From contig OX485804.1 in assembly GCA_950295325.1 (NCBI GenBank), positions 2,108,001 to 2,172,000 on the forward strand: a stretch of 64,000 nucleotides of DNA, read 5' to 3'. Under the pieces are notes generated by a model. That model did not search any database. It was not told the origin of the DNA and worked only from the letters and a program-made list of their open reading frames with translations. Shown here one piece after another: positions 1 through 64,000 of this stretch; positions within the stretch are counted from its first letter, which is position 1, and each line of letters opens with the position of its first letter. This DNA comes from Polytrichum commune (Eukaryota; Streptophyta; Polytrichopsida; Polytrichales; Polytrichaceae). A program made the translations under genes and the position numbers.

Positions 1-546
1 TCACCTGCAGCAAGGCTAACTTCCTTTGTGATCGAAACACTATCCACTCAACAGTAATGTCGTATTTACTAGCATACCATCCCCTGCATAAAGAGCACTT
101 TCTCAAAAACAACAAGCTGTGTAAGTGGCATTCTGACACACAAACAAATTGATTGTCGGCTATTCATCTCCAAGTTAAATAAACATACATGATGCAAGTA
201 TAATCCGCTTTTCACAACGGGCTCTTGAAGTTGGATACGACTTCAAAGCTACTGCTTCAAGTTTATACGGACAGGAAATATCGAACTACTGAAATTCGGG
301 GGTCGGCATGCTCCAAGCATCTTGTAGAAGCCTTACTACATTACATAGCAAGGCAATGTTCAATATAACGTAATATGCATTAGCTTTTGAAAGCAAGGCG
401 GCCTCAAGATGAGATTACTTGCAACAAGACGCCAAACCACATACGGGGAAGCAATGCATACAATTCATCAATTAGATATATTACTATAATGTGTGCAATA
501 ATGATAATTTTGCTCAACTCAACCAATGAACCTACACCAAGCCGAT
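1..546. other. Intergenic DNA, no gene seen
   Basis: No ORF with protein-like composition and no repeat structure could be supported here. Base composition is mixed and only short chance ORFs occur. It lies downstream of the minus-strand uL3 gene, so it could hold the far end of that transcript or a neighbouring gene's untranslated region. Confidence 0.4.
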
Positions 547-990
547 ATTGCAGTGGACTCGCCAGTCCGGAAAAATCCATGGTAGAACAGCTTCAACCAT
601 GATAACCTGATTTAGTAGCGTCGCAAGAAATTAACGAGTCATAGAAATCGATACACTCCTAATCCAAATTCTAAAAATAGTGCGGAAGTGGAATTTGCAC
701 AAATCACAAGCGCCCACCAGGATGAGTTCAGGAAATCCTGTAGCCTGATGTGCTAAGTGCTATCTTTATTTAAGAAATTGGTGAAATGCACATGCTGCAT
801 CCACCAGAAAGATGACATGTACAAATATGAGCACCGGAACCGGTCAAGTGTTGTTATCAACCTCGAAGGCAGGTCATTACTGCCGTCGAATCGCCAGTAC
901 CAAGACTTTCATGGTAAAACTCACTCATCAACCATGATGACCTGATGTTAGTAGCAATCCAAGGTGAACAAGTCATAGATCAAAATAGAT
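547..990. repeat. Degenerate direct repeat, two units of about 105 bp
   Basis: Positions about 547-651 and 877-990 align in the same orientation. Shared words in order include TCGCCAGT, CATGGTA, CAACCATGAT, ACCTGAT, TTAGTAGC and GAGTCATAGA. The units are separated by about 225 bp. They are diverged and carry no convincing ORF, so this looks like an old local duplication downstream of the uL3 gene. Confidence 0.6.
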
Positions 991-1159
991 CCTTCAACAA
1001 GAGTGCAAAATTGATAAACATTTCGAATTCCTTAAATATAAACAGAAAAGTAGACACGATGCAGCTCTGTGCAGGCCGTAAAGCCAGGAGGAGAGGGCAT
1101 GGCAGAGGTGCACCAACACTGAAGCCAAAAGGCATCGAGTGCTTACATGATGGCACATA

Positions 1160-1320
1160 CCAGCGGCCCATAGCTTAACACAAAGTGCAAGCCCTCACGT
1201 ACCCTAGCAGCCCCTTGGAGCGCACTTGCCCACCAAAGAGCTTACCTCAGTAATCGAATCAGGAACCACGAACACATCCATTCAGTTTTTTCCTTCAGCT
1301 CCGCCCCAGTGTCTCAACAC
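1160..1320 (-). other. Probable 3' untranslated region of RPL3
   Basis: Downstream of the stop on the minus strand there is no further ORF of interest. A donor-like word, GAG followed by GTAAGC, lies at about 1243-1250 in the minus sense. That would fit a 3' UTR intron but is unproven. No canonical AATAAA could be assigned with confidence. Confidence 0.35.
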
Positions 1321-2499
1321 TTAAGCTGCCGCCTTAACTCTGCCATACACCTTAGCCTTCTCCAAGGTAGTCTGGAAGCGACCATGTCCAAACTTCGAAG
1401 ATGTATCAATAAACTTGAGCTTGATGTCCTCCAAGGCGCTTCGAGATGTCTGCTTGTACAGAGACTGACGAAGAGTAATAACTCTCTTCTTGGGTCCCAT
1501 GACACATCCCTTCAAAACCAAGTAGTCATCCTTCACGATACCGTAGTGAGCAAAACCACCCATAGGAGTGATTTCCTTCTCCGTCACATCAAACTCCGTT
1601 GAGGCAGAGAAAGAAGCCTTATCAGCAACCTTCCCAATCTTATACACCTTCTTGTTCATCTCAGTTCGGTGATGGTATCCGTTCTGTCCAGCTCTTGCAA
1701 CTGTGAAGGAAACCCTAGCCGGATGCCATGCTCCGATACATGCCACCTTACGCAACCCTCTATGGGTCTTCCTTGGCAGACGAGTAACTCCCCACCGAGT
1801 AACCACACCTTCGTATCCATGTCCCCTGGTGACTCCAATGATATCGATCATCTCATCCTTCTGGAAGACACTGTCCACAGGCACATGCTTCTCAAAAAGC
1901 TTGTAACCAAAATCAACCTTCTGCGCAATGGTACCTCCGTTAACTTGGATCTCCACCAAGTGTGCTTTCTTCTGCTTAATCCCTTTCAGCTTCCGGACCT
2001 GCGTGTGGGCCAGCACGCGAATCACAGTCGCATACTTCTTCATCCTCTCCAGATCGGATTCCACATCCTTCTTCCCCTCGTCGGTCTCATACCTCTTGGT
2101 GTACTTCGAGAACGCCTTCTTCTTCGACTTGTACCAATTCCTGTAGAACCTCCTCTTCACCTCATCGCTCAAGTGTTGTGCCCAGACGGTGTTCAGCGAA
2201 CGCAAGCCGCGAGGAGTCTTCACATACGCTACTAGACCAACTACAACCATCGGCGGAGTCTCCACGATTGTCACAGCCTCGCAGGTTTCCTTCTTGTGTA
2301 GCTTGGAACCTGGCTTCTCGACCTCGCGAACGATGTGTGTCATGCCAGCCTTGTAGCCTAGGAAGGCCGTCAGGCTGCATGGCTTCCTTGCGTCGTCGGC
2401 AGGGAAGGTCTTCACCTTTCCTCTATGACGTTTCGCCCTCTTCCTGGGCAAGAACCCCAGCGACCCATGTCGCGGATGCTCAAACTTCCGATGCGACAT
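1321..2499 (-). CDS. RPL3: 60S ribosomal protein L3 (uL3), intact and intronless
   Basis: This encodes the large-subunit protein uL3, which binds 25S rRNA near the peptidyl-transferase centre and is made in the cytosol and assembled in the nucleolus. The ORF from [16 protein letters not shown] to the TAA at 1321 is 392 residues, the usual eukaryotic length. The start is the ATG at 2499; the frame stays open upstream only to a GTG at 2574, which I reject. The hallmark segment [20 protein letters not shown] lies at residues 244-263 and holds the histidine (246) and the tryptophan-finger Trp (258) conserved in the family. The N-terminal 30 residues are very basic, as expected for rRNA binding. 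There is no frameshift or stop. The lack of introns is odd, since characterised angiosperm RPL3 genes have several; an expressed retrocopy or lineage-wide intron loss would both fit. Confidence 0.97.
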
Positions 2500-2700
2500 G
2501 ACGGCAGAGCTCGGCAACAGCAAATATGTGTCGAGAGAACTAGATGGTGATGGCGCTGCGAACAGAGCACACACGGAAAGAGATCTAAGGAGATTGAAAC
2601 CCTAGGGGATATGGTGTTGGTGAAACCCTAGAACCGCAGCCGCCGCTGCCGCGACAGAGGGAGAAGATGAGGGTTTGGCGTCGAGCCCTAATAGATGAAA
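2500..2700 (-). promoter_or_regulatory. RPL3 5' leader and promoter with telo-box-like motifs
   Basis: AAACCCTAG occurs twice (2597-2605 and 2623-2631, + strand letters), and related GGGTTT and CCCTAAT words lie at 2671-2695. One-base variants of AAACCCTAA (telo-box) are typical of plant ribosomal-protein promoters. The segment is GC-richer than its surroundings, has a CCGCAGCCGCCGCTGCCGCG run, and lacks an obvious TATA box, as is common for such genes. The presence of promoter motifs argues against a simple promoterless retrocopy. Confidence 0.6.
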
Positions 2701-2810
2701 CAAGATGCATCCGTTCTTTTGTTTCATCCGTTCGGCTCCTCCATCCGGTTATATCACATCATTTCCATATTTTATTGCATATGCCCCCTTCCCACTTGAC
2801 TTTAGCTAAG

Positions 2811-4567
2811 CCTAAAAGTTGGTTCTAAAAACACGGCGTTCGCACCATCGACACTATCTTGTCCCGAGCCTAGTTGGCAAATGATGTGGCATGGTTTAAA
2901 AGTGGAGGTTTTAAGGCTCAAGCACCAACCCTCCTATGAATAAAGGACTTTTAAAAGTGTCACCTCCCGCCCTTGTGATTGGCTGCTTTAAGTCTTAGCT
3001 AAGAGGACATGAGAAGCTTCATTAACAAAAAAACCGATGGTAAGATAGATGAGTACCGTAGTTTACTAGCAGGTTAGGCAACTTGCTGCCTAATATTTAA
3101 TTAAAGTTCAAAAAGTAGGTTCGGCACCTTAAAATAGTATATTCATATTTTCAGCAATTTTCTCTTTTAATTTTTAAAAATTCGGCTTACATTCATTTTT
3201 AATTTTCTATTTCAACTTATATCTTGTACATCTCTCTTGCATTGAATGACAAGTAAGATGTGAGTGAAGAGTTGTGAATGCTTTGTGCTTTATGCAAGTA
3301 GAGTGGAGTTGTGTTCAACAATGCATATGGGATATGTAAACTTTGAGGTGAAGCACCTAGTTAGACGTCATTTTTATAGCACGCATAACTTTTGCATAGA
3401 GTCTTCAAATGACATAAAATTTGTTGGAGGTGAAATATTACTTGATTTCTAAACTTTTCTTAGACCAACAAAATTCCAAAAAAGTTGATCTTCTATGCAC
3501 AAATGAGCTCCAAAAAACTGTTATGAACGCATTTTAATTTTTTGATCTTTACACGGCTGCAATGTTTTGTCCATATCTTTTGCATAAAGACTTATTTTGA
3601 CACAAAACTTGTTGGAGGTGGAAGAAGGATTGATTTCTCAACTTTTGTTAGTTGGACAAAATTCTATAAAACTTCATCTTCTATGCTCAATTGGACTCCA
3701 AAAATTTGTGTACAACACATTTGAAAAGCCTCGCCTAGAGTCTTGTACTTCTTAACCCATATTCTTTGTGGACTAATGTACGTGAGCTTGATTACAAAAG
3801 GAGCACCTTCTCTCCTTCAAAATTCACATATGCTTCCATTGTAAGTAAAACTCTAGTGAGAAGTAAAAATTTCTTACTTTTAGGCAATTTTGAAAAATAA
3901 TTAATTTTATATTCGGCAAAAAATGCCAATAATATTCCAAAATTTTAGGCATCTAATTTTGGAATTATTTTGTGCCGAACCTGCTATTAAACTACGGTAG
4001 TAAGGCATTTGGGGATGGGACAAAAACTATCTAACATTCATTGCATGGTACTAGATAAAACAATGAACATGTGTGAAAACTACTTAACTAAAACCTACTC
4101 GACAATCTCTGGAGCAAGTTCTTGGAGGTGCATTGAGATAGCTGAATGCCTCCACTATAACCAAGAGAGTTTTACTCTGTTTTTAGGAAAGACTTTGGTT
4201 ATTTGGTAGTGTCGATAGTTTAGTTTAAAAACTATGCAACATGTTCATTGTTTTATCTACCAAGTAATGACATGTTGCAATGTTTTTGAAGCAAGGCCAA
4301 TGCCTAACTACTATCTACCTTACCATCAATTTTTGTTACTGGAATTAGGCCCCCATAGCTAAAAATGAAAGCAACCAATCATAAGGGCTACATGTGACAC
4401 TTTTGAAGGTCCTACATTCTTGCCTCATATCCAGATACCGATGGGAGGGTTGGGGGCTAAGACTTGGAACATCATTTTTTAAAGCATGCCACATCTTTTA
4501 CCAACTAAGCTCAGGCTAGATAGCAATGATGGTGTGGAAGCCATGTTTTTAATATGGATTTTTAGGG
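2811..4567. mobile_element. Long-arm foldback (TIR) element, interrupted by a nested element
   Basis: The segment 2811-3053 continuing at 4000-4085 pairs, as an inverted repeat, with about 4222-4567. Landmarks read the same on the two arms: CTAAAAACA/ATTAAAAACA, TTAGTTGG..GATGTGGCATG, CCAACCCTCC, TTCAAAAGTGTCAC, GATTGG.TGCTTT, GATGGTAAG.TAGAT and AGATAAAACAATGAACATG. The arms are about 330 bp with a loop of about 135 bp. Outer ends read CCTAAAA..TTTTAGG, with a possible TAAG flank on both sides. No transposase is present, so it is non-autonomous. The left arm is split by the element at 3054-3999. Confidence 0.75.
3054..3999 (+). mobile_element. Non-autonomous TA-target DNA transposon, copy 1
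   Basis: The body CCGTAG..CTACGG lies between TA dinucleotides (3054-3055, 3998-3999). The terminal inverted repeats read CCGTAGTTTA[C/A]TAGCAGGTT, then GGCA. Subterminal GGTTCGGCAC words recur internally. The body carries an ORF of 60 codons (3542-3724) that is identical in the second copy at 16662-17512. The uninterrupted opposite arm of the surrounding foldback reads TAGTAGTTAGGC, a natural empty site with a single TA. A TA target fits the Tc1/mariner (Stowaway-like) superfamily; the family itself is unrecognised. Confidence 0.85.
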
Positions 4568-5039
4568 TAAGTGAGGTTACGCTAAAATCAAAAGGGATGG
4601 GGCATAATAGAGAAGGTGTTGCTAATGATTTTAAGATCACATCAATATGGTGCCATAATTTAGTTTTTAGGGTTTTTAAAATCTATTTAGAATCATTATA
4701 CTTTTAGATATTGTGATGAATATATGCAATTAAAATATAGTCTAAAATTTCAAGATTATATTAATAAATGATATACACTTTGATGTAAAAAATCCATAGA
4801 ATACAAATAATTTTCAATTAAAACAATTATAAATTACACATAGAGTAATGTATCAATAAAGAAACATGTTGGACCATTTAACTTTAAAATTTTATTGTAA
4901 ACAACCATCTTTTCATTTTGGAATGGGATCATCACCATTGACAAGAAAATGTCATGATGAACAAAACAATACCTAATGTAACTTCATACCACCTTCCTAT
5001 TGGATGAGTTTGCCTTCAAGACTCACTCCATAAGCCAAG
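4568..5039. other. AT-rich intergenic DNA
   Basis: A short ORF (4486-4707) has no recognisable composition. I see only AT-rich DNA without repeats up to the solo LTR. Confidence 0.4.
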
Positions 5040-5226
5040 TATAGTGTTAATATAATGGATAAACACCTAAGCAACCTAGGTTAACCGTCATCTAGCATGG
5101 AAAGTTAATCAGTATTAATTAGTTCTACGTGGGCATTAGCCACCTTAAGTAAAGTGGCGGTCGCCGGTAGGAGGCCGTGCACACAAGTCCAAGGTATCTC
5201 AACTTATGAGCAAACAATTAGTTAAG

Positions 5227-5257
5227 GGCCTTGGTCTTGGTGTAGGAGACCAAGGCC
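5227..5257. promoter_or_regulatory. Perfect palindrome 1 in LTR U3
   Basis: An 11-bp perfect stem GGCCTTGGTCT / AGACCAAGGCC encloses a 9-nt loop. It lies about 90 bp upstream of the LTR TATA box and may be a binding site for a dimeric regulator or a DNA hairpin. Confidence 0.6.
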
Positions 5258-5307
5258 GAGCTAGAATATTCCCACCGAGGTAGCTAGTCCACGGTGTAAC
5301 CAGGTGC

Positions 5308-5334
5308 CGACACTTGGACCTAGTCCAAGTGTCG
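5308..5334. promoter_or_regulatory. Perfect palindrome 2 next to the LTR TATA box
   Basis: A 12-bp perfect stem CGACACTTGGAC / GTCCAAGTGTCG has a 3-nt loop (CTA). It ends 10 bp before TATATAAAAGG, a typical place for a U3 enhancer site. Confidence 0.65.
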
Positions 5335-5448
5335 AGCCAAATTGTATATAAAAGGTAGTTCCCCCTTTATCAAGATAGTTCAAGAGTTTGAATTAGCACC
5401 GTTACTCTGTTTCATTATGCACTTGGTTTCCTCACTCTTAACATATAG

Positions 5449-6476
5449 CCTTTTAGGAAGTTAATGCCCATATAATGCATTGCCCTAGCCGCCGCTAGAA
5501 CAACGGCCATCCTATAATTCATACTCCGCAAAGAATTTCTCACAATTATCCACCTCCCACTTAACAGACCCCACGCAAATTTGACTCCTCGCAAGTCGCT
5601 CCCTCTGTCGCTCCCAGAAACTAAAAGCACCGATATAAAAAATATTCAAACTTCTTACCTCCCTCCCTAGAGTGCTCTCCATGACCGGTACAATGTTGTA
5701 CTCGAGTGCCCTATCCAATCTGGCATTTTTTTTAATTTTTGCATTAGTAAGAAATGATTTCTTATTGTAGGTGGAGAGCTGACATAAGTTTTAGATTAAA
5801 TTTTTTGATTACGTTTCCTAAATATTTTTATTAAAAAATGTTGCAAAGTAAAACATAACATTCTATTCTCCAAAATGTTTTCAATTTTATCCTACAATGT
5901 CATACTTAAGATTGTACCAAAAAATATGAATAATTTTCTCATTTTGTGCTTAATTTGATAACTATGATACATATTGTTTTTTAATTTATTTTTTTACATG
6001 TGAAGTCATATGTTTTATATAAGTCATAAAATTTTCAAAGTTTTTTGTGAGGATTTTAAATTATTATAAAAAAATTAAGAGAAAATCATGTCAAATATGA
6101 AACATTATATAAAAACATTATTTTTTTTCCAATAAGTATATATTATAATGAAATTTAAATTATTGAGACATTCTATATATGGAAAAATGCTTATGCCCCC
6201 TACAATTTCAAATTACAATAAATTTTTAATTTTGGAATTTGTAAAATTTTCAAAAAAATAGATTCTAGATTGTATTACCTCAAATGCAAATCACATTATT
6301 TTTAAGACCAAATTTGACTTTTATAAGTGAAAAATAAATTCAACATATTACAAAATACAAAACATGCAATGCCATATTTTTAGTTGGAATTTCATGAAAT
6401 TAGACAATATTTTAAATAGATTAAATTTAAACAATGAAAATCATGCTTTGAATAAATATTAATACGATACAATCTA
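5449..6476. other. Intergenic DNA with a short unassigned ORF
   Basis: Positions 5455-5720 have a more balanced base composition and overlapping minus-strand ORFs (68 and 71 codons), but I recognise no domain and no splice framework. From 5750 to 6476 the DNA is extremely AT-rich and featureless. Confidence 0.35.
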
Positions 6477-7045
6477 TTACCTTAAATGCGGTGTGTTGGT
6501 GTCACCCCCTTTATTGGCATAATTGGATAGTCCATGTCCTCTGCATGCTATAATCTTCTTTGTCCAACCTTTTCGAATAACTGCTCGGAGACGATGCAGC
6601 TCTTCTGCGCGCACCTCATGAAGCGAGTTTGTTCGTAAGTAGTTGGAGATTTGACAGTCAAACCTCCAGTCCTTTGTGAATAGCTTCATATTCATGTCAA
6701 ACTCCTGCAACACATATGATACATTCTCATAAGAAGATATCATCCATGCGATGCGCTCCACATCATACGATGTCAGCCGTAGTACAACGAACTGCATCAT
6801 GTCACTACAAGAGTTTATATAACCTATTTGACAAAAATGTGACGAAATTCTGTTAATTTGGGTGTCATATAGGGCACATTGATTCGGTCATACAATTAAC
6901 AGAGTTCTGTCAATTTCTTTGTCATCTGGGACAATTATACACGTAGGATTCCATTTACTCCGGCCCCCTTGCCATGTTGGATTCTCTTTACCTCGTCATT
7001 TACCCATGGTGATGTGGTTTAATGTCCAAGTTATACTAGTAAAAA

Positions 7046-7245
7046 AATCTTAAATTAGTAATCCACCCTCGCATTCGGGGCCTACTCACATAGGTCTAAG
7101 GGCGAAAGACCACCTCACCTAACCTAGGCTAAAGGACAAAGCCACCTACCTACCCTAGGCGAAGTCAAAGATGAGGGGTCAAGGGGATCGAACTTTGAAC
7201 CTCTTGGCTATAGTGTGAAGGCCTTAGTCACTAAGCCACCACTCA
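7046..7245 (-). repeat. tRNA-derived SINE-like sequence inside the CACTA element
   Basis: In the minus sense the head reads TGGCTTAGTGACTAAGG (box A-like, about 7219-7240), then AGGTTCAAAGTTCGATCCCC (box B-like, about 7184-7204). A roughly 130-bp body with balanced GC follows, ending near a T run. The layout matches plant tRNA-related SINEs. It does not fold as an intact tRNA, and I could not find a clear target duplication. Confidence 0.55.
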
Positions 7246-7475
7246 TTACATGATATAGGCCAAGTATGTAAGAGTTTTGTATGAAGAAGCCATAAGACTT
7301 ATAAACTTATGTATATATATTTTTTAATTAGTGAAAGTAAAAACAAGCATAGAATTAATGTATTTATTGTTTTTAATTAGAACGTATTGTATTTGTATTA
7401 AAAACAATTTACAAAAATACTCCTAAACATTATTACAATAATTATTGTAATTATTTTAACTACATTAATTACAAT

Positions 7476-7749
7476 AATTTCAGTATTTTACTGAAAATAG
7501 CAAATTTCAATATTTACTTAAATTAGCAAATTTCAGTATTTACCTAAATTAGCAAATTTCAATATTTACTTAAATTAGCAAATTTCAATATTTACTTAAA
7601 TTAGCAAATTTCAGTATTTACTTAAATTAACAAATTTCAGTATTTAGTTAAATTGGTAATTTCCCCATTTACTTAAATTGGTAATTTCAGTATTTACTCA
7701 AAAGGGTAATTTCAGTATTTACTTGCATTGGTAATTTCAGTATTTACAT
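7476..7749. repeat. AT-rich minisatellite, about 26-bp period
   Basis: About 11 tandem units follow the pattern GCAAATTTCAGTATTTACTT plus AAATTA. The 3' units change to GGTAATTTCAGTATTTACT, showing two successive variant blocks. It lies within the CACTA interior. Confidence 0.9.
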
Positions 7750-8537
7750 TAATTAATTAAATTAGTTATTATATTAATTATAGTAAATACATTATTTATA
7801 TTAATTACTTATACTAGTAATTACAATAATTAAAAATCTTTTGTAACACCTTTTGTAACACCTTTTGTTGTTAATAAATATGAGACACATGCTCAGGTGA
7901 AGGGAATAAGTTAAACGTGAAATATATAAATCTGATGACAGAAAATTGACACAAATTTTGAATAATGTCCGAATTGACAAAAACTCATAGCTTTGAGCTG
8001 ATTTTGTCACTTCGGATATTTTAGTGTCACATTTTTGTCAATTATACACCCATTTCCTTGTAGTGTGTGGGCAACATTATCATGTGTCTTCTTTGAGACA
8101 CTCCCCAATGTCGGGAGCAACTTCAGTAAAGCGCCGCGGTCCACCAAATGATGTTCAAAACAAACCCAATGACATGCAAAATTACTACAAAATTCAGAGA
8201 CATATGCAAGGAGGGTATCATTGACAATAGTTTCCCCATTACAGTTTGTCCTCTCCATTGCAGGGCATGAAGGATTAAGTTCAGATTACCAAAAACCACA
8301 AATCCCTGTAATCCGCAACAAAAAATCATTTTAGAATGTGCGCTTCATTTATATTTTACCCTAAACTCCCCTAACTCCCAATGTTCTTCTATTATTCATA
8401 TTCACAACAAAATGAGTTTCATCGATATTTTCCATTAGATTTTCTTCGAATGCACCACTCAAAAATCCCCTATGTATCACACCTAAATGAAATACAGTAT
8501 GCATTTCAATTTCATGTTTTTTTTTCTGGACTACATG

Positions 8538-9131
8538 TTAAACGCCCAGTTTGTGATAAAGAACAACATTATATACAAACATGAATTGCTGGAGCCAACT
8601 ATTGGTCAACTTTTCAATAAGCAGAACATTGTCCTCTAGATCACGAGAGAAGATTGTATAAGGTGAGGTGGGATCCAGTAAAGATGTTATAGCTAACTCG
8701 ATGAAAAGGCGTGCTGAAAACTTAACTCCAAATTTTCTTAAACGCTCAAATGCATCAAGCAATATAGGGTATAACCATTGTACCCATTCTGAGCGTTGAT
8801 GTCCACGACCTGAGGTAGCTTTTGTACGAAGTTGCTTTAGCCCTCCTGATCAGCCCCTGCTGCAAGAAATTGGTGAAGATTCGATTTCTTGCTCGCCTTT
8901 GTTGCAAAATTTGTCTCTTTATGCCCACCAACGAGAAGCACGTACAAGATTTGCACTTCTTTGTCCTCGAAAATGCTCTAAAAATTTGGTAATCGTGCGG
9001 ACGTAGAGACCACGATGTCCATGTACTGATTCATCTTGTACCATCCATGTGATTATTCGTTTTCTTGTGGCGATAGTGGAAACCTGTTGAAGATGGCTGG
9101 GAGGAGTAGCGACAACATGGACGGTTGTCAT
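8538..9131 (-). pseudogene. Decayed transposase-like ORF
   Basis: One minus-strand frame runs through 9131-8538 with in-frame stops TAA (8921-8919) and TGA (8852-8850). The first part reads RKRIITWMVQDESVHGHRGL.. RASRWWA. After the stops comes SGRGHQRSEWVQWLYPILLD, then AFERLRKFGVKFSARLFIEL, ending WLQQFMFVYNVVLYHKLGV. The arrangement (basic N-terminus, RWW, WVxWLYPxLLxxFxRL, WLQxF) resembles DNA-binding N-terminal parts of repeat-encoded transposases, but I cannot name the family. The DDE part is not seen. Confidence 0.4.
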
Positions 9132-10734
9132 AGCTGTAAAAATGACAATAATGAGATAAGATTCAAAAGTTACAACCTTGCAATAAGATTACATGTCATT
9201 GTGCCAACCATTCATGAGCTCGAATCGACATTGTTAAGTTAAAGGCAAAGATAACAAAGGTAAAATAACAAAGGCCGAACAATTTGGACCAGAATTACAC
9301 TATGGACAAATAATAAATAGAAGTTTATTTTGAACTCCAGACTAATATATTCGACCTTACCGTAGAAACATTAAAGTACAAATACAATAAAAAAAACCGA
9401 ACACTTGGTAGCAAAATTCAGCCAATTGCTTGTGAGTAACCTACAATCCAAAACCTACTGACAACTTCTATTAGAGAACCAATGCAAATCCTAATGAAAT
9501 CGTAGCACTTGTAAATTAATCCTATAGAAACTAAATCCTTGCTATGGAACTCCGGCCAGAACTGCAGTGGTTTCGATTGAACCAATCAGTCTGGCACTCG
9601 TAACCTAGAAACCAAAACTTACAAACAACATACATGGCAGAACCATTGCAACAGAGTCGCAGCAGCACTCGTATACTAAGCCCTTAGAAACAAAATTCTT
9701 CCTCTGAAATGAAATGAAATGAAACGACAATGAGCCAATCGCTCGCAGATTGCTGGAAGACTCCTACTGCAAATTCGTAGCACTAAATTCAGAACTCAAT
9801 GGCGAACATTGTCGCATTGTCGCGTTATACACAGTAACTTAGTCGAGCACTACCTATTCAATAAATTAACTAAAATGAAATAACTCACATCATTTCTTCC
9901 TTTTGCTGTCTTCTTGATCTCTGCAACGAGTTTCTTCTCCTGCACCACAAAGTTTGAAAAATCAGGTGTTGGTCTTTTGCAAACTAGAAATTATGCAACC
10001 AGATCTTTGTGCAATGAAACAATAGAGCGTAAAGACTAGTCTTCAGTGGGTAGATGAATAACAACATCAACTTACCTCTTATTGCAAGGATCCAATTTCT
10101 CTCTCAATTTCTGAACATATCCCCACCCCATGCAGAAAGCAATAAGGTCTCAGACCACAATATTGTAGAACATTATGATAAATATAATCACAAAGACCAA
10201 CATTGAGGGCAATAATCCAAAGGATACCTGATAAACAATACAAAATATAAAGGTTGATTGAAACTATGAAATGGAAAAAACTCATATTGCAGAAAATCAA
10301 CTCCCGATCACTATCTCCAGAAGAAGTGGTAGAATTAATCAATTTTATGAAACAACCAGGAAGTGTGAAAGCATTTCATCTAGGTCAATATTTCTCAACT
10401 ACTAACTGCAAATCAATCTTGTAGATTGGCACCTGAACTAGGACATGTCGAGTCTTGAAAGTAAGGTAAATCAATAGACTCGTGATAGAAACTGAAACTT
10501 CAAGCCAAACCCCTGTCTGGCAAACTCCTAGCAAAACAAAACAACTCCTCACAGCAAAACTGATCTGGAAGAGCAACCCTTAAATATTACACTAGATGCA
10601 AGGGACTAGACACCTACAACTCGCCTCTCGAGGGCCAACACTTATGTAGACCACAAGGGAAGGAGGAACTCGCCCCTAGAGGAGCAACTCACCCCTCGAG
10701 GAGCAACATCTAAGGGTTCAAAAATTATTAGTAA
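9132..10734. other. Intergenic DNA, mostly featureless
   Basis: No supportable gene. Short unassigned ORFs occur at 10079-10342 and 10385-10576. At 10628-10707 the words CGCC[C/T]CTAGAGGAGCAACTC and CACCCCTCGAGGAGCAAC form a small imperfect repeat. Confidence 0.4.
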
Positions 10735-11291
10735 CATAGCCTAGTCCAATGATGATGAACATATTGTATTTAATATGTACAAAATATTTAGATTTTGTGC
10801 ATATACAATGATCAATAATTGAATGGATATCACACGATGGTGGAATATAATTTCTAGACCACAATAATTAAATGTTTACATTAGTCTTTTGTGTGTTTAT
10901 TTAAAGGAATTTATTTCTTCTTAATTGGTAACTAATAAAGTATTATGACATCCAACAACTCACGAAGTATTTGAGAGAGAGTGTGTCTTCTCAATGATAC
11001 TTAGTTCATCAAAATTTTATTAATCAAGTCATTAATGAGAGTCTCCTTAATATTATTTTATTTATCAAAGTTTCATTAATCAAGTCATTGATGAGGTTCT
11101 CTCAAATACTACTTTTAGAACAAGAAAGAGAAAGCTGCAAAACACTTTGTATTGCAGAGAAAAAATCCCAACATACATCGTCTAAAGCAAGCAGACACAA
11201 TGTGCACAAAACAAAGCCAGATTGGTGCATACTTTAGGGTAAATGTCTAGTTTCATAGCCTAGTCCAATGATGATGAACATATTGTATTTA
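10735..11291. repeat. 38-bp direct repeats flanking a 481-bp segment
   Basis: The same 38 bp (CATAGCCTAGTCCAATGATG continuing through ATGAACATATTG) occurs at 10735-10772 and 11254-11291. Inside, a second duplication has two related words, AATCAAGTCATTAATGAGAG and AATCAAGTCATTGATGAGG (about 11023-11098). GTATTTGAGAGAG pairs with CTCTCAAATAC to form a hairpin of about 140 bp. An insertion or slippage-type duplication is likely; no coding content. Confidence 0.6.
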
Positions 11292-11871
11292 AACAGTGAA
11301 AACCATGCTTTGAAGAATATTGGTTACCACCAACATACTTGAAGGTGTTGTACTTTTCTACAATGCCTCTAGGTGCTCGTACATCCCACTGGGAAAGCTG
11401 ATAGTCGTCAAGGGCGGACATTAAGTTCGCCCCTACGAACTATGGGGGTGTCAGATCCGGGCAGGGGGCAGCCTCCAGGGAAATTTTTGAACCCAACCGA
11501 AAACTGCTGCCCACCCCGCCCAACTTCGAAAAAAATATTGCCCTTGCATTCTTGAAGGCCGTTTGACTACAAATCCCATATTGAGTGCACTTCGCCTTCA
11601 AGGTCTAAAATCCAATATATATGTGCACTTCCAATTTGTAAATAAGCAATTCATTGGGATTCATTCCGGAAATGAAACCATCAATGAAGCACGTAATTAA
11701 CTTGGAGGTCAAATAAAATTACAAAATCCTCATTAACATTGAGGTTATAATTTTTATGACTTACCATTTGAAATTGTCTTTCTCATTCTAAAATGACACT
11801 TAAATTTAGTGTGCTGATTTAGTATGTATATTTTATAATATTTTAGTAACGCCGCCTACTTTCACAGGTAT
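11292..11871. other. Intergenic DNA downstream of the pogo remnant
   Basis: A GC-richer patch (11380-11530) has a 60-codon ORF without recognisable domain. The left terminal repeat expected for the pogo-like element was not found here. Confidence 0.35.
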
Positions 11872-13378
11872 TCATACACATTCAAACCAATAATGACGTA
11901 AAGTTTGAAGAGAAGACTGCACATCCTTGTAACACACAGGGGCTATAGGTTCAGATGCAAGAGTTTCAGTGTCATCCTCCTCCTCAACAAAGGAATTTGG
12001 GTTGAACATCTCCATCAATTCTTCATTGGATGGTTGGTAAGGATTATTCAAGTCAAATTCAGCTTCATAGTTGATGAATTCCTCTGCAGTCATATTAGGT
12101 GAGATCTCTGAGCTTGCTTGACATACCACACTAAGCCGCTCCAAAAGTGTGGTGATTTCTTGCACTTCTTTTTGGTGAGCCTCCTGTAATGCTTGATTGG
12201 TGGTCAGAATAGATAGTACTCCAGTGTGATTCCAACAATTATGAATGGTCTCAAAACTAACCCCATGTCGCCAAGAATGAAAAAGCATGACTACTGCTTG
12301 ATACACATTAAGCTCTGGATTCTGAGCAGACATCAAACAATTGATCTTGTGCTCAATCATTCGCTTGCGATATTGGGCTTTGAATGAGGCTATTATTCCT
12401 GCATCCATGGGCTGAAATCTGCTAGTGGTGTTGGGTGGTAGAAACTCCAATTGAGTGATACGCAACCTTGATCCTATGGTAGGAGTTTGGTGTCTTGAGA
12501 AGTTATCAACAAGAAGCAAAACCTTCTGCTTGCCCAATGCAATCATTCTTGCCTCAAAATCTAGCATAAACCTTTCAAATAATTTTGTTGTCATCCAAGC
12601 CTTCTTGTTGGCTGCCCACAAAATGCCAAGGTTCTGAGGATTCACAATATTTCTTTGAGAGAAGGCTCTAGGCTTCACAAACTTGTTAATAACAAAAGGA
12701 GGCAGCTTAATGCTACCATCAGTATTACTGGTGAATGCAATTGTGAGCCTCTCTTTTTGTTTTTTTCTACCAGATAGGCGATGTGTGGCTAGTGTACGGT
12801 TTGGCTCTAATCGATAGAACAGCCCAGTCTCATCCATATTAAAAATATCAGAGACTTGGTACCTTGAACATATGAGTTTGATCTACTCCATGCGTTGTAA
12901 GGCCTCTGGAGAGTTGTCTGTTGAACCTGCTTCTCCATGTCGAGTGTAGCCTTTAATCTTGAACCTCCGCTTGAAGCCCTCCAACCACCCATTAGAAAAT
13001 TATAGCTCCTTTTGAGATGGATCCTTCTGGCTCATGTTGTAGAATTTCTTTGCAACTGCTATCAAAAGATCATCTGTTATGGTAAGCACCATGTTCCTGC
13101 ATCAATGTAAACCAAGAAAATGTAGCATTCTCAACCTGAGGGCAATAAACCTTTCTGACTCTCTTAATAGTTGGAGGTGCTTCAACGTCTAAGTCCAGCA
13201 AATCCTTTCTCTTGAGTAACCTGGAAATGGACATTTCAGATGAAGAGGCTTGGAATTTAGCATTTGCCCACAATGTTAGAGCTTTGTTGCTAATACGTTG
13301 CCCTGACTCAACGTGACTCTGCCGATACAACAAAATCTCTTTCTTCTGAGCCAAATTGAACTCTGAAGCCTTTCCCAT
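11872..13378 (-). pseudogene. Pogo/Tigger-like transposase pseudogene
   Basis: It begins at 13378 (MGKASEFNLAQKKEILLYRQ) with a CENP-B-type N-terminal helix-turn-helix ending SISRLLKRKDLL. The frame breaks near 13075, then resumes as ITDDLLIAVAKKFYN. It is stopped at TAA (13002-13000), passes through SNGWLEGFKRRFKIKGYTRH (second HTH) and is stopped at TAG (12885-12883). From 12837 it is open for 321 codons as the DDE domain: NMDETGLFYRL (first Asp), LLLVDNFSRHQ (Asp 111 of that ORF) and LPPNTTSRFQPMDAGI (Asp 145), a DDD triad with 33 residues between the last two Asp. The C-terminus is acidic (FVEEEDDTETL). The catalytic core is well kept, so inactivation may be recent. It is one frameshift and two stops from being open. 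Confidence 0.9.
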
Positions 13379-13934
13379 CTCTACTGTCCTAGATTAAATT
13401 AAAAGACAGATGCAAACTGACTCTAAACCACAAGGACACAAACCCTATCCACAAAAAATAATACAGCACCCTCAAAATTAATCAGACAAAACTCGCCGCT
13501 GCTGCCGCAGGAGACTTGGAAGGCAGATTTCGGCCAACCATAACTCACTCGTTAGAAGTCGGAATTCGACAAAACTACTACCATTGGAATCGTCTCCTCA
13601 ATAGCTTTCTAATGGTATGTGATTCGCCTTACAAGTCTGAAATTCGAAAACAACATTCTCAGAAATTTGAACGCTGGTAGACTGGCTCAACCTGCTAGGG
13701 TAAACTGAGTTGACGAGGGAGGGACTTGCAGTCAATATCCTAAACCCTAATAATCTCTAAATGGGGGGTATGTTACAGTATGTTACAGTATATTACATGT
13801 GCTATGTTACAATATATTGTATTGTATGGTATTATATAGTATAATAATAAGTTAACAGATATAGAGGGCAAAATTACAAAGAGGGGAGTAGCCAATCAGT
13901 TAACACTTAACGTTATTGTAGTCTCCCCAAGTAG

Positions 13935-14007
13935 GGAGTAGAAAAAATGTTAACACTTATGGAATTTTAACACTTATAGAGGTAACACTTATAGAGGGTG
14001 GACTGTA
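13935..14007 (-). mobile_element. Terminal repeat of the pogo-like element
   Basis: In the minus sense the DNA reads TA, then CAGTCCACCCTCTATAAGTG (ending at 14005 on the + strand) and CCTCTATAAGTGTTA again. Elements of the pogo group begin CAGT and insert at TA, and CCTCTATAA-type termini are known for plant pogo-like elements. The element end is therefore at 14005 with the TA target at 14006-14007, about 630 bp upstream of the transposase start. The matching opposite end was not found. Confidence 0.6.
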
Positions 14008-14335
14008 CTTACCTCTGATGTTCGCATCAACATCAATGTGTTGTCATTGTGCAAGAGTATGGCTGCTCTTTGGGAGTCCTTGTGCTCGGTGAGACATGCT
14101 AGCTCTGATTGAACTTTCATACCCGTCTGTAATTTCTTCAAGATGTAGATGGAATCACTCCCAACAATGAAGTCATGGTCGTGCACCCCCATAACTAGCC
14201 ACTGCACTCGTCTTGAAAGATCTATGGAGTTGGTTTCATGTACGTGGAGCCCCAATTTCTCTACATCTCGTGTCTACTGGTGCAACCACTCTCTCACATG
14301 AGCTAATATCCTCTGGTGCCCAATTCATGTCCATT

Positions 14336-14613
14336 GGAATAGCCAAAATGCTAACTTATGCAAGAACATAATAACCATAGCACGATCAACCTTAAATAAT
14401 TGTTCTATAATTGGTGGTTTCATGTTCTACGTAGAGCCTAAAAAATTCAACTAGATTAAAAAAAAATGTGTAGGTCATTCTATATTCTTGAATAGACAAA
14501 GTATCATGAACTTGTGAGTCAAAATTCCAATCATCTTTCTGTAAACCCTCCACATCTGACTCGAATGTAGAAATTCCACCACTCATGGTAAATTGTTTTT
14601 TGGATAACCTCAC
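14336..14613 (-). pseudogene. HARBI1-like (PIF/Harbinger) nuclease fragment
   Basis: The minus-strand ORF from 14613 reads ..DVEGLQKDDWNFDSQVHDTL, then EYRMTYTFFFNLVEFFRLYV. After a frameshift near 14415 comes PPIIEQLFKVDRAMVIMFLH-KLAFW. The order FRM..TF..LV....L, then PPI......V.I.L..LA, is the N-terminal pattern of plant HARBI1-type nucleases. The catalytic part is missing. The pogo element lies immediately downstream and may have helped break it up. The next minus ORF (14006-14255) could be a further piece, but it has no recognisable motif. Confidence 0.5.
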
Positions 14614-15337
14614 TCACGGTTTTCATAGTAAATAACAAAGAAATAATGCTACAATTATCTCCATCATTTTGAAACAAAGGGGGCATTTTCAGAAACTCTA
14701 ATGAATCCACTGTAGCATAAATTACACTTTTAACAATTTTGTGCCCAAAATAAATGGTGAATTGAACACTTGAAGAGAGTTGTAAACACTATATTAAACA
14801 TTTCGGGACTTTTGGGAGTCCAAAAGTTGCAAAAAATGTATACTTTGGCCTAATGGGAACATGGGAACCTACAAATGTTCATGGGAACACTCTCGTAGGA
14901 ACGTGTGTATTGGGAGTCATGGATATGGGAACAAGGAATTCGGGTAATACTTACGCCACTGTTGGCCTCCATAACATGCATCATGTACACATCTCACATA
15001 CAATGATGATAATATTCAATATTAGTTTAATATACAACATTATACAATACATATGTGGACAAATGTAGGACACATCGAATAGAAGCCTTCCATTAAGGTT
15101 GTGTATACACCATACATAGAGGTATGTCATTTGTTACAAGTTGCACATAAAGCAAGAGTTAGAGATTGAACATAAAATATTTCGTTTGTCAATTTTGGCC
15201 CACCCTATCACCTAACAAAAAACAACGAGCAAGTTTGTTTCGTCAAATTCCATATGCCTTATGTATTTCCTTGTCTTTGATCACCGGGAAGGGCGTCCAC
15301 TAGCTGGACGTCTGCCAGTTCCATGTCCATGGCCTCC
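14614..15337. other. Intergenic DNA
   Basis: No gene or repeat supported. A 71-codon ORF at 14853-15068 has low-complexity Gly/Thr composition and no recognisable domain. Confidence 0.35.
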
Positions 15338-15994
15338 CTATTGCACACTAGAGTCTAAAACGTCCGCCTCAACTACCCTCCTTCCACTCTCTTGTGATGA
15401 ACGACGACGAAGATTATCTTTGGCAAATCCAATTTGCTCTGATGGAATAATAACCTTTAGGGGCTCAACATCTTGATGTTTTGGCAGAGGCCAAGGTGCC
15501 AAGATGCAATCAATTGGTTGCCAGTCAGGAATGGAGTATTTCAAGTCATGCTTCCACTTGAAGTTGGGGTTTGAGTCCCACCCATTCCATTTCTTTGATA
15601 GGTTTTTGGCTGTTGAAGTGGGAATGAACCATTGTACAAGAATTTGACGTGGATGCTCTCCCATGACCGCCAAGTTAGGTGGAGACAAAGCACGGCAAAC
15701 CCAAATGGGTCTACCTATATCTTGTTCTTGGGAACACAATAAGAGGAAATGACCCTCATGCACATTATCAGCGATGTGGAAAGCATGTGCGGGACGAAGG
15801 TTTGATGGACCAACATATTGGTCATCCAGTTGGTGCTCTTCCCAAAGCTTTGCATTATGTAAGAATGGATGTGCATCCCGTGGCCAGAATCCCTCGGACA
15901 ATGGCAATCGGACAATGTATACATTTGTGAGAGGTGTTTCTAATGCCTCCTTCACCCCTATCCAGTATTGCAAAATATGCTTGTGTAAATCCAT
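15338..15994 (-). CDS. Unrecognised 218-codon ORF, possibly repeat-derived
   Basis: This is the longest open frame in the window after uL3 and the pogo core. The composition is clearly protein-like: Trp-rich segments such as RPIWVCRALSPPNL, HPRQILVQWFIPTS, KKWNGWDSNPNFKWKHDL and DWQPIDCILAPWPLPK. The frame is open a little further upstream (CDHDTIGAYYMDLHKHI) to a TAA, so it may be one exon of a larger gene rather than a complete protein. The C-terminus is basic (DNLRRRSSQESGRR). No signal peptide or membrane segment is visible. I do not know the family. The Trp/Pro-rich pattern with a ..VQW.. core recalls small BAH/Tudor-like modules in plant repeat proteins, but that is only an impression. 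Confidence 0.5.
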   Translation of the reverse strand: MDLHKHILQYWIGVKEALETPLTNVYIVRLPLSEGFWPRDAHPFLHNAKLWEEHQLDDQYVGPSNLRPAHAFHIADNVHEGHFLLLCSQEQDIGRPIWVCRALSPPNLAVMGEHPRQILVQWFIPTSTAKNLSKKWNGWDSNPNFKWKHDLKYSIPDWQPIDCILAPWPLPKHQDVEPLKVIIPSEQIGFAKDNLRRRSSQESGRRVVEADVLDSSVQ

Positions 15995-16661
15995 ATAATA
16001 TGCTCCAATTGTGTCGTGGTCACATTATAGGCTGCTTGTAACACAACAGTTAATAACCACCAAGCACCACAGAATTTTCAACATTGAGAAGATTAAGCAA
16101 ATTGGATTTTTTTTTTGAGCCTTATTAATCAGGTTCTCACTGGTTAGATTTTTGTTTCTCCTCTCTGGCCTGCATCAGAAGGCTAGATGCAAATTGTTGG
16201 AGGGTTACTGAAAAAATTGTGATCGAGATGTTCAGAAAACTACATTTCTAGAAGAATGATCTTCCAGCTAACCCAAAGGAATTGAAGTTCTCGCTCAGAT
16301 GTTGCAGATAAAAAGAAATTGCATTTGGAATGAAGCGAGTGATTAGTTGAAAATGGTATGATTAGACGTCGATTAGCCCTCACACTTCGTTGACCATAAA
16401 ATCCTAGACCTATTGCTGAAGCTAACCGGTGTTTCATTAGAGTTAACCTTAAAGTCTCTAAAAAAAACCCATGTTTTGGTCGGGAGTTCCTCCCCACTTT
16501 TGACATTTAAAAGTGTTTGTGCTCAGAAGATAAAAGAAGAAGAGAAACTTCGGTCTCCGTTAGGAGGCCGACGTGAATGAAGTGTTTGTTCGTTCCACCC
16601 CTAGACCTATGTCCACTGGACAAAGGAATAGAGGTATAGAACTACTTCCCCCTTTCGAGAG
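15995..16661. other. Intergenic DNA with a coding-like inverted repeat partner
   Basis: The minus-strand ORF 16240-16506 begins MSKVGRNSRPKHGFFLETLR. Its first 70 bp (about 16441-16510) recur inverted at 18193-18262. Otherwise nothing is supported. Confidence 0.4.
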
Positions 16662-17512
16662 TACCGTAGTTTAATAGCAGGTTCGGCACAAAATAATTCC
16701 AAAATTAGATGCCTAAAATTTTGGAATATTATTGGCATTTTTTGCCGAATATAAAATTAATTATTTTTCAAAATTGCCTAAAAGTAAGAAATTTTTACTT
16801 CTCACTAGAGTTTTACTTACAATGGAAGCATATGTGAATTTTGAAGGAGAGAAGGTGCTCCTTTTGTAATCAAGCTCACGTACATTAGTCCACAAAGAAT
16901 ATGGGTTAAGAAGTACAAGACTCTAGGCGAGGCTTTTCAAATGTGTTGTACACAAATTTTTGGAGTCCAATTGAGCATAGAAGATGAAGTTTTATAGAAT
17001 TTTGTCCAACTAACAAAAGTTGAGAAATCAATCCTTCTTCCACCTCCAACAAGTTTTGTGTCAAAATAAGTCTTTATGCAAAAGATATGGACAAAACATT
17101 GCAGCCGTGTAAAGATCAAAAAATTAAAATGCGTTCATAACAGTTTTTTGGAGCTCATTTGTGCATAGAAGATCAACTTTTTTGGAATTTTGTTGGTCTA
17201 AGAAAAGTTTAGAAATCAAGTAATATTTCACCTCCAACAAATTTTATGTCATTTGAAGACTCTATGCAAAAGTTATGCGTGTTATAAAAATGATGTCTAA
17301 CGAGGTGCTTCACCTCAAAGTTTACATATCCCATATGCATTGTTGAACACAACTCCACTCTACTTGAATAAAGCACAGAGCCGAATTTTTAAAAATTAAA
17401 AGAGAAAATTGCCGAAAATATGAATATACTATTTTTAGGTGCCGAACCTACTTTTTGAACTTTAATTAAATATTAGGCAGCAAGTTGCCTAACCTGCTAG
17501 TAAACTACGGTA
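16662..17512 (-). mobile_element. Non-autonomous TA-target DNA transposon, copy 2 (inverted)
   Basis: This is the reverse complement of the element at 3054-3999, with the same CCGTAG..CTACGG ends between TA dinucleotides. The 60-codon internal ORF (16937-17119) is identical in translation to that of copy 1. It is 95 bp shorter because a block matching about 3187-3285 of copy 1 is missing next to the left-hand repeat. The near-identity of the rest indicates recent amplification. Confidence 0.88.
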
Positions 17513-17978
17513 GACACTATAGTCACAAGTAACTAGTAACAGATAGAACCAATACCCTATAAGGACTGGTTAGTCTTGGATTTGTTTGGTGCAAGGTTTT
17601 AACTCTTGGTGTTTTAGATTATGGTGAGTGTGTTTGCGTAAGCATTGGGAGTGTGATGTTTATGTCACCTAGCAATCCGTCTTTCATTGTGCCCGTTGCC
17701 GATATATCCTAATGTGATTTTAATTATTATATTTTTAGTGTTTATTGATTATTGATTTATTTATTTGTTGACTAGGGGGGGTCTTGTAATTGAGGTAGAG
17801 GTTGATTATTTTCTAATCTTCTTTTGTGGAGGAGGATGGACATGGCATATTGTATGGCAATGGTGTTTATGTTTTTAAAGGTGTTTCGAATGGCTAACAT
17901 AGCTCAGAAGATAGTTATTTATACACTGATAAGGAATATATGAGTTTTCAAGAAGAGAGGAGCCTCTAAGGAGTGTTC
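17513..17978. other. Intergenic DNA
   Basis: No gene or repeat could be supported here. Confidence 0.35.
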
Positions 17979-18175
17979 AAGTGGTGTAGGAACCCTTAAC
18001 TTTGGTGAAATGGAGGGGAGGCATTTAGAAATGAATTTCGTGACAAATTTTTGAAGGCACCTTAAATGATGTTCTCAAGACTTTGGCTAGGAATTCATTT
18101 TTATATAACCGTCTTTCGGTCAATGTCAAACGTCTTCCCTCCATTTCACCAAAATTAGGGGTTCTCACATCACTT
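17979..18175. repeat. Small foldback with 45-bp arms
   Basis: AAGTGGTGTAGGAACCC..TTTGGTGAAATGGAGGGGAGG (17979-18023) pairs with the inverted copy at 18131-18175, separated by about 107 bp. Arms match at roughly six of seven positions. It could be a MITE remnant or a hairpin transcript source. Confidence 0.65.
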
Positions 18176-18192
18176 GGTTACTCATTGATCAT

Positions 18193-18262
18193 TATAAAAT
18201 GTCAAAAGTAGGGAGGAACTCCCACCCAAAACATGAGTTTTGAGAGACTTTTGAGGCTAACT
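18193..18262 (+). repeat. Inverted partner of the 16441-16510 sequence
   Basis: It begins ATGTCAAAAGTAGGGAGGAA and matches the first 70 bp of the MSKVGRNS.. ORF in the opposite orientation, but here the frame closes after about 14 codons. The two copies bracket the TA-target element. Confidence 0.5.
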
Positions 18263-18682
18263 TTATTGTGTCGACCAACTGTCTTTGCTCTTGGATCTTG
18301 GCTTACGGAAATGATGTCTACCTCTCATCTTGATGCCCATGTCCGGTTTCTATGCAAATTCATGGGCAGTGTAGAATGCGCTAGCTGGTGAACGTTGCAC
18401 AACCGAACATGATCCAATCCTACTTGAAATCAATCCTATATTATTGGAATGAAATTGATCATGCTAGAATGCAACCTACATGTGGTGGCTTTAGAAGCAA
18501 ATTGCCATGAACGATAAGCTTTGTGGGTTGAGTGATCAAATTATTTGGAATCATTGGAATTGTTGCATTTCTTGAAAAGACATGATAAATCAATTTTAAA
18601 ATGTTCATGAAGATTTTGAATTGCTACACAAAAGATTGTCAATTTTTTTCATTCATTCATATGGATATTAGTTTATATATGC

Positions 18683-19286
18683 AGGTGCAAGCACGGTAAA
18701 GTGGATAGCTCTTGATCCCTGCCTAGTGTTAAGTGAAAGTGATTCAAATTTATGTACTAACTTTGAATTATTTGATGAAAAAAAAAATCATAGATATCCT
18801 AAAAACATATTGATCTACAAAGCCAAGCAATTTATGATAACAAAAAAATTCCAAGAAAAGTCTACATATTTTAGAAGACGGGTGGAAGTGGTGTGCAAGT
18901 AGGTGATATTGAATAAGTGATTCTTTAAAATTTGTTTAAAGTATAATAAAATTACATTAAATCGATGGTTTTCTACAGAGTTTTGTAATGATGCCCTCAA
19001 GTAGATAATGAATTCAAGGAATATGAAAGACAATTCCAACTTCAAAATAGTTAAGGTCATGAAATCTACGTCCAAAACTAGACTCAATCATTTGTTTTTG
19101 AGCATCACTTTTGATGCTAAGTATTGAAGATTTCAACTTGATATTCTACAATTGAGTATGTAACACAACAATAGAGGTCATCATAAAAAAAATCCAATTT
19201 AAATGACGCTTTGCTACTACATTTAGGCCTTTGACCTTTTAGTATATTGGAGCACTTTTTTGGTCCACTTTACCATGCTTGCACCC
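18683..19286. mobile_element. 604-bp TIR element, GGTGCAAGC family, copy 1
   Basis: The ends are AGGTGCAAGCACGGTAAAGT and, inverted, GGGTGCAAGCATGGTAAAGT, giving TIRs of about 22 bp. ATGC flanks both sides (18679-18682, 19287-19290). The interior has only a 90-codon minus ORF of no known type. A diverged relative lies at 37716-38290, where the empty site is known. The superfamily is not assignable from 4-5 bp duplications alone. Confidence 0.8.
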
Positions 19287-19290
19287 ATGC

Positions 19291-20887
19291 ACTTGGAAGT
19301 GTTTCCAAGATTATCATGATTCTCAAAATCAATACTCTGTGCAGGCTAAAAGTAGACAAACTCTATGAGATGAACCTCAAATTCAGAAGGTTAGCCAAAT
19401 CTTCCGTCGATTGTAGCTGCAATTCGAGGTGCCTTAGAAACAGCAGGAAGCTTGCTGAAATTTGATTGTGAATTTCCAGCTGGCTTTTATAAACCTTGAG
19501 TCTTTACCCCTGGCAGTATCAATCATGGTCAATCAACTCTGTATAAATAGCTCGAGAGAGATGTTTTATTACACCTGCTCTGCAATGTCGATACTGAGTA
19601 TGGTGTAATTGGTTGTTAATAAATGCTATAAACTCCACCAAAGAGAAGAGTGGGCCATACCCAGATTCCACATTGCAGTTATTGAAATTATTAACTCCAC
19701 CAAGGTCTCAAACAACTGGCTAAAACCTATCGAACGACCATGCACAATCCAAGGAATTCACTCAACCAAATTCCAATTCCCTAAAATCTAGCCTACCTCT
19801 CCAGATCATGTCAAGAACTCCAGAGAATGATTACGAGCGATTCTAAGCATAGATCACACACTAAAAATCTCTTCAATTGAACATAAGTATAAATTTTCTG
19901 AGATACTTGATGATTTTGTAATCTTAACATACACAAGAAGATATTGATGACACAAATATATTTCACAAGACAAATTACAATCACAATAAGCATTGTAATG
20001 TTCTTCTCAACTCTTACTTGTAGTGACTGTCAAAAGGTGAGACAATGCAACCTCTTTTTCCTAGTAGCAAAAGGGAGTCCCTAACTCTTGCGGCAATTCA
20101 TCAATTGTAAGTAATTATTACAGAACAATGATCCTGACTTAGGAAGGTGCACCTTCCACAGGTAAAGATGGATCTTTGAGGCATACAGTTTGCAAGATAG
20201 AACATGTGATGAGAGGGACGCACAAAAAATGAGTGTGATGTGTCTATGGAAAATAGGGACAGGGTTCTCAAATCAAAGCTACTTGGGGTTTTTGCATCAA
20301 TCGATCCTAGGTTTCGGCAGCTTTGTTTCCTGGAATGTCTTCTTAATTAGATAAGTGTCAGTGTATGTTTGCCAAGGTTCTATGTGTGCAATTTGTTCCT
20401 TAAGAGTAGGAACCACTGGAAACCTGAAGTACCGAAATAACTGTCATGTCCTTTATGATTATTTTCTGACGGCAAATATCTCCATTTGTATTTCCTTATG
20501 GGCTCTGTTGTGTTAAGATGCTGATGTTTGTTTAGGGTCCTTCATAATTATAACTTAATGACCGTCAGTGTGCTGCTGTTGAAATATTTAAGGTGTTAGT
20601 GATTTCTTCCCAGTACTTCAAGATTGCTGTAGTTGACACAGAAAGTCCATAAATGTGTCCACTGTAACTGATTTTAACACTCATTTTTGAACATATAAGG
20701 TTTCAAAAATCTGAAAGCCTGGGCTAGAGTTCACAATTCAAAAGACTCCAAGAAGGGGACGTTGAACTCCCTCCATCAGTGTGCTGGTGGCGTTCCACCT
20801 CTAGGTATTTGTTGTACCTTGTCTTTGATGGTAGGTTCAAAAGTCGGGTTGACAGCCCAAACTAGAAGTCATTGTAGTATCTGGAAT
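19291..20887. other. Intergenic DNA with one TATA-like site
   Basis: GTATAAATAGC at 19541-19551 followed by CTCGAGAGAG resembles a plus-strand core promoter, but no gene can be attached to it. Short ORFs at 19609-19791, 19811-19993 and 20762-21001 are not supported. Confidence 0.3.
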
Positions 20888-21223
20888 CTAATATTTACAG
20901 TTGCCAACATTGTGCTGCCATCGCTCATCTATTTCATTACTGTTTCTGCAGACACGTTCACCACCAATTCTTCCTTCACTTTCTGTATTGTTAGAATGTA
21001 GTTCATCCACTCCCTCGACAGCAATCAGTGTAGTGAAAAATTCCTCTCCAGTGGCACCTTGACAATGTGTAATTGATTGTAGATTCCTCATCTCAGGCAG
21101 TAGATTTATGCCGAATTGGTTATAATGCAAGTTAATCTCAGGTAGATAATATTTGGTTATATGATAGTTCAACATTGGTATAGCACAATGCATGACCAAA
21201 TTTGGAGGATAGATGGTAGACAT
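20888..21223 (-). CDS. Unrecognised exon-like ORF cut by the duplication boundary
   Basis: This is a 111-codon minus-strand frame starting MSTIYPPNLVMHCAIPMLNY. It continues LPEINLHYNQFGINLLPEMR, then HCQGATGEEFFTTLIAVEGV, and ends in an acidic and polar tail. The composition is clearly protein-like and the frame extends upstream as PGLQQIQRYPCKD. I do not recognise the domain. The left boundary of copy A lies at about 21203: copy B (42098 onward) retains only the upstream part through MSTIYPP and then diverges. The exon is therefore either whole here and truncated in B, or a chimera made at the breakpoint. Confidence 0.45.
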   Translation of the reverse strand: MSTIYPPNLVMHCAIPMLNYHITKYYLPEINLHYNQFGINLLPEMRNLQSITHCQGATGEEFFTTLIAVEGVDELHSNNTESEGRIGGERVCRNSNEIDERWQHNVGNCKY

Positions 21224-22705
21224 GTCTTTACAAGGATATCTTTGAATTTGTTGCAGCCCTGGTCCACTTTAGCTGTCACCCACTTGTGGTCTGTATGATA
21301 TTCATTGTGAGATTCTTCATGTTGTATTGGTCATGTATGATTTTCCACATCTTTATACTGATGATATTTATCCATATTAGTAGGGCTTCTAAAATGTATC
21401 ATGATTATAGCTGTGTAACTTTTTTGTGCCTTCACCTTTGATCATTTGGGCACAATAGGCCCATAAACGCGGTGTTTTCAATTTCAACAAGGCTTCTCTG
21501 ACGATGGTTTTCTTTATTACGAATTTCTTTTAATTAGCGTTACCAATGGCCACCTTTTTCACTCTCTTCTATATTATAATAAATTTTAAAATGTTTTATT
21601 AGAAATATATATAACCTGCCTCTACCAACAACCATCAATCTCACTTTCACATGTGTTTCTTAAGCATAAAAATAACCCTCTACCTCTCTTTGGCATATCA
21701 TGTAAGGGAAATGCAGTTATATTATAATCAAATATTTTAAAAATATACCAATCATGAGCTTCCACTAACGCTATCAAGAATTGTGAAAAGTTTTATATTC
21801 ACCAAACCTTATTCATTAAGTGTTGACATGCATTACCGGGGTCCTATTACCACTCAAAGGCAATCTCTACAATACTCCTATCCTATGACGGGATAGAGCC
21901 AACAAAACAAAGGCATGCTCAAAAATTCAACACAAAAACATAGCGATTGGTTCAGTTCATCATTAGATTGTCCATTAAGTCAATCTAACCTCCTATTATG
22001 GATCGTGATTCGCCTGATTCTTAGTAGGCCCAAAGACCATGGCACTCCCTCATGGTTCAATACTTACCTCTACTTCACATTCCATGAGATCAACAACTTC
22101 GTTGAGATCTTGTCACTAGCAAACCTAGAATATCTCTCTTCACATCTAAGGGCTCTAAATTCTGCAACAAGATGGTAAAAATGCAACAATTAGATTCATA
22201 CACAGAATCACGCCAAGAGCCTCGACTACCAAAGACCGAAGTCCTCCAGTTGAGCCAATATTGAAGGTTGGATCTGATGAATCGAACCTCTGCAGCAGAT
22301 ATCTGCACTCTGTATCTGGTTTAGAAAAGACTTTATACAAATTAAAGTAGAGCCAAACCTAAAATCTCAACACAACTCTCTTCGGTTCAGTTAACTATTA
22401 AACTCTCAATTATATTGATCGGCTAGCTGACTGTCTGCCTTAATAAAGGGTGCAACGCTTGCACTTTATGCCCTGCAAGAGGGAAAAGAAAATTATTGCA
22501 TACCAGTGTACCTCATTCATCCAACAAAAATAAACACCTGAGTAGACAAACATTGTTCCTTTATGTGAACTAAAACCTAACTACACTGAAGATAATTCGA
22601 TCGCAAGATTAATAGCAAGTTCATTATGTAGAGTTCGGGGTGCCACAATCTACATACTTAAGATAGTCAATTTTACTCTACCTTGTAGCAAGCAGGGATT
22701 CACAT
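21224..22705. other. Left flank of copy A, no gene assigned
   Basis: It matches 42118-43600 in copy B. Positions 22155-22340 (and 43060-43245) hold a conserved minus-strand ORF reading ..LLQRFDSSDPTFNIGSTGGL in one frame and a 72-codon ORF in another. I cannot tell whether it is an exon. Confidence 0.35.
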
Positions 22706-24629
22706 GGTAATGAGAGGCCATAGATGTGAAAAGAATTCAAAGCCAATAGTTTCAAAATACATCTTGGACACACCTCAAACCATCATACCACAAGATTGAT
22801 TATAAACATGCAAGTTGCATATGGGCTTGAAATATATAAACAAAATCATGGCCATAAAGGATTGTTGTATTAAAATTTTAGAATACATCATAAGAAGATG
22901 GAGCCACTTGTTAACCATTATTTGGACCATGTTGAAAGTTTATTCACTGTACAACTTTGTGTCTTTCAAGTTTTTCAGCAAGTCTTTCAAGTTGCTATTG
23001 TGCCGAACAATTGTACTTGCAACAATCAAGCAGAGTCGTTACCTAGAAAGATAAGACACTTGACAATGCACCCTCAAAGTGGTAGGAATATGCTAAACCT
23101 GTTGACATTGACTAGAACATTACTTGGACTAGCTATTGCATAATCTTGAAACCAAGTGATTGAGGAAGTCAAATTGCTCTTGGTTATATTTTGGTTCATA
23201 TCTTTAACCATATATTTGACATGGGTATCCCCTAGAGAAGAGATTAAATTGGTTTAGATTAATAAAATTATAGTGTATTTTCTTGGAACATGTGTGGGAG
23301 TGATCATGATTGCAGAGGTGAAATAACATGACCATGAATTAACAAAAGATCTATAATGTAATTGAGTTTTTCAAACCCAAACAACTCCGGTAAATGAAAT
23401 GCAGAGACCAACATCTATGTGTAGCCTTGGAGTGTGAGTTTTTGTGTGTCGGATGATTGTTTAATGTTGCCCTTTTTATTTATTTTGGGTTGTTGTTGTT
23501 GTTGGTTTATTTGTTTGTTTTGTTTTGTTTTTGTACTATTCCTCGGGATCATAGATAGCTACATAGGCATAGGCATATATATGCCATACTTGCTAGGGCA
23601 CTGGATACATACTGATGTTGTTGCTGGAATTAAATTTTGGAGGGTCATGTGTGGAGAGCTTTGAGGGGCAATCAAGTGTGAGCATTTGGTATGTTTCCCC
23701 ATGTGCACTAGTAATGCTAACATATGATACATAACGGCGTCTCTTAATTATCATAGTGTCATTGAATCAACATCCCAAAGATAAGGTTGCAAGATCCTTC
23801 TTCCTTTCACTTTTCTTCTTATGTAAAATTTAAACCTCCTGAGTAACCGACACTAGAGTTGATCCCCTGCCCCTCCTCCTCCTCCCCTTGCCATGCCCGC
23901 AACCGAGTGCAAGCTGCCCAGGCCCCAATCCCAAACAAGGGTGCCCCCATGGCCCAAATTCTATCTGTGCTTGGGTTCATGGGGCGCCCTAGTGACACAA
24001 TCTCACATTTTCCCTCTCTCTCTGTGGGTTTATATTTAGGTCTCGGAAACTCGTGGTCCACACCACCTCTTTAACTTAACGGACCTTACTTTCAGAGTGA
24101 GCAATGATTATTAGACCCAAGCTTGAAGCCTGGTTGGTTTTTTCAAACTAGGATGAATATGCACTAGTCCGGTGATTCATGCATGAGAAGGAGAACAATA
24201 TTACAATAAACTCATGCGAGTGCAACAGAGAGTTGCCACCCTGGGATCACACTTTAAGGAAATTGATCAGTCTGCAGTTTCCACAGCATACAGATAATTG
24301 GTGAAGATTCACTTGAGGGCTGAAGTAATCAGCTGCAGTAGCCTGGTGAAATTGCTAGACTGCCATTTTGACAGTACGAATAGTATGTGTGAATCGAGCT
24401 TAGAGCTCCTGGATTCTTATCAGCAGTTCAAAGAAACCAACATACCTGGAATTTGAATTATGCACAGGTACCCTATATGAGATTTTTCTCAGTGATGAAA
24501 CTTGAAAGTAAATCAAGAATTGTCGTGACATCAGGGTTGATGGTTGGGTTAGAATCTTCACCTACAGCTTCACTGCTTTGTGAGCCGGATGCTGTAGATG
24601 AGGATTCGGACCCCTCCAACATTGGTGGG
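22706..24629. other. Segment present only in copy A
   Basis: Copy B passes from GATTCACAT directly to the sequence that matches A 24631 (ATTTCATCAAC). No terminal repeats or target duplication are visible at the edges. The right end contains a gene-unit 3' block (24240-24650), so a deletion in B explains it better than an insertion in A. The rest (22815-24240) shows no supported gene. Confidence 0.6.
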
Positions 24630-24650
24630 ATTTCATCAACTTTTTAAACT
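24240..24650 (-). pseudogene. 3'-terminal block of a further array unit (A0)
   Basis: Positions 24240-24375 align with the DNA just past the stop of unit A1 (25050-25210): shared GATCAGTCTG, GAGGG.TGAAG.AATCAGCTGC and GTGAAATTGCTAG. Next to it the minus-strand frame reads VDEIPPMLEGSESSSTASGS..INPDVTTILDLLSSFITEKN, then stops, like the acidic C-terminus of a last exon. A plus-strand ORF (24453-24647) overlaps it. Minus orientation fits the array, but the coding strand is not proven. Confidence 0.4.
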
Positions 24651-25235
24651 TGTATATGTAGCTCCTTAGCTTACATTTACTGATCACAATGCAGAAGAAC
24701 GACCTCCAAGATATCGAGAGTTTGCATTCTTCTCTAACAACAATATATGAATACAGAAGAATGATAATCCATTGACATCTTGGAATTTGTCATTGCATGG
24801 TTCGTCGCAAGGGGGTTGAGAGATCAGAACCGGTGGTTAAGTGAAGTCCTCTCCTAGAATGGTTCCATTGATCTCATGTGGACAAGTCACCATGCTAACA
24901 ACTGTGGATTTGCATCATAATGGATGATGCCTGCATATATACATATCAGGATTGTAACTAAATATCTAGTTATCTGGTATGTCTTACTGATGCGATGTGT
25001 GTCACACTTCAACCATGCACAACCGGAATCAAAATAAATCAGGTGTTGTAAATTGAGTTCCAAAACTCCTGAGATTATCTTATCACAGTGAAGAATATTT
25101 ATCAGTCTGTAGTCTGCACGATAAACCTATACTCGATGTAAATTTCACATGAGGGTTGAAGCAATCAGCTGCTGTACAACAGTGAAATTGCTAGTCAAGT
25201 TTACTATTTTTGTAGTAGTCTGGTATAATTTCCAA

Positions 25236-25739
25236 TTATGAGTAGGGTGAAGTATAATGCTGCACATATGGATATTGTACGATGCCAACTGGATATTGCA
25301 GCACACACCCAGGAGGGTATGGCAGGTACCCAGGTGGATATGGCAGATACCCAGGTGGATATTGCACATATCCATGTACATCGTATGGAATTATATTTGG
25401 AGGCGGAGTATTGATGGCCGGAAGATGATCATGCATGGCTGGGAGCTGGTGTTGGTCAGGAGCCAGTGGCTGAAATGGTGTGTGGAATGGTGTGCCCTGC
25501 AACTGGTTGGGGGAGAAAATCTCTGCCAAAGGTGGTGAGGCGCCCGCTTGAGATTGCCCTCCTCCGACCATCTCTTGGTGGACATTCATGTTGCCGCCTT
25601 CACTCTGCACATCATCTAACACCATTGATGCCAACAAGTTAATTGCCATCGAGGATATGGCCCCATGGTGCTCATCAAAGAATTCACAGGCATGGCTAGA
25701 ACATGCATGGTTGTAACATGGTTGGACAGTAGAGGGCAT
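25236..25739 (-). CDS. Terminal exon of A1 with YPPGYLP repeats
   Basis: It opens with FDEHHGAISSMAINLLASMV, then LDDVQSEGG, a Gln/Pro-rich middle (SPNQLQGTPFH, LAPDQHQLPAMHDHLPAINT), and a tail in which YPPGYLP-type units are tandem: YPPGYLP, YPPGYLP, YPPGC, followed by VLQYPVGIVQYPYVQ. The homologous exon of B1 has more units. The EHH..SM.INLLA.....DVQ.EGG start is shared with unit 2 terminal exons, which lack the repeats. Pro/Tyr repeats of this sort are usually disordered. The acceptor site was not resolved. Confidence 0.55.
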   Translation of the reverse strand: MPSTVQPCYNHACSSHACEFFDEHHGAISSMAINLLASMVLDDVQSEGGNMNVHQEMVGGGQSQAGASPPLAEIFSPNQLQGTPFHTPFQPLAPDQHQLPAMHDHLPAINTPPPNIIPYDVHGYVQYPPGYLPYPPGYLPYPPGCVLQYPVGIVQYPYVQHYTSPYS

Positions 25740-26683
25740 TCACATGATCAATCCATTGATTGATTCAGGTATGTGCAATTTCACATGTTGACATTTTTAG
25801 AAGCAAGTAGATTCAGAACCTTTTTGAACCATACATACCCTCTAGGTATTTAGTTTTATTATTAAGGATTTTTTAGAATTTTTTTAGAATTTTTTAGACT
25901 CTCAACCCCTATTTTATAAGGTGAACGCAACTCTAGAACAATGTTGAGTCATTCTTAAGCATGTAATAGCACCTCCTAACCTGCATATCCTTAAGCCCAG
26001 TTTGACCCTAGGCTTCCTGCCGGTGCCATCCGGTAAAAATCTTGGGGTGTAATTAACCAACCCTATAAGCTAGGCTTTTGAATCCTATAACAAGATGAGT
26101 GATGAGAGACTAACAAGCTTGATGTTAAGCTACCACCAAGATTGTAACAAATTTAGCACAATTATTATTACATATCAAGATGGTTTTGTTGGGTAAAGTT
26201 ACATGTTGGGCATGGGGCGTTGGTGGATGCTCCTGGCTTCAACAATCGAACATTCTGCGACACGCGAGGTCGCCACACTTGTCGTGGTTGATTCAAGGAG
26301 TGTGGTGTGGGAATAGAATCCGGCACAATAACACCTATATAATAAACATGGGTCATCTGCAAATTAAGGCTTTGACAAGTTCATATTAAAGCATGAAAGT
26401 GTTATAATAAATTTAAAGTACCAAATACAAAAATAAGATATGATAAAACATTATAAAGCACATATTTTCATTGATAAGGTTTTGATAACACTAATTATGT
26501 CCAAAAAACCTCGCCACGTTTTGCTTGTGTTATTTTCTAGGCTCTAATTAAAAGATTAAAACTTTTGAACGGGCAGGACAATCTATGTACCCCAGGGCAT
26601 TCCACACCACCCTGCAGGTACATTCCTGTGACACCTATAACAACACCAATTGAAGGAAAATGGAGGCCCGCTTTTTAAGCAGG

Positions 26684-26760
26684 AAAAAGCTTTGAGGGGA
26701 GGGCTTTACAAATTTAAAGTTTTGTTCAAGGCTTCTTTGTTGTAAAGCCCTCCCCTCCAC
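26684..26760. repeat. Intron hairpin in A1 (18-bp perfect arms)
   Basis: GAGGGGAGGGCTTTACAA (26694-26711) pairs perfectly with 26740-26757. The B1 counterpart has 30-bp arms. Confidence 0.75.
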
Positions 26761-26908
26761 GCAGACCCATCCATAACAAAAAAGATAATTATTGTTATCC
26801 TTACATTATGCATTACGCATGAAAATAATGGAAGTCAACTATGTCAAATAAGACATTTGTCTCAAAAGAAAATGATAAACAGAAAAAGAAGAAAATGAAG
26901 AACACACC

Positions 26909-26933
26909 AAAAAAAAAAAAAAAAAAAAAAAAA
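26909..26933. repeat. Poly(A) tract, 25 nt
   Basis: A run of A with no interruption follows AGAACACACC. In copy B the equivalent place reads AGAAAAAACAAATAACTAACTG, so the tract is a copy-A expansion and not a retroposon tail with duplication. Confidence 0.8.
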
Positions 26934-28145
26934 CTGTCAAATAAGACACGGTCCTCTATGGATGTGATTACTCTTCTTCTTGAGTTCTTTGCAATAAGAC
27001 CACATTCATTGAGAAAATAAGATTTGTGAAGGAAAAATAAGCATATTAAAAATAAAAAATAAATTGCTGATCAATTACAAAACGCATGTTGGCGCCCTGG
27101 AATAGAACCTGCGGTGTCTTGAAACCGTTTCCGAGCCTGGGCGCGGCGAGCCCGAGCCCGGCGAGCATTTCCTCTGCTCCTCTTTCTCCCGCCTTCAATA
27201 TCATCAGGACGTCGATCACTGGTATTGGCTTCCCCATGAGGAAAATCTGGTTTACAAGTTGCCATACTCGGCGCCCGCCCTGCAATTTTCAGATATGCAC
27301 CCCCACACAACTCCGCCTGATTAGTACCACTCATCGGTAACAACTGCAGCGGCAAATTATTCAAGTGACTCTGAGACAACTTTCACAGATTCACCTATGT
27401 AGCAAACCTGTACTCCAATCTTTGTTGGCCACAGAACTCATCAACCATACAATGTGTATTTAACGCCTCGTAAATGTAGATTGTGAAGAGAACAATGGAA
27501 AACTCCTGGTTGTGTACACCAAGCAGTGGTTGGATATTAATCCCGGCACACCCAGACTCCTGTCACGAGCATGGAAACTTTCCGGTATGGATAAAAATTG
27601 TGACTTGTAGGTCGAGGAGAGCCTTGTGCACCTACCGCAGAACTCACAAACATACATTTAGAAATAAAATATATTTTTTACTACTCATGTAATTGAAAAC
27701 AGCTTCAACTATGGAGATGGTGAAGCCTCCATATCTCAACTTGCTCTACACCTCCAACATATCTTCAAGAAGCTGCTCCGTGGGTGATGGATTCGGAGTT
27801 CCCCACCTAACTTAATTACTCTCAACTTTTGCGAACAAAGACAAGATCATATCGACAAATTTTTGAAGTGAAGGAATTATGCCTTCCTGTGCACGTATAC
27901 TCACCCCAAGCACAATGGTGATGATTACTTCAGCAATGTGTGTGCTGGTAATCCACTACACACATACTAGATATAAGAGATTGAAGTCTGGCATGTAAGC
28001 CGCAAGTACTGGGAGACAGCAAGTGCACGAGTACACAAACTGTTAAACCAGAACCCCGAGAATGAGAGAGCTCGAGAGAGAGGAGATGTTCAATTAATGG
28101 TGAGCGGTGGAAAGTTCCAGAAGAGAGAGAATATTATAAAAAAGA

Positions 28146-28330
28146 AGTTAACGTGCATTTGTGGCCTATAATTTCCCCTATGTGAGAGGACAAGGAGATT
28201 GACAGCATTAAACTTGAGCCTATCATCTGCCAGGGATCGGAATATACATGGAAATGCTTCTACCTGTGCATGCCTTGAACAATGTGCAAACATGTGAGTA
28301 ACCCAGATCATGCCAAAACTTAACATCAAC
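28146..28330 (-). promoter_or_regulatory. Conserved block of unit A1
   Basis: This is one of six copies of a block of about 190 bp (others: 35565-35755, 39445-39635, 48222-48405, 55375-55570, 58986-59178). In the minus sense it starts near GGCATGATCTGGGTTRCTCA and ends ACAAATGCACGTTAAC. It precedes a TATA-like/leader segment in every unit, so a promoter or first-exon role is plausible. Confidence 0.5.
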
Positions 28331-28499
28331 AACCAAATGATTGTACTGCTCTTCCCCTTTTGGGAGGACTTAAGCAACAACTTCTTGTGGACGCCGTCAC
28401 CATGTCTGTAGATACCTTGCTTCCATAACACTGTGGATGTTGCTCTTATCTTCAAGGTTTATCTTCAACTGTACAAACATTAGCTCACAAGGTATGATT

Positions 28500-31400
28500 C
28501 ACAGAAATTCATCACATGCCTTAGATGGTTAGTGCGGCTGATCCCAATTGGAATTTTGGGCGGTAGAATTGATGTGAATATTCTTGCAATTAGAATGACC
28601 CTAATAAAGTCAGAGCAACTTAGATCAGTTTTATCTGAACCTATCTTAGTCAGTTATAGGCTCAAGAAAAACTCTCTAGTATGTTTCTTCTTTCACTTCC
28701 CTTCAATGTGGATAGGGAGCCCTGTTATCTTGAAGTTGAATTCCTGGATTTCATCAAATCACACAAAGTACCAGTCACAAAAGAATGACTCTGTAATATC
28801 TCTTGCTCATTTACTTGTAGCTGCATGGTGGCTTCTACTTGGTGGAAACAGTGACATGAGTACTCATGCAATGATCAACATTTTCACAATAAAGTTGGGC
28901 CAACTTGGATCATGAATACCTAAGCTTGTCTGAGTTGGCTATGAACCTTCAAGGAAACTGTGGATAGAACCCGTACACCCTTAGATAGGGGTAGGCAGCC
29001 TCTAAGGGACCTCTTATTGAAGAGGTTCTCCATTTGCACTTGCTCCTGCTGAATCAAGAGCATACCTTGTTTATGAATCTTCAAGTCCCCCCCTCCCCCC
29101 GAAGAAAAAACAACCCTGTTTTGGATCACATAGTCTTCATAATACAATTTGCATTGGGTTCCCACATGACAATAGAGAAAAAGAAAAAGAAATGCTTTCA
29201 CTTTGAGAATCCATAGCTGATTCATAATCTTAGCTCAATAAATGACTGGACCTAAATCATGGGCACATATAATACAATCAATGCATGTTATCGCAAGTAC
29301 ACCTTGATATGACAAAAAGAAAAAGTTGTCAACTCTACCATTGGAAATAATCATGGAAGACATGTATGCAACCTTTCGTGACTCCTACATATAGTACCGT
29401 GGGTACACACTAATCTTAAAAACAAATATTAGAGTAAAACTGGACTAGCTAGTATGTGGAAGTTTAGGTTTTGTCCATACCTTCACTCCTTAAATCCAAC
29501 AAAATTCTTGAAGTGTGCAACATTGTGCTTGGGGACAAGAGATGTCATTAAGTTTTAAGCCTCGTGCTTCCTCACCCTTTCTAAACAAAGAGATGCCATG
29601 CTCCATGGGAATACCTTGCCACGACACTAAGATCATTTTGGCACACTACTAAGACTTCTAATCTAATGTTTATCATATTTTGAATACATAATCAAATCTC
29701 TTCTAAGTACGTGTCTTTTTGATATTTGTTCTTGGAACCACACCTAACTACATACCACTCAAATGTAAGTGTCCGATTAAGTTAAGTAGCATGGGATTTA
29801 GGCATGTCTACTATGCTTAATATAACAAGTAATCGGCTGCTTTTTATCATAAAGTTGACTGATCAATCCTTCAATAACATGCATATGCTTAGTTTTATAG
29901 ACTCAAACATATGAAATCGCTATGATCTTAGTAAAAATCCCAAAGTAGCTGCAATTGTTCTGGTGTAACCACCCAATTGAGTTTCATATATTGAGGACCT
30001 CATACTTTGAGTGATTATGGCTTCAACATTACTTAAGAATGCATTTTGTGACAATTCAGATAAAATATCCTGATTTTTTTTGGAAACACTCCAATGTCAA
30101 ATTTTAGTCAATGCCATGTGTCACACTGTCGCTGGTTGAGATCATCAATTAGCCTTTGTATGCTTTGACTTTGAATTCAAATCTCTTCATTTAAAATTTT
30201 TTTTGGGTGGTGGATGTTTGTGATTCAGCAAGATTTGAAGGGGCACATATCAGCTTAGATGATGATGTGCACTGATTCTGGTGCATGATATGTAAATTCA
30301 ATTACATTATTCATATCATGAATCATTTTCCAAACTGCAAAATAAGTACTATAGTAACAATCCCATAACAATAGCAAGAATAATTAAGTAATAAACACAA
30401 CTTAGATACTGAATTGAGATACAAGACTTGTTTAATCCTTGGTGAACTTGTGAGTGTAGACTTGTTTAGATTTGTAGGGATTTCATGTTGCCAATGGCTT
30501 TAAATTTGAGATTTGGAGAAGAGGTCGTCTTGGGCCTTGAACACTTTGTCTCCATAATCTATATTACAGCGTGCATGCTTTGATGATGTTGAAAACAATG
30601 TTGTGCAGGTATTACTTCTGAGCCATGCCTTAAGGTAGGGCATCCCACCCACTTTAGTGATTGCCAACCTTAGCCCTTCTTCCTTAGTGTAAATGAGATC
30701 GAATGTTGCATACCAAGAAAAACAAGAAGAAACATCAACTTTGTCATGAACATTGTCGTAGATGGTGCTTGCCTTATCTGCATTCTTTATGGCTTCCCCT
30801 ACACAATTTTAGCATAGTCAAAGAGACATTGCCAAATAGTTTGCATCACCTTCATAACATGACATTTGACATTGTTAAAGAATCATACTAAGGTCCTTTC
30901 TTGCAAGATTTCATAATTATGGTCCACAAAATAAACGATTGTCATTCCAATGGTAGAAAGAGAGATGACGCCAAGTAGAGGCTGGCGTGAATGAAGAACG
31001 CTTCACCTTGATCACAGCTGTGAGCTCAACGTATGTGAACCCAAAGTGGTAACGACCCTCCATTCATTGAGTGGAGCTATGTGACAAGTGCCATTGCCTC
31101 CTGTCGGAGGAATTGGTCCCTAAAATTGGTGGCTAGGTCCAAAGGAATTAATATAATTATGGGTTGTGTGTTCGTGTGAGCACCTTGGGGTTGGATGTTA
31201 TGTTGGCAAGATGGCTACACTTATGATCCCAAGGTATAATTCAAAGGCTATGAGGTCCCTTTTGAGGTCATAGTGTTAACAATACCAATAGAGAGGTCTT
31301 GAGGTTAGACTCTCTCCTCTTGATTCTACAATCCCACAAGATTCAATGAGCAATTATAGTTTTTTTTTTGTTTTGTTTTGGTGATAGCAATAAGTTCACA

Positions 31401-31692
31401 CGTGTGACATTAGTCATTGCTTTTGGTGATTTGAATCTAGCTCTCCAAGAGTAGACAGTGATCCCCTTGTGACAAAGAGCCCAACTTAATGAAGAAACCA
31501 TCTTGGTTGCTCCTCATTTTATTCCACACATTTATAAGGGGACAGGGGGGTGGCACTCCCTTGTAAACATATGTACCCCAGGGGCCCGGGGGCAACTGCT
31601 TGTGGTACTCCCAGAGGTTACTTTCTTTAGAACTTGATCAATGATCTGCAAAATAATTTTGAAGAAGCATGATTTTGGAATTGATGTTGAAT
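28500..31692. other. Spacer between units A1 and A2
   Basis: Matches 48575-51710 in copy B. No gene is supported. The part just upstream of A1 (about 28800-29010) is related to the DNA upstream of unit 3 (40140-40270): both contain GTGGTGGCTTCTACTTGG and GATAGGGG..AGCCTCTA, so units 1 and 3 share a longer ancestral block than unit 2. Confidence 0.4.
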
Positions 31693-32120
31693 AGTTATCC
31701 AGAATCAACTGACAGAAGAAAAACTCTCCTCAAAAGAACAGAGAGGATGAAGTTACGTGATAGGAGGCGCCGGCCCAGTTCTCTACACAAGTTTTTGCTT
31801 GACATTTCTTGTGTCCAGCATACAAAGGCCTAAGGACACTGCTATAGAATACCTAACATTGATTTAGCTAAATTTGTTGGACTACGACCATGCTTAGATT
31901 TAGAACAGTTGTCCATGATCAACAGACAGAAGCAAAATTCTATTTAAAAGAACAGAGAAGGTGAAGTTACGCGATAGGAGGCACTGGCCCAGTTCTCTAC
32001 ACAAGTCTTTGCTTGGCATTTCCTGTGTCCAGCATACAAAAGCCTAAGGACACTGCTATAGAATACCTAACATCGATTTAGCTTAATTTGTTGGACTACA
32101 ACCACGATTAGATTTAGAAC
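31693..32120. repeat. 214-bp tandem duplication in copy A
   Basis: Units 31693-31906 and 31907-32120 have the same length and order (GAACAGAGA, AGGAGGC, CCCAGTTCTCTACACAAG, GTGTCCAGCATACAAA, CTAAGGACACTGCTATAGAA). Copy B has a single unit (about 51720-51931). Confidence 0.9.
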
Positions 32121-32381
32121 AAACCGTGTCATGTAATTGAGCTTCACTAGAGCTCTGGAAAAGCCAGCCTGCAGATCCCACAAAATGCCTAGTATACTCA
32201 ATGCAAATTCACATGATGCCTGAATGAACTAGCAAGTTCACCAGGCTCATCAAGGTTCCCATTGTTGGATTATTAGCACTACTGAAGTGCAGACTGAGCC
32301 TTAGAGCTCGGACCTGGAGTCTCATCACAGTTAAGGAAATCCAGGAGTCTGGTTCCACAATTACATAGGTAGCTATTCAAT

Positions 32382-32780
32382 CTATTCCAGTTGGACATTC
32401 AATAGTGCACATTCCAAATGTGGAATGTTCACATAGGGGGGATAGTACAGCACACCCTGCTCAACATGCGGACATTGCACAACAGCCGGTTGATAGGAGG
32501 GAATGTTAATAGGCGCACTTCTGCCTGTGAGATGATCTGCATGTTGTTCAATCAGCATGTTGGAAAATGGAGGAGGTTGGGATCCCTGCACATCTTGATC
32601 ACTTCGGTGTATCATTTGAATTGGCTGAGCTGGTGCTTGCCACTGGTTGGGGCCTAAAACATCTCGCGAAGATGTTAAGGATTCTAGTCGAGGTGTTGGT
32701 GCTAAGGATTTTGTCCGAGGAGCTTGCCCTGTGCGACTGCTATTTGGGATGCCTCCTTCACCTTGCACATCATCTGCCAT
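32382..32780 (-). CDS. Terminal exon of A2
   Basis: It reads DDVQGEGGIPNSS, then a Pro/Gln-rich stretch (LGPNQWQAPAQPIQMIHRSD, GSQPPPFSNMLIEQHADHLT) and ends YYPPYVNIPHLECALLNVQL. The start SMVINFLA is out of frame by one base in this copy. It is homologous to the A1/B1 terminal exon but has no YPPGYLP array. Confidence 0.5.
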   Translation of the reverse strand: MADDVQGEGGIPNSSRTGQAPRTKSLAPTPRLESLTSSRDVLGPNQWQAPAQPIQMIHRSDQDVQGSQPPPFSNMLIEQHADHLTGRSAPINIPSYQPAVVQCPHVEQGVLYYPPYVNIPHLECALLNVQLE

Positions 32781-33897
32781 GCACCATGAATGCCAAAAAG
32801 TTAATTACCATTGAGCCGGACTTGGCCACATGGTGCTCATCACAAGAAGGCTGGGGTGGGGTGTAAACAAACTAGATAGCTTTCGAGGTCCGAGAGGGTT
32901 TATTGGACATCAACAATTTTGGTTTCCTCTCTTCTAGACCCTCCCATCATGGAGATGGATGGTTGAGGTTAAAGGCATGGGAAGGTGAGGGTTATGTTAT
33001 GTGGAAGGCATCCTCTTCCATAATCTAGAATGCAACCTAATGCACCAAATGTTAATGAATAGCTTGTTTAGCATCAGTTAATTGATCCAGCTACAAGAGC
33101 TCTTAGAAATTCACAGTAACCTACATCATGATTTCGATGTTTATTGGCACAATAAAACTATCAATATAATGTCTGACATCCAGTATATATCCACATGGCT
33201 ATTGAATAATGTGAATGTGCCATACAAATTGAGAAACGTTGACAATTTCACATTGCTCATAACACAGATTGATTTCTTATAGAAATCCATCTCCTCGCAC
33301 ACTGATGTACAACCCGCTTCAAATGGTCCTCATGTGAATAACCTAATTGTTGACCTGGGTCTCCCATTCAAACTAGCTGTTTCAAAATCGCTTCTTCTGT
33401 TGTTTCTAATAACTTCATAATTTCCTACCTCACAAAGAGGACCAACATGCTTGGACATCAGAGGGCAATGACAACATCAATCCATTCATACGGCTTGTGT
33501 GTAAATTAGAGATATAGGTTTACACTTTCAAAATCGAGTAGATTCTGCAATTTTTTCTGAAGCAGGGCCCCTTAGGTACTAAATTCCAGTTCCAAGAAAA
33601 TTATGAAATTTCTTAGAATCTGTAGACGTCTCATCTTACTAAACACAAAACAAACCTAACCAGTTCTTCGAACCAACTTCTCAATTCTGCGATCCTCACC
33701 CTTGGGAGATTAATTGGCTACAAGACATTGAGCTGTGTGAGATTGACAGGCTTGATGTTAAGCCCATGTTAAGCCACCACCAAGATGAGCTATGTGAGAT
33801 TCACGTTAACAGGCTTGATGTTAAGGTACCACCAAAGATCATGTCTCTGGGCACAATTGCAGCTGCACATTAAGGTGGTTTCACTCCGTGAACTTAC

Positions 33898-34264
33898 CAA
33901 CAAGTGATCGGGGCCGGGCCTCAGTGGATGATATTATTGGCGTCGGCATTTGATAATTATTCTTTGTGACCACCTGCACGCGGGGACGCCAATCATTCTC
34001 TTTCGAAAGACCATCGTGCATTGTTGCGATGCACTCGTGCATCATTTTCATCCCTTTAGCCAGCCGCCTGCAAAATAGGCGATGAGCCCGAGCCGAGCGT
34101 GCCGCTTCCTTCCGCCTCTTATATGCGAGGTAGACTCTCTCTGCTCCATCACTTGTCATAATGCCGATACTCGCTTCAGCTGGATCATGGGTCGACATAC
34201 TTTTCCTCCGCCCTGCAGCAAACATCCATACGTGCTCCTGCTGATTAGTAACACTCCCCGCCAA
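33898..34264 (-). CDS. Basic exon of A2 with strong splice donor
   Basis: The frame reads NQQEHVWMFAAGRRKSMSTH, then YKRRKEAARSARAHRLFCRR, KMMHECIATMHDGLSKENDW and RPRVQVV, ending RPRSLVG at a textbook donor GTAAGTT (33897-33891). The stretch KRRKEAARSARAHRLFCRRLAKG is highly basic. Positions 33677-34125 are identical to copy B, including about 220 bp of intron. The upstream part is frameshifted in A2. Confidence 0.55.
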
Positions 34265-35564
34265 TAGCTGATTCAGAAGATCGTTTATGTGGTCCTCTTG
34301 ACAATTATGCGAGAAGTCGCATGGAATTTATGTAGCAAACTGTTCCAATGATGGGTGGAGGCAAAGGAAAAGAACATGAACTGAGAATGACATGATGCGC
34401 CATACGAACCATCAACCTATAACATGTACGCTAGACTTTGGACACTGGGTTGCCCCAAGAAGAATGACAAATTTGCACGTCAGTTTCTTGAGGAGAATTG
34501 TGCTTATGTACAAAATCTCAGCTTGTAATGAAGACTCGGGGAAAACAAAACGACTGGAGATGTATACCACAGAAACCATCAGCCATGTACATTCTTTCGA
34601 AATTCATGGTAGGTAGCAAGGAGAGTGACAGAATGTGTTGCGCTTGAGTATTATGAGCAGGTCGATCGACAGGAATTTATGATGACTTACTTTAACAATT
34701 AAGGTCACTGAACAAACCGAGGGAAGATGCAAGCTACATTAACCATCTGGCACCAACTATGTGTGTTCTGGTCATTAGGTTGTGAATAGAACATTGCCAA
34801 AATCAGCACATGAGCTTGATCGTGACCAGGTAGATAGGCAGAAACTTATGATGCAACAAACTTCCACAATGATAAAAGGAAAACACAACAAGAAAACGAC
34901 TGATTCAAATGTTTGCGACAAAACCACTGTGTTAGTAACTTGCAGGTTCGAGGAGAGCCTGCTCTACCTACCACAAAAGTCACAAAATCTAAAACTATAA
35001 AGTTTCACTCATGTAGCTGGAAACAACCTTCCCTGGCGAGATGATGAACACTATACCTGGTCTACAACTCCGACACATACACAAGAAGACAAAACTCCAT
35101 GGATGGAGGATTCAATTTTCCCCGTCTATTAGGTGATTTCTATCAACTCTTGCGATCAAAGACAAGATCGGCAACTTGCAACGTGGAGGAGTTATTCCTT
35201 CCGGTGCACGTTAACCCATCCGCACACACTGTAGCAGAAAATCCGTTAATAAGGGATTCAACAATCTGATGTATGTAATCATCATCCTTGATACACAACA
35301 AGGAACTTAAATCAGAGACAATTTCGTGCCTAAAAACCCATTACTAAATTCCAGTGGCTCATGTGAATTTGCTGGGAACTCTATCCATGCTTAAGGGGCA
35401 AACTCGCATACCCGAAAAATTCGCCACAGGTACTTGGAGACTTGTGCAACAACAAGAGTACACAAAGCCACCATAAAATCAGAAGAGGAGAGCGCACAGA
35501 GAGATTCAGTCAATGATGAGAGCAGGAAAGGTCCAAAATAAAGATAATGCAAATGAAGGATGGT

Positions 35565-35755
35565 CGTTAACGTGCATTTGTGGGCCCATAAGTTTTCCCC
35601 GATGTGTCAGGACAATGAGCTTGACAGTATTCAATCTGAGGCCGCCATCTGGCAGCAAGCAGAATATTATTCATAGAATTGCTACTACTAGCTGTGTGCC
35701 TTGAACAATGTGCGAACATGTGAGCAACCCAAATCATGCCATAACTGAACATTCC
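35565..35755 (-). promoter_or_regulatory. Conserved block of unit A2
   Basis: In the minus sense it carries a 61-codon ORF starting MFSYGMIWVAHMFAHCSRHT and ending GKTYGPTNAR, nearly the same as in A3 and B3. It ends at ATGCACGTTAACG. Confidence 0.5.
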
Positions 35756-35999
35756 GCTACAAATTTCATGTACGACTCTTATCCTTATTACCTATTCGAG
35801 AGAACTTGAGCGACAACTTTTGGTGGATGCACTGTTCGTATATACTTTGCTTCCCTGACACTGTAGATGTTGCTTTTGTCTTCAAGGTTTATCTTTGAGG
35901 GTTCAGAATTACCTCACAAGGTACGAGTCACATAAGGTGTAAGTTAGTACATCATTGCATGCATTAGATGGCCGTTTCTGCATGGAATTTGAACTTTGG

Positions 36000-37711
36000 T
36001 GGTAGAATGGGTAATATGGATATATTTGTGTGATTTGTATTTTTCTCTAGTGAAGTCAAAGCAACTTGGGTCATGTTTTTCTGAGCTTGTATGAGTTAGT
36101 GACGATATGTCTATTAATTGAAAACCGGACTTTCTTTTCTTCAAATTTCCTTCAACGAGGATGTGGCTCTCATATTAGGCTTCAAGTACAATTTACTGAG
36201 TCTACATAATCACACAAACTAAGATTCATGTATTTCACAATGTGGTTACTTTGAATAATATATGGTTACATTGAAGGCATGTAATTGAGCTAGCCCAATG
36301 CCCTCGGAAAGGATGGGAGTACACCTTATATTGCATCTTGGTCGTACATGACCAATACAAGGAAAATAAATTGATATTCGTGTCAATGCTTGAACACTGA
36401 GATTGCTTTTTCTTTTTTTATTATTATTAAAGAGTGTATTTTAATTAGATGATAAGCATCGAGGACATTTAAAACAAGACATGTGATTCTAAAATGAACA
36501 GGTTTTAAAAATGGTTGTCAATTTACAACTTCCTAGATTTTGCATTCGAGAATGAAGAGACATGCTCCACTTCAGATTTTGATCACTTTAAAATCAATGT
36601 CCATTTTAGGCTCACATATCTTAGACTATATCCATATGATGAAATTATTTTCCAGACAAAAAATGCTCACTATAATAATTATTGTAGTACAAAGAACTAT
36701 GTAAATAATAGAAACAACCATTGAGTAAATTTAATCAGATGCAAAACAAATTCAATTTGTGTTGAACTTGTGAGTGTCCAAATTTGTAGGGATTTAAGTT
36801 TTCCAGTGGCTTTTGAGATTTGGAGAAGGAGTCTCTTAGAGGTCTTAAAAAATGATTTCCATAATCTACATGATTGCAAGTTTTATGTTTTGATGTTTAA
36901 ATATTTTTGGTGTTTCCTTAGCTATCATTTTGGGCCATGTCTTGAAGCAAGTCGTCATCTCCACTTTGGTGGTTGATCCTTAGCCCTTAGACCTAACCAG
37001 TCCTTAGTTCTAAATACTTTAAATGAGTCTTGTTACATACTACTGAAGGTCTTTACTAGGAGTGATAATAAACAAAGCCACCAACCCCCCCCCCCACCCA
37101 ACCTCACCCATGGCATGAAACTGAGTTGCTTTACACCTTGTGCATTAAGCTCATACTCTAAGCCATCTTCGGTTTATGGACTTAAGTTATGCACCAAGTG
37201 CTATTGCTTTCTAACAAAGGTCATTTCTATTGAGTGATAATAAGGGCCCAGGTGGGAGAAAGGGGAGGAAAGGGGGAAGGGTTGGGGGTGGTACGGTCCA
37301 TTTTTCATTTTTTTAAGGGGTAGGCCTCAAGGGTGCACTCATGGGGTCAATGTAGAATAATCTATATACAACGGAAGACATGGTGATGATGGAGGTGAGG
37401 CCATCACCATGTTGGTCCCCACCGTTTATGTGAGACATTCCTAAAGAGGGGAGAAAGAAAGAAAGAAAGAACGAAAAGAATGTAAGTGAAAGAGAAAAGC
37501 TACAACATGAGCATGAGTAGGCCCCTATTAAAAACATTTTGGGGCATGCCCACATTCTATTGGATAACAATATAAGTCCTATGCACCCTATAATCATGTT
37601 GCAAAGGCAAGTGCTCGAAATAATATAAATTTGTGAGGTCTGCCAAATTTAGTTTTTGGATGCCCATTCGATTACATATTATTGTGTGTATTTAGGTTTG
37701 GTCATTTATAT
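36000..37711. other. Spacer between units A2 and A3
   Basis: Matches 55800-57490 of copy B. No gene is supported. A run of C (about 37087-37099) and an AGAA/GAAA microsatellite (about 37451-37480) occur. Confidence 0.4.
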
Positions 37712-38295
37712 AGAAGGGTGCAAGCATGGTAAAGTGGACCCAAAAAGTGCTCCGGTATACTAAAACCATAATTTTTTTGGTCAAAGGTGAAAAGTAATAG
37801 CAAAGTATTATTTAAATTATATTTCTTTTCATCATGACCTTTGTTGTTGTGTTAAATACTCAAATGAAAAAAGTCAAGTTGATATCTCCAATACTAATCA
37901 TTAAAAGTGATGCTGAAAAGCACATGGTTGAGTCTGGTTTTGGAAATAGATTTCATGACCTTAACTATTTTGAAGTTGGAATTTTCTTTCATATTCCTTG
38001 AATTTGTCATCTAATTAAAACCACCAATTTAATGTAATTTTATGGTACTTTAAACAAATTTTAGATAGTCACTTGTTCAATATCACCACTTCTAACATAC
38101 TCTAAAATATTTAGACTTTTCTTGGAATTTTTTATGTCATGATAATTTTCTTGGCTTTGTAGATCAATATGTTTTTATATGTTTATGAGTTTTTTCTTCA
38201 CAAAATTCAAAGTTCGTGTGTAGTTTTGAATCACTTTCACTCAACACTAGGCAAAGATCAAAACATGTCCATTATGTTGTGCTTGCGCTCAGAAG
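37712..38295. mobile_element. TIR element, GGTGCAAGC family, copy 2, in copy A only
   Basis: The element (about 37716-38290) starts GGGTGCAAGCATGGTAAAGT and ends GTGCTTGCGCTC. It is flanked by AGAAG (37712-37716 and 38291-38295). Copy B at the same place reads TATATAGAAGACTACATATA uninterrupted (about 57495-57514), the empty site. The interior aligns with the element at 18683-19286 over most of its length (e.g. GATTTCATGACCTTAACTAT, TGGCTTTGTAGATCAATATG). The right end is more degraded than the left. The insertion is younger than the duplication, or was lost cleanly from B. Confidence 0.85.
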
Positions 38296-38813
38296 ACTTC
38301 ATATTTTGGCCCGGATGAATCAATGCACTAAAAACATTAGATGCACTAGCAACACACAATATGCTATTTGGGTCATATCAACTTATAGGGTTAGGGTTCT
38401 CACGGATTAAGGTTTAAAGTTGCTACTGATTTCTTTGCATACACAACATCCTCAAGACAATGGCCAACAACTAACAACACACACTTCACAAAAACAATGG
38501 GAATTGCTCACACTGCCACAAAACATTTTGTATGCATAATCCTCTAGGAGACGGTATCATGATGGCACACAATGTACACACACACGGTGCACTTCAAAAT
38601 AATCTACAACCTCATCGGAGCCCAAAATATCTACAAGAACAAAACTACCATGCATTGAACATCTCCAATATTAAGGTCCAAAACATTCCTCCCTCACTGA
38701 TCTCCAAAACTCAACTCCAACACCAGCAACAAGCCTTAAGCTACAACCATGGACGGAAGAACTGAGGATGCCACACTATAGAAGCAACAACCTTAAGAAA
38801 CTTTCAAACTTGC
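38296..38813. other. 3' region of unit A3
   Basis: Matches 57515-58025 of copy B. It is likely the 3' UTR of the F-box-like gene; no polyadenylation signal could be fixed. Confidence 0.4.
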
Positions 38814-39776
38814 ATGTCCTCATCCCTTAGTTGCATCTCCACCCATTGGGGCGGAATTGAAGTAGTTTTCCAATGCCTGCATTTCCTTGTCATGGTAAGG
38901 GTTGGGCTCCAGACTCTCACCCAAAACCCTCAAACCAAAAAAAGCAGCCCGTGTAGCATAGTGTTGGTTGGCTCACATTGCTTGATATCGGGCAAGCCAC
39001 TCTGGATGATTTCTAATCATTTGGCTCCAAGTAGTGCTCACAAGACGGAGCTTAGACAATTGAGCAGTAACCTCATCAAATGTACCTTCCAAAATCACCT
39101 TCAAAATGTGTTCCAAGAAAATCCATGAATAAGGGCTTTAACAATCTGATGAGTGTACTCAACATCCTTGATACACAACAAGCAAATTAAAATCAGAGAC
39201 AACTTCGAGCCTAGAAACACAGTACCCAATCCAAGTCGCTCATGTGAATTCACTGCGAACTCTATCCATGCTCAAGAGGCAAACTCACATTCCCGAAAAA
39301 GTCACAAGAAGTGCTTGGAGAGTTGTGCAACAGCAAGAGTACACACAGGCACCATAATTTCAGAGAGGAGAGTGCACAGAGAGATTCAATCAATGATGAG
39401 CTCAGGAAAGGTCCAAAATAAAGATAATGTAGATGAAGGAAGGTCGTTAACGTGCATTTGTGGGCCCATAAGTTTTCCCCGATGTGTCAGGACAATGAGC
39501 TTGACAGAATTCAATGTGAGCCCGCCATCTGGCAGCAAGCAGAATATTATTCATAGAATTGCTACTACTAGCTGTGTGCCTTGAACAATGTGCAAACATG
39601 TGAGCAACCCAGATCATGCCATAACTGAACATTCCGCTACAAATTTCATGAACAACTCTTATCCTTACCCTTTCGAGAGAACTTGAGCGACAACTTTTGG
39701 TGGACGCGCTGTTCGTATATACTTTGCTTCCCTGACACTGTGGATGTTGGTTTTGTCTTCAAGGTTTATCTTTGAG
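38814..39776 (-). pseudogene. Array unit A3, F-box-like gene lacking its 5' end
   Basis: The coding-like first exon (about 39776-39669, KINLEDKTNIHSVREAKYIR, ending ..VVAQVLSKG at donor GTAAGG) and the conserved block (39445-39635) are intact. The F-box-like exon survives only from about 39119 (FLEHILKVILEGTFDEVTAQ onward) to the stop at 38814. About 330 bp present in B3 (58326-58655), holding the leader, the acceptor and the start codon with LPPIPEDL, are missing. The junction shares AGAAAATCCATGAA with the distal side in B. Confidence 0.65.
39445..39635 (-). promoter_or_regulatory. Conserved block of unit A3
   Basis: Same block as 58986-59178 with few changes; the 61-codon ORF starting MFSYGMIWVAHM is open. 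Confidence 0.5.
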
Positions 39777-39789
39777 AGGTCAGAATTAC

Positions 39790-40852
39790 CTCACAAGGTA
39801 CAAGTCACTCAAGGTGTAAGTTAGTACATCATTGCATGCTTTAGATGGATGTTTGTGAGTGGAATTTGAACTTTGGTGGTAAAATGGGTAATAAGGATAT
39901 TTGTGTGACTAGTATTTCTCTAGTGAAGTCAAAGCAAGTAAGGTCATGTTGTTTTAAGCCTGTATGGGTTAGTTATGAGATGTCTAATTGAAAAACTGGA
40001 CTTTTCTTTCTTTCAATTTCCTTCACTGTGGATGTGGTTCTCATTGGCTTAATGTTCAATTTACTGAGTCTACCAAATCACAAAAAGGTAAGATTCACAT
40101 AACTTGGTGACTCTACATTCCTTGCACAATTTATACTCTTAGCCACGTGGTGGCTTCTACTTGGGGCAATACAAGTCAACACAGACCATAAATATCTAAG
40201 CTTGATGAGTTAGTTATGAACCTTCCAAAAAATTGTGGATGGAGGCTTGGAGCGTGCACCTGATAGGGGCAACCGGTAGCCTCTACATGAAGAGGTTCTT
40301 CACCGAATCTTTACTCATGCTTGCTCATGTTGGAGATGTTGTTTAGCTTATCCGTAAATCTTCAACATGATGGTTGTTCCTTGTCCTTTCAATTTTATTT
40401 CAAAGGGATCCAAATAAATCTAGAATATTTAAAGATTCAAGCTTGAATAATTTCATTGATACATGGTTTTGTATACTTGCAATTTCTTATTTTAAAGATT
40501 AGATCAAGAATACATTGTGTGTTCTTGGGACCATCAATATAATCAATGAAAATATTAGCACCAAGGTAACTGAATTTATAAGCATATTTATCTAAATAGT
40601 GTCGGTTGTCTTAGTAATTTAAGACATCTCTTGTTCTCCACACAATAATGCAAAAAACATATTGTTGCATTTGAGAATGTTGTTGATGATCTGTACATAA
40701 TGGATTTATAAATACTCCAAATTTACTTAAAAGTTGATTTTTAAAATTAGAGTCTACCAATGCTACAAAATCCTATGTCAAATAAGCTACATACATGTCC
40801 AATATGATTAATTTCAAACAGTATCACAGTGGCAAGTTTTTCTTGGTTTCAT
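39790..40852. other. Right end of copy A
   Basis: Matches the interval 59330-61651 of copy B except for the Mutator-like insertion there. Positions about 40225-40245 (CTTCCAAAAAATTGTGG) are the empty site of that element. No gene is supported. Confidence 0.5.
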
Positions 40853-42097
40853 ATTGAAGTATATTACATGCTCCCAATATGATTATAACTTTGACCATGT
40901 AAAAAAGAAAAACTTGGTGACAATTCTACTCATATTATAGATATTGCTGCATTTAGCATATGATATACCTACAATAAATTGGGAGAAAATCTTCGATCAT
41001 GATTAATTGAGCTAATAAGTATTGGTTATGGATATTCATTCTGAATGAGTTTATTTTCCATATGATCACATGGAAAGCTCAAGAACAACATCATAAGCGA
41101 GTTTGGTTGATTCAGACCTTGTGATGTGCACTTCTTTAAACAAGCATACCCTCTATGTTTAGAAGGTACTATAATTTTCCACGCCATACTTATAAATACC
41201 AATGTTCAATAAACAATTTACATACCTTATTTATTTTAACAATTCAAATTTTCCATAAATCTACTACCTTGTTCACTACCTGATTTCTTATTTTATGAAT
41301 TTTGAATGAGTTATCTCATTGGTATTCCTATACAATAAAAACATATTATACAAATTTAATATCCATGACTTTGAATGCACGTTATTAAAACATTATGAAA
41401 GTGCACCCCCCCCCCCCACTTTCCCCGAAGAATTATAGATGTATGCTATTCTCAAAGTATCTAAACTCTAAGGACCAAAACAAAGGTACTTAGGTAATTC
41501 TAGACTTTTGATGAGGTTGGAAAATAGCAGATAGTTTTTGGAATGTGTGAACACTCTTGCTTCCAGTGTCTGACTCATAATTTGGACTTGATGTGCATGC
41601 ATTAAACCTAGGTGTGATGACCATGGACATGATGCATACAAACATTTGACACCATAATTGTGAAGATATTAAAGCACGCATGCAACAATAATTTAGTCTG
41701 GAATTGACCAAAACTTCCTGAAACTATCTAAATACATGTTATACCACTTGAAAGGAGATAAATCATCCATATGGTTGCAATGCCCATTTCTACCAAAGCA
41801 TGAATTTTGAAGAAGTAATTATTACAGGTGTGACAACCAAAGCCCACCATGAAACTAACCATAAAATTAAGGGCAAAGATTCCAAGTGCGTGCTTATACG
41901 TACAGAATATTCTCTTGTATGTGAATATTGGTAGATTTTTTAAAATGTGTCCACATAGTTAGACTCCTTAGAGAATATAGGAGATCTACAGTTGTTTAAT
42001 GTTTAGTACTATCTAGAAAGTAACTTCAACATTGCGTGTCATGATATTTGTCAGGAGAATGATAGACATGGATATCTAGCAAAGTCCATTGTAAATA
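40853..42097. other. Spacer between copies A and B
   Basis: Single-copy within the window. A run of C near 41405-41419; no gene or TIR element seen. Either it was present at the ancestral junction or the duplication was not strictly tandem. Confidence 0.45.
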
Positions 42098-42117
42098 TGG
42101 AGGGTAGATGGTAGACA

Positions 42118-43600
42118 TGTGTTTACAAGGATATCTTTGAATTTGTTGCAGCCTTGGTCCACTTTAGCTGTCACACGCTTGTGGTTTGTATGATATTCAT
42201 TGTGAGATTCTTCATGTTGTATTGGTCATGTATGATCTTCCACATCTTTATACTGATGGTGTGTATCCATATTAGTAGGGCTCCTGAAAAGCATCATGGT
42301 TATAGCTGTGTAACATTTTGTGCCCTTGCCTTGGATCAATTGGGCACAATACGCCCATAAGCTCGGTGTTTTCAATTTCAACAAGCCTTCTTTGATGATG
42401 GTTTCTCTACTGCAAATTTATTTTAATTAGCGATACCAATGGCTACCTTTTTCACACTTTGTTCTATGTTTAAATAATAATTTTTAATATTTTCTTGGAA
42501 ATATATATAACTTGCCTCTACCAACAACTATCCTTCTCACTTTTATATAAGTTTCTTAAGCATGTTAAGCATAATAATAACCCATCTACCTCTCTTTGGC
42601 ATATCACACAAGGGAAATGCAATTATGTTATAATTTAAATTTTATAAAATATACCAATCATGAGCTTCCATTAACGCTGTCAAGAATTGTGAAAAGTTTT
42701 ATATTCACCAAACCTTATTCATTAAGTGTTGACATGCATTACCGGGGTCCTATTACCACTCAATGGCAGTCTCCACATTACCTCTATCCCATGATGGGAC
42801 AGAGCCAACAAAACAAAGGCATGCTCAAAATCTCAACACAAAACATAGCAATTGGTTCAGTTAATCATCAAACTCTCCACTAAATCAATCTATTAACCTT
42901 CTGTTATGGATTGTGATCCGTCTAATTCTTAGTAGCCCCAAAGACCATGGCACTCCCTCATGGTTCAATACTTACCTCTACTTCACATTCCATCATATCA
43001 CAACCTCGTTCAGATCTTGTCACTAGCAAACTTAGAATCTCTCTTCACATCTAAGGGCTCTAAACTCTGCAACAAGATGGTAAAAATGCAACAATTAGAT
43101 TCATACAAATAATCACGCCAAGAGCCTCGACTACCAAAGACCGAAGTCCTCCAGTTGAGCCAGTATTGAAGGTTGGTTCTGATGAATCGAACCTCTGCAG
43201 CAGATATCTGCACTCTGTATCTGGTTCAGAAAAGACATCATACAAATTAAAGTAGAGCCAAACCTAAAATCTCAACCCAACCCTGATCGTTTCAGATAAC
43301 TGTTAAACCCTCAATATTGACCGGCTAGGTGCAAGTCTGCCTTTATAATGAGTGCAACACTTGCACTTTATGCCCTGCAAGAGGCAAAAGAAAATTATTG
43401 CACACCAGTGTACCTCATTCATCCAACAAAAATAAACACCTGAGTAGACAAACATTGTTCCTTTGTAAACTAAAACCTAACTACACTGAAGATAATTCGA
43501 TCTCAAGATTAATAGCAAGTTCATTATGTAGAGTTTGGGGTGCCACAATCTACATGATACTTAAGATAGTCAATTTTACTCTATCTTGTAGCAAGCAGGG
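42118..43600. other. Left flank of copy B, no gene assigned
   Basis: Counterpart of 21224-22705. The minus-strand ORF at 43060-43245 is conserved with 22155-22340 apart from a few substitutions. Confidence 0.35.
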
Positions 43601-43920
43601 ATTCACATTCATGGAATTTCATCAACTTTTTAAACTTGTATATGTAGCTCCTTTGCTTGGAATTTTTTATCTCAATGCAAGAGAACAACCTCAAAGATAT
43701 TGAGGGTTTGTCACTTTTCTCTCACAACAATATTTGAAGTGAGAAGAATGATAATTTATTGATATCTTGGAATTTGTCATTGCATGGTTCATCGCGAGGG
43801 GGTTGAGAGATTAGAACCGGTGGTTAAGTGTAGTCCTCTCCTGTGATGGCTCCATTGATCTCGTGTGGACAAGTCACCATGCCAACAATTATGGATTTGC
43901 AATATAATGGATGATGCCTG

Positions 43921-43942
43921 CATATATATATATATATATATA
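43921..43942. repeat. (TA)n microsatellite in copy B
   Basis: CATATATATATATATATATA in B against CATATATACATATCAGG in copy A (24932): a copy-specific expansion. Confidence 0.85.
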
Positions 43943-43980
43943 AGGATCGTAACTAAATATCTAGTTATGTAATATGTCTA

Positions 43981-44901
43981 ATTGATTTTTGGAATATAGA
44001 AAGACTAAATTTTGTAGGTTAATTGTGCTTTACATACATACTATAAATACGGCATACATGCTAAAGATAGGTTGTTTTGGAAAAAAATAAAAATTGTTGC
44101 ATATCTACTGTTGAGGAATAAAATGTGATTTTCCTATGTGAGATTTTTGACATTAGATATGAGTTGATTGCATATCCACTATTGGTGAGAAGGAGGAATG
44201 AAAAGTGGTTTTCCCATGTAGGATTTTGATGGTTTTCTTAGAGAATTTCTTTCTTAATATTCTCATTTTATTTTTCCCTCCTAAGAGGGATGAAATCTAT
44301 AAATAATTCCCTCTGTGGCAAAATCTCCCTTTTGTAACAAAAATAACCAACTTACCTATTGACAAGGCAAGAATTAGAGTACTTTTCCCTTGAGGAAAAG
44401 CACTAAAAGCTCCTTATGGATGAATTAATATATTGCCCCCCTATTTACTTAGTGGGAAAACAGAGCTCCTCAGTAAAGAGCAACTCCTGCCTGCAGAGGG
44501 GTCAACAAAACTCTGAGAAGCTCCTTCTGGCCATTTGAGAACTTCTAGAGTTGATTTTGCTTAATATGTTTGATTACAACCAGAATGAAGCTTGAGAGCT
44601 CCTGAAGTCTAATCACATCTAGAGAAACAATGCAGTCTCGTTCCACAATGTAAATATTACATTCCATGAATATAGTTAAAATGTACATCATGGTTGGATT
44701 ACAGAAGAAACCCTCCATTACACTCAAGCAACATTTTGGGATTTCCAGCATTGATTCAAGGATACGTATGGAAAGAACCTAAACTACAATGCCACCCTGT
44801 TACTCGCTAGAAGGAGACTGCAGCTCATGGTAAAGCTCAGCAGCTCCTTCCTGCAGAGGGGTTAACCAGTGCATGATGAGCACACTTGAGAAATCCTGGA
44901 C
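43981..44901. other. Segment present only in copy B, with array 3' remnants
   Basis: Copy A goes from TATGTCTTAC straight into TGATGCGATGTGTG. The right part (about 44455-44900) contains CAGAGCTCCT.., GAGAGCTCCTGAAGTCTAAT and CTCGTTCCACAAT. These resemble the terminal region of unit 2 (GAGCTCGGACCTGAAGTCTC, GGTTCCACAATTACAT at 52110-52180), so it is another unit remnant. The left part (44104-44350) has duplicated TTTTCCYATGT words and a CTATAAATAA TATA-like site and could be LTR-derived. No ORF is supported. Confidence 0.45.
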
Positions 44902-45148
44902 CTGATGCGATGTGTGTCACACTACAACCATGCACAACCGGAATCAAAATAAATCAGGTGTTGTAAATTGAGTTCCAAAACTCCTGAGATTATCTTATCA
45001 CAGTGAAGAATATTTATCAGTCTGTAGTCTGCACGATAAACCTATACTCGATGTAAATTTCACATGAGGGTTGAAGCAATCAGCTGCTGTACAATAGTGA
45101 AATTGCTAGTCAAGTTTACTATTTTTGTAGTACTGGTATAATCTCCAA

Positions 45149-45700
45149 TTACCAGTAGGGTGGAGTATAACACTGCACATATGGATATTGTACGATGCCA
45201 ACTGGATATTGCAGCACATACCCAGGAGGGTATGGCAAATTCCCAGGAGATGGCAGATTCCCAGGAGGGTATGGCAGGTACCCAGGAGGGTATGGCAAAT
45301 ACCCAGGTGGATATGGCAGATACCCAGGTGGATATTGCACATATCCATGTACATCGTATGGAATTATATTTGGAGGCGGAGTATTGATGGCCGGAAGATG
45401 ATCATGCATGGCTGGGAGCTGGTGTTGGTCAGGAGCCAGTGTGTGGAATGGTGTGCCTTGCAACTGGTTGGGGGAGAAAATCTCTGCCAAAGGTGGTGAG
45501 ACGCCCGCTTGAGATTGCCCCCCTCCGACCATCTCTTGGTGGACATTCATGTTGCCGCCTTCACCCTGCACATCATCTAACACCGTTGATGCCAACAAGT
45601 TAATTGCCATCGAGGATATAGCCCCATGATGCTCATCAAAGAATTCACAGGCATGGCTAGAACATGGTGGTAACATGGTTGGACAGTAGAGGGCATTCAC
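45149..45700 (-). CDS. Terminal exon of B1 with expanded YPPGYLP repeats
   Basis: Same domain order as the A1 exon: FDEHHGAISSMAINLLASTV, LDDVQGEGG, Gln/Pro-rich middle, Pro/Tyr repeats. The repeat tail has YPPGYLP four times, then NLPSPGNLP and YPPGYVLQ, against about three units in A1. The middle has lost the segment PFQP (TPFHTLAPDQ here against TPFHTPFQPLAPDQ in A1). The DNA basis is tandem 21-nt units around CCAGGAGGGTATGGCA (45220-45330). Likely disordered; function unknown. Confidence 0.6.
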   Translation of the reverse strand: MNALYCPTMLPPCSSHACEFFDEHHGAISSMAINLLASTVLDDVQGEGGNMNVHQEMVGGGQSQAGVSPPLAEIFSPNQLQGTPFHTLAPDQHQLPAMHDHLPAINTPPPNIIPYDVHGYVQYPPGYLPYPPGYLPYPPGYLPYPPGNLPSPGNLPYPPGYVLQYPVGIVQYPYVQCYTPPYW

Positions 45701-46644
45701 ATGATCAATCCATTGATTGATTCAGGTATGTGCAATTTCACATGTTGACATTTTTAGAAGCAAGTAGATTCAGAACCTTTTTGAACCATACATACCCTCT
45801 AGGTATTTAGACTATTTAGTTTTATTCTTAAGGATTTTTTTGAATTTTTTTTGAATTTTTTATACTCTCAACCCCTATTTTATAAGATGAACGCAACTCT
45901 AGAACAATGTTGAGTCATTCTTAAGCATGTAATAGCACCTCCTAACCTGCATATCCTTAAGCCCAGTTTGACCTTGGGCTTCCTGTCGGTGCCATCTGGT
46001 AAAAATCTTGGGGTGTAATTAACCAACCCTATAAGCTAGGCTATTGAATCCTATAACAAGATGAGTGATGAGAGACTAACAAGCTTGATGTTAAGCTACC
46101 ACCAAAGATTGTAACAAATTAAGCATAATTATTGTTACATATCAAGATGGTTTTGTTGGGTAAAGTTACATGTTGGGCATGGGGCGTTGGTGGATGCTCC
46201 TGGCTTCAACAATCGAACATTATGCGACACGCGAGGTCGCCACACTTGTCGTGGTTGATTCAAGGAGTGTGGTGTGGGAATAGAACCCGGCGCAATAACA
46301 CCTATATAATAAACATGGGTCATCTGCAAATTAAGGCTTTGACAAATTCATATTAAAGCATGAAAGTGTTATAATATAAGTACCAAATACAAAAATAAGG
46401 TATGATAAAGCATTATAAGGCATGTATTTTCATTGATAAGGTTTTGATAACACTAATTATGTCCGAAAAATCTCGCCCCGTTTTTCTTGTGTTATTTCCT
46501 AGGATCTAATTAAAAGATTGAAATTTTTGAACGGGCAAGACATTCCATTTACCCCGGGCCATTCCACACCAACCCGTAGGTACATTCCTATGACACCTAT
46601 AACAACACCAATTGACAGGAAATCGGAGGCCCGCTTCTTAAGCA

Positions 46645-46732
46645 GGGGAAAGCCCTAAGGGGGCGGCTTTACAAATTTCAAGTTTTGTCCAAGGCTAGAC
46701 TGTTGTAAAGCCCTCCCCTCAAGGCTTTCCCC
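46645..46732. repeat. Intron hairpin in B1 (30-bp arms)
   Basis: 46645-46674 (GGGGAAAGCC..GGCTTTACAA) pairs with 46703-46732, 3 mismatches, 28-nt loop. It lies in the segment between the basic and ..WRPRV.. exons. Confidence 0.75.
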
Positions 46733-48221
46733 TTGCACCTAAGACCCGTCCATAACAAGAATGATAATTATTTTTATCCTTTTATTATGCATTATGCATG
46801 AAAAATATGGAAGTCAACTATGTCAAATAAGGCATTTGTCTCAAAAGAAAATGAAAAACAGAAAAAGAAGAAAATGAAGAACACACAGAAAAAACAAATA
46901 ACTAACTGTCAAATAAGACACGGTCCTCTATGGATGTGATTACTCTTCTTTTTCTTGAGTTCTTTGCAACAAGACCACATTCATTGAGAAAATAAGATTT
47001 GTGAGGGAAATATAAGCATATTAAAAAACAAAAATAAATTGCTGATCAATTACAAGACGCATGTTGGCGCCCTGGGGATTAGAACCTGCGGTGTCTTGAA
47101 ACCATTTCGGAGCCTGGGCGCGGCCAGCCCGAGCCCGGTGAGCATTTCCTCTGCTCCTCTTTCTCCTGCCTTCAATACCATCAGGACGTCGATCACTGGT
47201 ACTGGCTTCCCCTTCAGGAAAATCTGGTTTACAAGTTGCCATGCTCGGTGCCCGCCCTGCAGTATTCAGATATGCACCCCCACACAACTCCGCCTGATTA
47301 ATACCACTCATGGCTTACAGCTGCAGCGGCCAATTATTCAAGTGACTCTGAGACAACTTTCACAGATTCACCTAAGTAGCAAACCTGCACTCGAGTCTTG
47401 TGAGTGGGTACACAGACAAGAAGTTCGTTCTGGTGTCGCGATCCTCTGAAGCAAGAGCGACTGCCCAAAATTCACAAAACGACTCCAATCTTTGTTTGCC
47501 ACAGAAATCATGAACCATACAATGTGCATTTAATGCTTCATAAATGCAAAATGTGAAGAGAACAATGGCAAACTCCTGGTTGTGTACACGGAGCAGTGGT
47601 TGCATATTAATCCCTGCACACCCAGACTCCTGCATGTCACGAGCATGGAATCTTTCCGGTATGGACAACAATTGTGACTTGTAGGTCGAGGAGAGCCTTG
47701 TGCACCTACCGCAGAACTCACAAACATACATTTAAACATAAAATAAAAGTTTTACTACTCATGTAATTGGAAACAACATCAACTATGGAGATGGTGAAGC
47801 CTCCATATCTCAACTTGCTCTACACCTCCAACATATCTTCAAGAAGCTGCTCCGTGGGTGATGGATTCGGATTCCCCCACCTAACTTAATTACTCTCAGC
47901 TCTTGCGAACAAAGACAAGATCATATCGACAAATTTTTGAAGTGAAGGAATTATACCTTCCTGTGCACGTATACTCACCCCAAGCACAATGGAGACGATT
48001 ACTTCAGCAATGTGTGTGTTTGTAATCCACTACACACATACTAGATATAAGAGATTGAAGTCTGGTATGTAAGCCGCAAGTACTGGGAGACAGCAAGTGC
48101 ACGAGTACACAAACTGTTAAACCAGAACCTCCAGAATGAGAGAGCTCGAGAGAGAGGAGATGTTCAATTTATAGTGAGCGGTGGAAAGCTCCAGAAGAGA
48201 GAGAATATTATTAAAAAAGAA

Positions 48222-48405
48222 GTTAACGTGCATTTGTGGCCTATAATTTCCCCTATGTGACAGGACAAGGAGTTTGACAGCATTAATCCTGAACCTACCA
48301 TCTGGCAAGGATCGGAATATACATGGAAATGCTTCTACCTGTGCATGCCTTGAACAATGTGCAAACATGTGAGTAACCCAGATCATGCCAAAACTTAACA
48401 TCAAC
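48222..48405 (-). promoter_or_regulatory. Conserved block of unit B1
   Basis: Counterpart of 28146-28330; ORF start reads MLSFGMIWVTHMFAHCSRHA, after which units 1 diverge from units 2 and 3. Confidence 0.5.
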
Positions 48406-48574
48406 AACCAAATGATTGTACTGCTCTTACCCTTTTGGGAGGACTTAAGCGACAACTTCTTGTGGACGCTGTCACCATGTCTGTAGATACCTTGCTTCCA
48501 TAACACTGTGGATGTTGTTCTTATCTTCAAGGTTTATCTTCAACTGTACAAACATTAGCTCACACGGTATGATT

Positions 48575-51500
48575 CACAGAAATTCATCACATGCCTTAGA
48601 TGGTTAGTGCGGCTGATCCCAATTGGAATTTTGGGTGGTAGAATTGATGTGAATATTCTTGCAATTAGCATGACCTTAATTAAGTCGGAGCAACTTAGAA
48701 CAGTTTTATCTGAACCTGTTTTAGTTAGTTATAAGATTAAGCAAAACTCTCTAGTATGTTTCCTCTGTCACTTCCCTTCAATGTGGATGGGGAGCCCTGT
48801 TAGCTTCAAGTTGAATTCCTGGATTTCATCAAATCACACAACTTACCGGTCACAAAAACATGACTGTAATATCTCTTGCTCATTTCCATGTAGCTGCATG
48901 TTGCCTTCTACTTGGTGGCAACAGTCATATGAGTACTCATCCAATGATCAACATTTTCACAATAAAGTTGGGCCAACTTGGATCATGAATACCTAAGCTT
49001 GTATGAGTTGGTCATGAATCTTCAAGGAAATTGTGGATAGAGCCCATGCACCCTTAGATAGGGGCAGGCAGCCTCTAAGGGACCTCTTTTTGAAGAGGCT
49101 CTCCATTTGCTCCTGCTGAATCAAGAGCCTACCTTGTTTATGAATCTTCAAGTGCCCTCCCTTCCCCCCAGAAAATAACAACCCCATTTTGGATCACATA
49201 GTCTTCATAATACAATTTGCATTGGGTTCCCACATGATCATAGAAAAAAAGAAAAAGAAATGCATCCACTTTGAAAATCCATAGCTGATTCATAATCTTA
49301 GCTAAATAAATGACTGAACCTAAATCATGGGCACATATAAAACAATCAATGCATGTTATCGCAAGTACACCTTAATATGAGAAAAAGAAAAAGTTGTCAA
49401 CTCTACCATTGGAAATAATCATGGAAGACATGTATGCAACCTTTCGTGACTCCTACATGTAGTACCGTGGGTACACACTAATCTTAAAAACAAATATTAT
49501 AGTAAAACCGGACTAGTATCTGGAAGTCTAGGTTTTGTCCATAGCTCCACTCCTTAATCCAACAAAATTCTTGAAGTGTGCAACATTGTGTGTGGGGACA
49601 AGAGATGCCATTACATATTTAAGCCGCATGCTTCCTCACCCTTTCTAAACAAAAGAGATGCCATGCTCCATGGGAATACCTTGCCACCACACTAAGATCA
49701 TTTTGGCACAGACTAAGACTCCTAATCTAATGTTTATCATATTTTGAGCACATAGTCAAATCTCTTCTAAGCATGTGTTTTTTAAATATTTGTTATTGGA
49801 ACCACACCTAACTACAAACCACTGAAATGTAAGTGTCCAATTAAGATAAGTAGCATGGCATTTAGGCATGTCTACCTTCATATAATAAGTAACCGGCAGC
49901 TCTTTATCATAAAGTTGACAAATCAATCCTTCAATAACATGCACATGCTTAATTTTATGGACTCAAACATATGATAAAGCTATGGTCTTAGTAAAAATCC
50001 CAGAGTAGCTGCAATTGTTCTGGTGTAACCACCCAATTGAGTTTCATACATTGAGGACCTCATACCTGGAGTGATTACAGGTTGCATGAACGGCTTCAAC
50101 ATTACTTACAAATGTATTTTGTGACAATTCAGATAAAATGTCCTGTTTTTTTTAATTGGAAACACTCCAATGCCAAATTTTAGTCTAATATGCCATGTGT
50201 CACACTGTTGTTGGTTAGGATCATCAATTCGCTTATGTGGTCTCAGGAGCTAACCTTGTCTGCTTTGAGTTCGAATTTAAATCTCTCCATTTTTCTATTT
50301 TGGGTGGTGGATGTCTATGATTCAGCAAGATTTGAAGGGGCACATATCAGCTTAGAAGATGATATGCACTGATGCTGGGCCCATGATCTGTAAATTCGAT
50401 TACATTATTCATATCATGGATCATTTTCCAAACTGCAAAATAAGTACTATAGTAACAGTTCCATAACAATAGCAAAAATTATTAAATAATAGACACAACT
50501 AAGTTCTTGAAATGAGACACAAGACTTGTTTCATCCTTAGTGGACTTGTGAGTGTACACTTGTTTAGATTTGTAGGGATTTTGTGTTGCCAATGGCTTTA
50601 AATCTTGAGATTTGGAAAAGAAGTCACCTTGGGCATTGAACACTTTGTCTCCAAAATCTATATGATTACAATTTACAGTGTGTATGTTTTGATGATGTTG
50701 AAAACAATGTTGTGTGGGTGTTACTTTTGAGCCATGTCTTAAGGCAGGGCATCCCACCTACTTTAGTGGTTGTCAAACCTTAGCCCTTCGTCCTAAGGGT
50801 AAATGAGATCCAATGTTGCATACCAAGAAAAATAAGAAGAAATATCAAATTTGTCATGAACATTGTCATAGAGAGAGCTTGCCTTATCTGCATTCTTTAT
50901 GACTTCCCCCCAAACAATTTCAGGATAGTCAAAGAGATATTGCCAAATAGTTTGCATCACCTACATAACATGACATTTGATATTGTTAAAGGTACTAAGG
51001 TCCTTTCTTGCAAGATTACATAATTATGGTCCACAAAGTAAATGACTGTCATTCCAAAGATCCCATGGTAGGAAGAGAGATGATGCCAACTAGAGGCTGA
51101 CGTGAATGAAGAACGCTTGATCACAACTATGAGCTCAATGTATATGAACCCAAATTGGTAACAACCCTCCATTTATTGAGTGGAACTATGTGACAAGTGC
51201 CATTTCCACTTGTCGGAGGTACCAGTCCCTACACCCGGTGGCTAGGTACAAAAGGAACTAATATAATTGTGGGTTGTGTGTTCGTGTGAGCACCTTGGGG
51301 TTCGATGTTATGTTGGCAAGATGGCTACACTAATGACCCCATGGTATAATTTAAAGGCTATGAATTATACAATCCCACAAGATTCAATGAGCAATTACAG
51401 TTTTCTCATAGCAATACATTCACAGGTGTGACATTACTCATTGCTTTCAAATTTTTGAATCTAGCTCTCCAAGAGTTGACTGCGATCCCCTTGTGCCAAA

Positions 51501-51710
51501 GAGCCCAACTTAATGGAGAAACCATCTTGGTTGCTCCTCATTTTATTGCACACATTTATAGGGGCAGAGGGGGTGACCCTCCCTTGTAGACATATGTACC
51601 CCAGGGGCCAGGAGGCAACTTCTCATCATAATCACAGAGGAGGTTACTTTCTTTAGAACTTGGCCAATGATCTGCAAAATCATTTTGAAGAAGCATGATT
51701 TTGGAATTGA
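48575..51710. other. Spacer between units B1 and B2
   Basis: Counterpart of 28500-31692, several small indels. No gene is supported. Confidence 0.4.
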
Positions 51711-52190
51711 TGTTGAATAGTTGTCCATGATCAACAGACAGAAGCAAAATTCTCCTCAAAAGAACAGAGAGGACGAAGTTACACAATAGGAGGCGCCATC
51801 CCAGTTCTCTACACAAGTTTTTGCTTGACATTTCTTGTGTCCAGCATACAAAGGCCTAAGGACACTACCATAGAATACCTAACATCGATTTAGCTTAATT
51901 TGTTGGACTACAACCACGACTATATTTAGAACAAACCGTGTCACGTAATTGAGCTTTACTAAAGCTCTGGAAAATCCAGTTTGCAGATCCCACAAAGTAC
52001 CTATACTCAATGCAAATTCACATGGTGCTTGAATGAACTAGCAAGTTCACCAGGCTCGTCAAAATTCCCATTGTTGGAGTATTAGCACTACTGAAATGTA
52101 GCTTGAGCCTTAGAGCTCGGACCTGAAGTCTCATCACAGTTAAGGAAATCCAGGAGTCTGGTTCCACAATTACATAGGTAGCTATTTAAT

Positions 52191-52634
52191 CTATTCCAGT
52201 TGGACATTCAATAGTGCACATTCCAAATGTGGAATGTTCACATAGGGGGGATAGTACAGCACACCCTGCTCAACATGCGGACATTGCACAACAGCCGGTT
52301 GATAGGAGGGAATGTTAATAGGCGCACTTCTGCCTGTGAGGTGATTTGCATGTTGTTCAATCAGCATGTTGGAAAATGGAGGAGGTTGTGATCCCTGGAC
52401 ATCTTGATCACTTTGGTGTACCATTTGAATTGGCTGAGCTGGTGCTTGCCACTGGTTGGGGCCTAAAACATCTCGCGAAGATGTTAAGGATTCTGGTCGA
52501 GGTGCTGGTGCTAAGGATTTTGTCCGAGGAGCTCGCCCTGCGTGACTGCTATTGGGGATGCCTCCTTCACCTTGCACATCATATGCCACCATGCATGCCA
52601 AAAAGTTAATTACCATTGAGCCCAACTTGGCCAC
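52191..52634 (-). CDS. Terminal exon of B2
   Basis: Reads VAKLGSMVINFLACMVAYDV, QGEGGIPNSSHAGRAPRTKS, a Pro/Gln-rich middle and YYPPYVNIPHLECALLNVQL before the stop. The first residue of this frame is a GTG codon, so it is an exon interior, not a start. Nearly identical to A2 after DVQGEGG. Confidence 0.55.
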   Translation of the reverse strand: MAKLGSMVINFLACMVAYDVQGEGGIPNSSHAGRAPRTKSLAPAPRPESLTSSRDVLGPNQWQAPAQPIQMVHQSDQDVQGSQPPPFSNMLIEQHANHLTGRSAPINIPSYQPAVVQCPHVEQGVLYYPPYVNIPHLECALLNVQLE

Positions 52635-53710
52635 ATGGTGCAGTGCTCATCACAAGAAGGCTGGGGTGGGGTGTAAGCAAACTAGATAACTTTGGAGGTC
52701 CCACAGGGTTTATTGGGCATCAAATATTTTTCTTCCTCTCTTCTAGACCCTCCGATCATGGAGATCGACGGTTTAGGTTGAAGGCATGGGAAAGAGAGGG
52801 TAATGTTATGTGGAAGGCATCCTCTTCCACAATCTAGAATGCAACCTAATGCACCAAATGTTAATGAATAGCTTACTTATCATCAGTTAATTGTCAGATC
52901 CAGCTACAAGAGCTCTTAGAAATTCACAGTAATCTATATCAGGATTTAGATGTTGTTTAGCACATTTCAACTATCAATATGATGTTTGACATCCAGTGTA
53001 TATGCACATGGCTATTGAATAATGTGAATGTGCTATTCAAATTGAGAAACGTTGACAATTTCACATTGCCCATAACACAGATTGATTTCTTATAGAAATC
53101 CATCTCCTCGCACATTGATGTACAACCCCCTTCAAATGGTCCTCATGTGAATAACCTGATTGTTGACCTGGGTCTCCCATTCAAACTAGCTGTTTCAAAA
53201 TCGCTTCTTCTGTTGTTTCTAATGACTTCATAATTTCCTACCTCACAAAGAGGACCAACATGCTTGGACATCAGAGGGCAATGACAACATCAATCCATTC
53301 ATACGGCTTGTGTGTAAATTAGAGATATAGGTTTACACTTTCAAACCGAGTAGATTCTGCAATTTTTTTCTGAAGCAGGGCCCTTTAGGTACTAAATTCC
53401 ATTTCCAAGAAAATTATGAAATTTCTTAGAATCTGTAGACGTCTTATCTTACTAAACACAAAACAAACCTAACCAATTCTTTGAACCAGCTTCTCAATTC
53501 TGCGATCCTCACCCTTGGGAGATTAATTGGCTACAAGACATTGAGCTGTGTGAGATTGACAGGCTTGATGTTAAGCCCATGTTAAGCCACCACCAAGATG
53601 AGCTATGTGAGATTCACGTTAACAGGCTTGATGTTAAGGTACCACCAAAGATCATGTCTCTGGGCACAATTGCAGCTGCACATTAAGGTGGTTTCACTCC
53701 GTGAACTTAC

Positions 53711-54230
53711 CAACAAGTGATCGGGGCCGGGCCTCAGTGGATGATATTATTGGCGTCGGCATTTGATAATTATTCTTTGTGACCACCTGCACGCGGGGAC
53801 GCCAATCATTCTCTTTCGAAAGACCATCGTGCATTGTTGCGATGCACTCGTGCATCATTTTCATCCCTTTAGCCAGCCGCCTGCAAAATAGGCGATGAGC
53901 CCGAGCCGAGCGTGCCGCTTCCTTCCGCCTCTTATATGTGAGGTAGACTCTCTCTGCTCCATCACTTGTCATAATGCCGATACTCGCTTCAGCTGGATCA
54001 TGGGTCGACATACTTCTTCTCCGCCCTGCAGCAAGCATCCATGCGTGCTCCTGCTGATTAGAAACACTCACCGCCAATAGCTGATTCAGAAGATCGTTTA
54101 TGTGGTCCTCTTGACAATTATGAGAACTGGCATGGAATTTATGTAGCAAACTTTCACAATGATGGGTGGAGGGAAAGGAAAAAAATACGAACTGAGAATG
54201 ACATGATGTGCCATACGAACCATCAACCAT
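53711..54230 (-). CDS. Basic exon of B2, intact
   Basis: Open for about 173 codons, from MVDGSYGTSCHSQFVFFSFP through HNCQEDHINDLLNQLLAVSV, NQQEHAWMLAAGRRRSMSTH, YKRRKEAARSARAHRLFCRR and KENDWRPRVQVV to RPRSLVG at the donor GTAAGTT (53710-53704). The CQ..H.N.L..QLL..S..NQ.E pattern is shared with the unit 1 basic exon (SQSHLNNLPLQLLPMSGTNQ). The Arg/Lys-rich segment could be a nuclear-localisation or nucleic-acid-binding region (inference). No known domain recognised. Confidence 0.6.
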
Positions 54231-55374
54231 AGGACACGTAGGCTAGATTTTGGACACGGGGTTGCCCCGAGAAGAATGATAAATCTGCACGTCAGTTTAT
54301 TGAGGAGAAATGTGCTTATATACAAAATCTCAGCTTGTAATGAAGACTCCGGGAAAATAAAACGACTGGAAATGTATACCACAGAAACCGTCAGCCATGT
54401 ACATTCTTTTGAAATTTATGGGTAGGTAGCAAGGAGAGAGACAAAATATGGTGAGGTTTAGTATTATGAGCAGGTCAATCGACAGGAATTTATGATGACT
54501 TACTTCAACAATGAAGGTTACTGAACAAACCGAGAGAAGATACAAGGGACATTAACATCTGGCACCAGCTATGTGTGTTCTGGTCATTAGGTTGTGAATA
54601 GAACATTACCAGAATCAGCACATGAGCTTGATGGTGATCACGTAGATAGGCAGGAACTTATGATGCAGCAAACTTCCACAATGATTAAAGGAAACACAAC
54701 AAGAAAACGACCGATTCAAATGTTTGCGACAAAACCACTGTGTTTGTAACTTGCAGGTTTGAGGAAAACCTCCTCTGCCTACCACAAAAATCACAAATTT
54801 TTTAAAAATAAAGTTTCACTCATGTAGTTGGAAACAACCTTCCCTGGCGAGATGATGAACACTATACCTGGTCTACAACTCCGACACATACACAAGAAGA
54901 CAAAACTCCATGGATGGAGGATTCAATTTTCCCCACCTATTAGGTGATTTCTATCAACTCTTGCGATCAAAGACAAGATCGGCAACTTGCAACGTGGAGG
55001 AGTTATTCCTTCCCATGCACGTTAACCCATCCGCACACACTGTAGCAGAAAATCCGTTAATAAGGGCTTCAACAATCTGATGTACGTAATCATCATCCTT
55101 GATCCACAACAAGCAAATTAAATCAGAGACAATTTCAAGCCTAAAAACCCATTACTAAATTCAGGTGGCTCATGTGAATTCGTTGGGAACTCCATCCATG
55201 CTCAAGGGGCAAACTTCCATACCCGAAAAAGTCACCACAAGTACTTGGAGAGTTGTGCAATAACAAGAGTACACACAGGCACCATAAAATCAGAGAGGAA
55301 AGTGCACACAGAGATTCAATCAATAACGAGCGGAGGAAAGTTCCAGAATAAAGACAATGTAAATGAAGGAAAGG

Positions 55375-55570
55375 CGTTAACAACTTAACGTGCATTTGTG
55401 GTCCCATAAGTTTTCCCGTATGCGTCAGGACAATGAGCTTGACAGAATTCAATCTGAGCCCAGCATCTGGCAGCAAGCAGAATATTATCATAGAATTGCT
55501 ACTACTAGCTGTGTGCCTTGAAGAATGTGCGAACATGTGAGCAACCCAAAACATGCCAAAACTGAACATT
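55375..55570 (-). promoter_or_regulatory. Conserved block of unit B2
   Basis: Aligned to the other five blocks; the ORF begins MFSFGMFWVAHMFAHSSRHT and shifts frame after SNSM. Confidence 0.45.
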
Positions 55571-55799
55571 CCGCTACAAATTTCATGTACTACTCTTACC
55601 CTTTCGAGAGAACTTGAGCGACAACTTTTGGTGGACGCACTGTTTGTATATACTTTGCTTTCCTGACACTGTGCATGTTGATTTTTTCTTCATGGTTTAT
55701 CTTCGAGAGGTCAGAATTACCTCACAAGGTACGAGTCACATAAGGTGTAACTTAGTACATCATTGCATGCTTTAGAGGGCTGTTTGTGCGTGGAATGTG

Positions 55800-58025
55800 A
55801 ACTTTGGTGGTAGAATGGGTATCATGGATATTTGTGTGATTAGTATTTCTCTAGTGAAGTCAGAGCATCTAAGGTCATGTTTTTATGAGGTTGTATGAGT
55901 TAGTTACAATATGTCTAATTGAAAACTGGACTTTCCTTTCTTTCAAGTTCCTTCAATGAGGATGGGGCTCTCATATTAGACGTCAAGTTTGAGTCTACTT
56001 AACCATACAAAGTGAGATTCATATATATCACAGTGAGGTTACTTTGAATATATAGTTACATTGAAGGGACATAATTGAGCCCAATGCCCTCCAAAAGGAT
56101 GGTAGTACATCTTATGTTACATCTTGGTTGCACACAAACAATACAAGAAGAATAAACTCATATTCATGTCAATGCTTGAACAATGAAATTATTTCTTCTT
56201 CTTTTTTTATTAAGGAGTTCATTTCAATTAGATGATAAGCACCAATGACATTTAACAACAAGGTATGTGATTTTAAAATGAACAATTTTTGAAATGGTTG
56301 CCAATTTACAACTTTCCTAGATTTGCATTCTAGAATGAAGAGATGTGTTGCACTTCAGATTTTGATCACCTTAGAATCAGTGTCCATTTTAGGCTCACAT
56401 ATTTTAGACTATATTCATATGATGAAACTATTTTCCAGACAACAAATGCTCACTATAATAATTATAATACAAAGAACTATGTAAATAATAGAAACAACCA
56501 TTGAGCTAATTCAATCCGTACTAAACTTGTGAGTGTCCAGATTTGTAGGGATTTCAGTTTTCCAATGGCTTTTGAGATTTGGAGAACGAATTTTTTAGAA
56601 GTTTTAAAAAATCATTTTCAAGATCTACATGATTGCAAGTTTCATGTTTTGATGTTTCTTCAGCTATTATTTTGGGCCATGTCTTGAAGCGGGTCATCAT
56701 ATCCATTTTGGTGTTTGATGCTTAGCCGTTAGCCCTTACTAGTCCTTAGTTCTAAGTACTTTAAATGAGTCTCATTAAATAGTGAAGGTCTTTAGTGGGA
56801 GTGATAATAAATGAAGCCACCCCCCCCTCCCCCCCCCCCAACCCACCCCACCCCACCCCACCCCACCCCACCCATGGCATGAATCAGAGTTGCTTTATGC
56901 CTTATGCATTAAGCTCGTACTCTAACCCATGTTAGGTTCATGGACCTAAATTATGCACCAAGTGCTATTGCTTTCTAACAAAGGTCGTTTCTATTTGGTG
57001 ATAACAAGGGCACCAAAGGAAGAAAGCGAAGGAAAGGGAGAAGGGTTGGAGGTCATGGGGTCCGATTTTGGTTTTTTTAAGGGGTAGGACTCAAGGGGTG
57101 CACTCATGGGGTCAATGTAGAATAATCTATACACAACAGAAGGTGTGGTGATGGTGGTGGTGAGGTCATCACCCTATTGTTCCCCACCGTTTATGTGCAA
57201 CATCCCAAAGAGAGAAGATAGAAAGAAAGAAAGAAAAAGAAAAATATATATCTAAATGTAAGAAAAAAACTAGAACATAAGGATGAGTAGGCTCCTATTA
57301 AAAACATTTTGGGGCATGCCTACATTTTATTGGATAATACTAAAAGCCCTATGCACCCTACAGTCATGGTGCAAAGGCAAGTGCTCGAAAAAAACCTTTC
57401 TAGTGCATGATATAATTTCGCAAGGTCCGCCAAATTAAGTTTTTGGACACCCATTCAATAATGTATTTTTGTGTGCATTTAAGTGAGGTCATTTATATAG
57501 AAGACTACATATATTGATCCCGATGAATCAATGTGCTAAAAGTATAAGATGCACTAGCAACACACAATATGCTATTTGGGTCATATTAACTTATAGGGTT
57601 TAGGGTTCTCATGGATTAAGGTTTAAAGTTGCCACTTATTTCTTTGCATACACAACATCCTCAAGACAATGGCCAACAACAAACAACACACACTTCACAA
57701 AAACAATGGGAATTGCTCACAATGCCACAAATGTTTTGTATGCACAATCCTCTAGGAGATGGTATCATGATGGCACATAATGTACACACACAGTGCACTT
57801 AAAAATAATCTACAACCTCATCGGAGCGTCAAATGTCTACAAGAACAAAACTAGCATACATTGAACATCTCCAACATTAAGGTCCAAAACATTGCTCCCT
57901 CGCTGATCTCCAAAACTCAACTCCAACACCAGCAACAAGCCTTAAGCTGCAGCCATGGAAGGAAGAACTGAGGATGCCACACTATAGAAGCAACAACCTT
58001 AAGAAACTTTCAAACATGCTTGTCC
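55800..58025. other. Spacer between B2 and B3 with C-rich tract
   Basis: Counterpart of 36000-38813 without the TIR element. No gene is supported. The last 500 bp are probably the 3' UTR of B3. Confidence 0.4.
56820..56874. repeat. C-rich tract with CCCCA tandem repeats
   Basis: Runs of 6-10 C are followed by at least five CCACC/CCCCA units. The minus strand therefore has more than four G-runs and could form a G-quadruplex. The copy A counterpart (about 37085-37110) is much shorter. Confidence 0.85.
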
Positions 58026-58361
58026 TCATCCCTTAGTTGCATCTCCACCCATTGGGGCGGAATTGAAGTAGTTTTCCAATGCCTGCATTTCCTTGTCATG
58101 GTTAGGGTTGGGCTCCAAACTCTCACCCAAAACCCTCAAACCAAAAAAAGCAGCCCGTGCAGCATAGCGTTGGTTGGCTCGCATTGCTTGATATCGGGCA
58201 AGCCACTCTGGATGATTTCTAATCATCCGGCTCCAAGTAGTGCTCACAAGACGGAGCTTAGACAATTGAGCAGTAACCTCATCAAATGTACCTTCCAAAA
58301 TCACCTTCAAAATGTGTTCCAAGAAGAGGTCCTCTGGAATGGGAGGTAAAATAGAGCCCAT
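58026..58361 (-). CDS. F-box-like protein of unit B3, intact (111 aa)
   Basis: The ATG at 58361 opens MGSILPPIPEDLFLEHILKV. The domain continues ILEGTFDEVTAQLSKLRLVS and TTWSRMIRNHPEWLARYQAM, and the protein ends NSAPMGGDATKG. LPxxPEDLxLEHIL.....L..LRLVSTTW..MI...PEW follows the F-box pattern at residues about 5-55. F-box proteins normally dock a substrate to the SCF ubiquitin ligase through SKP1; that role is inferred. No C-terminal LRR, kelch or other substrate domain follows, so it is short for the family unless spliced onward. The frame is open upstream (SFAVGRRGSPQL) through an acceptor-like GCTGTAG|GTAGG at about 58391. It is the only unit with start, F-box and stop all intact. Confidence 0.7.
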   Translation of the reverse strand: MGSILPPIPEDLFLEHILKVILEGTFDEVTAQLSKLRLVSTTWSRMIRNHPEWLARYQAMRANQRYAARAAFFGLRVLGESLEPNPNHDKEMQALENYFNSAPMGGDATKG

Positions 58362-59318
58362 ACTGATGAGTTGAGGAGAGCCTCTCCTACCTACAGCAAA
58401 ACTCACAAAAACTATAACTATAAAGTTTCACTCATGTAGTTGGAAACACCTTCCCTGGTGAGATGATGAAGACTATTTTTTTTCTACAACTTAGACATAT
58501 CCACCAGAAAAGAAAACTCTGTGGATGGGAGATTCTGTTCTCCCCAGCTATTAACTGATTACTCTCAACTCTTGCAACCAAGGACAAGATCTCCAACTTG
58601 CAACATGGAGGAGTTATTCCTTCCTGTGCACACTAACCCACCCCATATAGGGTAGCAGAAAATCCATGAAGACTTCAACATTTTGATGAGTGTACTCATG
58701 CAGCATCCTTGATACACAACAAGCAAATTTCATCAAAGACAATTTCAAGCCTAGAAACACAATACCCAATTCAAGTCGCTCATGTGAATTCACTGCAAAC
58801 TCTATCCTTGCTCAAGGGGCAAACTCACATACCCGAAAAAGTCACAAGAAGTGCTTGGAGACTTGTGCACAAGTACACATGAATACAGAAGACACCATAA
58901 ATTCAGAGAGGAGAGTGCACAGAGAGATTCAATCAATGATGAGTGCAGGAAAGGTCCAAAATAAAGATAATGCAAATGAAGGAAGGTCGTTACCGTGCAT
59001 TTGTGGGCCCATAAGTTTTCCCCGATGTGTCAGGACAATGAGCTTGACAGAATTCAATCTGAGGCCGCCATCTGGCAGCAAGCAGAATATTATTCATAGA
59101 ATTGCTACTACTAGCTGTGTGCCTTGAACAATGTGCGAACATGTGAGCAACCCAGATCATGCCATAACTGAACATTCCGCTACAAATTTCATGTACAACT
59201 CTTATCCTTACCCTTTGGAGAGAACTTGGGCGACAACTTTTGGTGGACGCACTGTTCGTATATACTTTGCTTCCCTGACACTGTGGATGTTGCTTTTGTC
59301 TTCAAGGTTTATCTTTGA
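58362..59318 (-). promoter_or_regulatory. Upstream exon, conserved block and leader of B3
   Basis: In transcript order: exon about 59318-59212 reading KINLEDKSNIHSVREAKYIR, TVRPPKVVAQVLSKG and ending at donor GTAAGG (59211-59206); conserved block 59178-58986 with an open 61-codon ORF (MFSYGMIWVAHMFAHCSRHT..); leader 58985-58400; acceptor near 58391. The relation between first exon and F-box exon (one transcript or two) cannot be decided from sequence. Confidence 0.5.
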
Positions 59319-60190
59319 GAGGTCAGAATTATCTCACAAGGTACAAGTCACTTAAGTTGTAAGTTAGTACATCATTGCATGCATTAGATGACCGTTTGTG
59401 AGTGGAATTTGAACTTTGGTGGTAAAATGGGTACTATATATAGATATTTGTATAACTAGTATTTCTCTATTGAAGTCAGAGCAACTTATGTCATGTTTTT
59501 ATGAGCTTGTATGAGTTAGTTACGAGATGTCTAATTGAAAACTAGACTTTTCTTTTTTTCAATTTCCTTCACTGTGAATGTGGTCCTCATGGGCTTAGTG
59601 TTTCATTTACTAAGTCTTCCTATTCATTCAAAAGTAAGATTCACATAACTTGGTGACTCTACATTTCTTGCACAATTTATACTCTTAGCCACGTGGTGGC
59701 TTCTACTTGGTGGCAATACAAGTCAACGCTGATCATAAATGTCTAAGCTTGATGAGTTAGTTATGAACTGTTCACAAAATTGGGATAACATTACCCAACC
59801 CAATACTCTTAACTCCGGCGCGGATTTCGATGCGGCTCCAATGCGGCTCCGGGGAGGTTCGGATCAATGTTTTTTTTTTCAAAAGAAATGGGTCTCTACA
59901 TTGGCTCTTGGCCCATCCATTGGCTAGTTTCTTTGGCAATTTGAGTTGGCTTGAAGGAGCCCTAGCTGGCCACGTGGGATGACTTAACATATGGCGAATG
60001 CGACTAGATGTCATAGAAGGTTTGAGTATGTGGCGATATATAATTTTTTTGGGGCGAGTGTATGTGGCTATGTTTTGCCAACGTAGAGTTGAAATATGGC
60101 CCCCACTTCCTACGTTGTTGATGTAAATGTGGCTAATACAACCCAAAGTACATCAAAATTTGGCTACATCTAAGATTCAATGTACAAAAA

Positions 60191-60680
60191 CTATTTGTTC
60201 CACGGCCCATGGGAAGAATGCTCAAAAATATGGCTACAACCTATACATGCGAGGTATTCCTCCTCAAATACAAGGAGAGGGCCACAAGAACATGTCCCAT
60301 AACCCTTGTCCAAACCCCAATGAGCAAAAATAAAGGAAAAAAAAGATGGAGAAGGAGAAGGAGAAGGAGCTGGACTTGGTGGGGCTTGGCTTGGCTTGGC
60401 TTGGAAACAAGCCAAAGTTAAACAAAAAGTGCCCACCTGCAGAAACCTAGGCGCCCGGTGTGGGGGGAAGTCTAAACTTGCCGGGGCCTGCCTCGTAGGA
60501 CGGTGGGGACTTTTTGTTGGCAGGAGAGGAGCAGAGCGGCGATGGAGAAGCACACAACGGGCTTGGGGTGGCGATACGGGCGGCCATGATTGAGCCGGGG
60601 GGTGGCCTCTAACACCGTGGTAACGGGGCCGGGTTGGCTACAATGCATGCCGCCCGACCCGGTTTGAGGCTAACCCAACG
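60191..60680. other. GC-rich cargo inside the MULE
   Basis: The segment includes GAGAAGGAGAAGGAG and repeated TTGGCTTGGC runs and minus-strand ORF 60191-60553 with a Pro/Ser-rich stretch. The composition is unlike the host region and suggests a captured genic fragment (Pack-MULE type), but no parental gene is recognisable. Confidence 0.4.
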
Positions 60681-60770
60681 GGCATTTTCAAAATAAACCA
60701 TGTGTAAACATAGCATGGCCCTAACTAGTGTAGCAAAAAACATCTGTATAGCCAGATATAAAAACGCTGG

Positions 60771-60990
60771 TTCGGATGCCAGCTCCGGTGGGTTCGGGTG
60801 GGTTGGGGCAAAAATTGCCCCCTATTTTTTTGATTGGGTGGGGCCTTACTTGATCTCATAAGGAGCCTCGTAGGGTAATTTGGGGCCGTAGAACCCAAAT
60901 TTAGCAAAAAACAAACAAAAAAAGTCATCAAGGGGCCAAAACGGGGAGGGCCAGAAAAATGGACCCACCGGAGCTGGCATCCGAACCTCC
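60771..60990. repeat. Inner inverted repeat at the right end of the MULE
   Basis: GGTTCGGATGCCAGCTCCGG (60771-60790) pairs with the inverted copy at about 60965-60988, giving a second, inner boundary about 200 bp from the outer TIR. It extends the TIR sequence GAGGTTCGGAT and looks like a rearranged or tandem end. Confidence 0.75.
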
Positions 60991-61651
60991 CCGGAGCCGC
61001 ATCGAAATCCGCGCTGGAGTTAAGAGTATTGGGTTGGGTAATGTTAGGGACAAAATTGTGGATGGAACCCACACTTGATAGGGGCAGCTAGTAGCCTCTA
61101 CTTGAAGAGGCTCTTCACGGAATCTTCACTCATGCTTGCTCATGCTGGAGATATTATTTAATTTATATGTAAATCTTCAACATGATGGTTGTTCCTTTTC
61201 CTTTTACTTTTATTCCAAAGGGATCCAAATAAATCTAGAATATTTAAAGGTTCAAGCTTGATTAACTTCATTGATATATGGTTTCGTATACTTGCAATTT
61301 CTTAGTCCAAAGATTAGGTTAGGAATACATTGTGTATTTTGGGGGCCATCAATATAATCAATGGAATTAGCACCAAGGTAATTGAGTTTATAAGCATATT
61401 TATCTAAATAGTGCTGGTTGTCTTAATAATTTACGACATCTCTTGTTCCCAACACAATGATGCAAAAAACATATTGTTGCATTTGAGAGTGTTGTTGATG
61501 ATCTAATATACATAATGGATTTAAAAATTAACCTGAACATTTATTTTTAAAATTAGAGTCTACCAATACTACAAAATCCTATGCCAAATAAGTTACATTG
61601 CATGTTTGACATAATTATTTCGAACAATGTGGCAAGTTTTTCTTGGGGTCA

Positions 61652-64000
61652 TCTAACTCAACAGTATGATCTACATCAAATGCCCCAAGTTTTATGACTA
61701 TTGAATCAGTAATTGGTGTCCCTTCCAATCTTCACCTATATTTTTGATTGCAAATGGTGTGATCAATGTCAACCACCTGAAACTCTTTATAATACTGACT
61801 AAACATGATGACGAAAATTATTTGAGTACAAATTATCAATGTTCTAGAATTAGTAGTGTTCCATACTAGAGAAATTTTGATCTCTATATATTATATCCTA
61901 TTTACATTTGCCTCACTGAGTGGGTATGCTCATTTTACTTCCACTTTATAACTCAAATTACTGCACTCTCTACTCACCTTTCAACATAAGTAACTTTTCC
62001 TTAAACAAGTTTTTAAGGATCCAAAATGTCATATTAATAATATTTAATAGGTGGAGATTTTTATATCTTCAACATTGGCTTAAGATATCTGCAAGATCTA
62101 CTTGATCCAATGGTAGATGTCATTAACCATGTTTAGAGGTGTGCCATTTTTATTTTTATTTTTACTTTTGAGAAGTGTCTCTCCTATAAACAAGTTGTCT
62201 TGCATTTGTACAGATAATAAATTATACATAGCATGAACTTCTTGAAGAGCAAGCATAACAAAAAGAAAATTGTTTGTTTTAAGCTATTGCCATCTTTCAT
62301 TGAAAATAAAATTACTGATCAAAAAGTTTGGGAAGCCAATAGGTTTATGGTTATTGAAGTCTAAGATGCTATCAAAAACGCTAATTCCCTAAGATATCCA
62401 AGTGCAGTGACCTCCATGAGAGGATGTCTAATATTAACTTGATGATCTAGTTGGAAAGGACTTGAGATTGCCTAGCACTACATTCTAATATAGGGAAAGA
62501 AACCTATCTCTAGCACAAAGTGTGTCTCATTTTCAACTACATTGTAAAAGCATAAATAAATAAACAAATAACCAACGTTGGGCAATCCAACGTGAATTTG
62601 AGGCCGTTGGCCCTATCATGCTCAAGAATCCTCTTGGTGTAGGGTGGGGTTTATTGCCTACCTTGCGGTGGGTGGGCTCTTGGCTTCCTACCAACCTAGG
62701 TAGTTTATTCTGTCATGTAGAGAGAAGATTTCACAACGAGAATCAAACCGCCAACCACTCCATTCAGAAATGGGTTCCTCTCCACTATTACATGGTAGTT
62801 TAGGGTCATCTTGGACCTTGTAAAAGCAAAAGTGATCTAATTGGTTAGATCTCTAGGGATTGAGATAGTTGCCCACCAGCCAATTTCAATGGCAAGTCTA
62901 TGATTTGAGATGCAGTAAGCAACAATATGAAAGAACTCTATCAAAAGTTTATCCAATACTTTTAGTTTCATTCTTGTTAGTGACAATGCTTGTCATATCA
63001 TCTAGCAAATCCTCTTAAGATCTTCTCACTCTAAAATTATAGGATGTATTTGGGGGTGCTTACACAAACATTTGGAACCACCAAAAATTTGTGTTTCATT
63101 GTTAGAGCGTGCATATACTTAAATTCATATCTAAGTTATAATGCTAGTACCATTCACACATTGTTCAAAAACAATTGAACTATTACTCTCTCTTACGATT
63201 TCACTACACGGCCATTCCACCAAGTGATGGAACCATAATCAGAAGTGCCACTAGCAAGTAAAATTAAACCGAGATGCAAGTAGTGAAATAAATTCCAAGT
63301 TGCATAGTCATTGTAATACTTAGATGCTTGAGAATGTAAAGCAACTCTCCAAGTAGTTTAGTCACTATAACACTTAATAGAGATGGGAGGAGGTAGTATA
63401 CAGGCATATACCCCTATGAGCCATCAATTCGATACCAATTAGTTGTTTATCATTTTATCAAATTGTTCAAGAAAATTCAATAAGAGTTTATGAAATCAAA
63501 GAAAAAATTCAAATAGTTTGTCTAAAACAATTAATTCTCAAATGATTATGGATTCTATTGAAATTTAATATAATTTCTCTTGCACATATGTTGATGAAAT
63601 CACAATATAAAATCACTCACGTCCAATCAACTGAATATATAGTCTATCCTTGCAATTTGTAGCTAGAACACTAATCTAGAAATATAATTGAATCAAATAA
63701 GAAGCTTGAAGGATAGGAAAAGTTGAACGACTTGGAGTTTTGAGTGTCAAAATTCTAAAACCCTAAAATGAGGTGTTGAACCCACCCATCTATCAAAACA
63801 GAACCAACAACCTAAGTGCCAAAACTAAGGGTAGGGTACAGTGTAAGAGAGCCATTTTCTACAAATGGATTGCTTCTTTGCACTTGCAAATGGATTGCAT
63901 TCAATACTTTTCACTTGAGCCATGTGACTAAGGAAACAATTCACTTTTGTCACGACACGGATTCCTTGTTTAATTTCTTTTGCTAAATCTTTGTTGGATG
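61652..64000. other. Right flank, no gene seen
   Basis: AT-rich DNA with short ORFs only (61920-62105, 62618-62803). A GC-richer patch at 62590-62760 has no recognisable domain. An AAACCCTAAAATGAGG word at about 63760 recalls a plant promoter motif but no gene follows in the window. Confidence 0.35.

Follow-up and report, generated by a model that had tools for sequence, protein, structure and literature searches.

Six related units, all on the minus strand, were identified by self-BLAST and genome search in the analyzed window, a stretch of 64,000 nucleotides of Polytrichum commune DNA (contig C2, positions 2108001-2172000; coordinates given below are those of the window, unless a contig is named). 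The genome searched amounts to 408 Mb in seven large contigs. The units reside in the two copies of a ~20-kb tandem duplication, delimited by self-BLAST and sliding identity, which span residues 21198-40852 and 42093-61652, respectively. The copies are 88-93% identical by ungapped segment. Each holds a unit A, a unit B and a unit C, so that the six units make up three pairs (A1 and A2, B1 and B2, C1 and C2). The sequence pattern described in the original prediction, six minus-strand units sharing a 5' block, is real, and the view of a tandem and decaying array is supported; the six units are not independent, however, the A, B, C trio having been copied en bloc. The plant locus amounts to a small tandem array, which is apparently lineage-specific.

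Other features were noticed in the window. A ~570-bp insert at 37716-38286 is found in the first block copy only, and has relatives at 18687-19286 and in a locus of contig C6 described below (L001, residues 232-842). At the empty site, 5 bp are duplicated; the insert may be a solo LTR. Residues 3280-3999 and 16662-17381 form an inverted pair (720 bp, 99.3% identity by self-BLAST), suggestive of a recent transposition or duplication. A transposase matching the Pfam DDE_1 domain (E 5.7e-39), which we take to be Pogo/Tigger-like, is encoded by residues 11872-13393 of the minus strand, with a weak HTH piece under cut-off (E 0.017) upstream. Ribosomal protein L3 is found as a single uninterrupted frame at 1321-2601, minus strand (Pfam E 3.8e-190), presumably an intronless gene or a retrocopy.

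The 5' block of unit C2 (58990-59650), a putative promoter/first-exon region, detected eight matches when used as query against the genome; six lie in the window, the remaining two being pieces on contig C6. The other five blocks, located in A1 (28148-28656), B1 (35567-36228), C1 (39447-40104), A2 (48223-48737) and B2 (55385-55974), all on the minus strand, are 71-92% identical to it (E ≤1.9e-62), the A units at 71%. A second leader block, placed by self-BLAST and alignment at 58370-58645 (minus strand) in C2, ends ~10 nt before the ATG of the C2 ORF. It is common to five of the six units, and absent from C1 according to self-BLAST. Of the first exon, block, leader and acceptor held to be common to all units, the 5' block is indeed found in 6/6, but leader block and acceptor are missing in C1. 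The sole match of the 5' block outside the array is a diverged partial relative on contig C6 (L001, 4741797-4743187), whose alignment starts on the promoter side and includes the second leader block, and in which the A or B exon proteins found no convincing match (best E 0.30). A weak match at 74.97 Mb of contig C1 (E 0.007), lying by eye among retrotransposon-like ORFs, was dropped.

Aligned across seven sequences (A, B, C and C6), the 5' block has a mean column identity of 77%. Neither this block nor the second leader block matched Rfam, and the predicted fold of the first-exon block is no better than those of its shuffles (z -0.64); a structured-RNA reading of the 5' block was rejected on these grounds. 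The second leader block (58370-58645, minus strand) folds better than 200/200 shuffles (z -2.7). A conserved SAC51-type uORF in the 5' block was also discarded, because the peptide frame breaks between units, being interrupted in B1, C1, C2 and C6 relative to A1, A2 and B2, and because the A units match the query at 59-63% of amino acids, as against 71% of the DNA. In the simplest view, the 5' block would correspond to a promoter plus 5' leader.

Units A and B each carry a basic ORF and a terminal Pro/Tyr-rich ORF, as originally proposed. In the exon-join models of B1 and B2 the basic coding exon (33898-34225 and 53711-54038, respectively; minus strand), ending at a GTAAGT donor, joins the terminal exon (32382-32761 and 52191-52570; minus strand), preceded by a TGCAAG acceptor, in phase 1, to give an intact 235-aa basic, Pro/Tyr-rich protein. 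Splicing and start codon, the latter chosen by the analyst, are predicted from the sequence, and linkage to the leader is putative. The SM.INLLA..DVQ motif was formerly regarded as part of the terminal exon; since in B1 and B2 the GTAAGT donor joins in frame with the TGCAAG acceptor inside this segment, most of the motif probably belongs to the 3' end of an intron. B1 and B2 differ by 4 changes in the basic exon and 12 in the terminal exon, a similarity too great for a selection test to be informative. Residues 33363-34114 and 53176-53927 are 97-100% identical, intron included, the flanking windows being 89-96% identical; because the intron lies inside the tract, recent gene conversion is possible, as is constraint. 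A further tract, 24987-26355, is 95-99% identical between the block copies. Conversion and constraint are indistinguishable by sliding identity in both tracts.

The A units look partly decayed. According to the ORF list, A1 has its basic ORF at 27071-27382 and its terminal ORF at 25236-25739, A2 at 47021-47311 (from its ATG) and 45149-45721, all on the minus strand. In A2, a dispersed repeat (46286-47079), recognized in the genome search as two end pieces with many matches, lies beside the basic exon and abuts the end of the B-homologous part. By the analyst's reading, the AG/GT donor of the basic exon does not connect in frame with the terminal ORF in either A1 or A2, and a weaker GTAATT site downstream would do so only in A2. 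The A1 and A2 basic exons are set apart by 12 nonsynonymous and 2 synonymous changes (pN 0.070 > pS 0.037), the terminal exons, which contain no internal stop, by 6.5 and 4.5 changes, respectively (pN 0.024, pS 0.054). Homology between A and B is weak (blastp E 2e-6 for terminal, 0.003 for basic exons). No Pfam family reached the cut-off in the A and B exons scanned, a set which left out the B1 exons. The exon DNA of A2 and B2 matched the array only (best 40 of 81 and best 40 of 79 candidates, respectively), if one sets aside 126 bp of leader on contig C6 and the repeats that lie in introns or beside the A basic exon. The earlier failure to assign the exon set to a named family holds for the A and B exons, as judged by Pfam and best-candidate genome matches; the F-box-like part is repeat DNA.

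The F-box-like ORF is found only in the C units. Unit C2 holds an open 111-aa frame at 58026-58361 (minus strand; ORF list, survey and substitution pattern), corresponding to B3 of the original prediction, and confirmed as the only intact one. In C1, the homologous segment (38291-39119, minus strand; self-BLAST and survey) has an internal TGA, and a single ~330-bp deletion removed leader block, acceptor and ATG: C1 is broken. No trace of an F-box-like exon was detected in A or B units by self-BLAST or genome protein search. Plant F-box genes in tandem arrays undergo birth-and-death turnover, and this array is likewise tandem, open and broken copies being mixed; by eye, the 'LP..P.DL...IL ... 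LRLVS..W' pattern of the C2 ORF is F-box-like. Unlike plant F-box genes, the ORF is part of a repeat, contains no further domain detectable by Pfam, and scores 13.4-13.8 bits (C2, 13.8) against PF00646, under the gathering cut-off of 20.5 bits; the HMM search with B3 thus yielded no F-box match at cut-off, and F-box membership is not established by it. PF00646 matched 0/13 relatives in alignment A5, from which the off-frame row L029 was left out. In a sequence search of solved structures, the profile had no match and the C2 ORF one chance-level match, no F-box relative being retrieved. The C2 protein detected 59 places in the genome, C units included, none of which, by eye, overlaps the 126 places detected by the F-box model (best 150 of 252 candidates). 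F-box domains adopt a three-helix, SKP1-binding fold; an F-box/SKP1 role for the C2 ORF would be a guess based on its likeness in sequence.

The F-box-like DNA of the C units belongs to a transposon-like repeat with upstream transposase remnants. It was found in at least 46 genome stretches, two of which are the C units (best 40 of 47 candidates). The C2 stretch matching the repeat (57277-58367, minus strand; genome search and alignments) includes the ORF and the 3' region down to the common 3' end of the copies. Unit C holds only this 3' ~1.1 kb, starting near the ATG. Copies L013-L016 align mutually over 1.9-2.8 kb, the alignments setting out far upstream of the ORF and running towards the common 3' end. 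Nine translated upstream pieces were scanned against Pfam; a SWIM-like zinc finger was found, under cut-off, in L014 (E 0.0029) and L015 (E 0.0051), nothing credible in the remaining seven. The L015 piece matches a large dispersed family including many 455-aa open frames (at least 150 matches, best 150 of 1220 candidates). L042, a copy of this young family, has two long ORFs of 481 and 455 aa; in Pfam, only the latter matches SWIM, and weakly. The family is abundant, L042 residing at 1.42 Mb of contig C2 and another copy, L043, at 18.93 Mb of contig C7. The L042 ORFs match L013 in colinear blocks (24-37% amino-acid identity, E 2e-6 to 3e-61), and the transposase remnant so defined in L013 stops ~270 bp before the F-box-like ORF.

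Mutator-like transposons encode a transposase with a SWIM zinc finger (PF04434), have inverted terminal repeats and give rise to short duplications of the target site. The repeat is akin to them in being dispersed and multi-copy, with long transposase-like ORFs, and through its young relatives, which have two long ORFs, the second matching SWIM weakly. Its place among them is tentative: PF04434 scored under cut-off in all three matching proteins (E 0.003-0.08, 13-17.6 bits vs. 19.6), no terminal inverted repeats were found, and the F-box-like ORF is absent from the two young-family copies read (best E 0.79). The 3' terminal motif of the repeat is unrecognisable in C2 within 3 mismatches.

The ORF was surveyed in 30 copies, 10 cut from the DNA-match list and 20 picked from the DNA and protein lists. 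In-frame stops were found in 27 copies, and in neither C2, L005 nor L006. L005 and L006 share an 8-nt deletion near the C-terminal end of the ORF, and L006 has a 2-nt insertion in addition; indels were scored against C2, which lacks them by construction. L005/L017 (contig C2, 51.19 Mb) is a second copy of the unit C fusion. It carries the leader (58935-58393) at 90% identity. Its ORF is preceded by an insert of ~130 bp, and its first-exon region is reduced to 34 bp. On account of the deletion, the insert and the near lack of a first-exon block, this fusion copy may not be expressed.

The comparison of C2 with L005, one of 19 pairs, gave a dN/dS of 0.18 over 98 codons, with 7 synonymous and 5 nonsynonymous changes (p 0.006). 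Measured against neighbouring noncoding DNA of the same pair (67/705 changes), nonsynonymous changes are scarce (5/231; Fisher p 9e-5), synonymous changes not significantly different (7/63; Fisher p 0.66). The deficit of nonsynonymous relative to noncoding changes suggests that the C2 protein has been kept by selection behind the leader of the array. This signature of purifying selection after fusion comes from 12 changes between two sequences, a single informative pair, L006 being a near-copy of L005 and hence not independent. Of the two outcomes held to speak against the original prediction, the absence of an F-box match at cut-off was found, but dN/dS was not near 1 in C2 vs. L005. C1 and C2 likewise differ less in the ORF (7/300 positions) than behind it (36/526) or in the 5' part (89/1118), although by dN/dS this pair alone indicates no constraint (0.65, p 0.45). 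Ratios between repeats vary from 0.40 (L007/L008, p 0.007) and 0.49 (L007/L010, p 0.043) to 0.50 (L010/L012) and 0.74 (L009/L011), the latter two not reaching p 0.05; these values are compatible with an ORF already coding inside the transposon.

Unit C2 is probably a host-transposon fusion gene, set behind the leader of the array. Units A, B and C would stem from the duplication of one ancestral gene, endowed with a 5' region of its own, before the 20-kb block duplication doubled the trio. Unit C would have taken up the 3' portion of an ancient transposon from a SWIM-like transposase family, which carried the F-box-like ORF. Through this fusion the ORF, complete with its ATG, would have come to lie immediately behind the array leader, to be driven by the array's promoter. 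There the ORF would have stayed open and its amino acids been kept, which is what makes a fusion gene most likely, while most of the dispersed copies read gained in-frame stops. A deletion broke the C1 fusion, an intact protein of 235 aa can still be modelled in both B units, and the A units look partly decayed. The direction of capture, from repeat to unit C, as well as promoter use and expression, are inferred. Host-transposon fusion genes are domesticated transposon ORFs. C2 resembles them in having a constrained-looking transposon ORF behind a host leader, against 27/30 read copies with stops; it differs in that the ORF is the small one beside the transposase, not a transposase domain, and in being predicted only.

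The capture may have run the opposite way, unit C or its ancestor being the original F-box-like gene, from which the transposon stole the ORF. The three stop-free copies among the 30 read (C2, L005 and L006) would fit this history, as would the absence of the ORF from two young-family copies, and the homology to C2 begins in many repeats within ~13 nt of the ATG, much as at an exon edge. The homology runs, however, from the ATG through the ORF and the 3' region to the same 3' end as in the repeats; ending there, unit C seems to contain the end of the repeat. Two of the four informative repeat-repeat pairs (L007/L008 and L007/L010) also show a coding-type synonymous excess, and theft from the host is unlikely. 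A non-coding array is rather improbable; it would yield a spliced RNA, conserved at its 5' end, with fast-changing downstream exons whose ORFs are chance frames or relics. The 77% mean column identity of the 5' block across A, B, C and C6, set against A and B exons only weakly alike, is in keeping with such an RNA, as are the folding of the second leader block (better than 200/200 shuffles, z -2.7), the excess of pN (0.070) over pS (0.037) in the A basic exon and the lack of clear constraint in the A and B pairs; but Rfam gave no match, substitutions in the C2 ORF are of the coding type, and the 235-aa frame spanning the intron is preserved in both B units.

The single family with three coding exon types, of which units lost different exons, put forward in the original prediction, is strongly weakened and now very improbable. 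The first 5' block is indeed common to all six units, and A exons are related to B exons (terminal E 2e-6, basic E 0.003). The F-box-like exon, in contrast, is untraced in A or B, its DNA is that of a dispersed, transposon-like repeat, and Pfam F-box scores are under cut-off (13.4-13.8 vs. 20.5 bits, 0/13 relatives), so that a family combining the three exon types, F-box included, did not hold up. A more far-reaching version of the host-transposon fusion is a long shot: a plant DNA-transposon lineage would have carried an F-box-like accessory protein beside its SWIM-type transposase, perhaps redirecting an SKP1-type ubiquitin ligase of the host against silencing factors, and one host locus would then have kept the ORF under a tandem-gene leader as the transposons themselves decayed.

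The fusion gene remains the preferred reading, and the best account of the sequences is a small orphan array, one unit of which would have become a fusion gene with a constrained F-box-like ORF. On this reading, what appeared to be a new F-box family would be a transposon ORF that the host has probably retained. A single genome offers the fusion in an open form (C2), a broken form (C1) and a dispersed copy (L017), beside 27/30 read copies with stops, and units B leave an orphan, predicted two-exon protein. The array is also a warning that F-box exons read by eye in plant arrays can be repeat tails.
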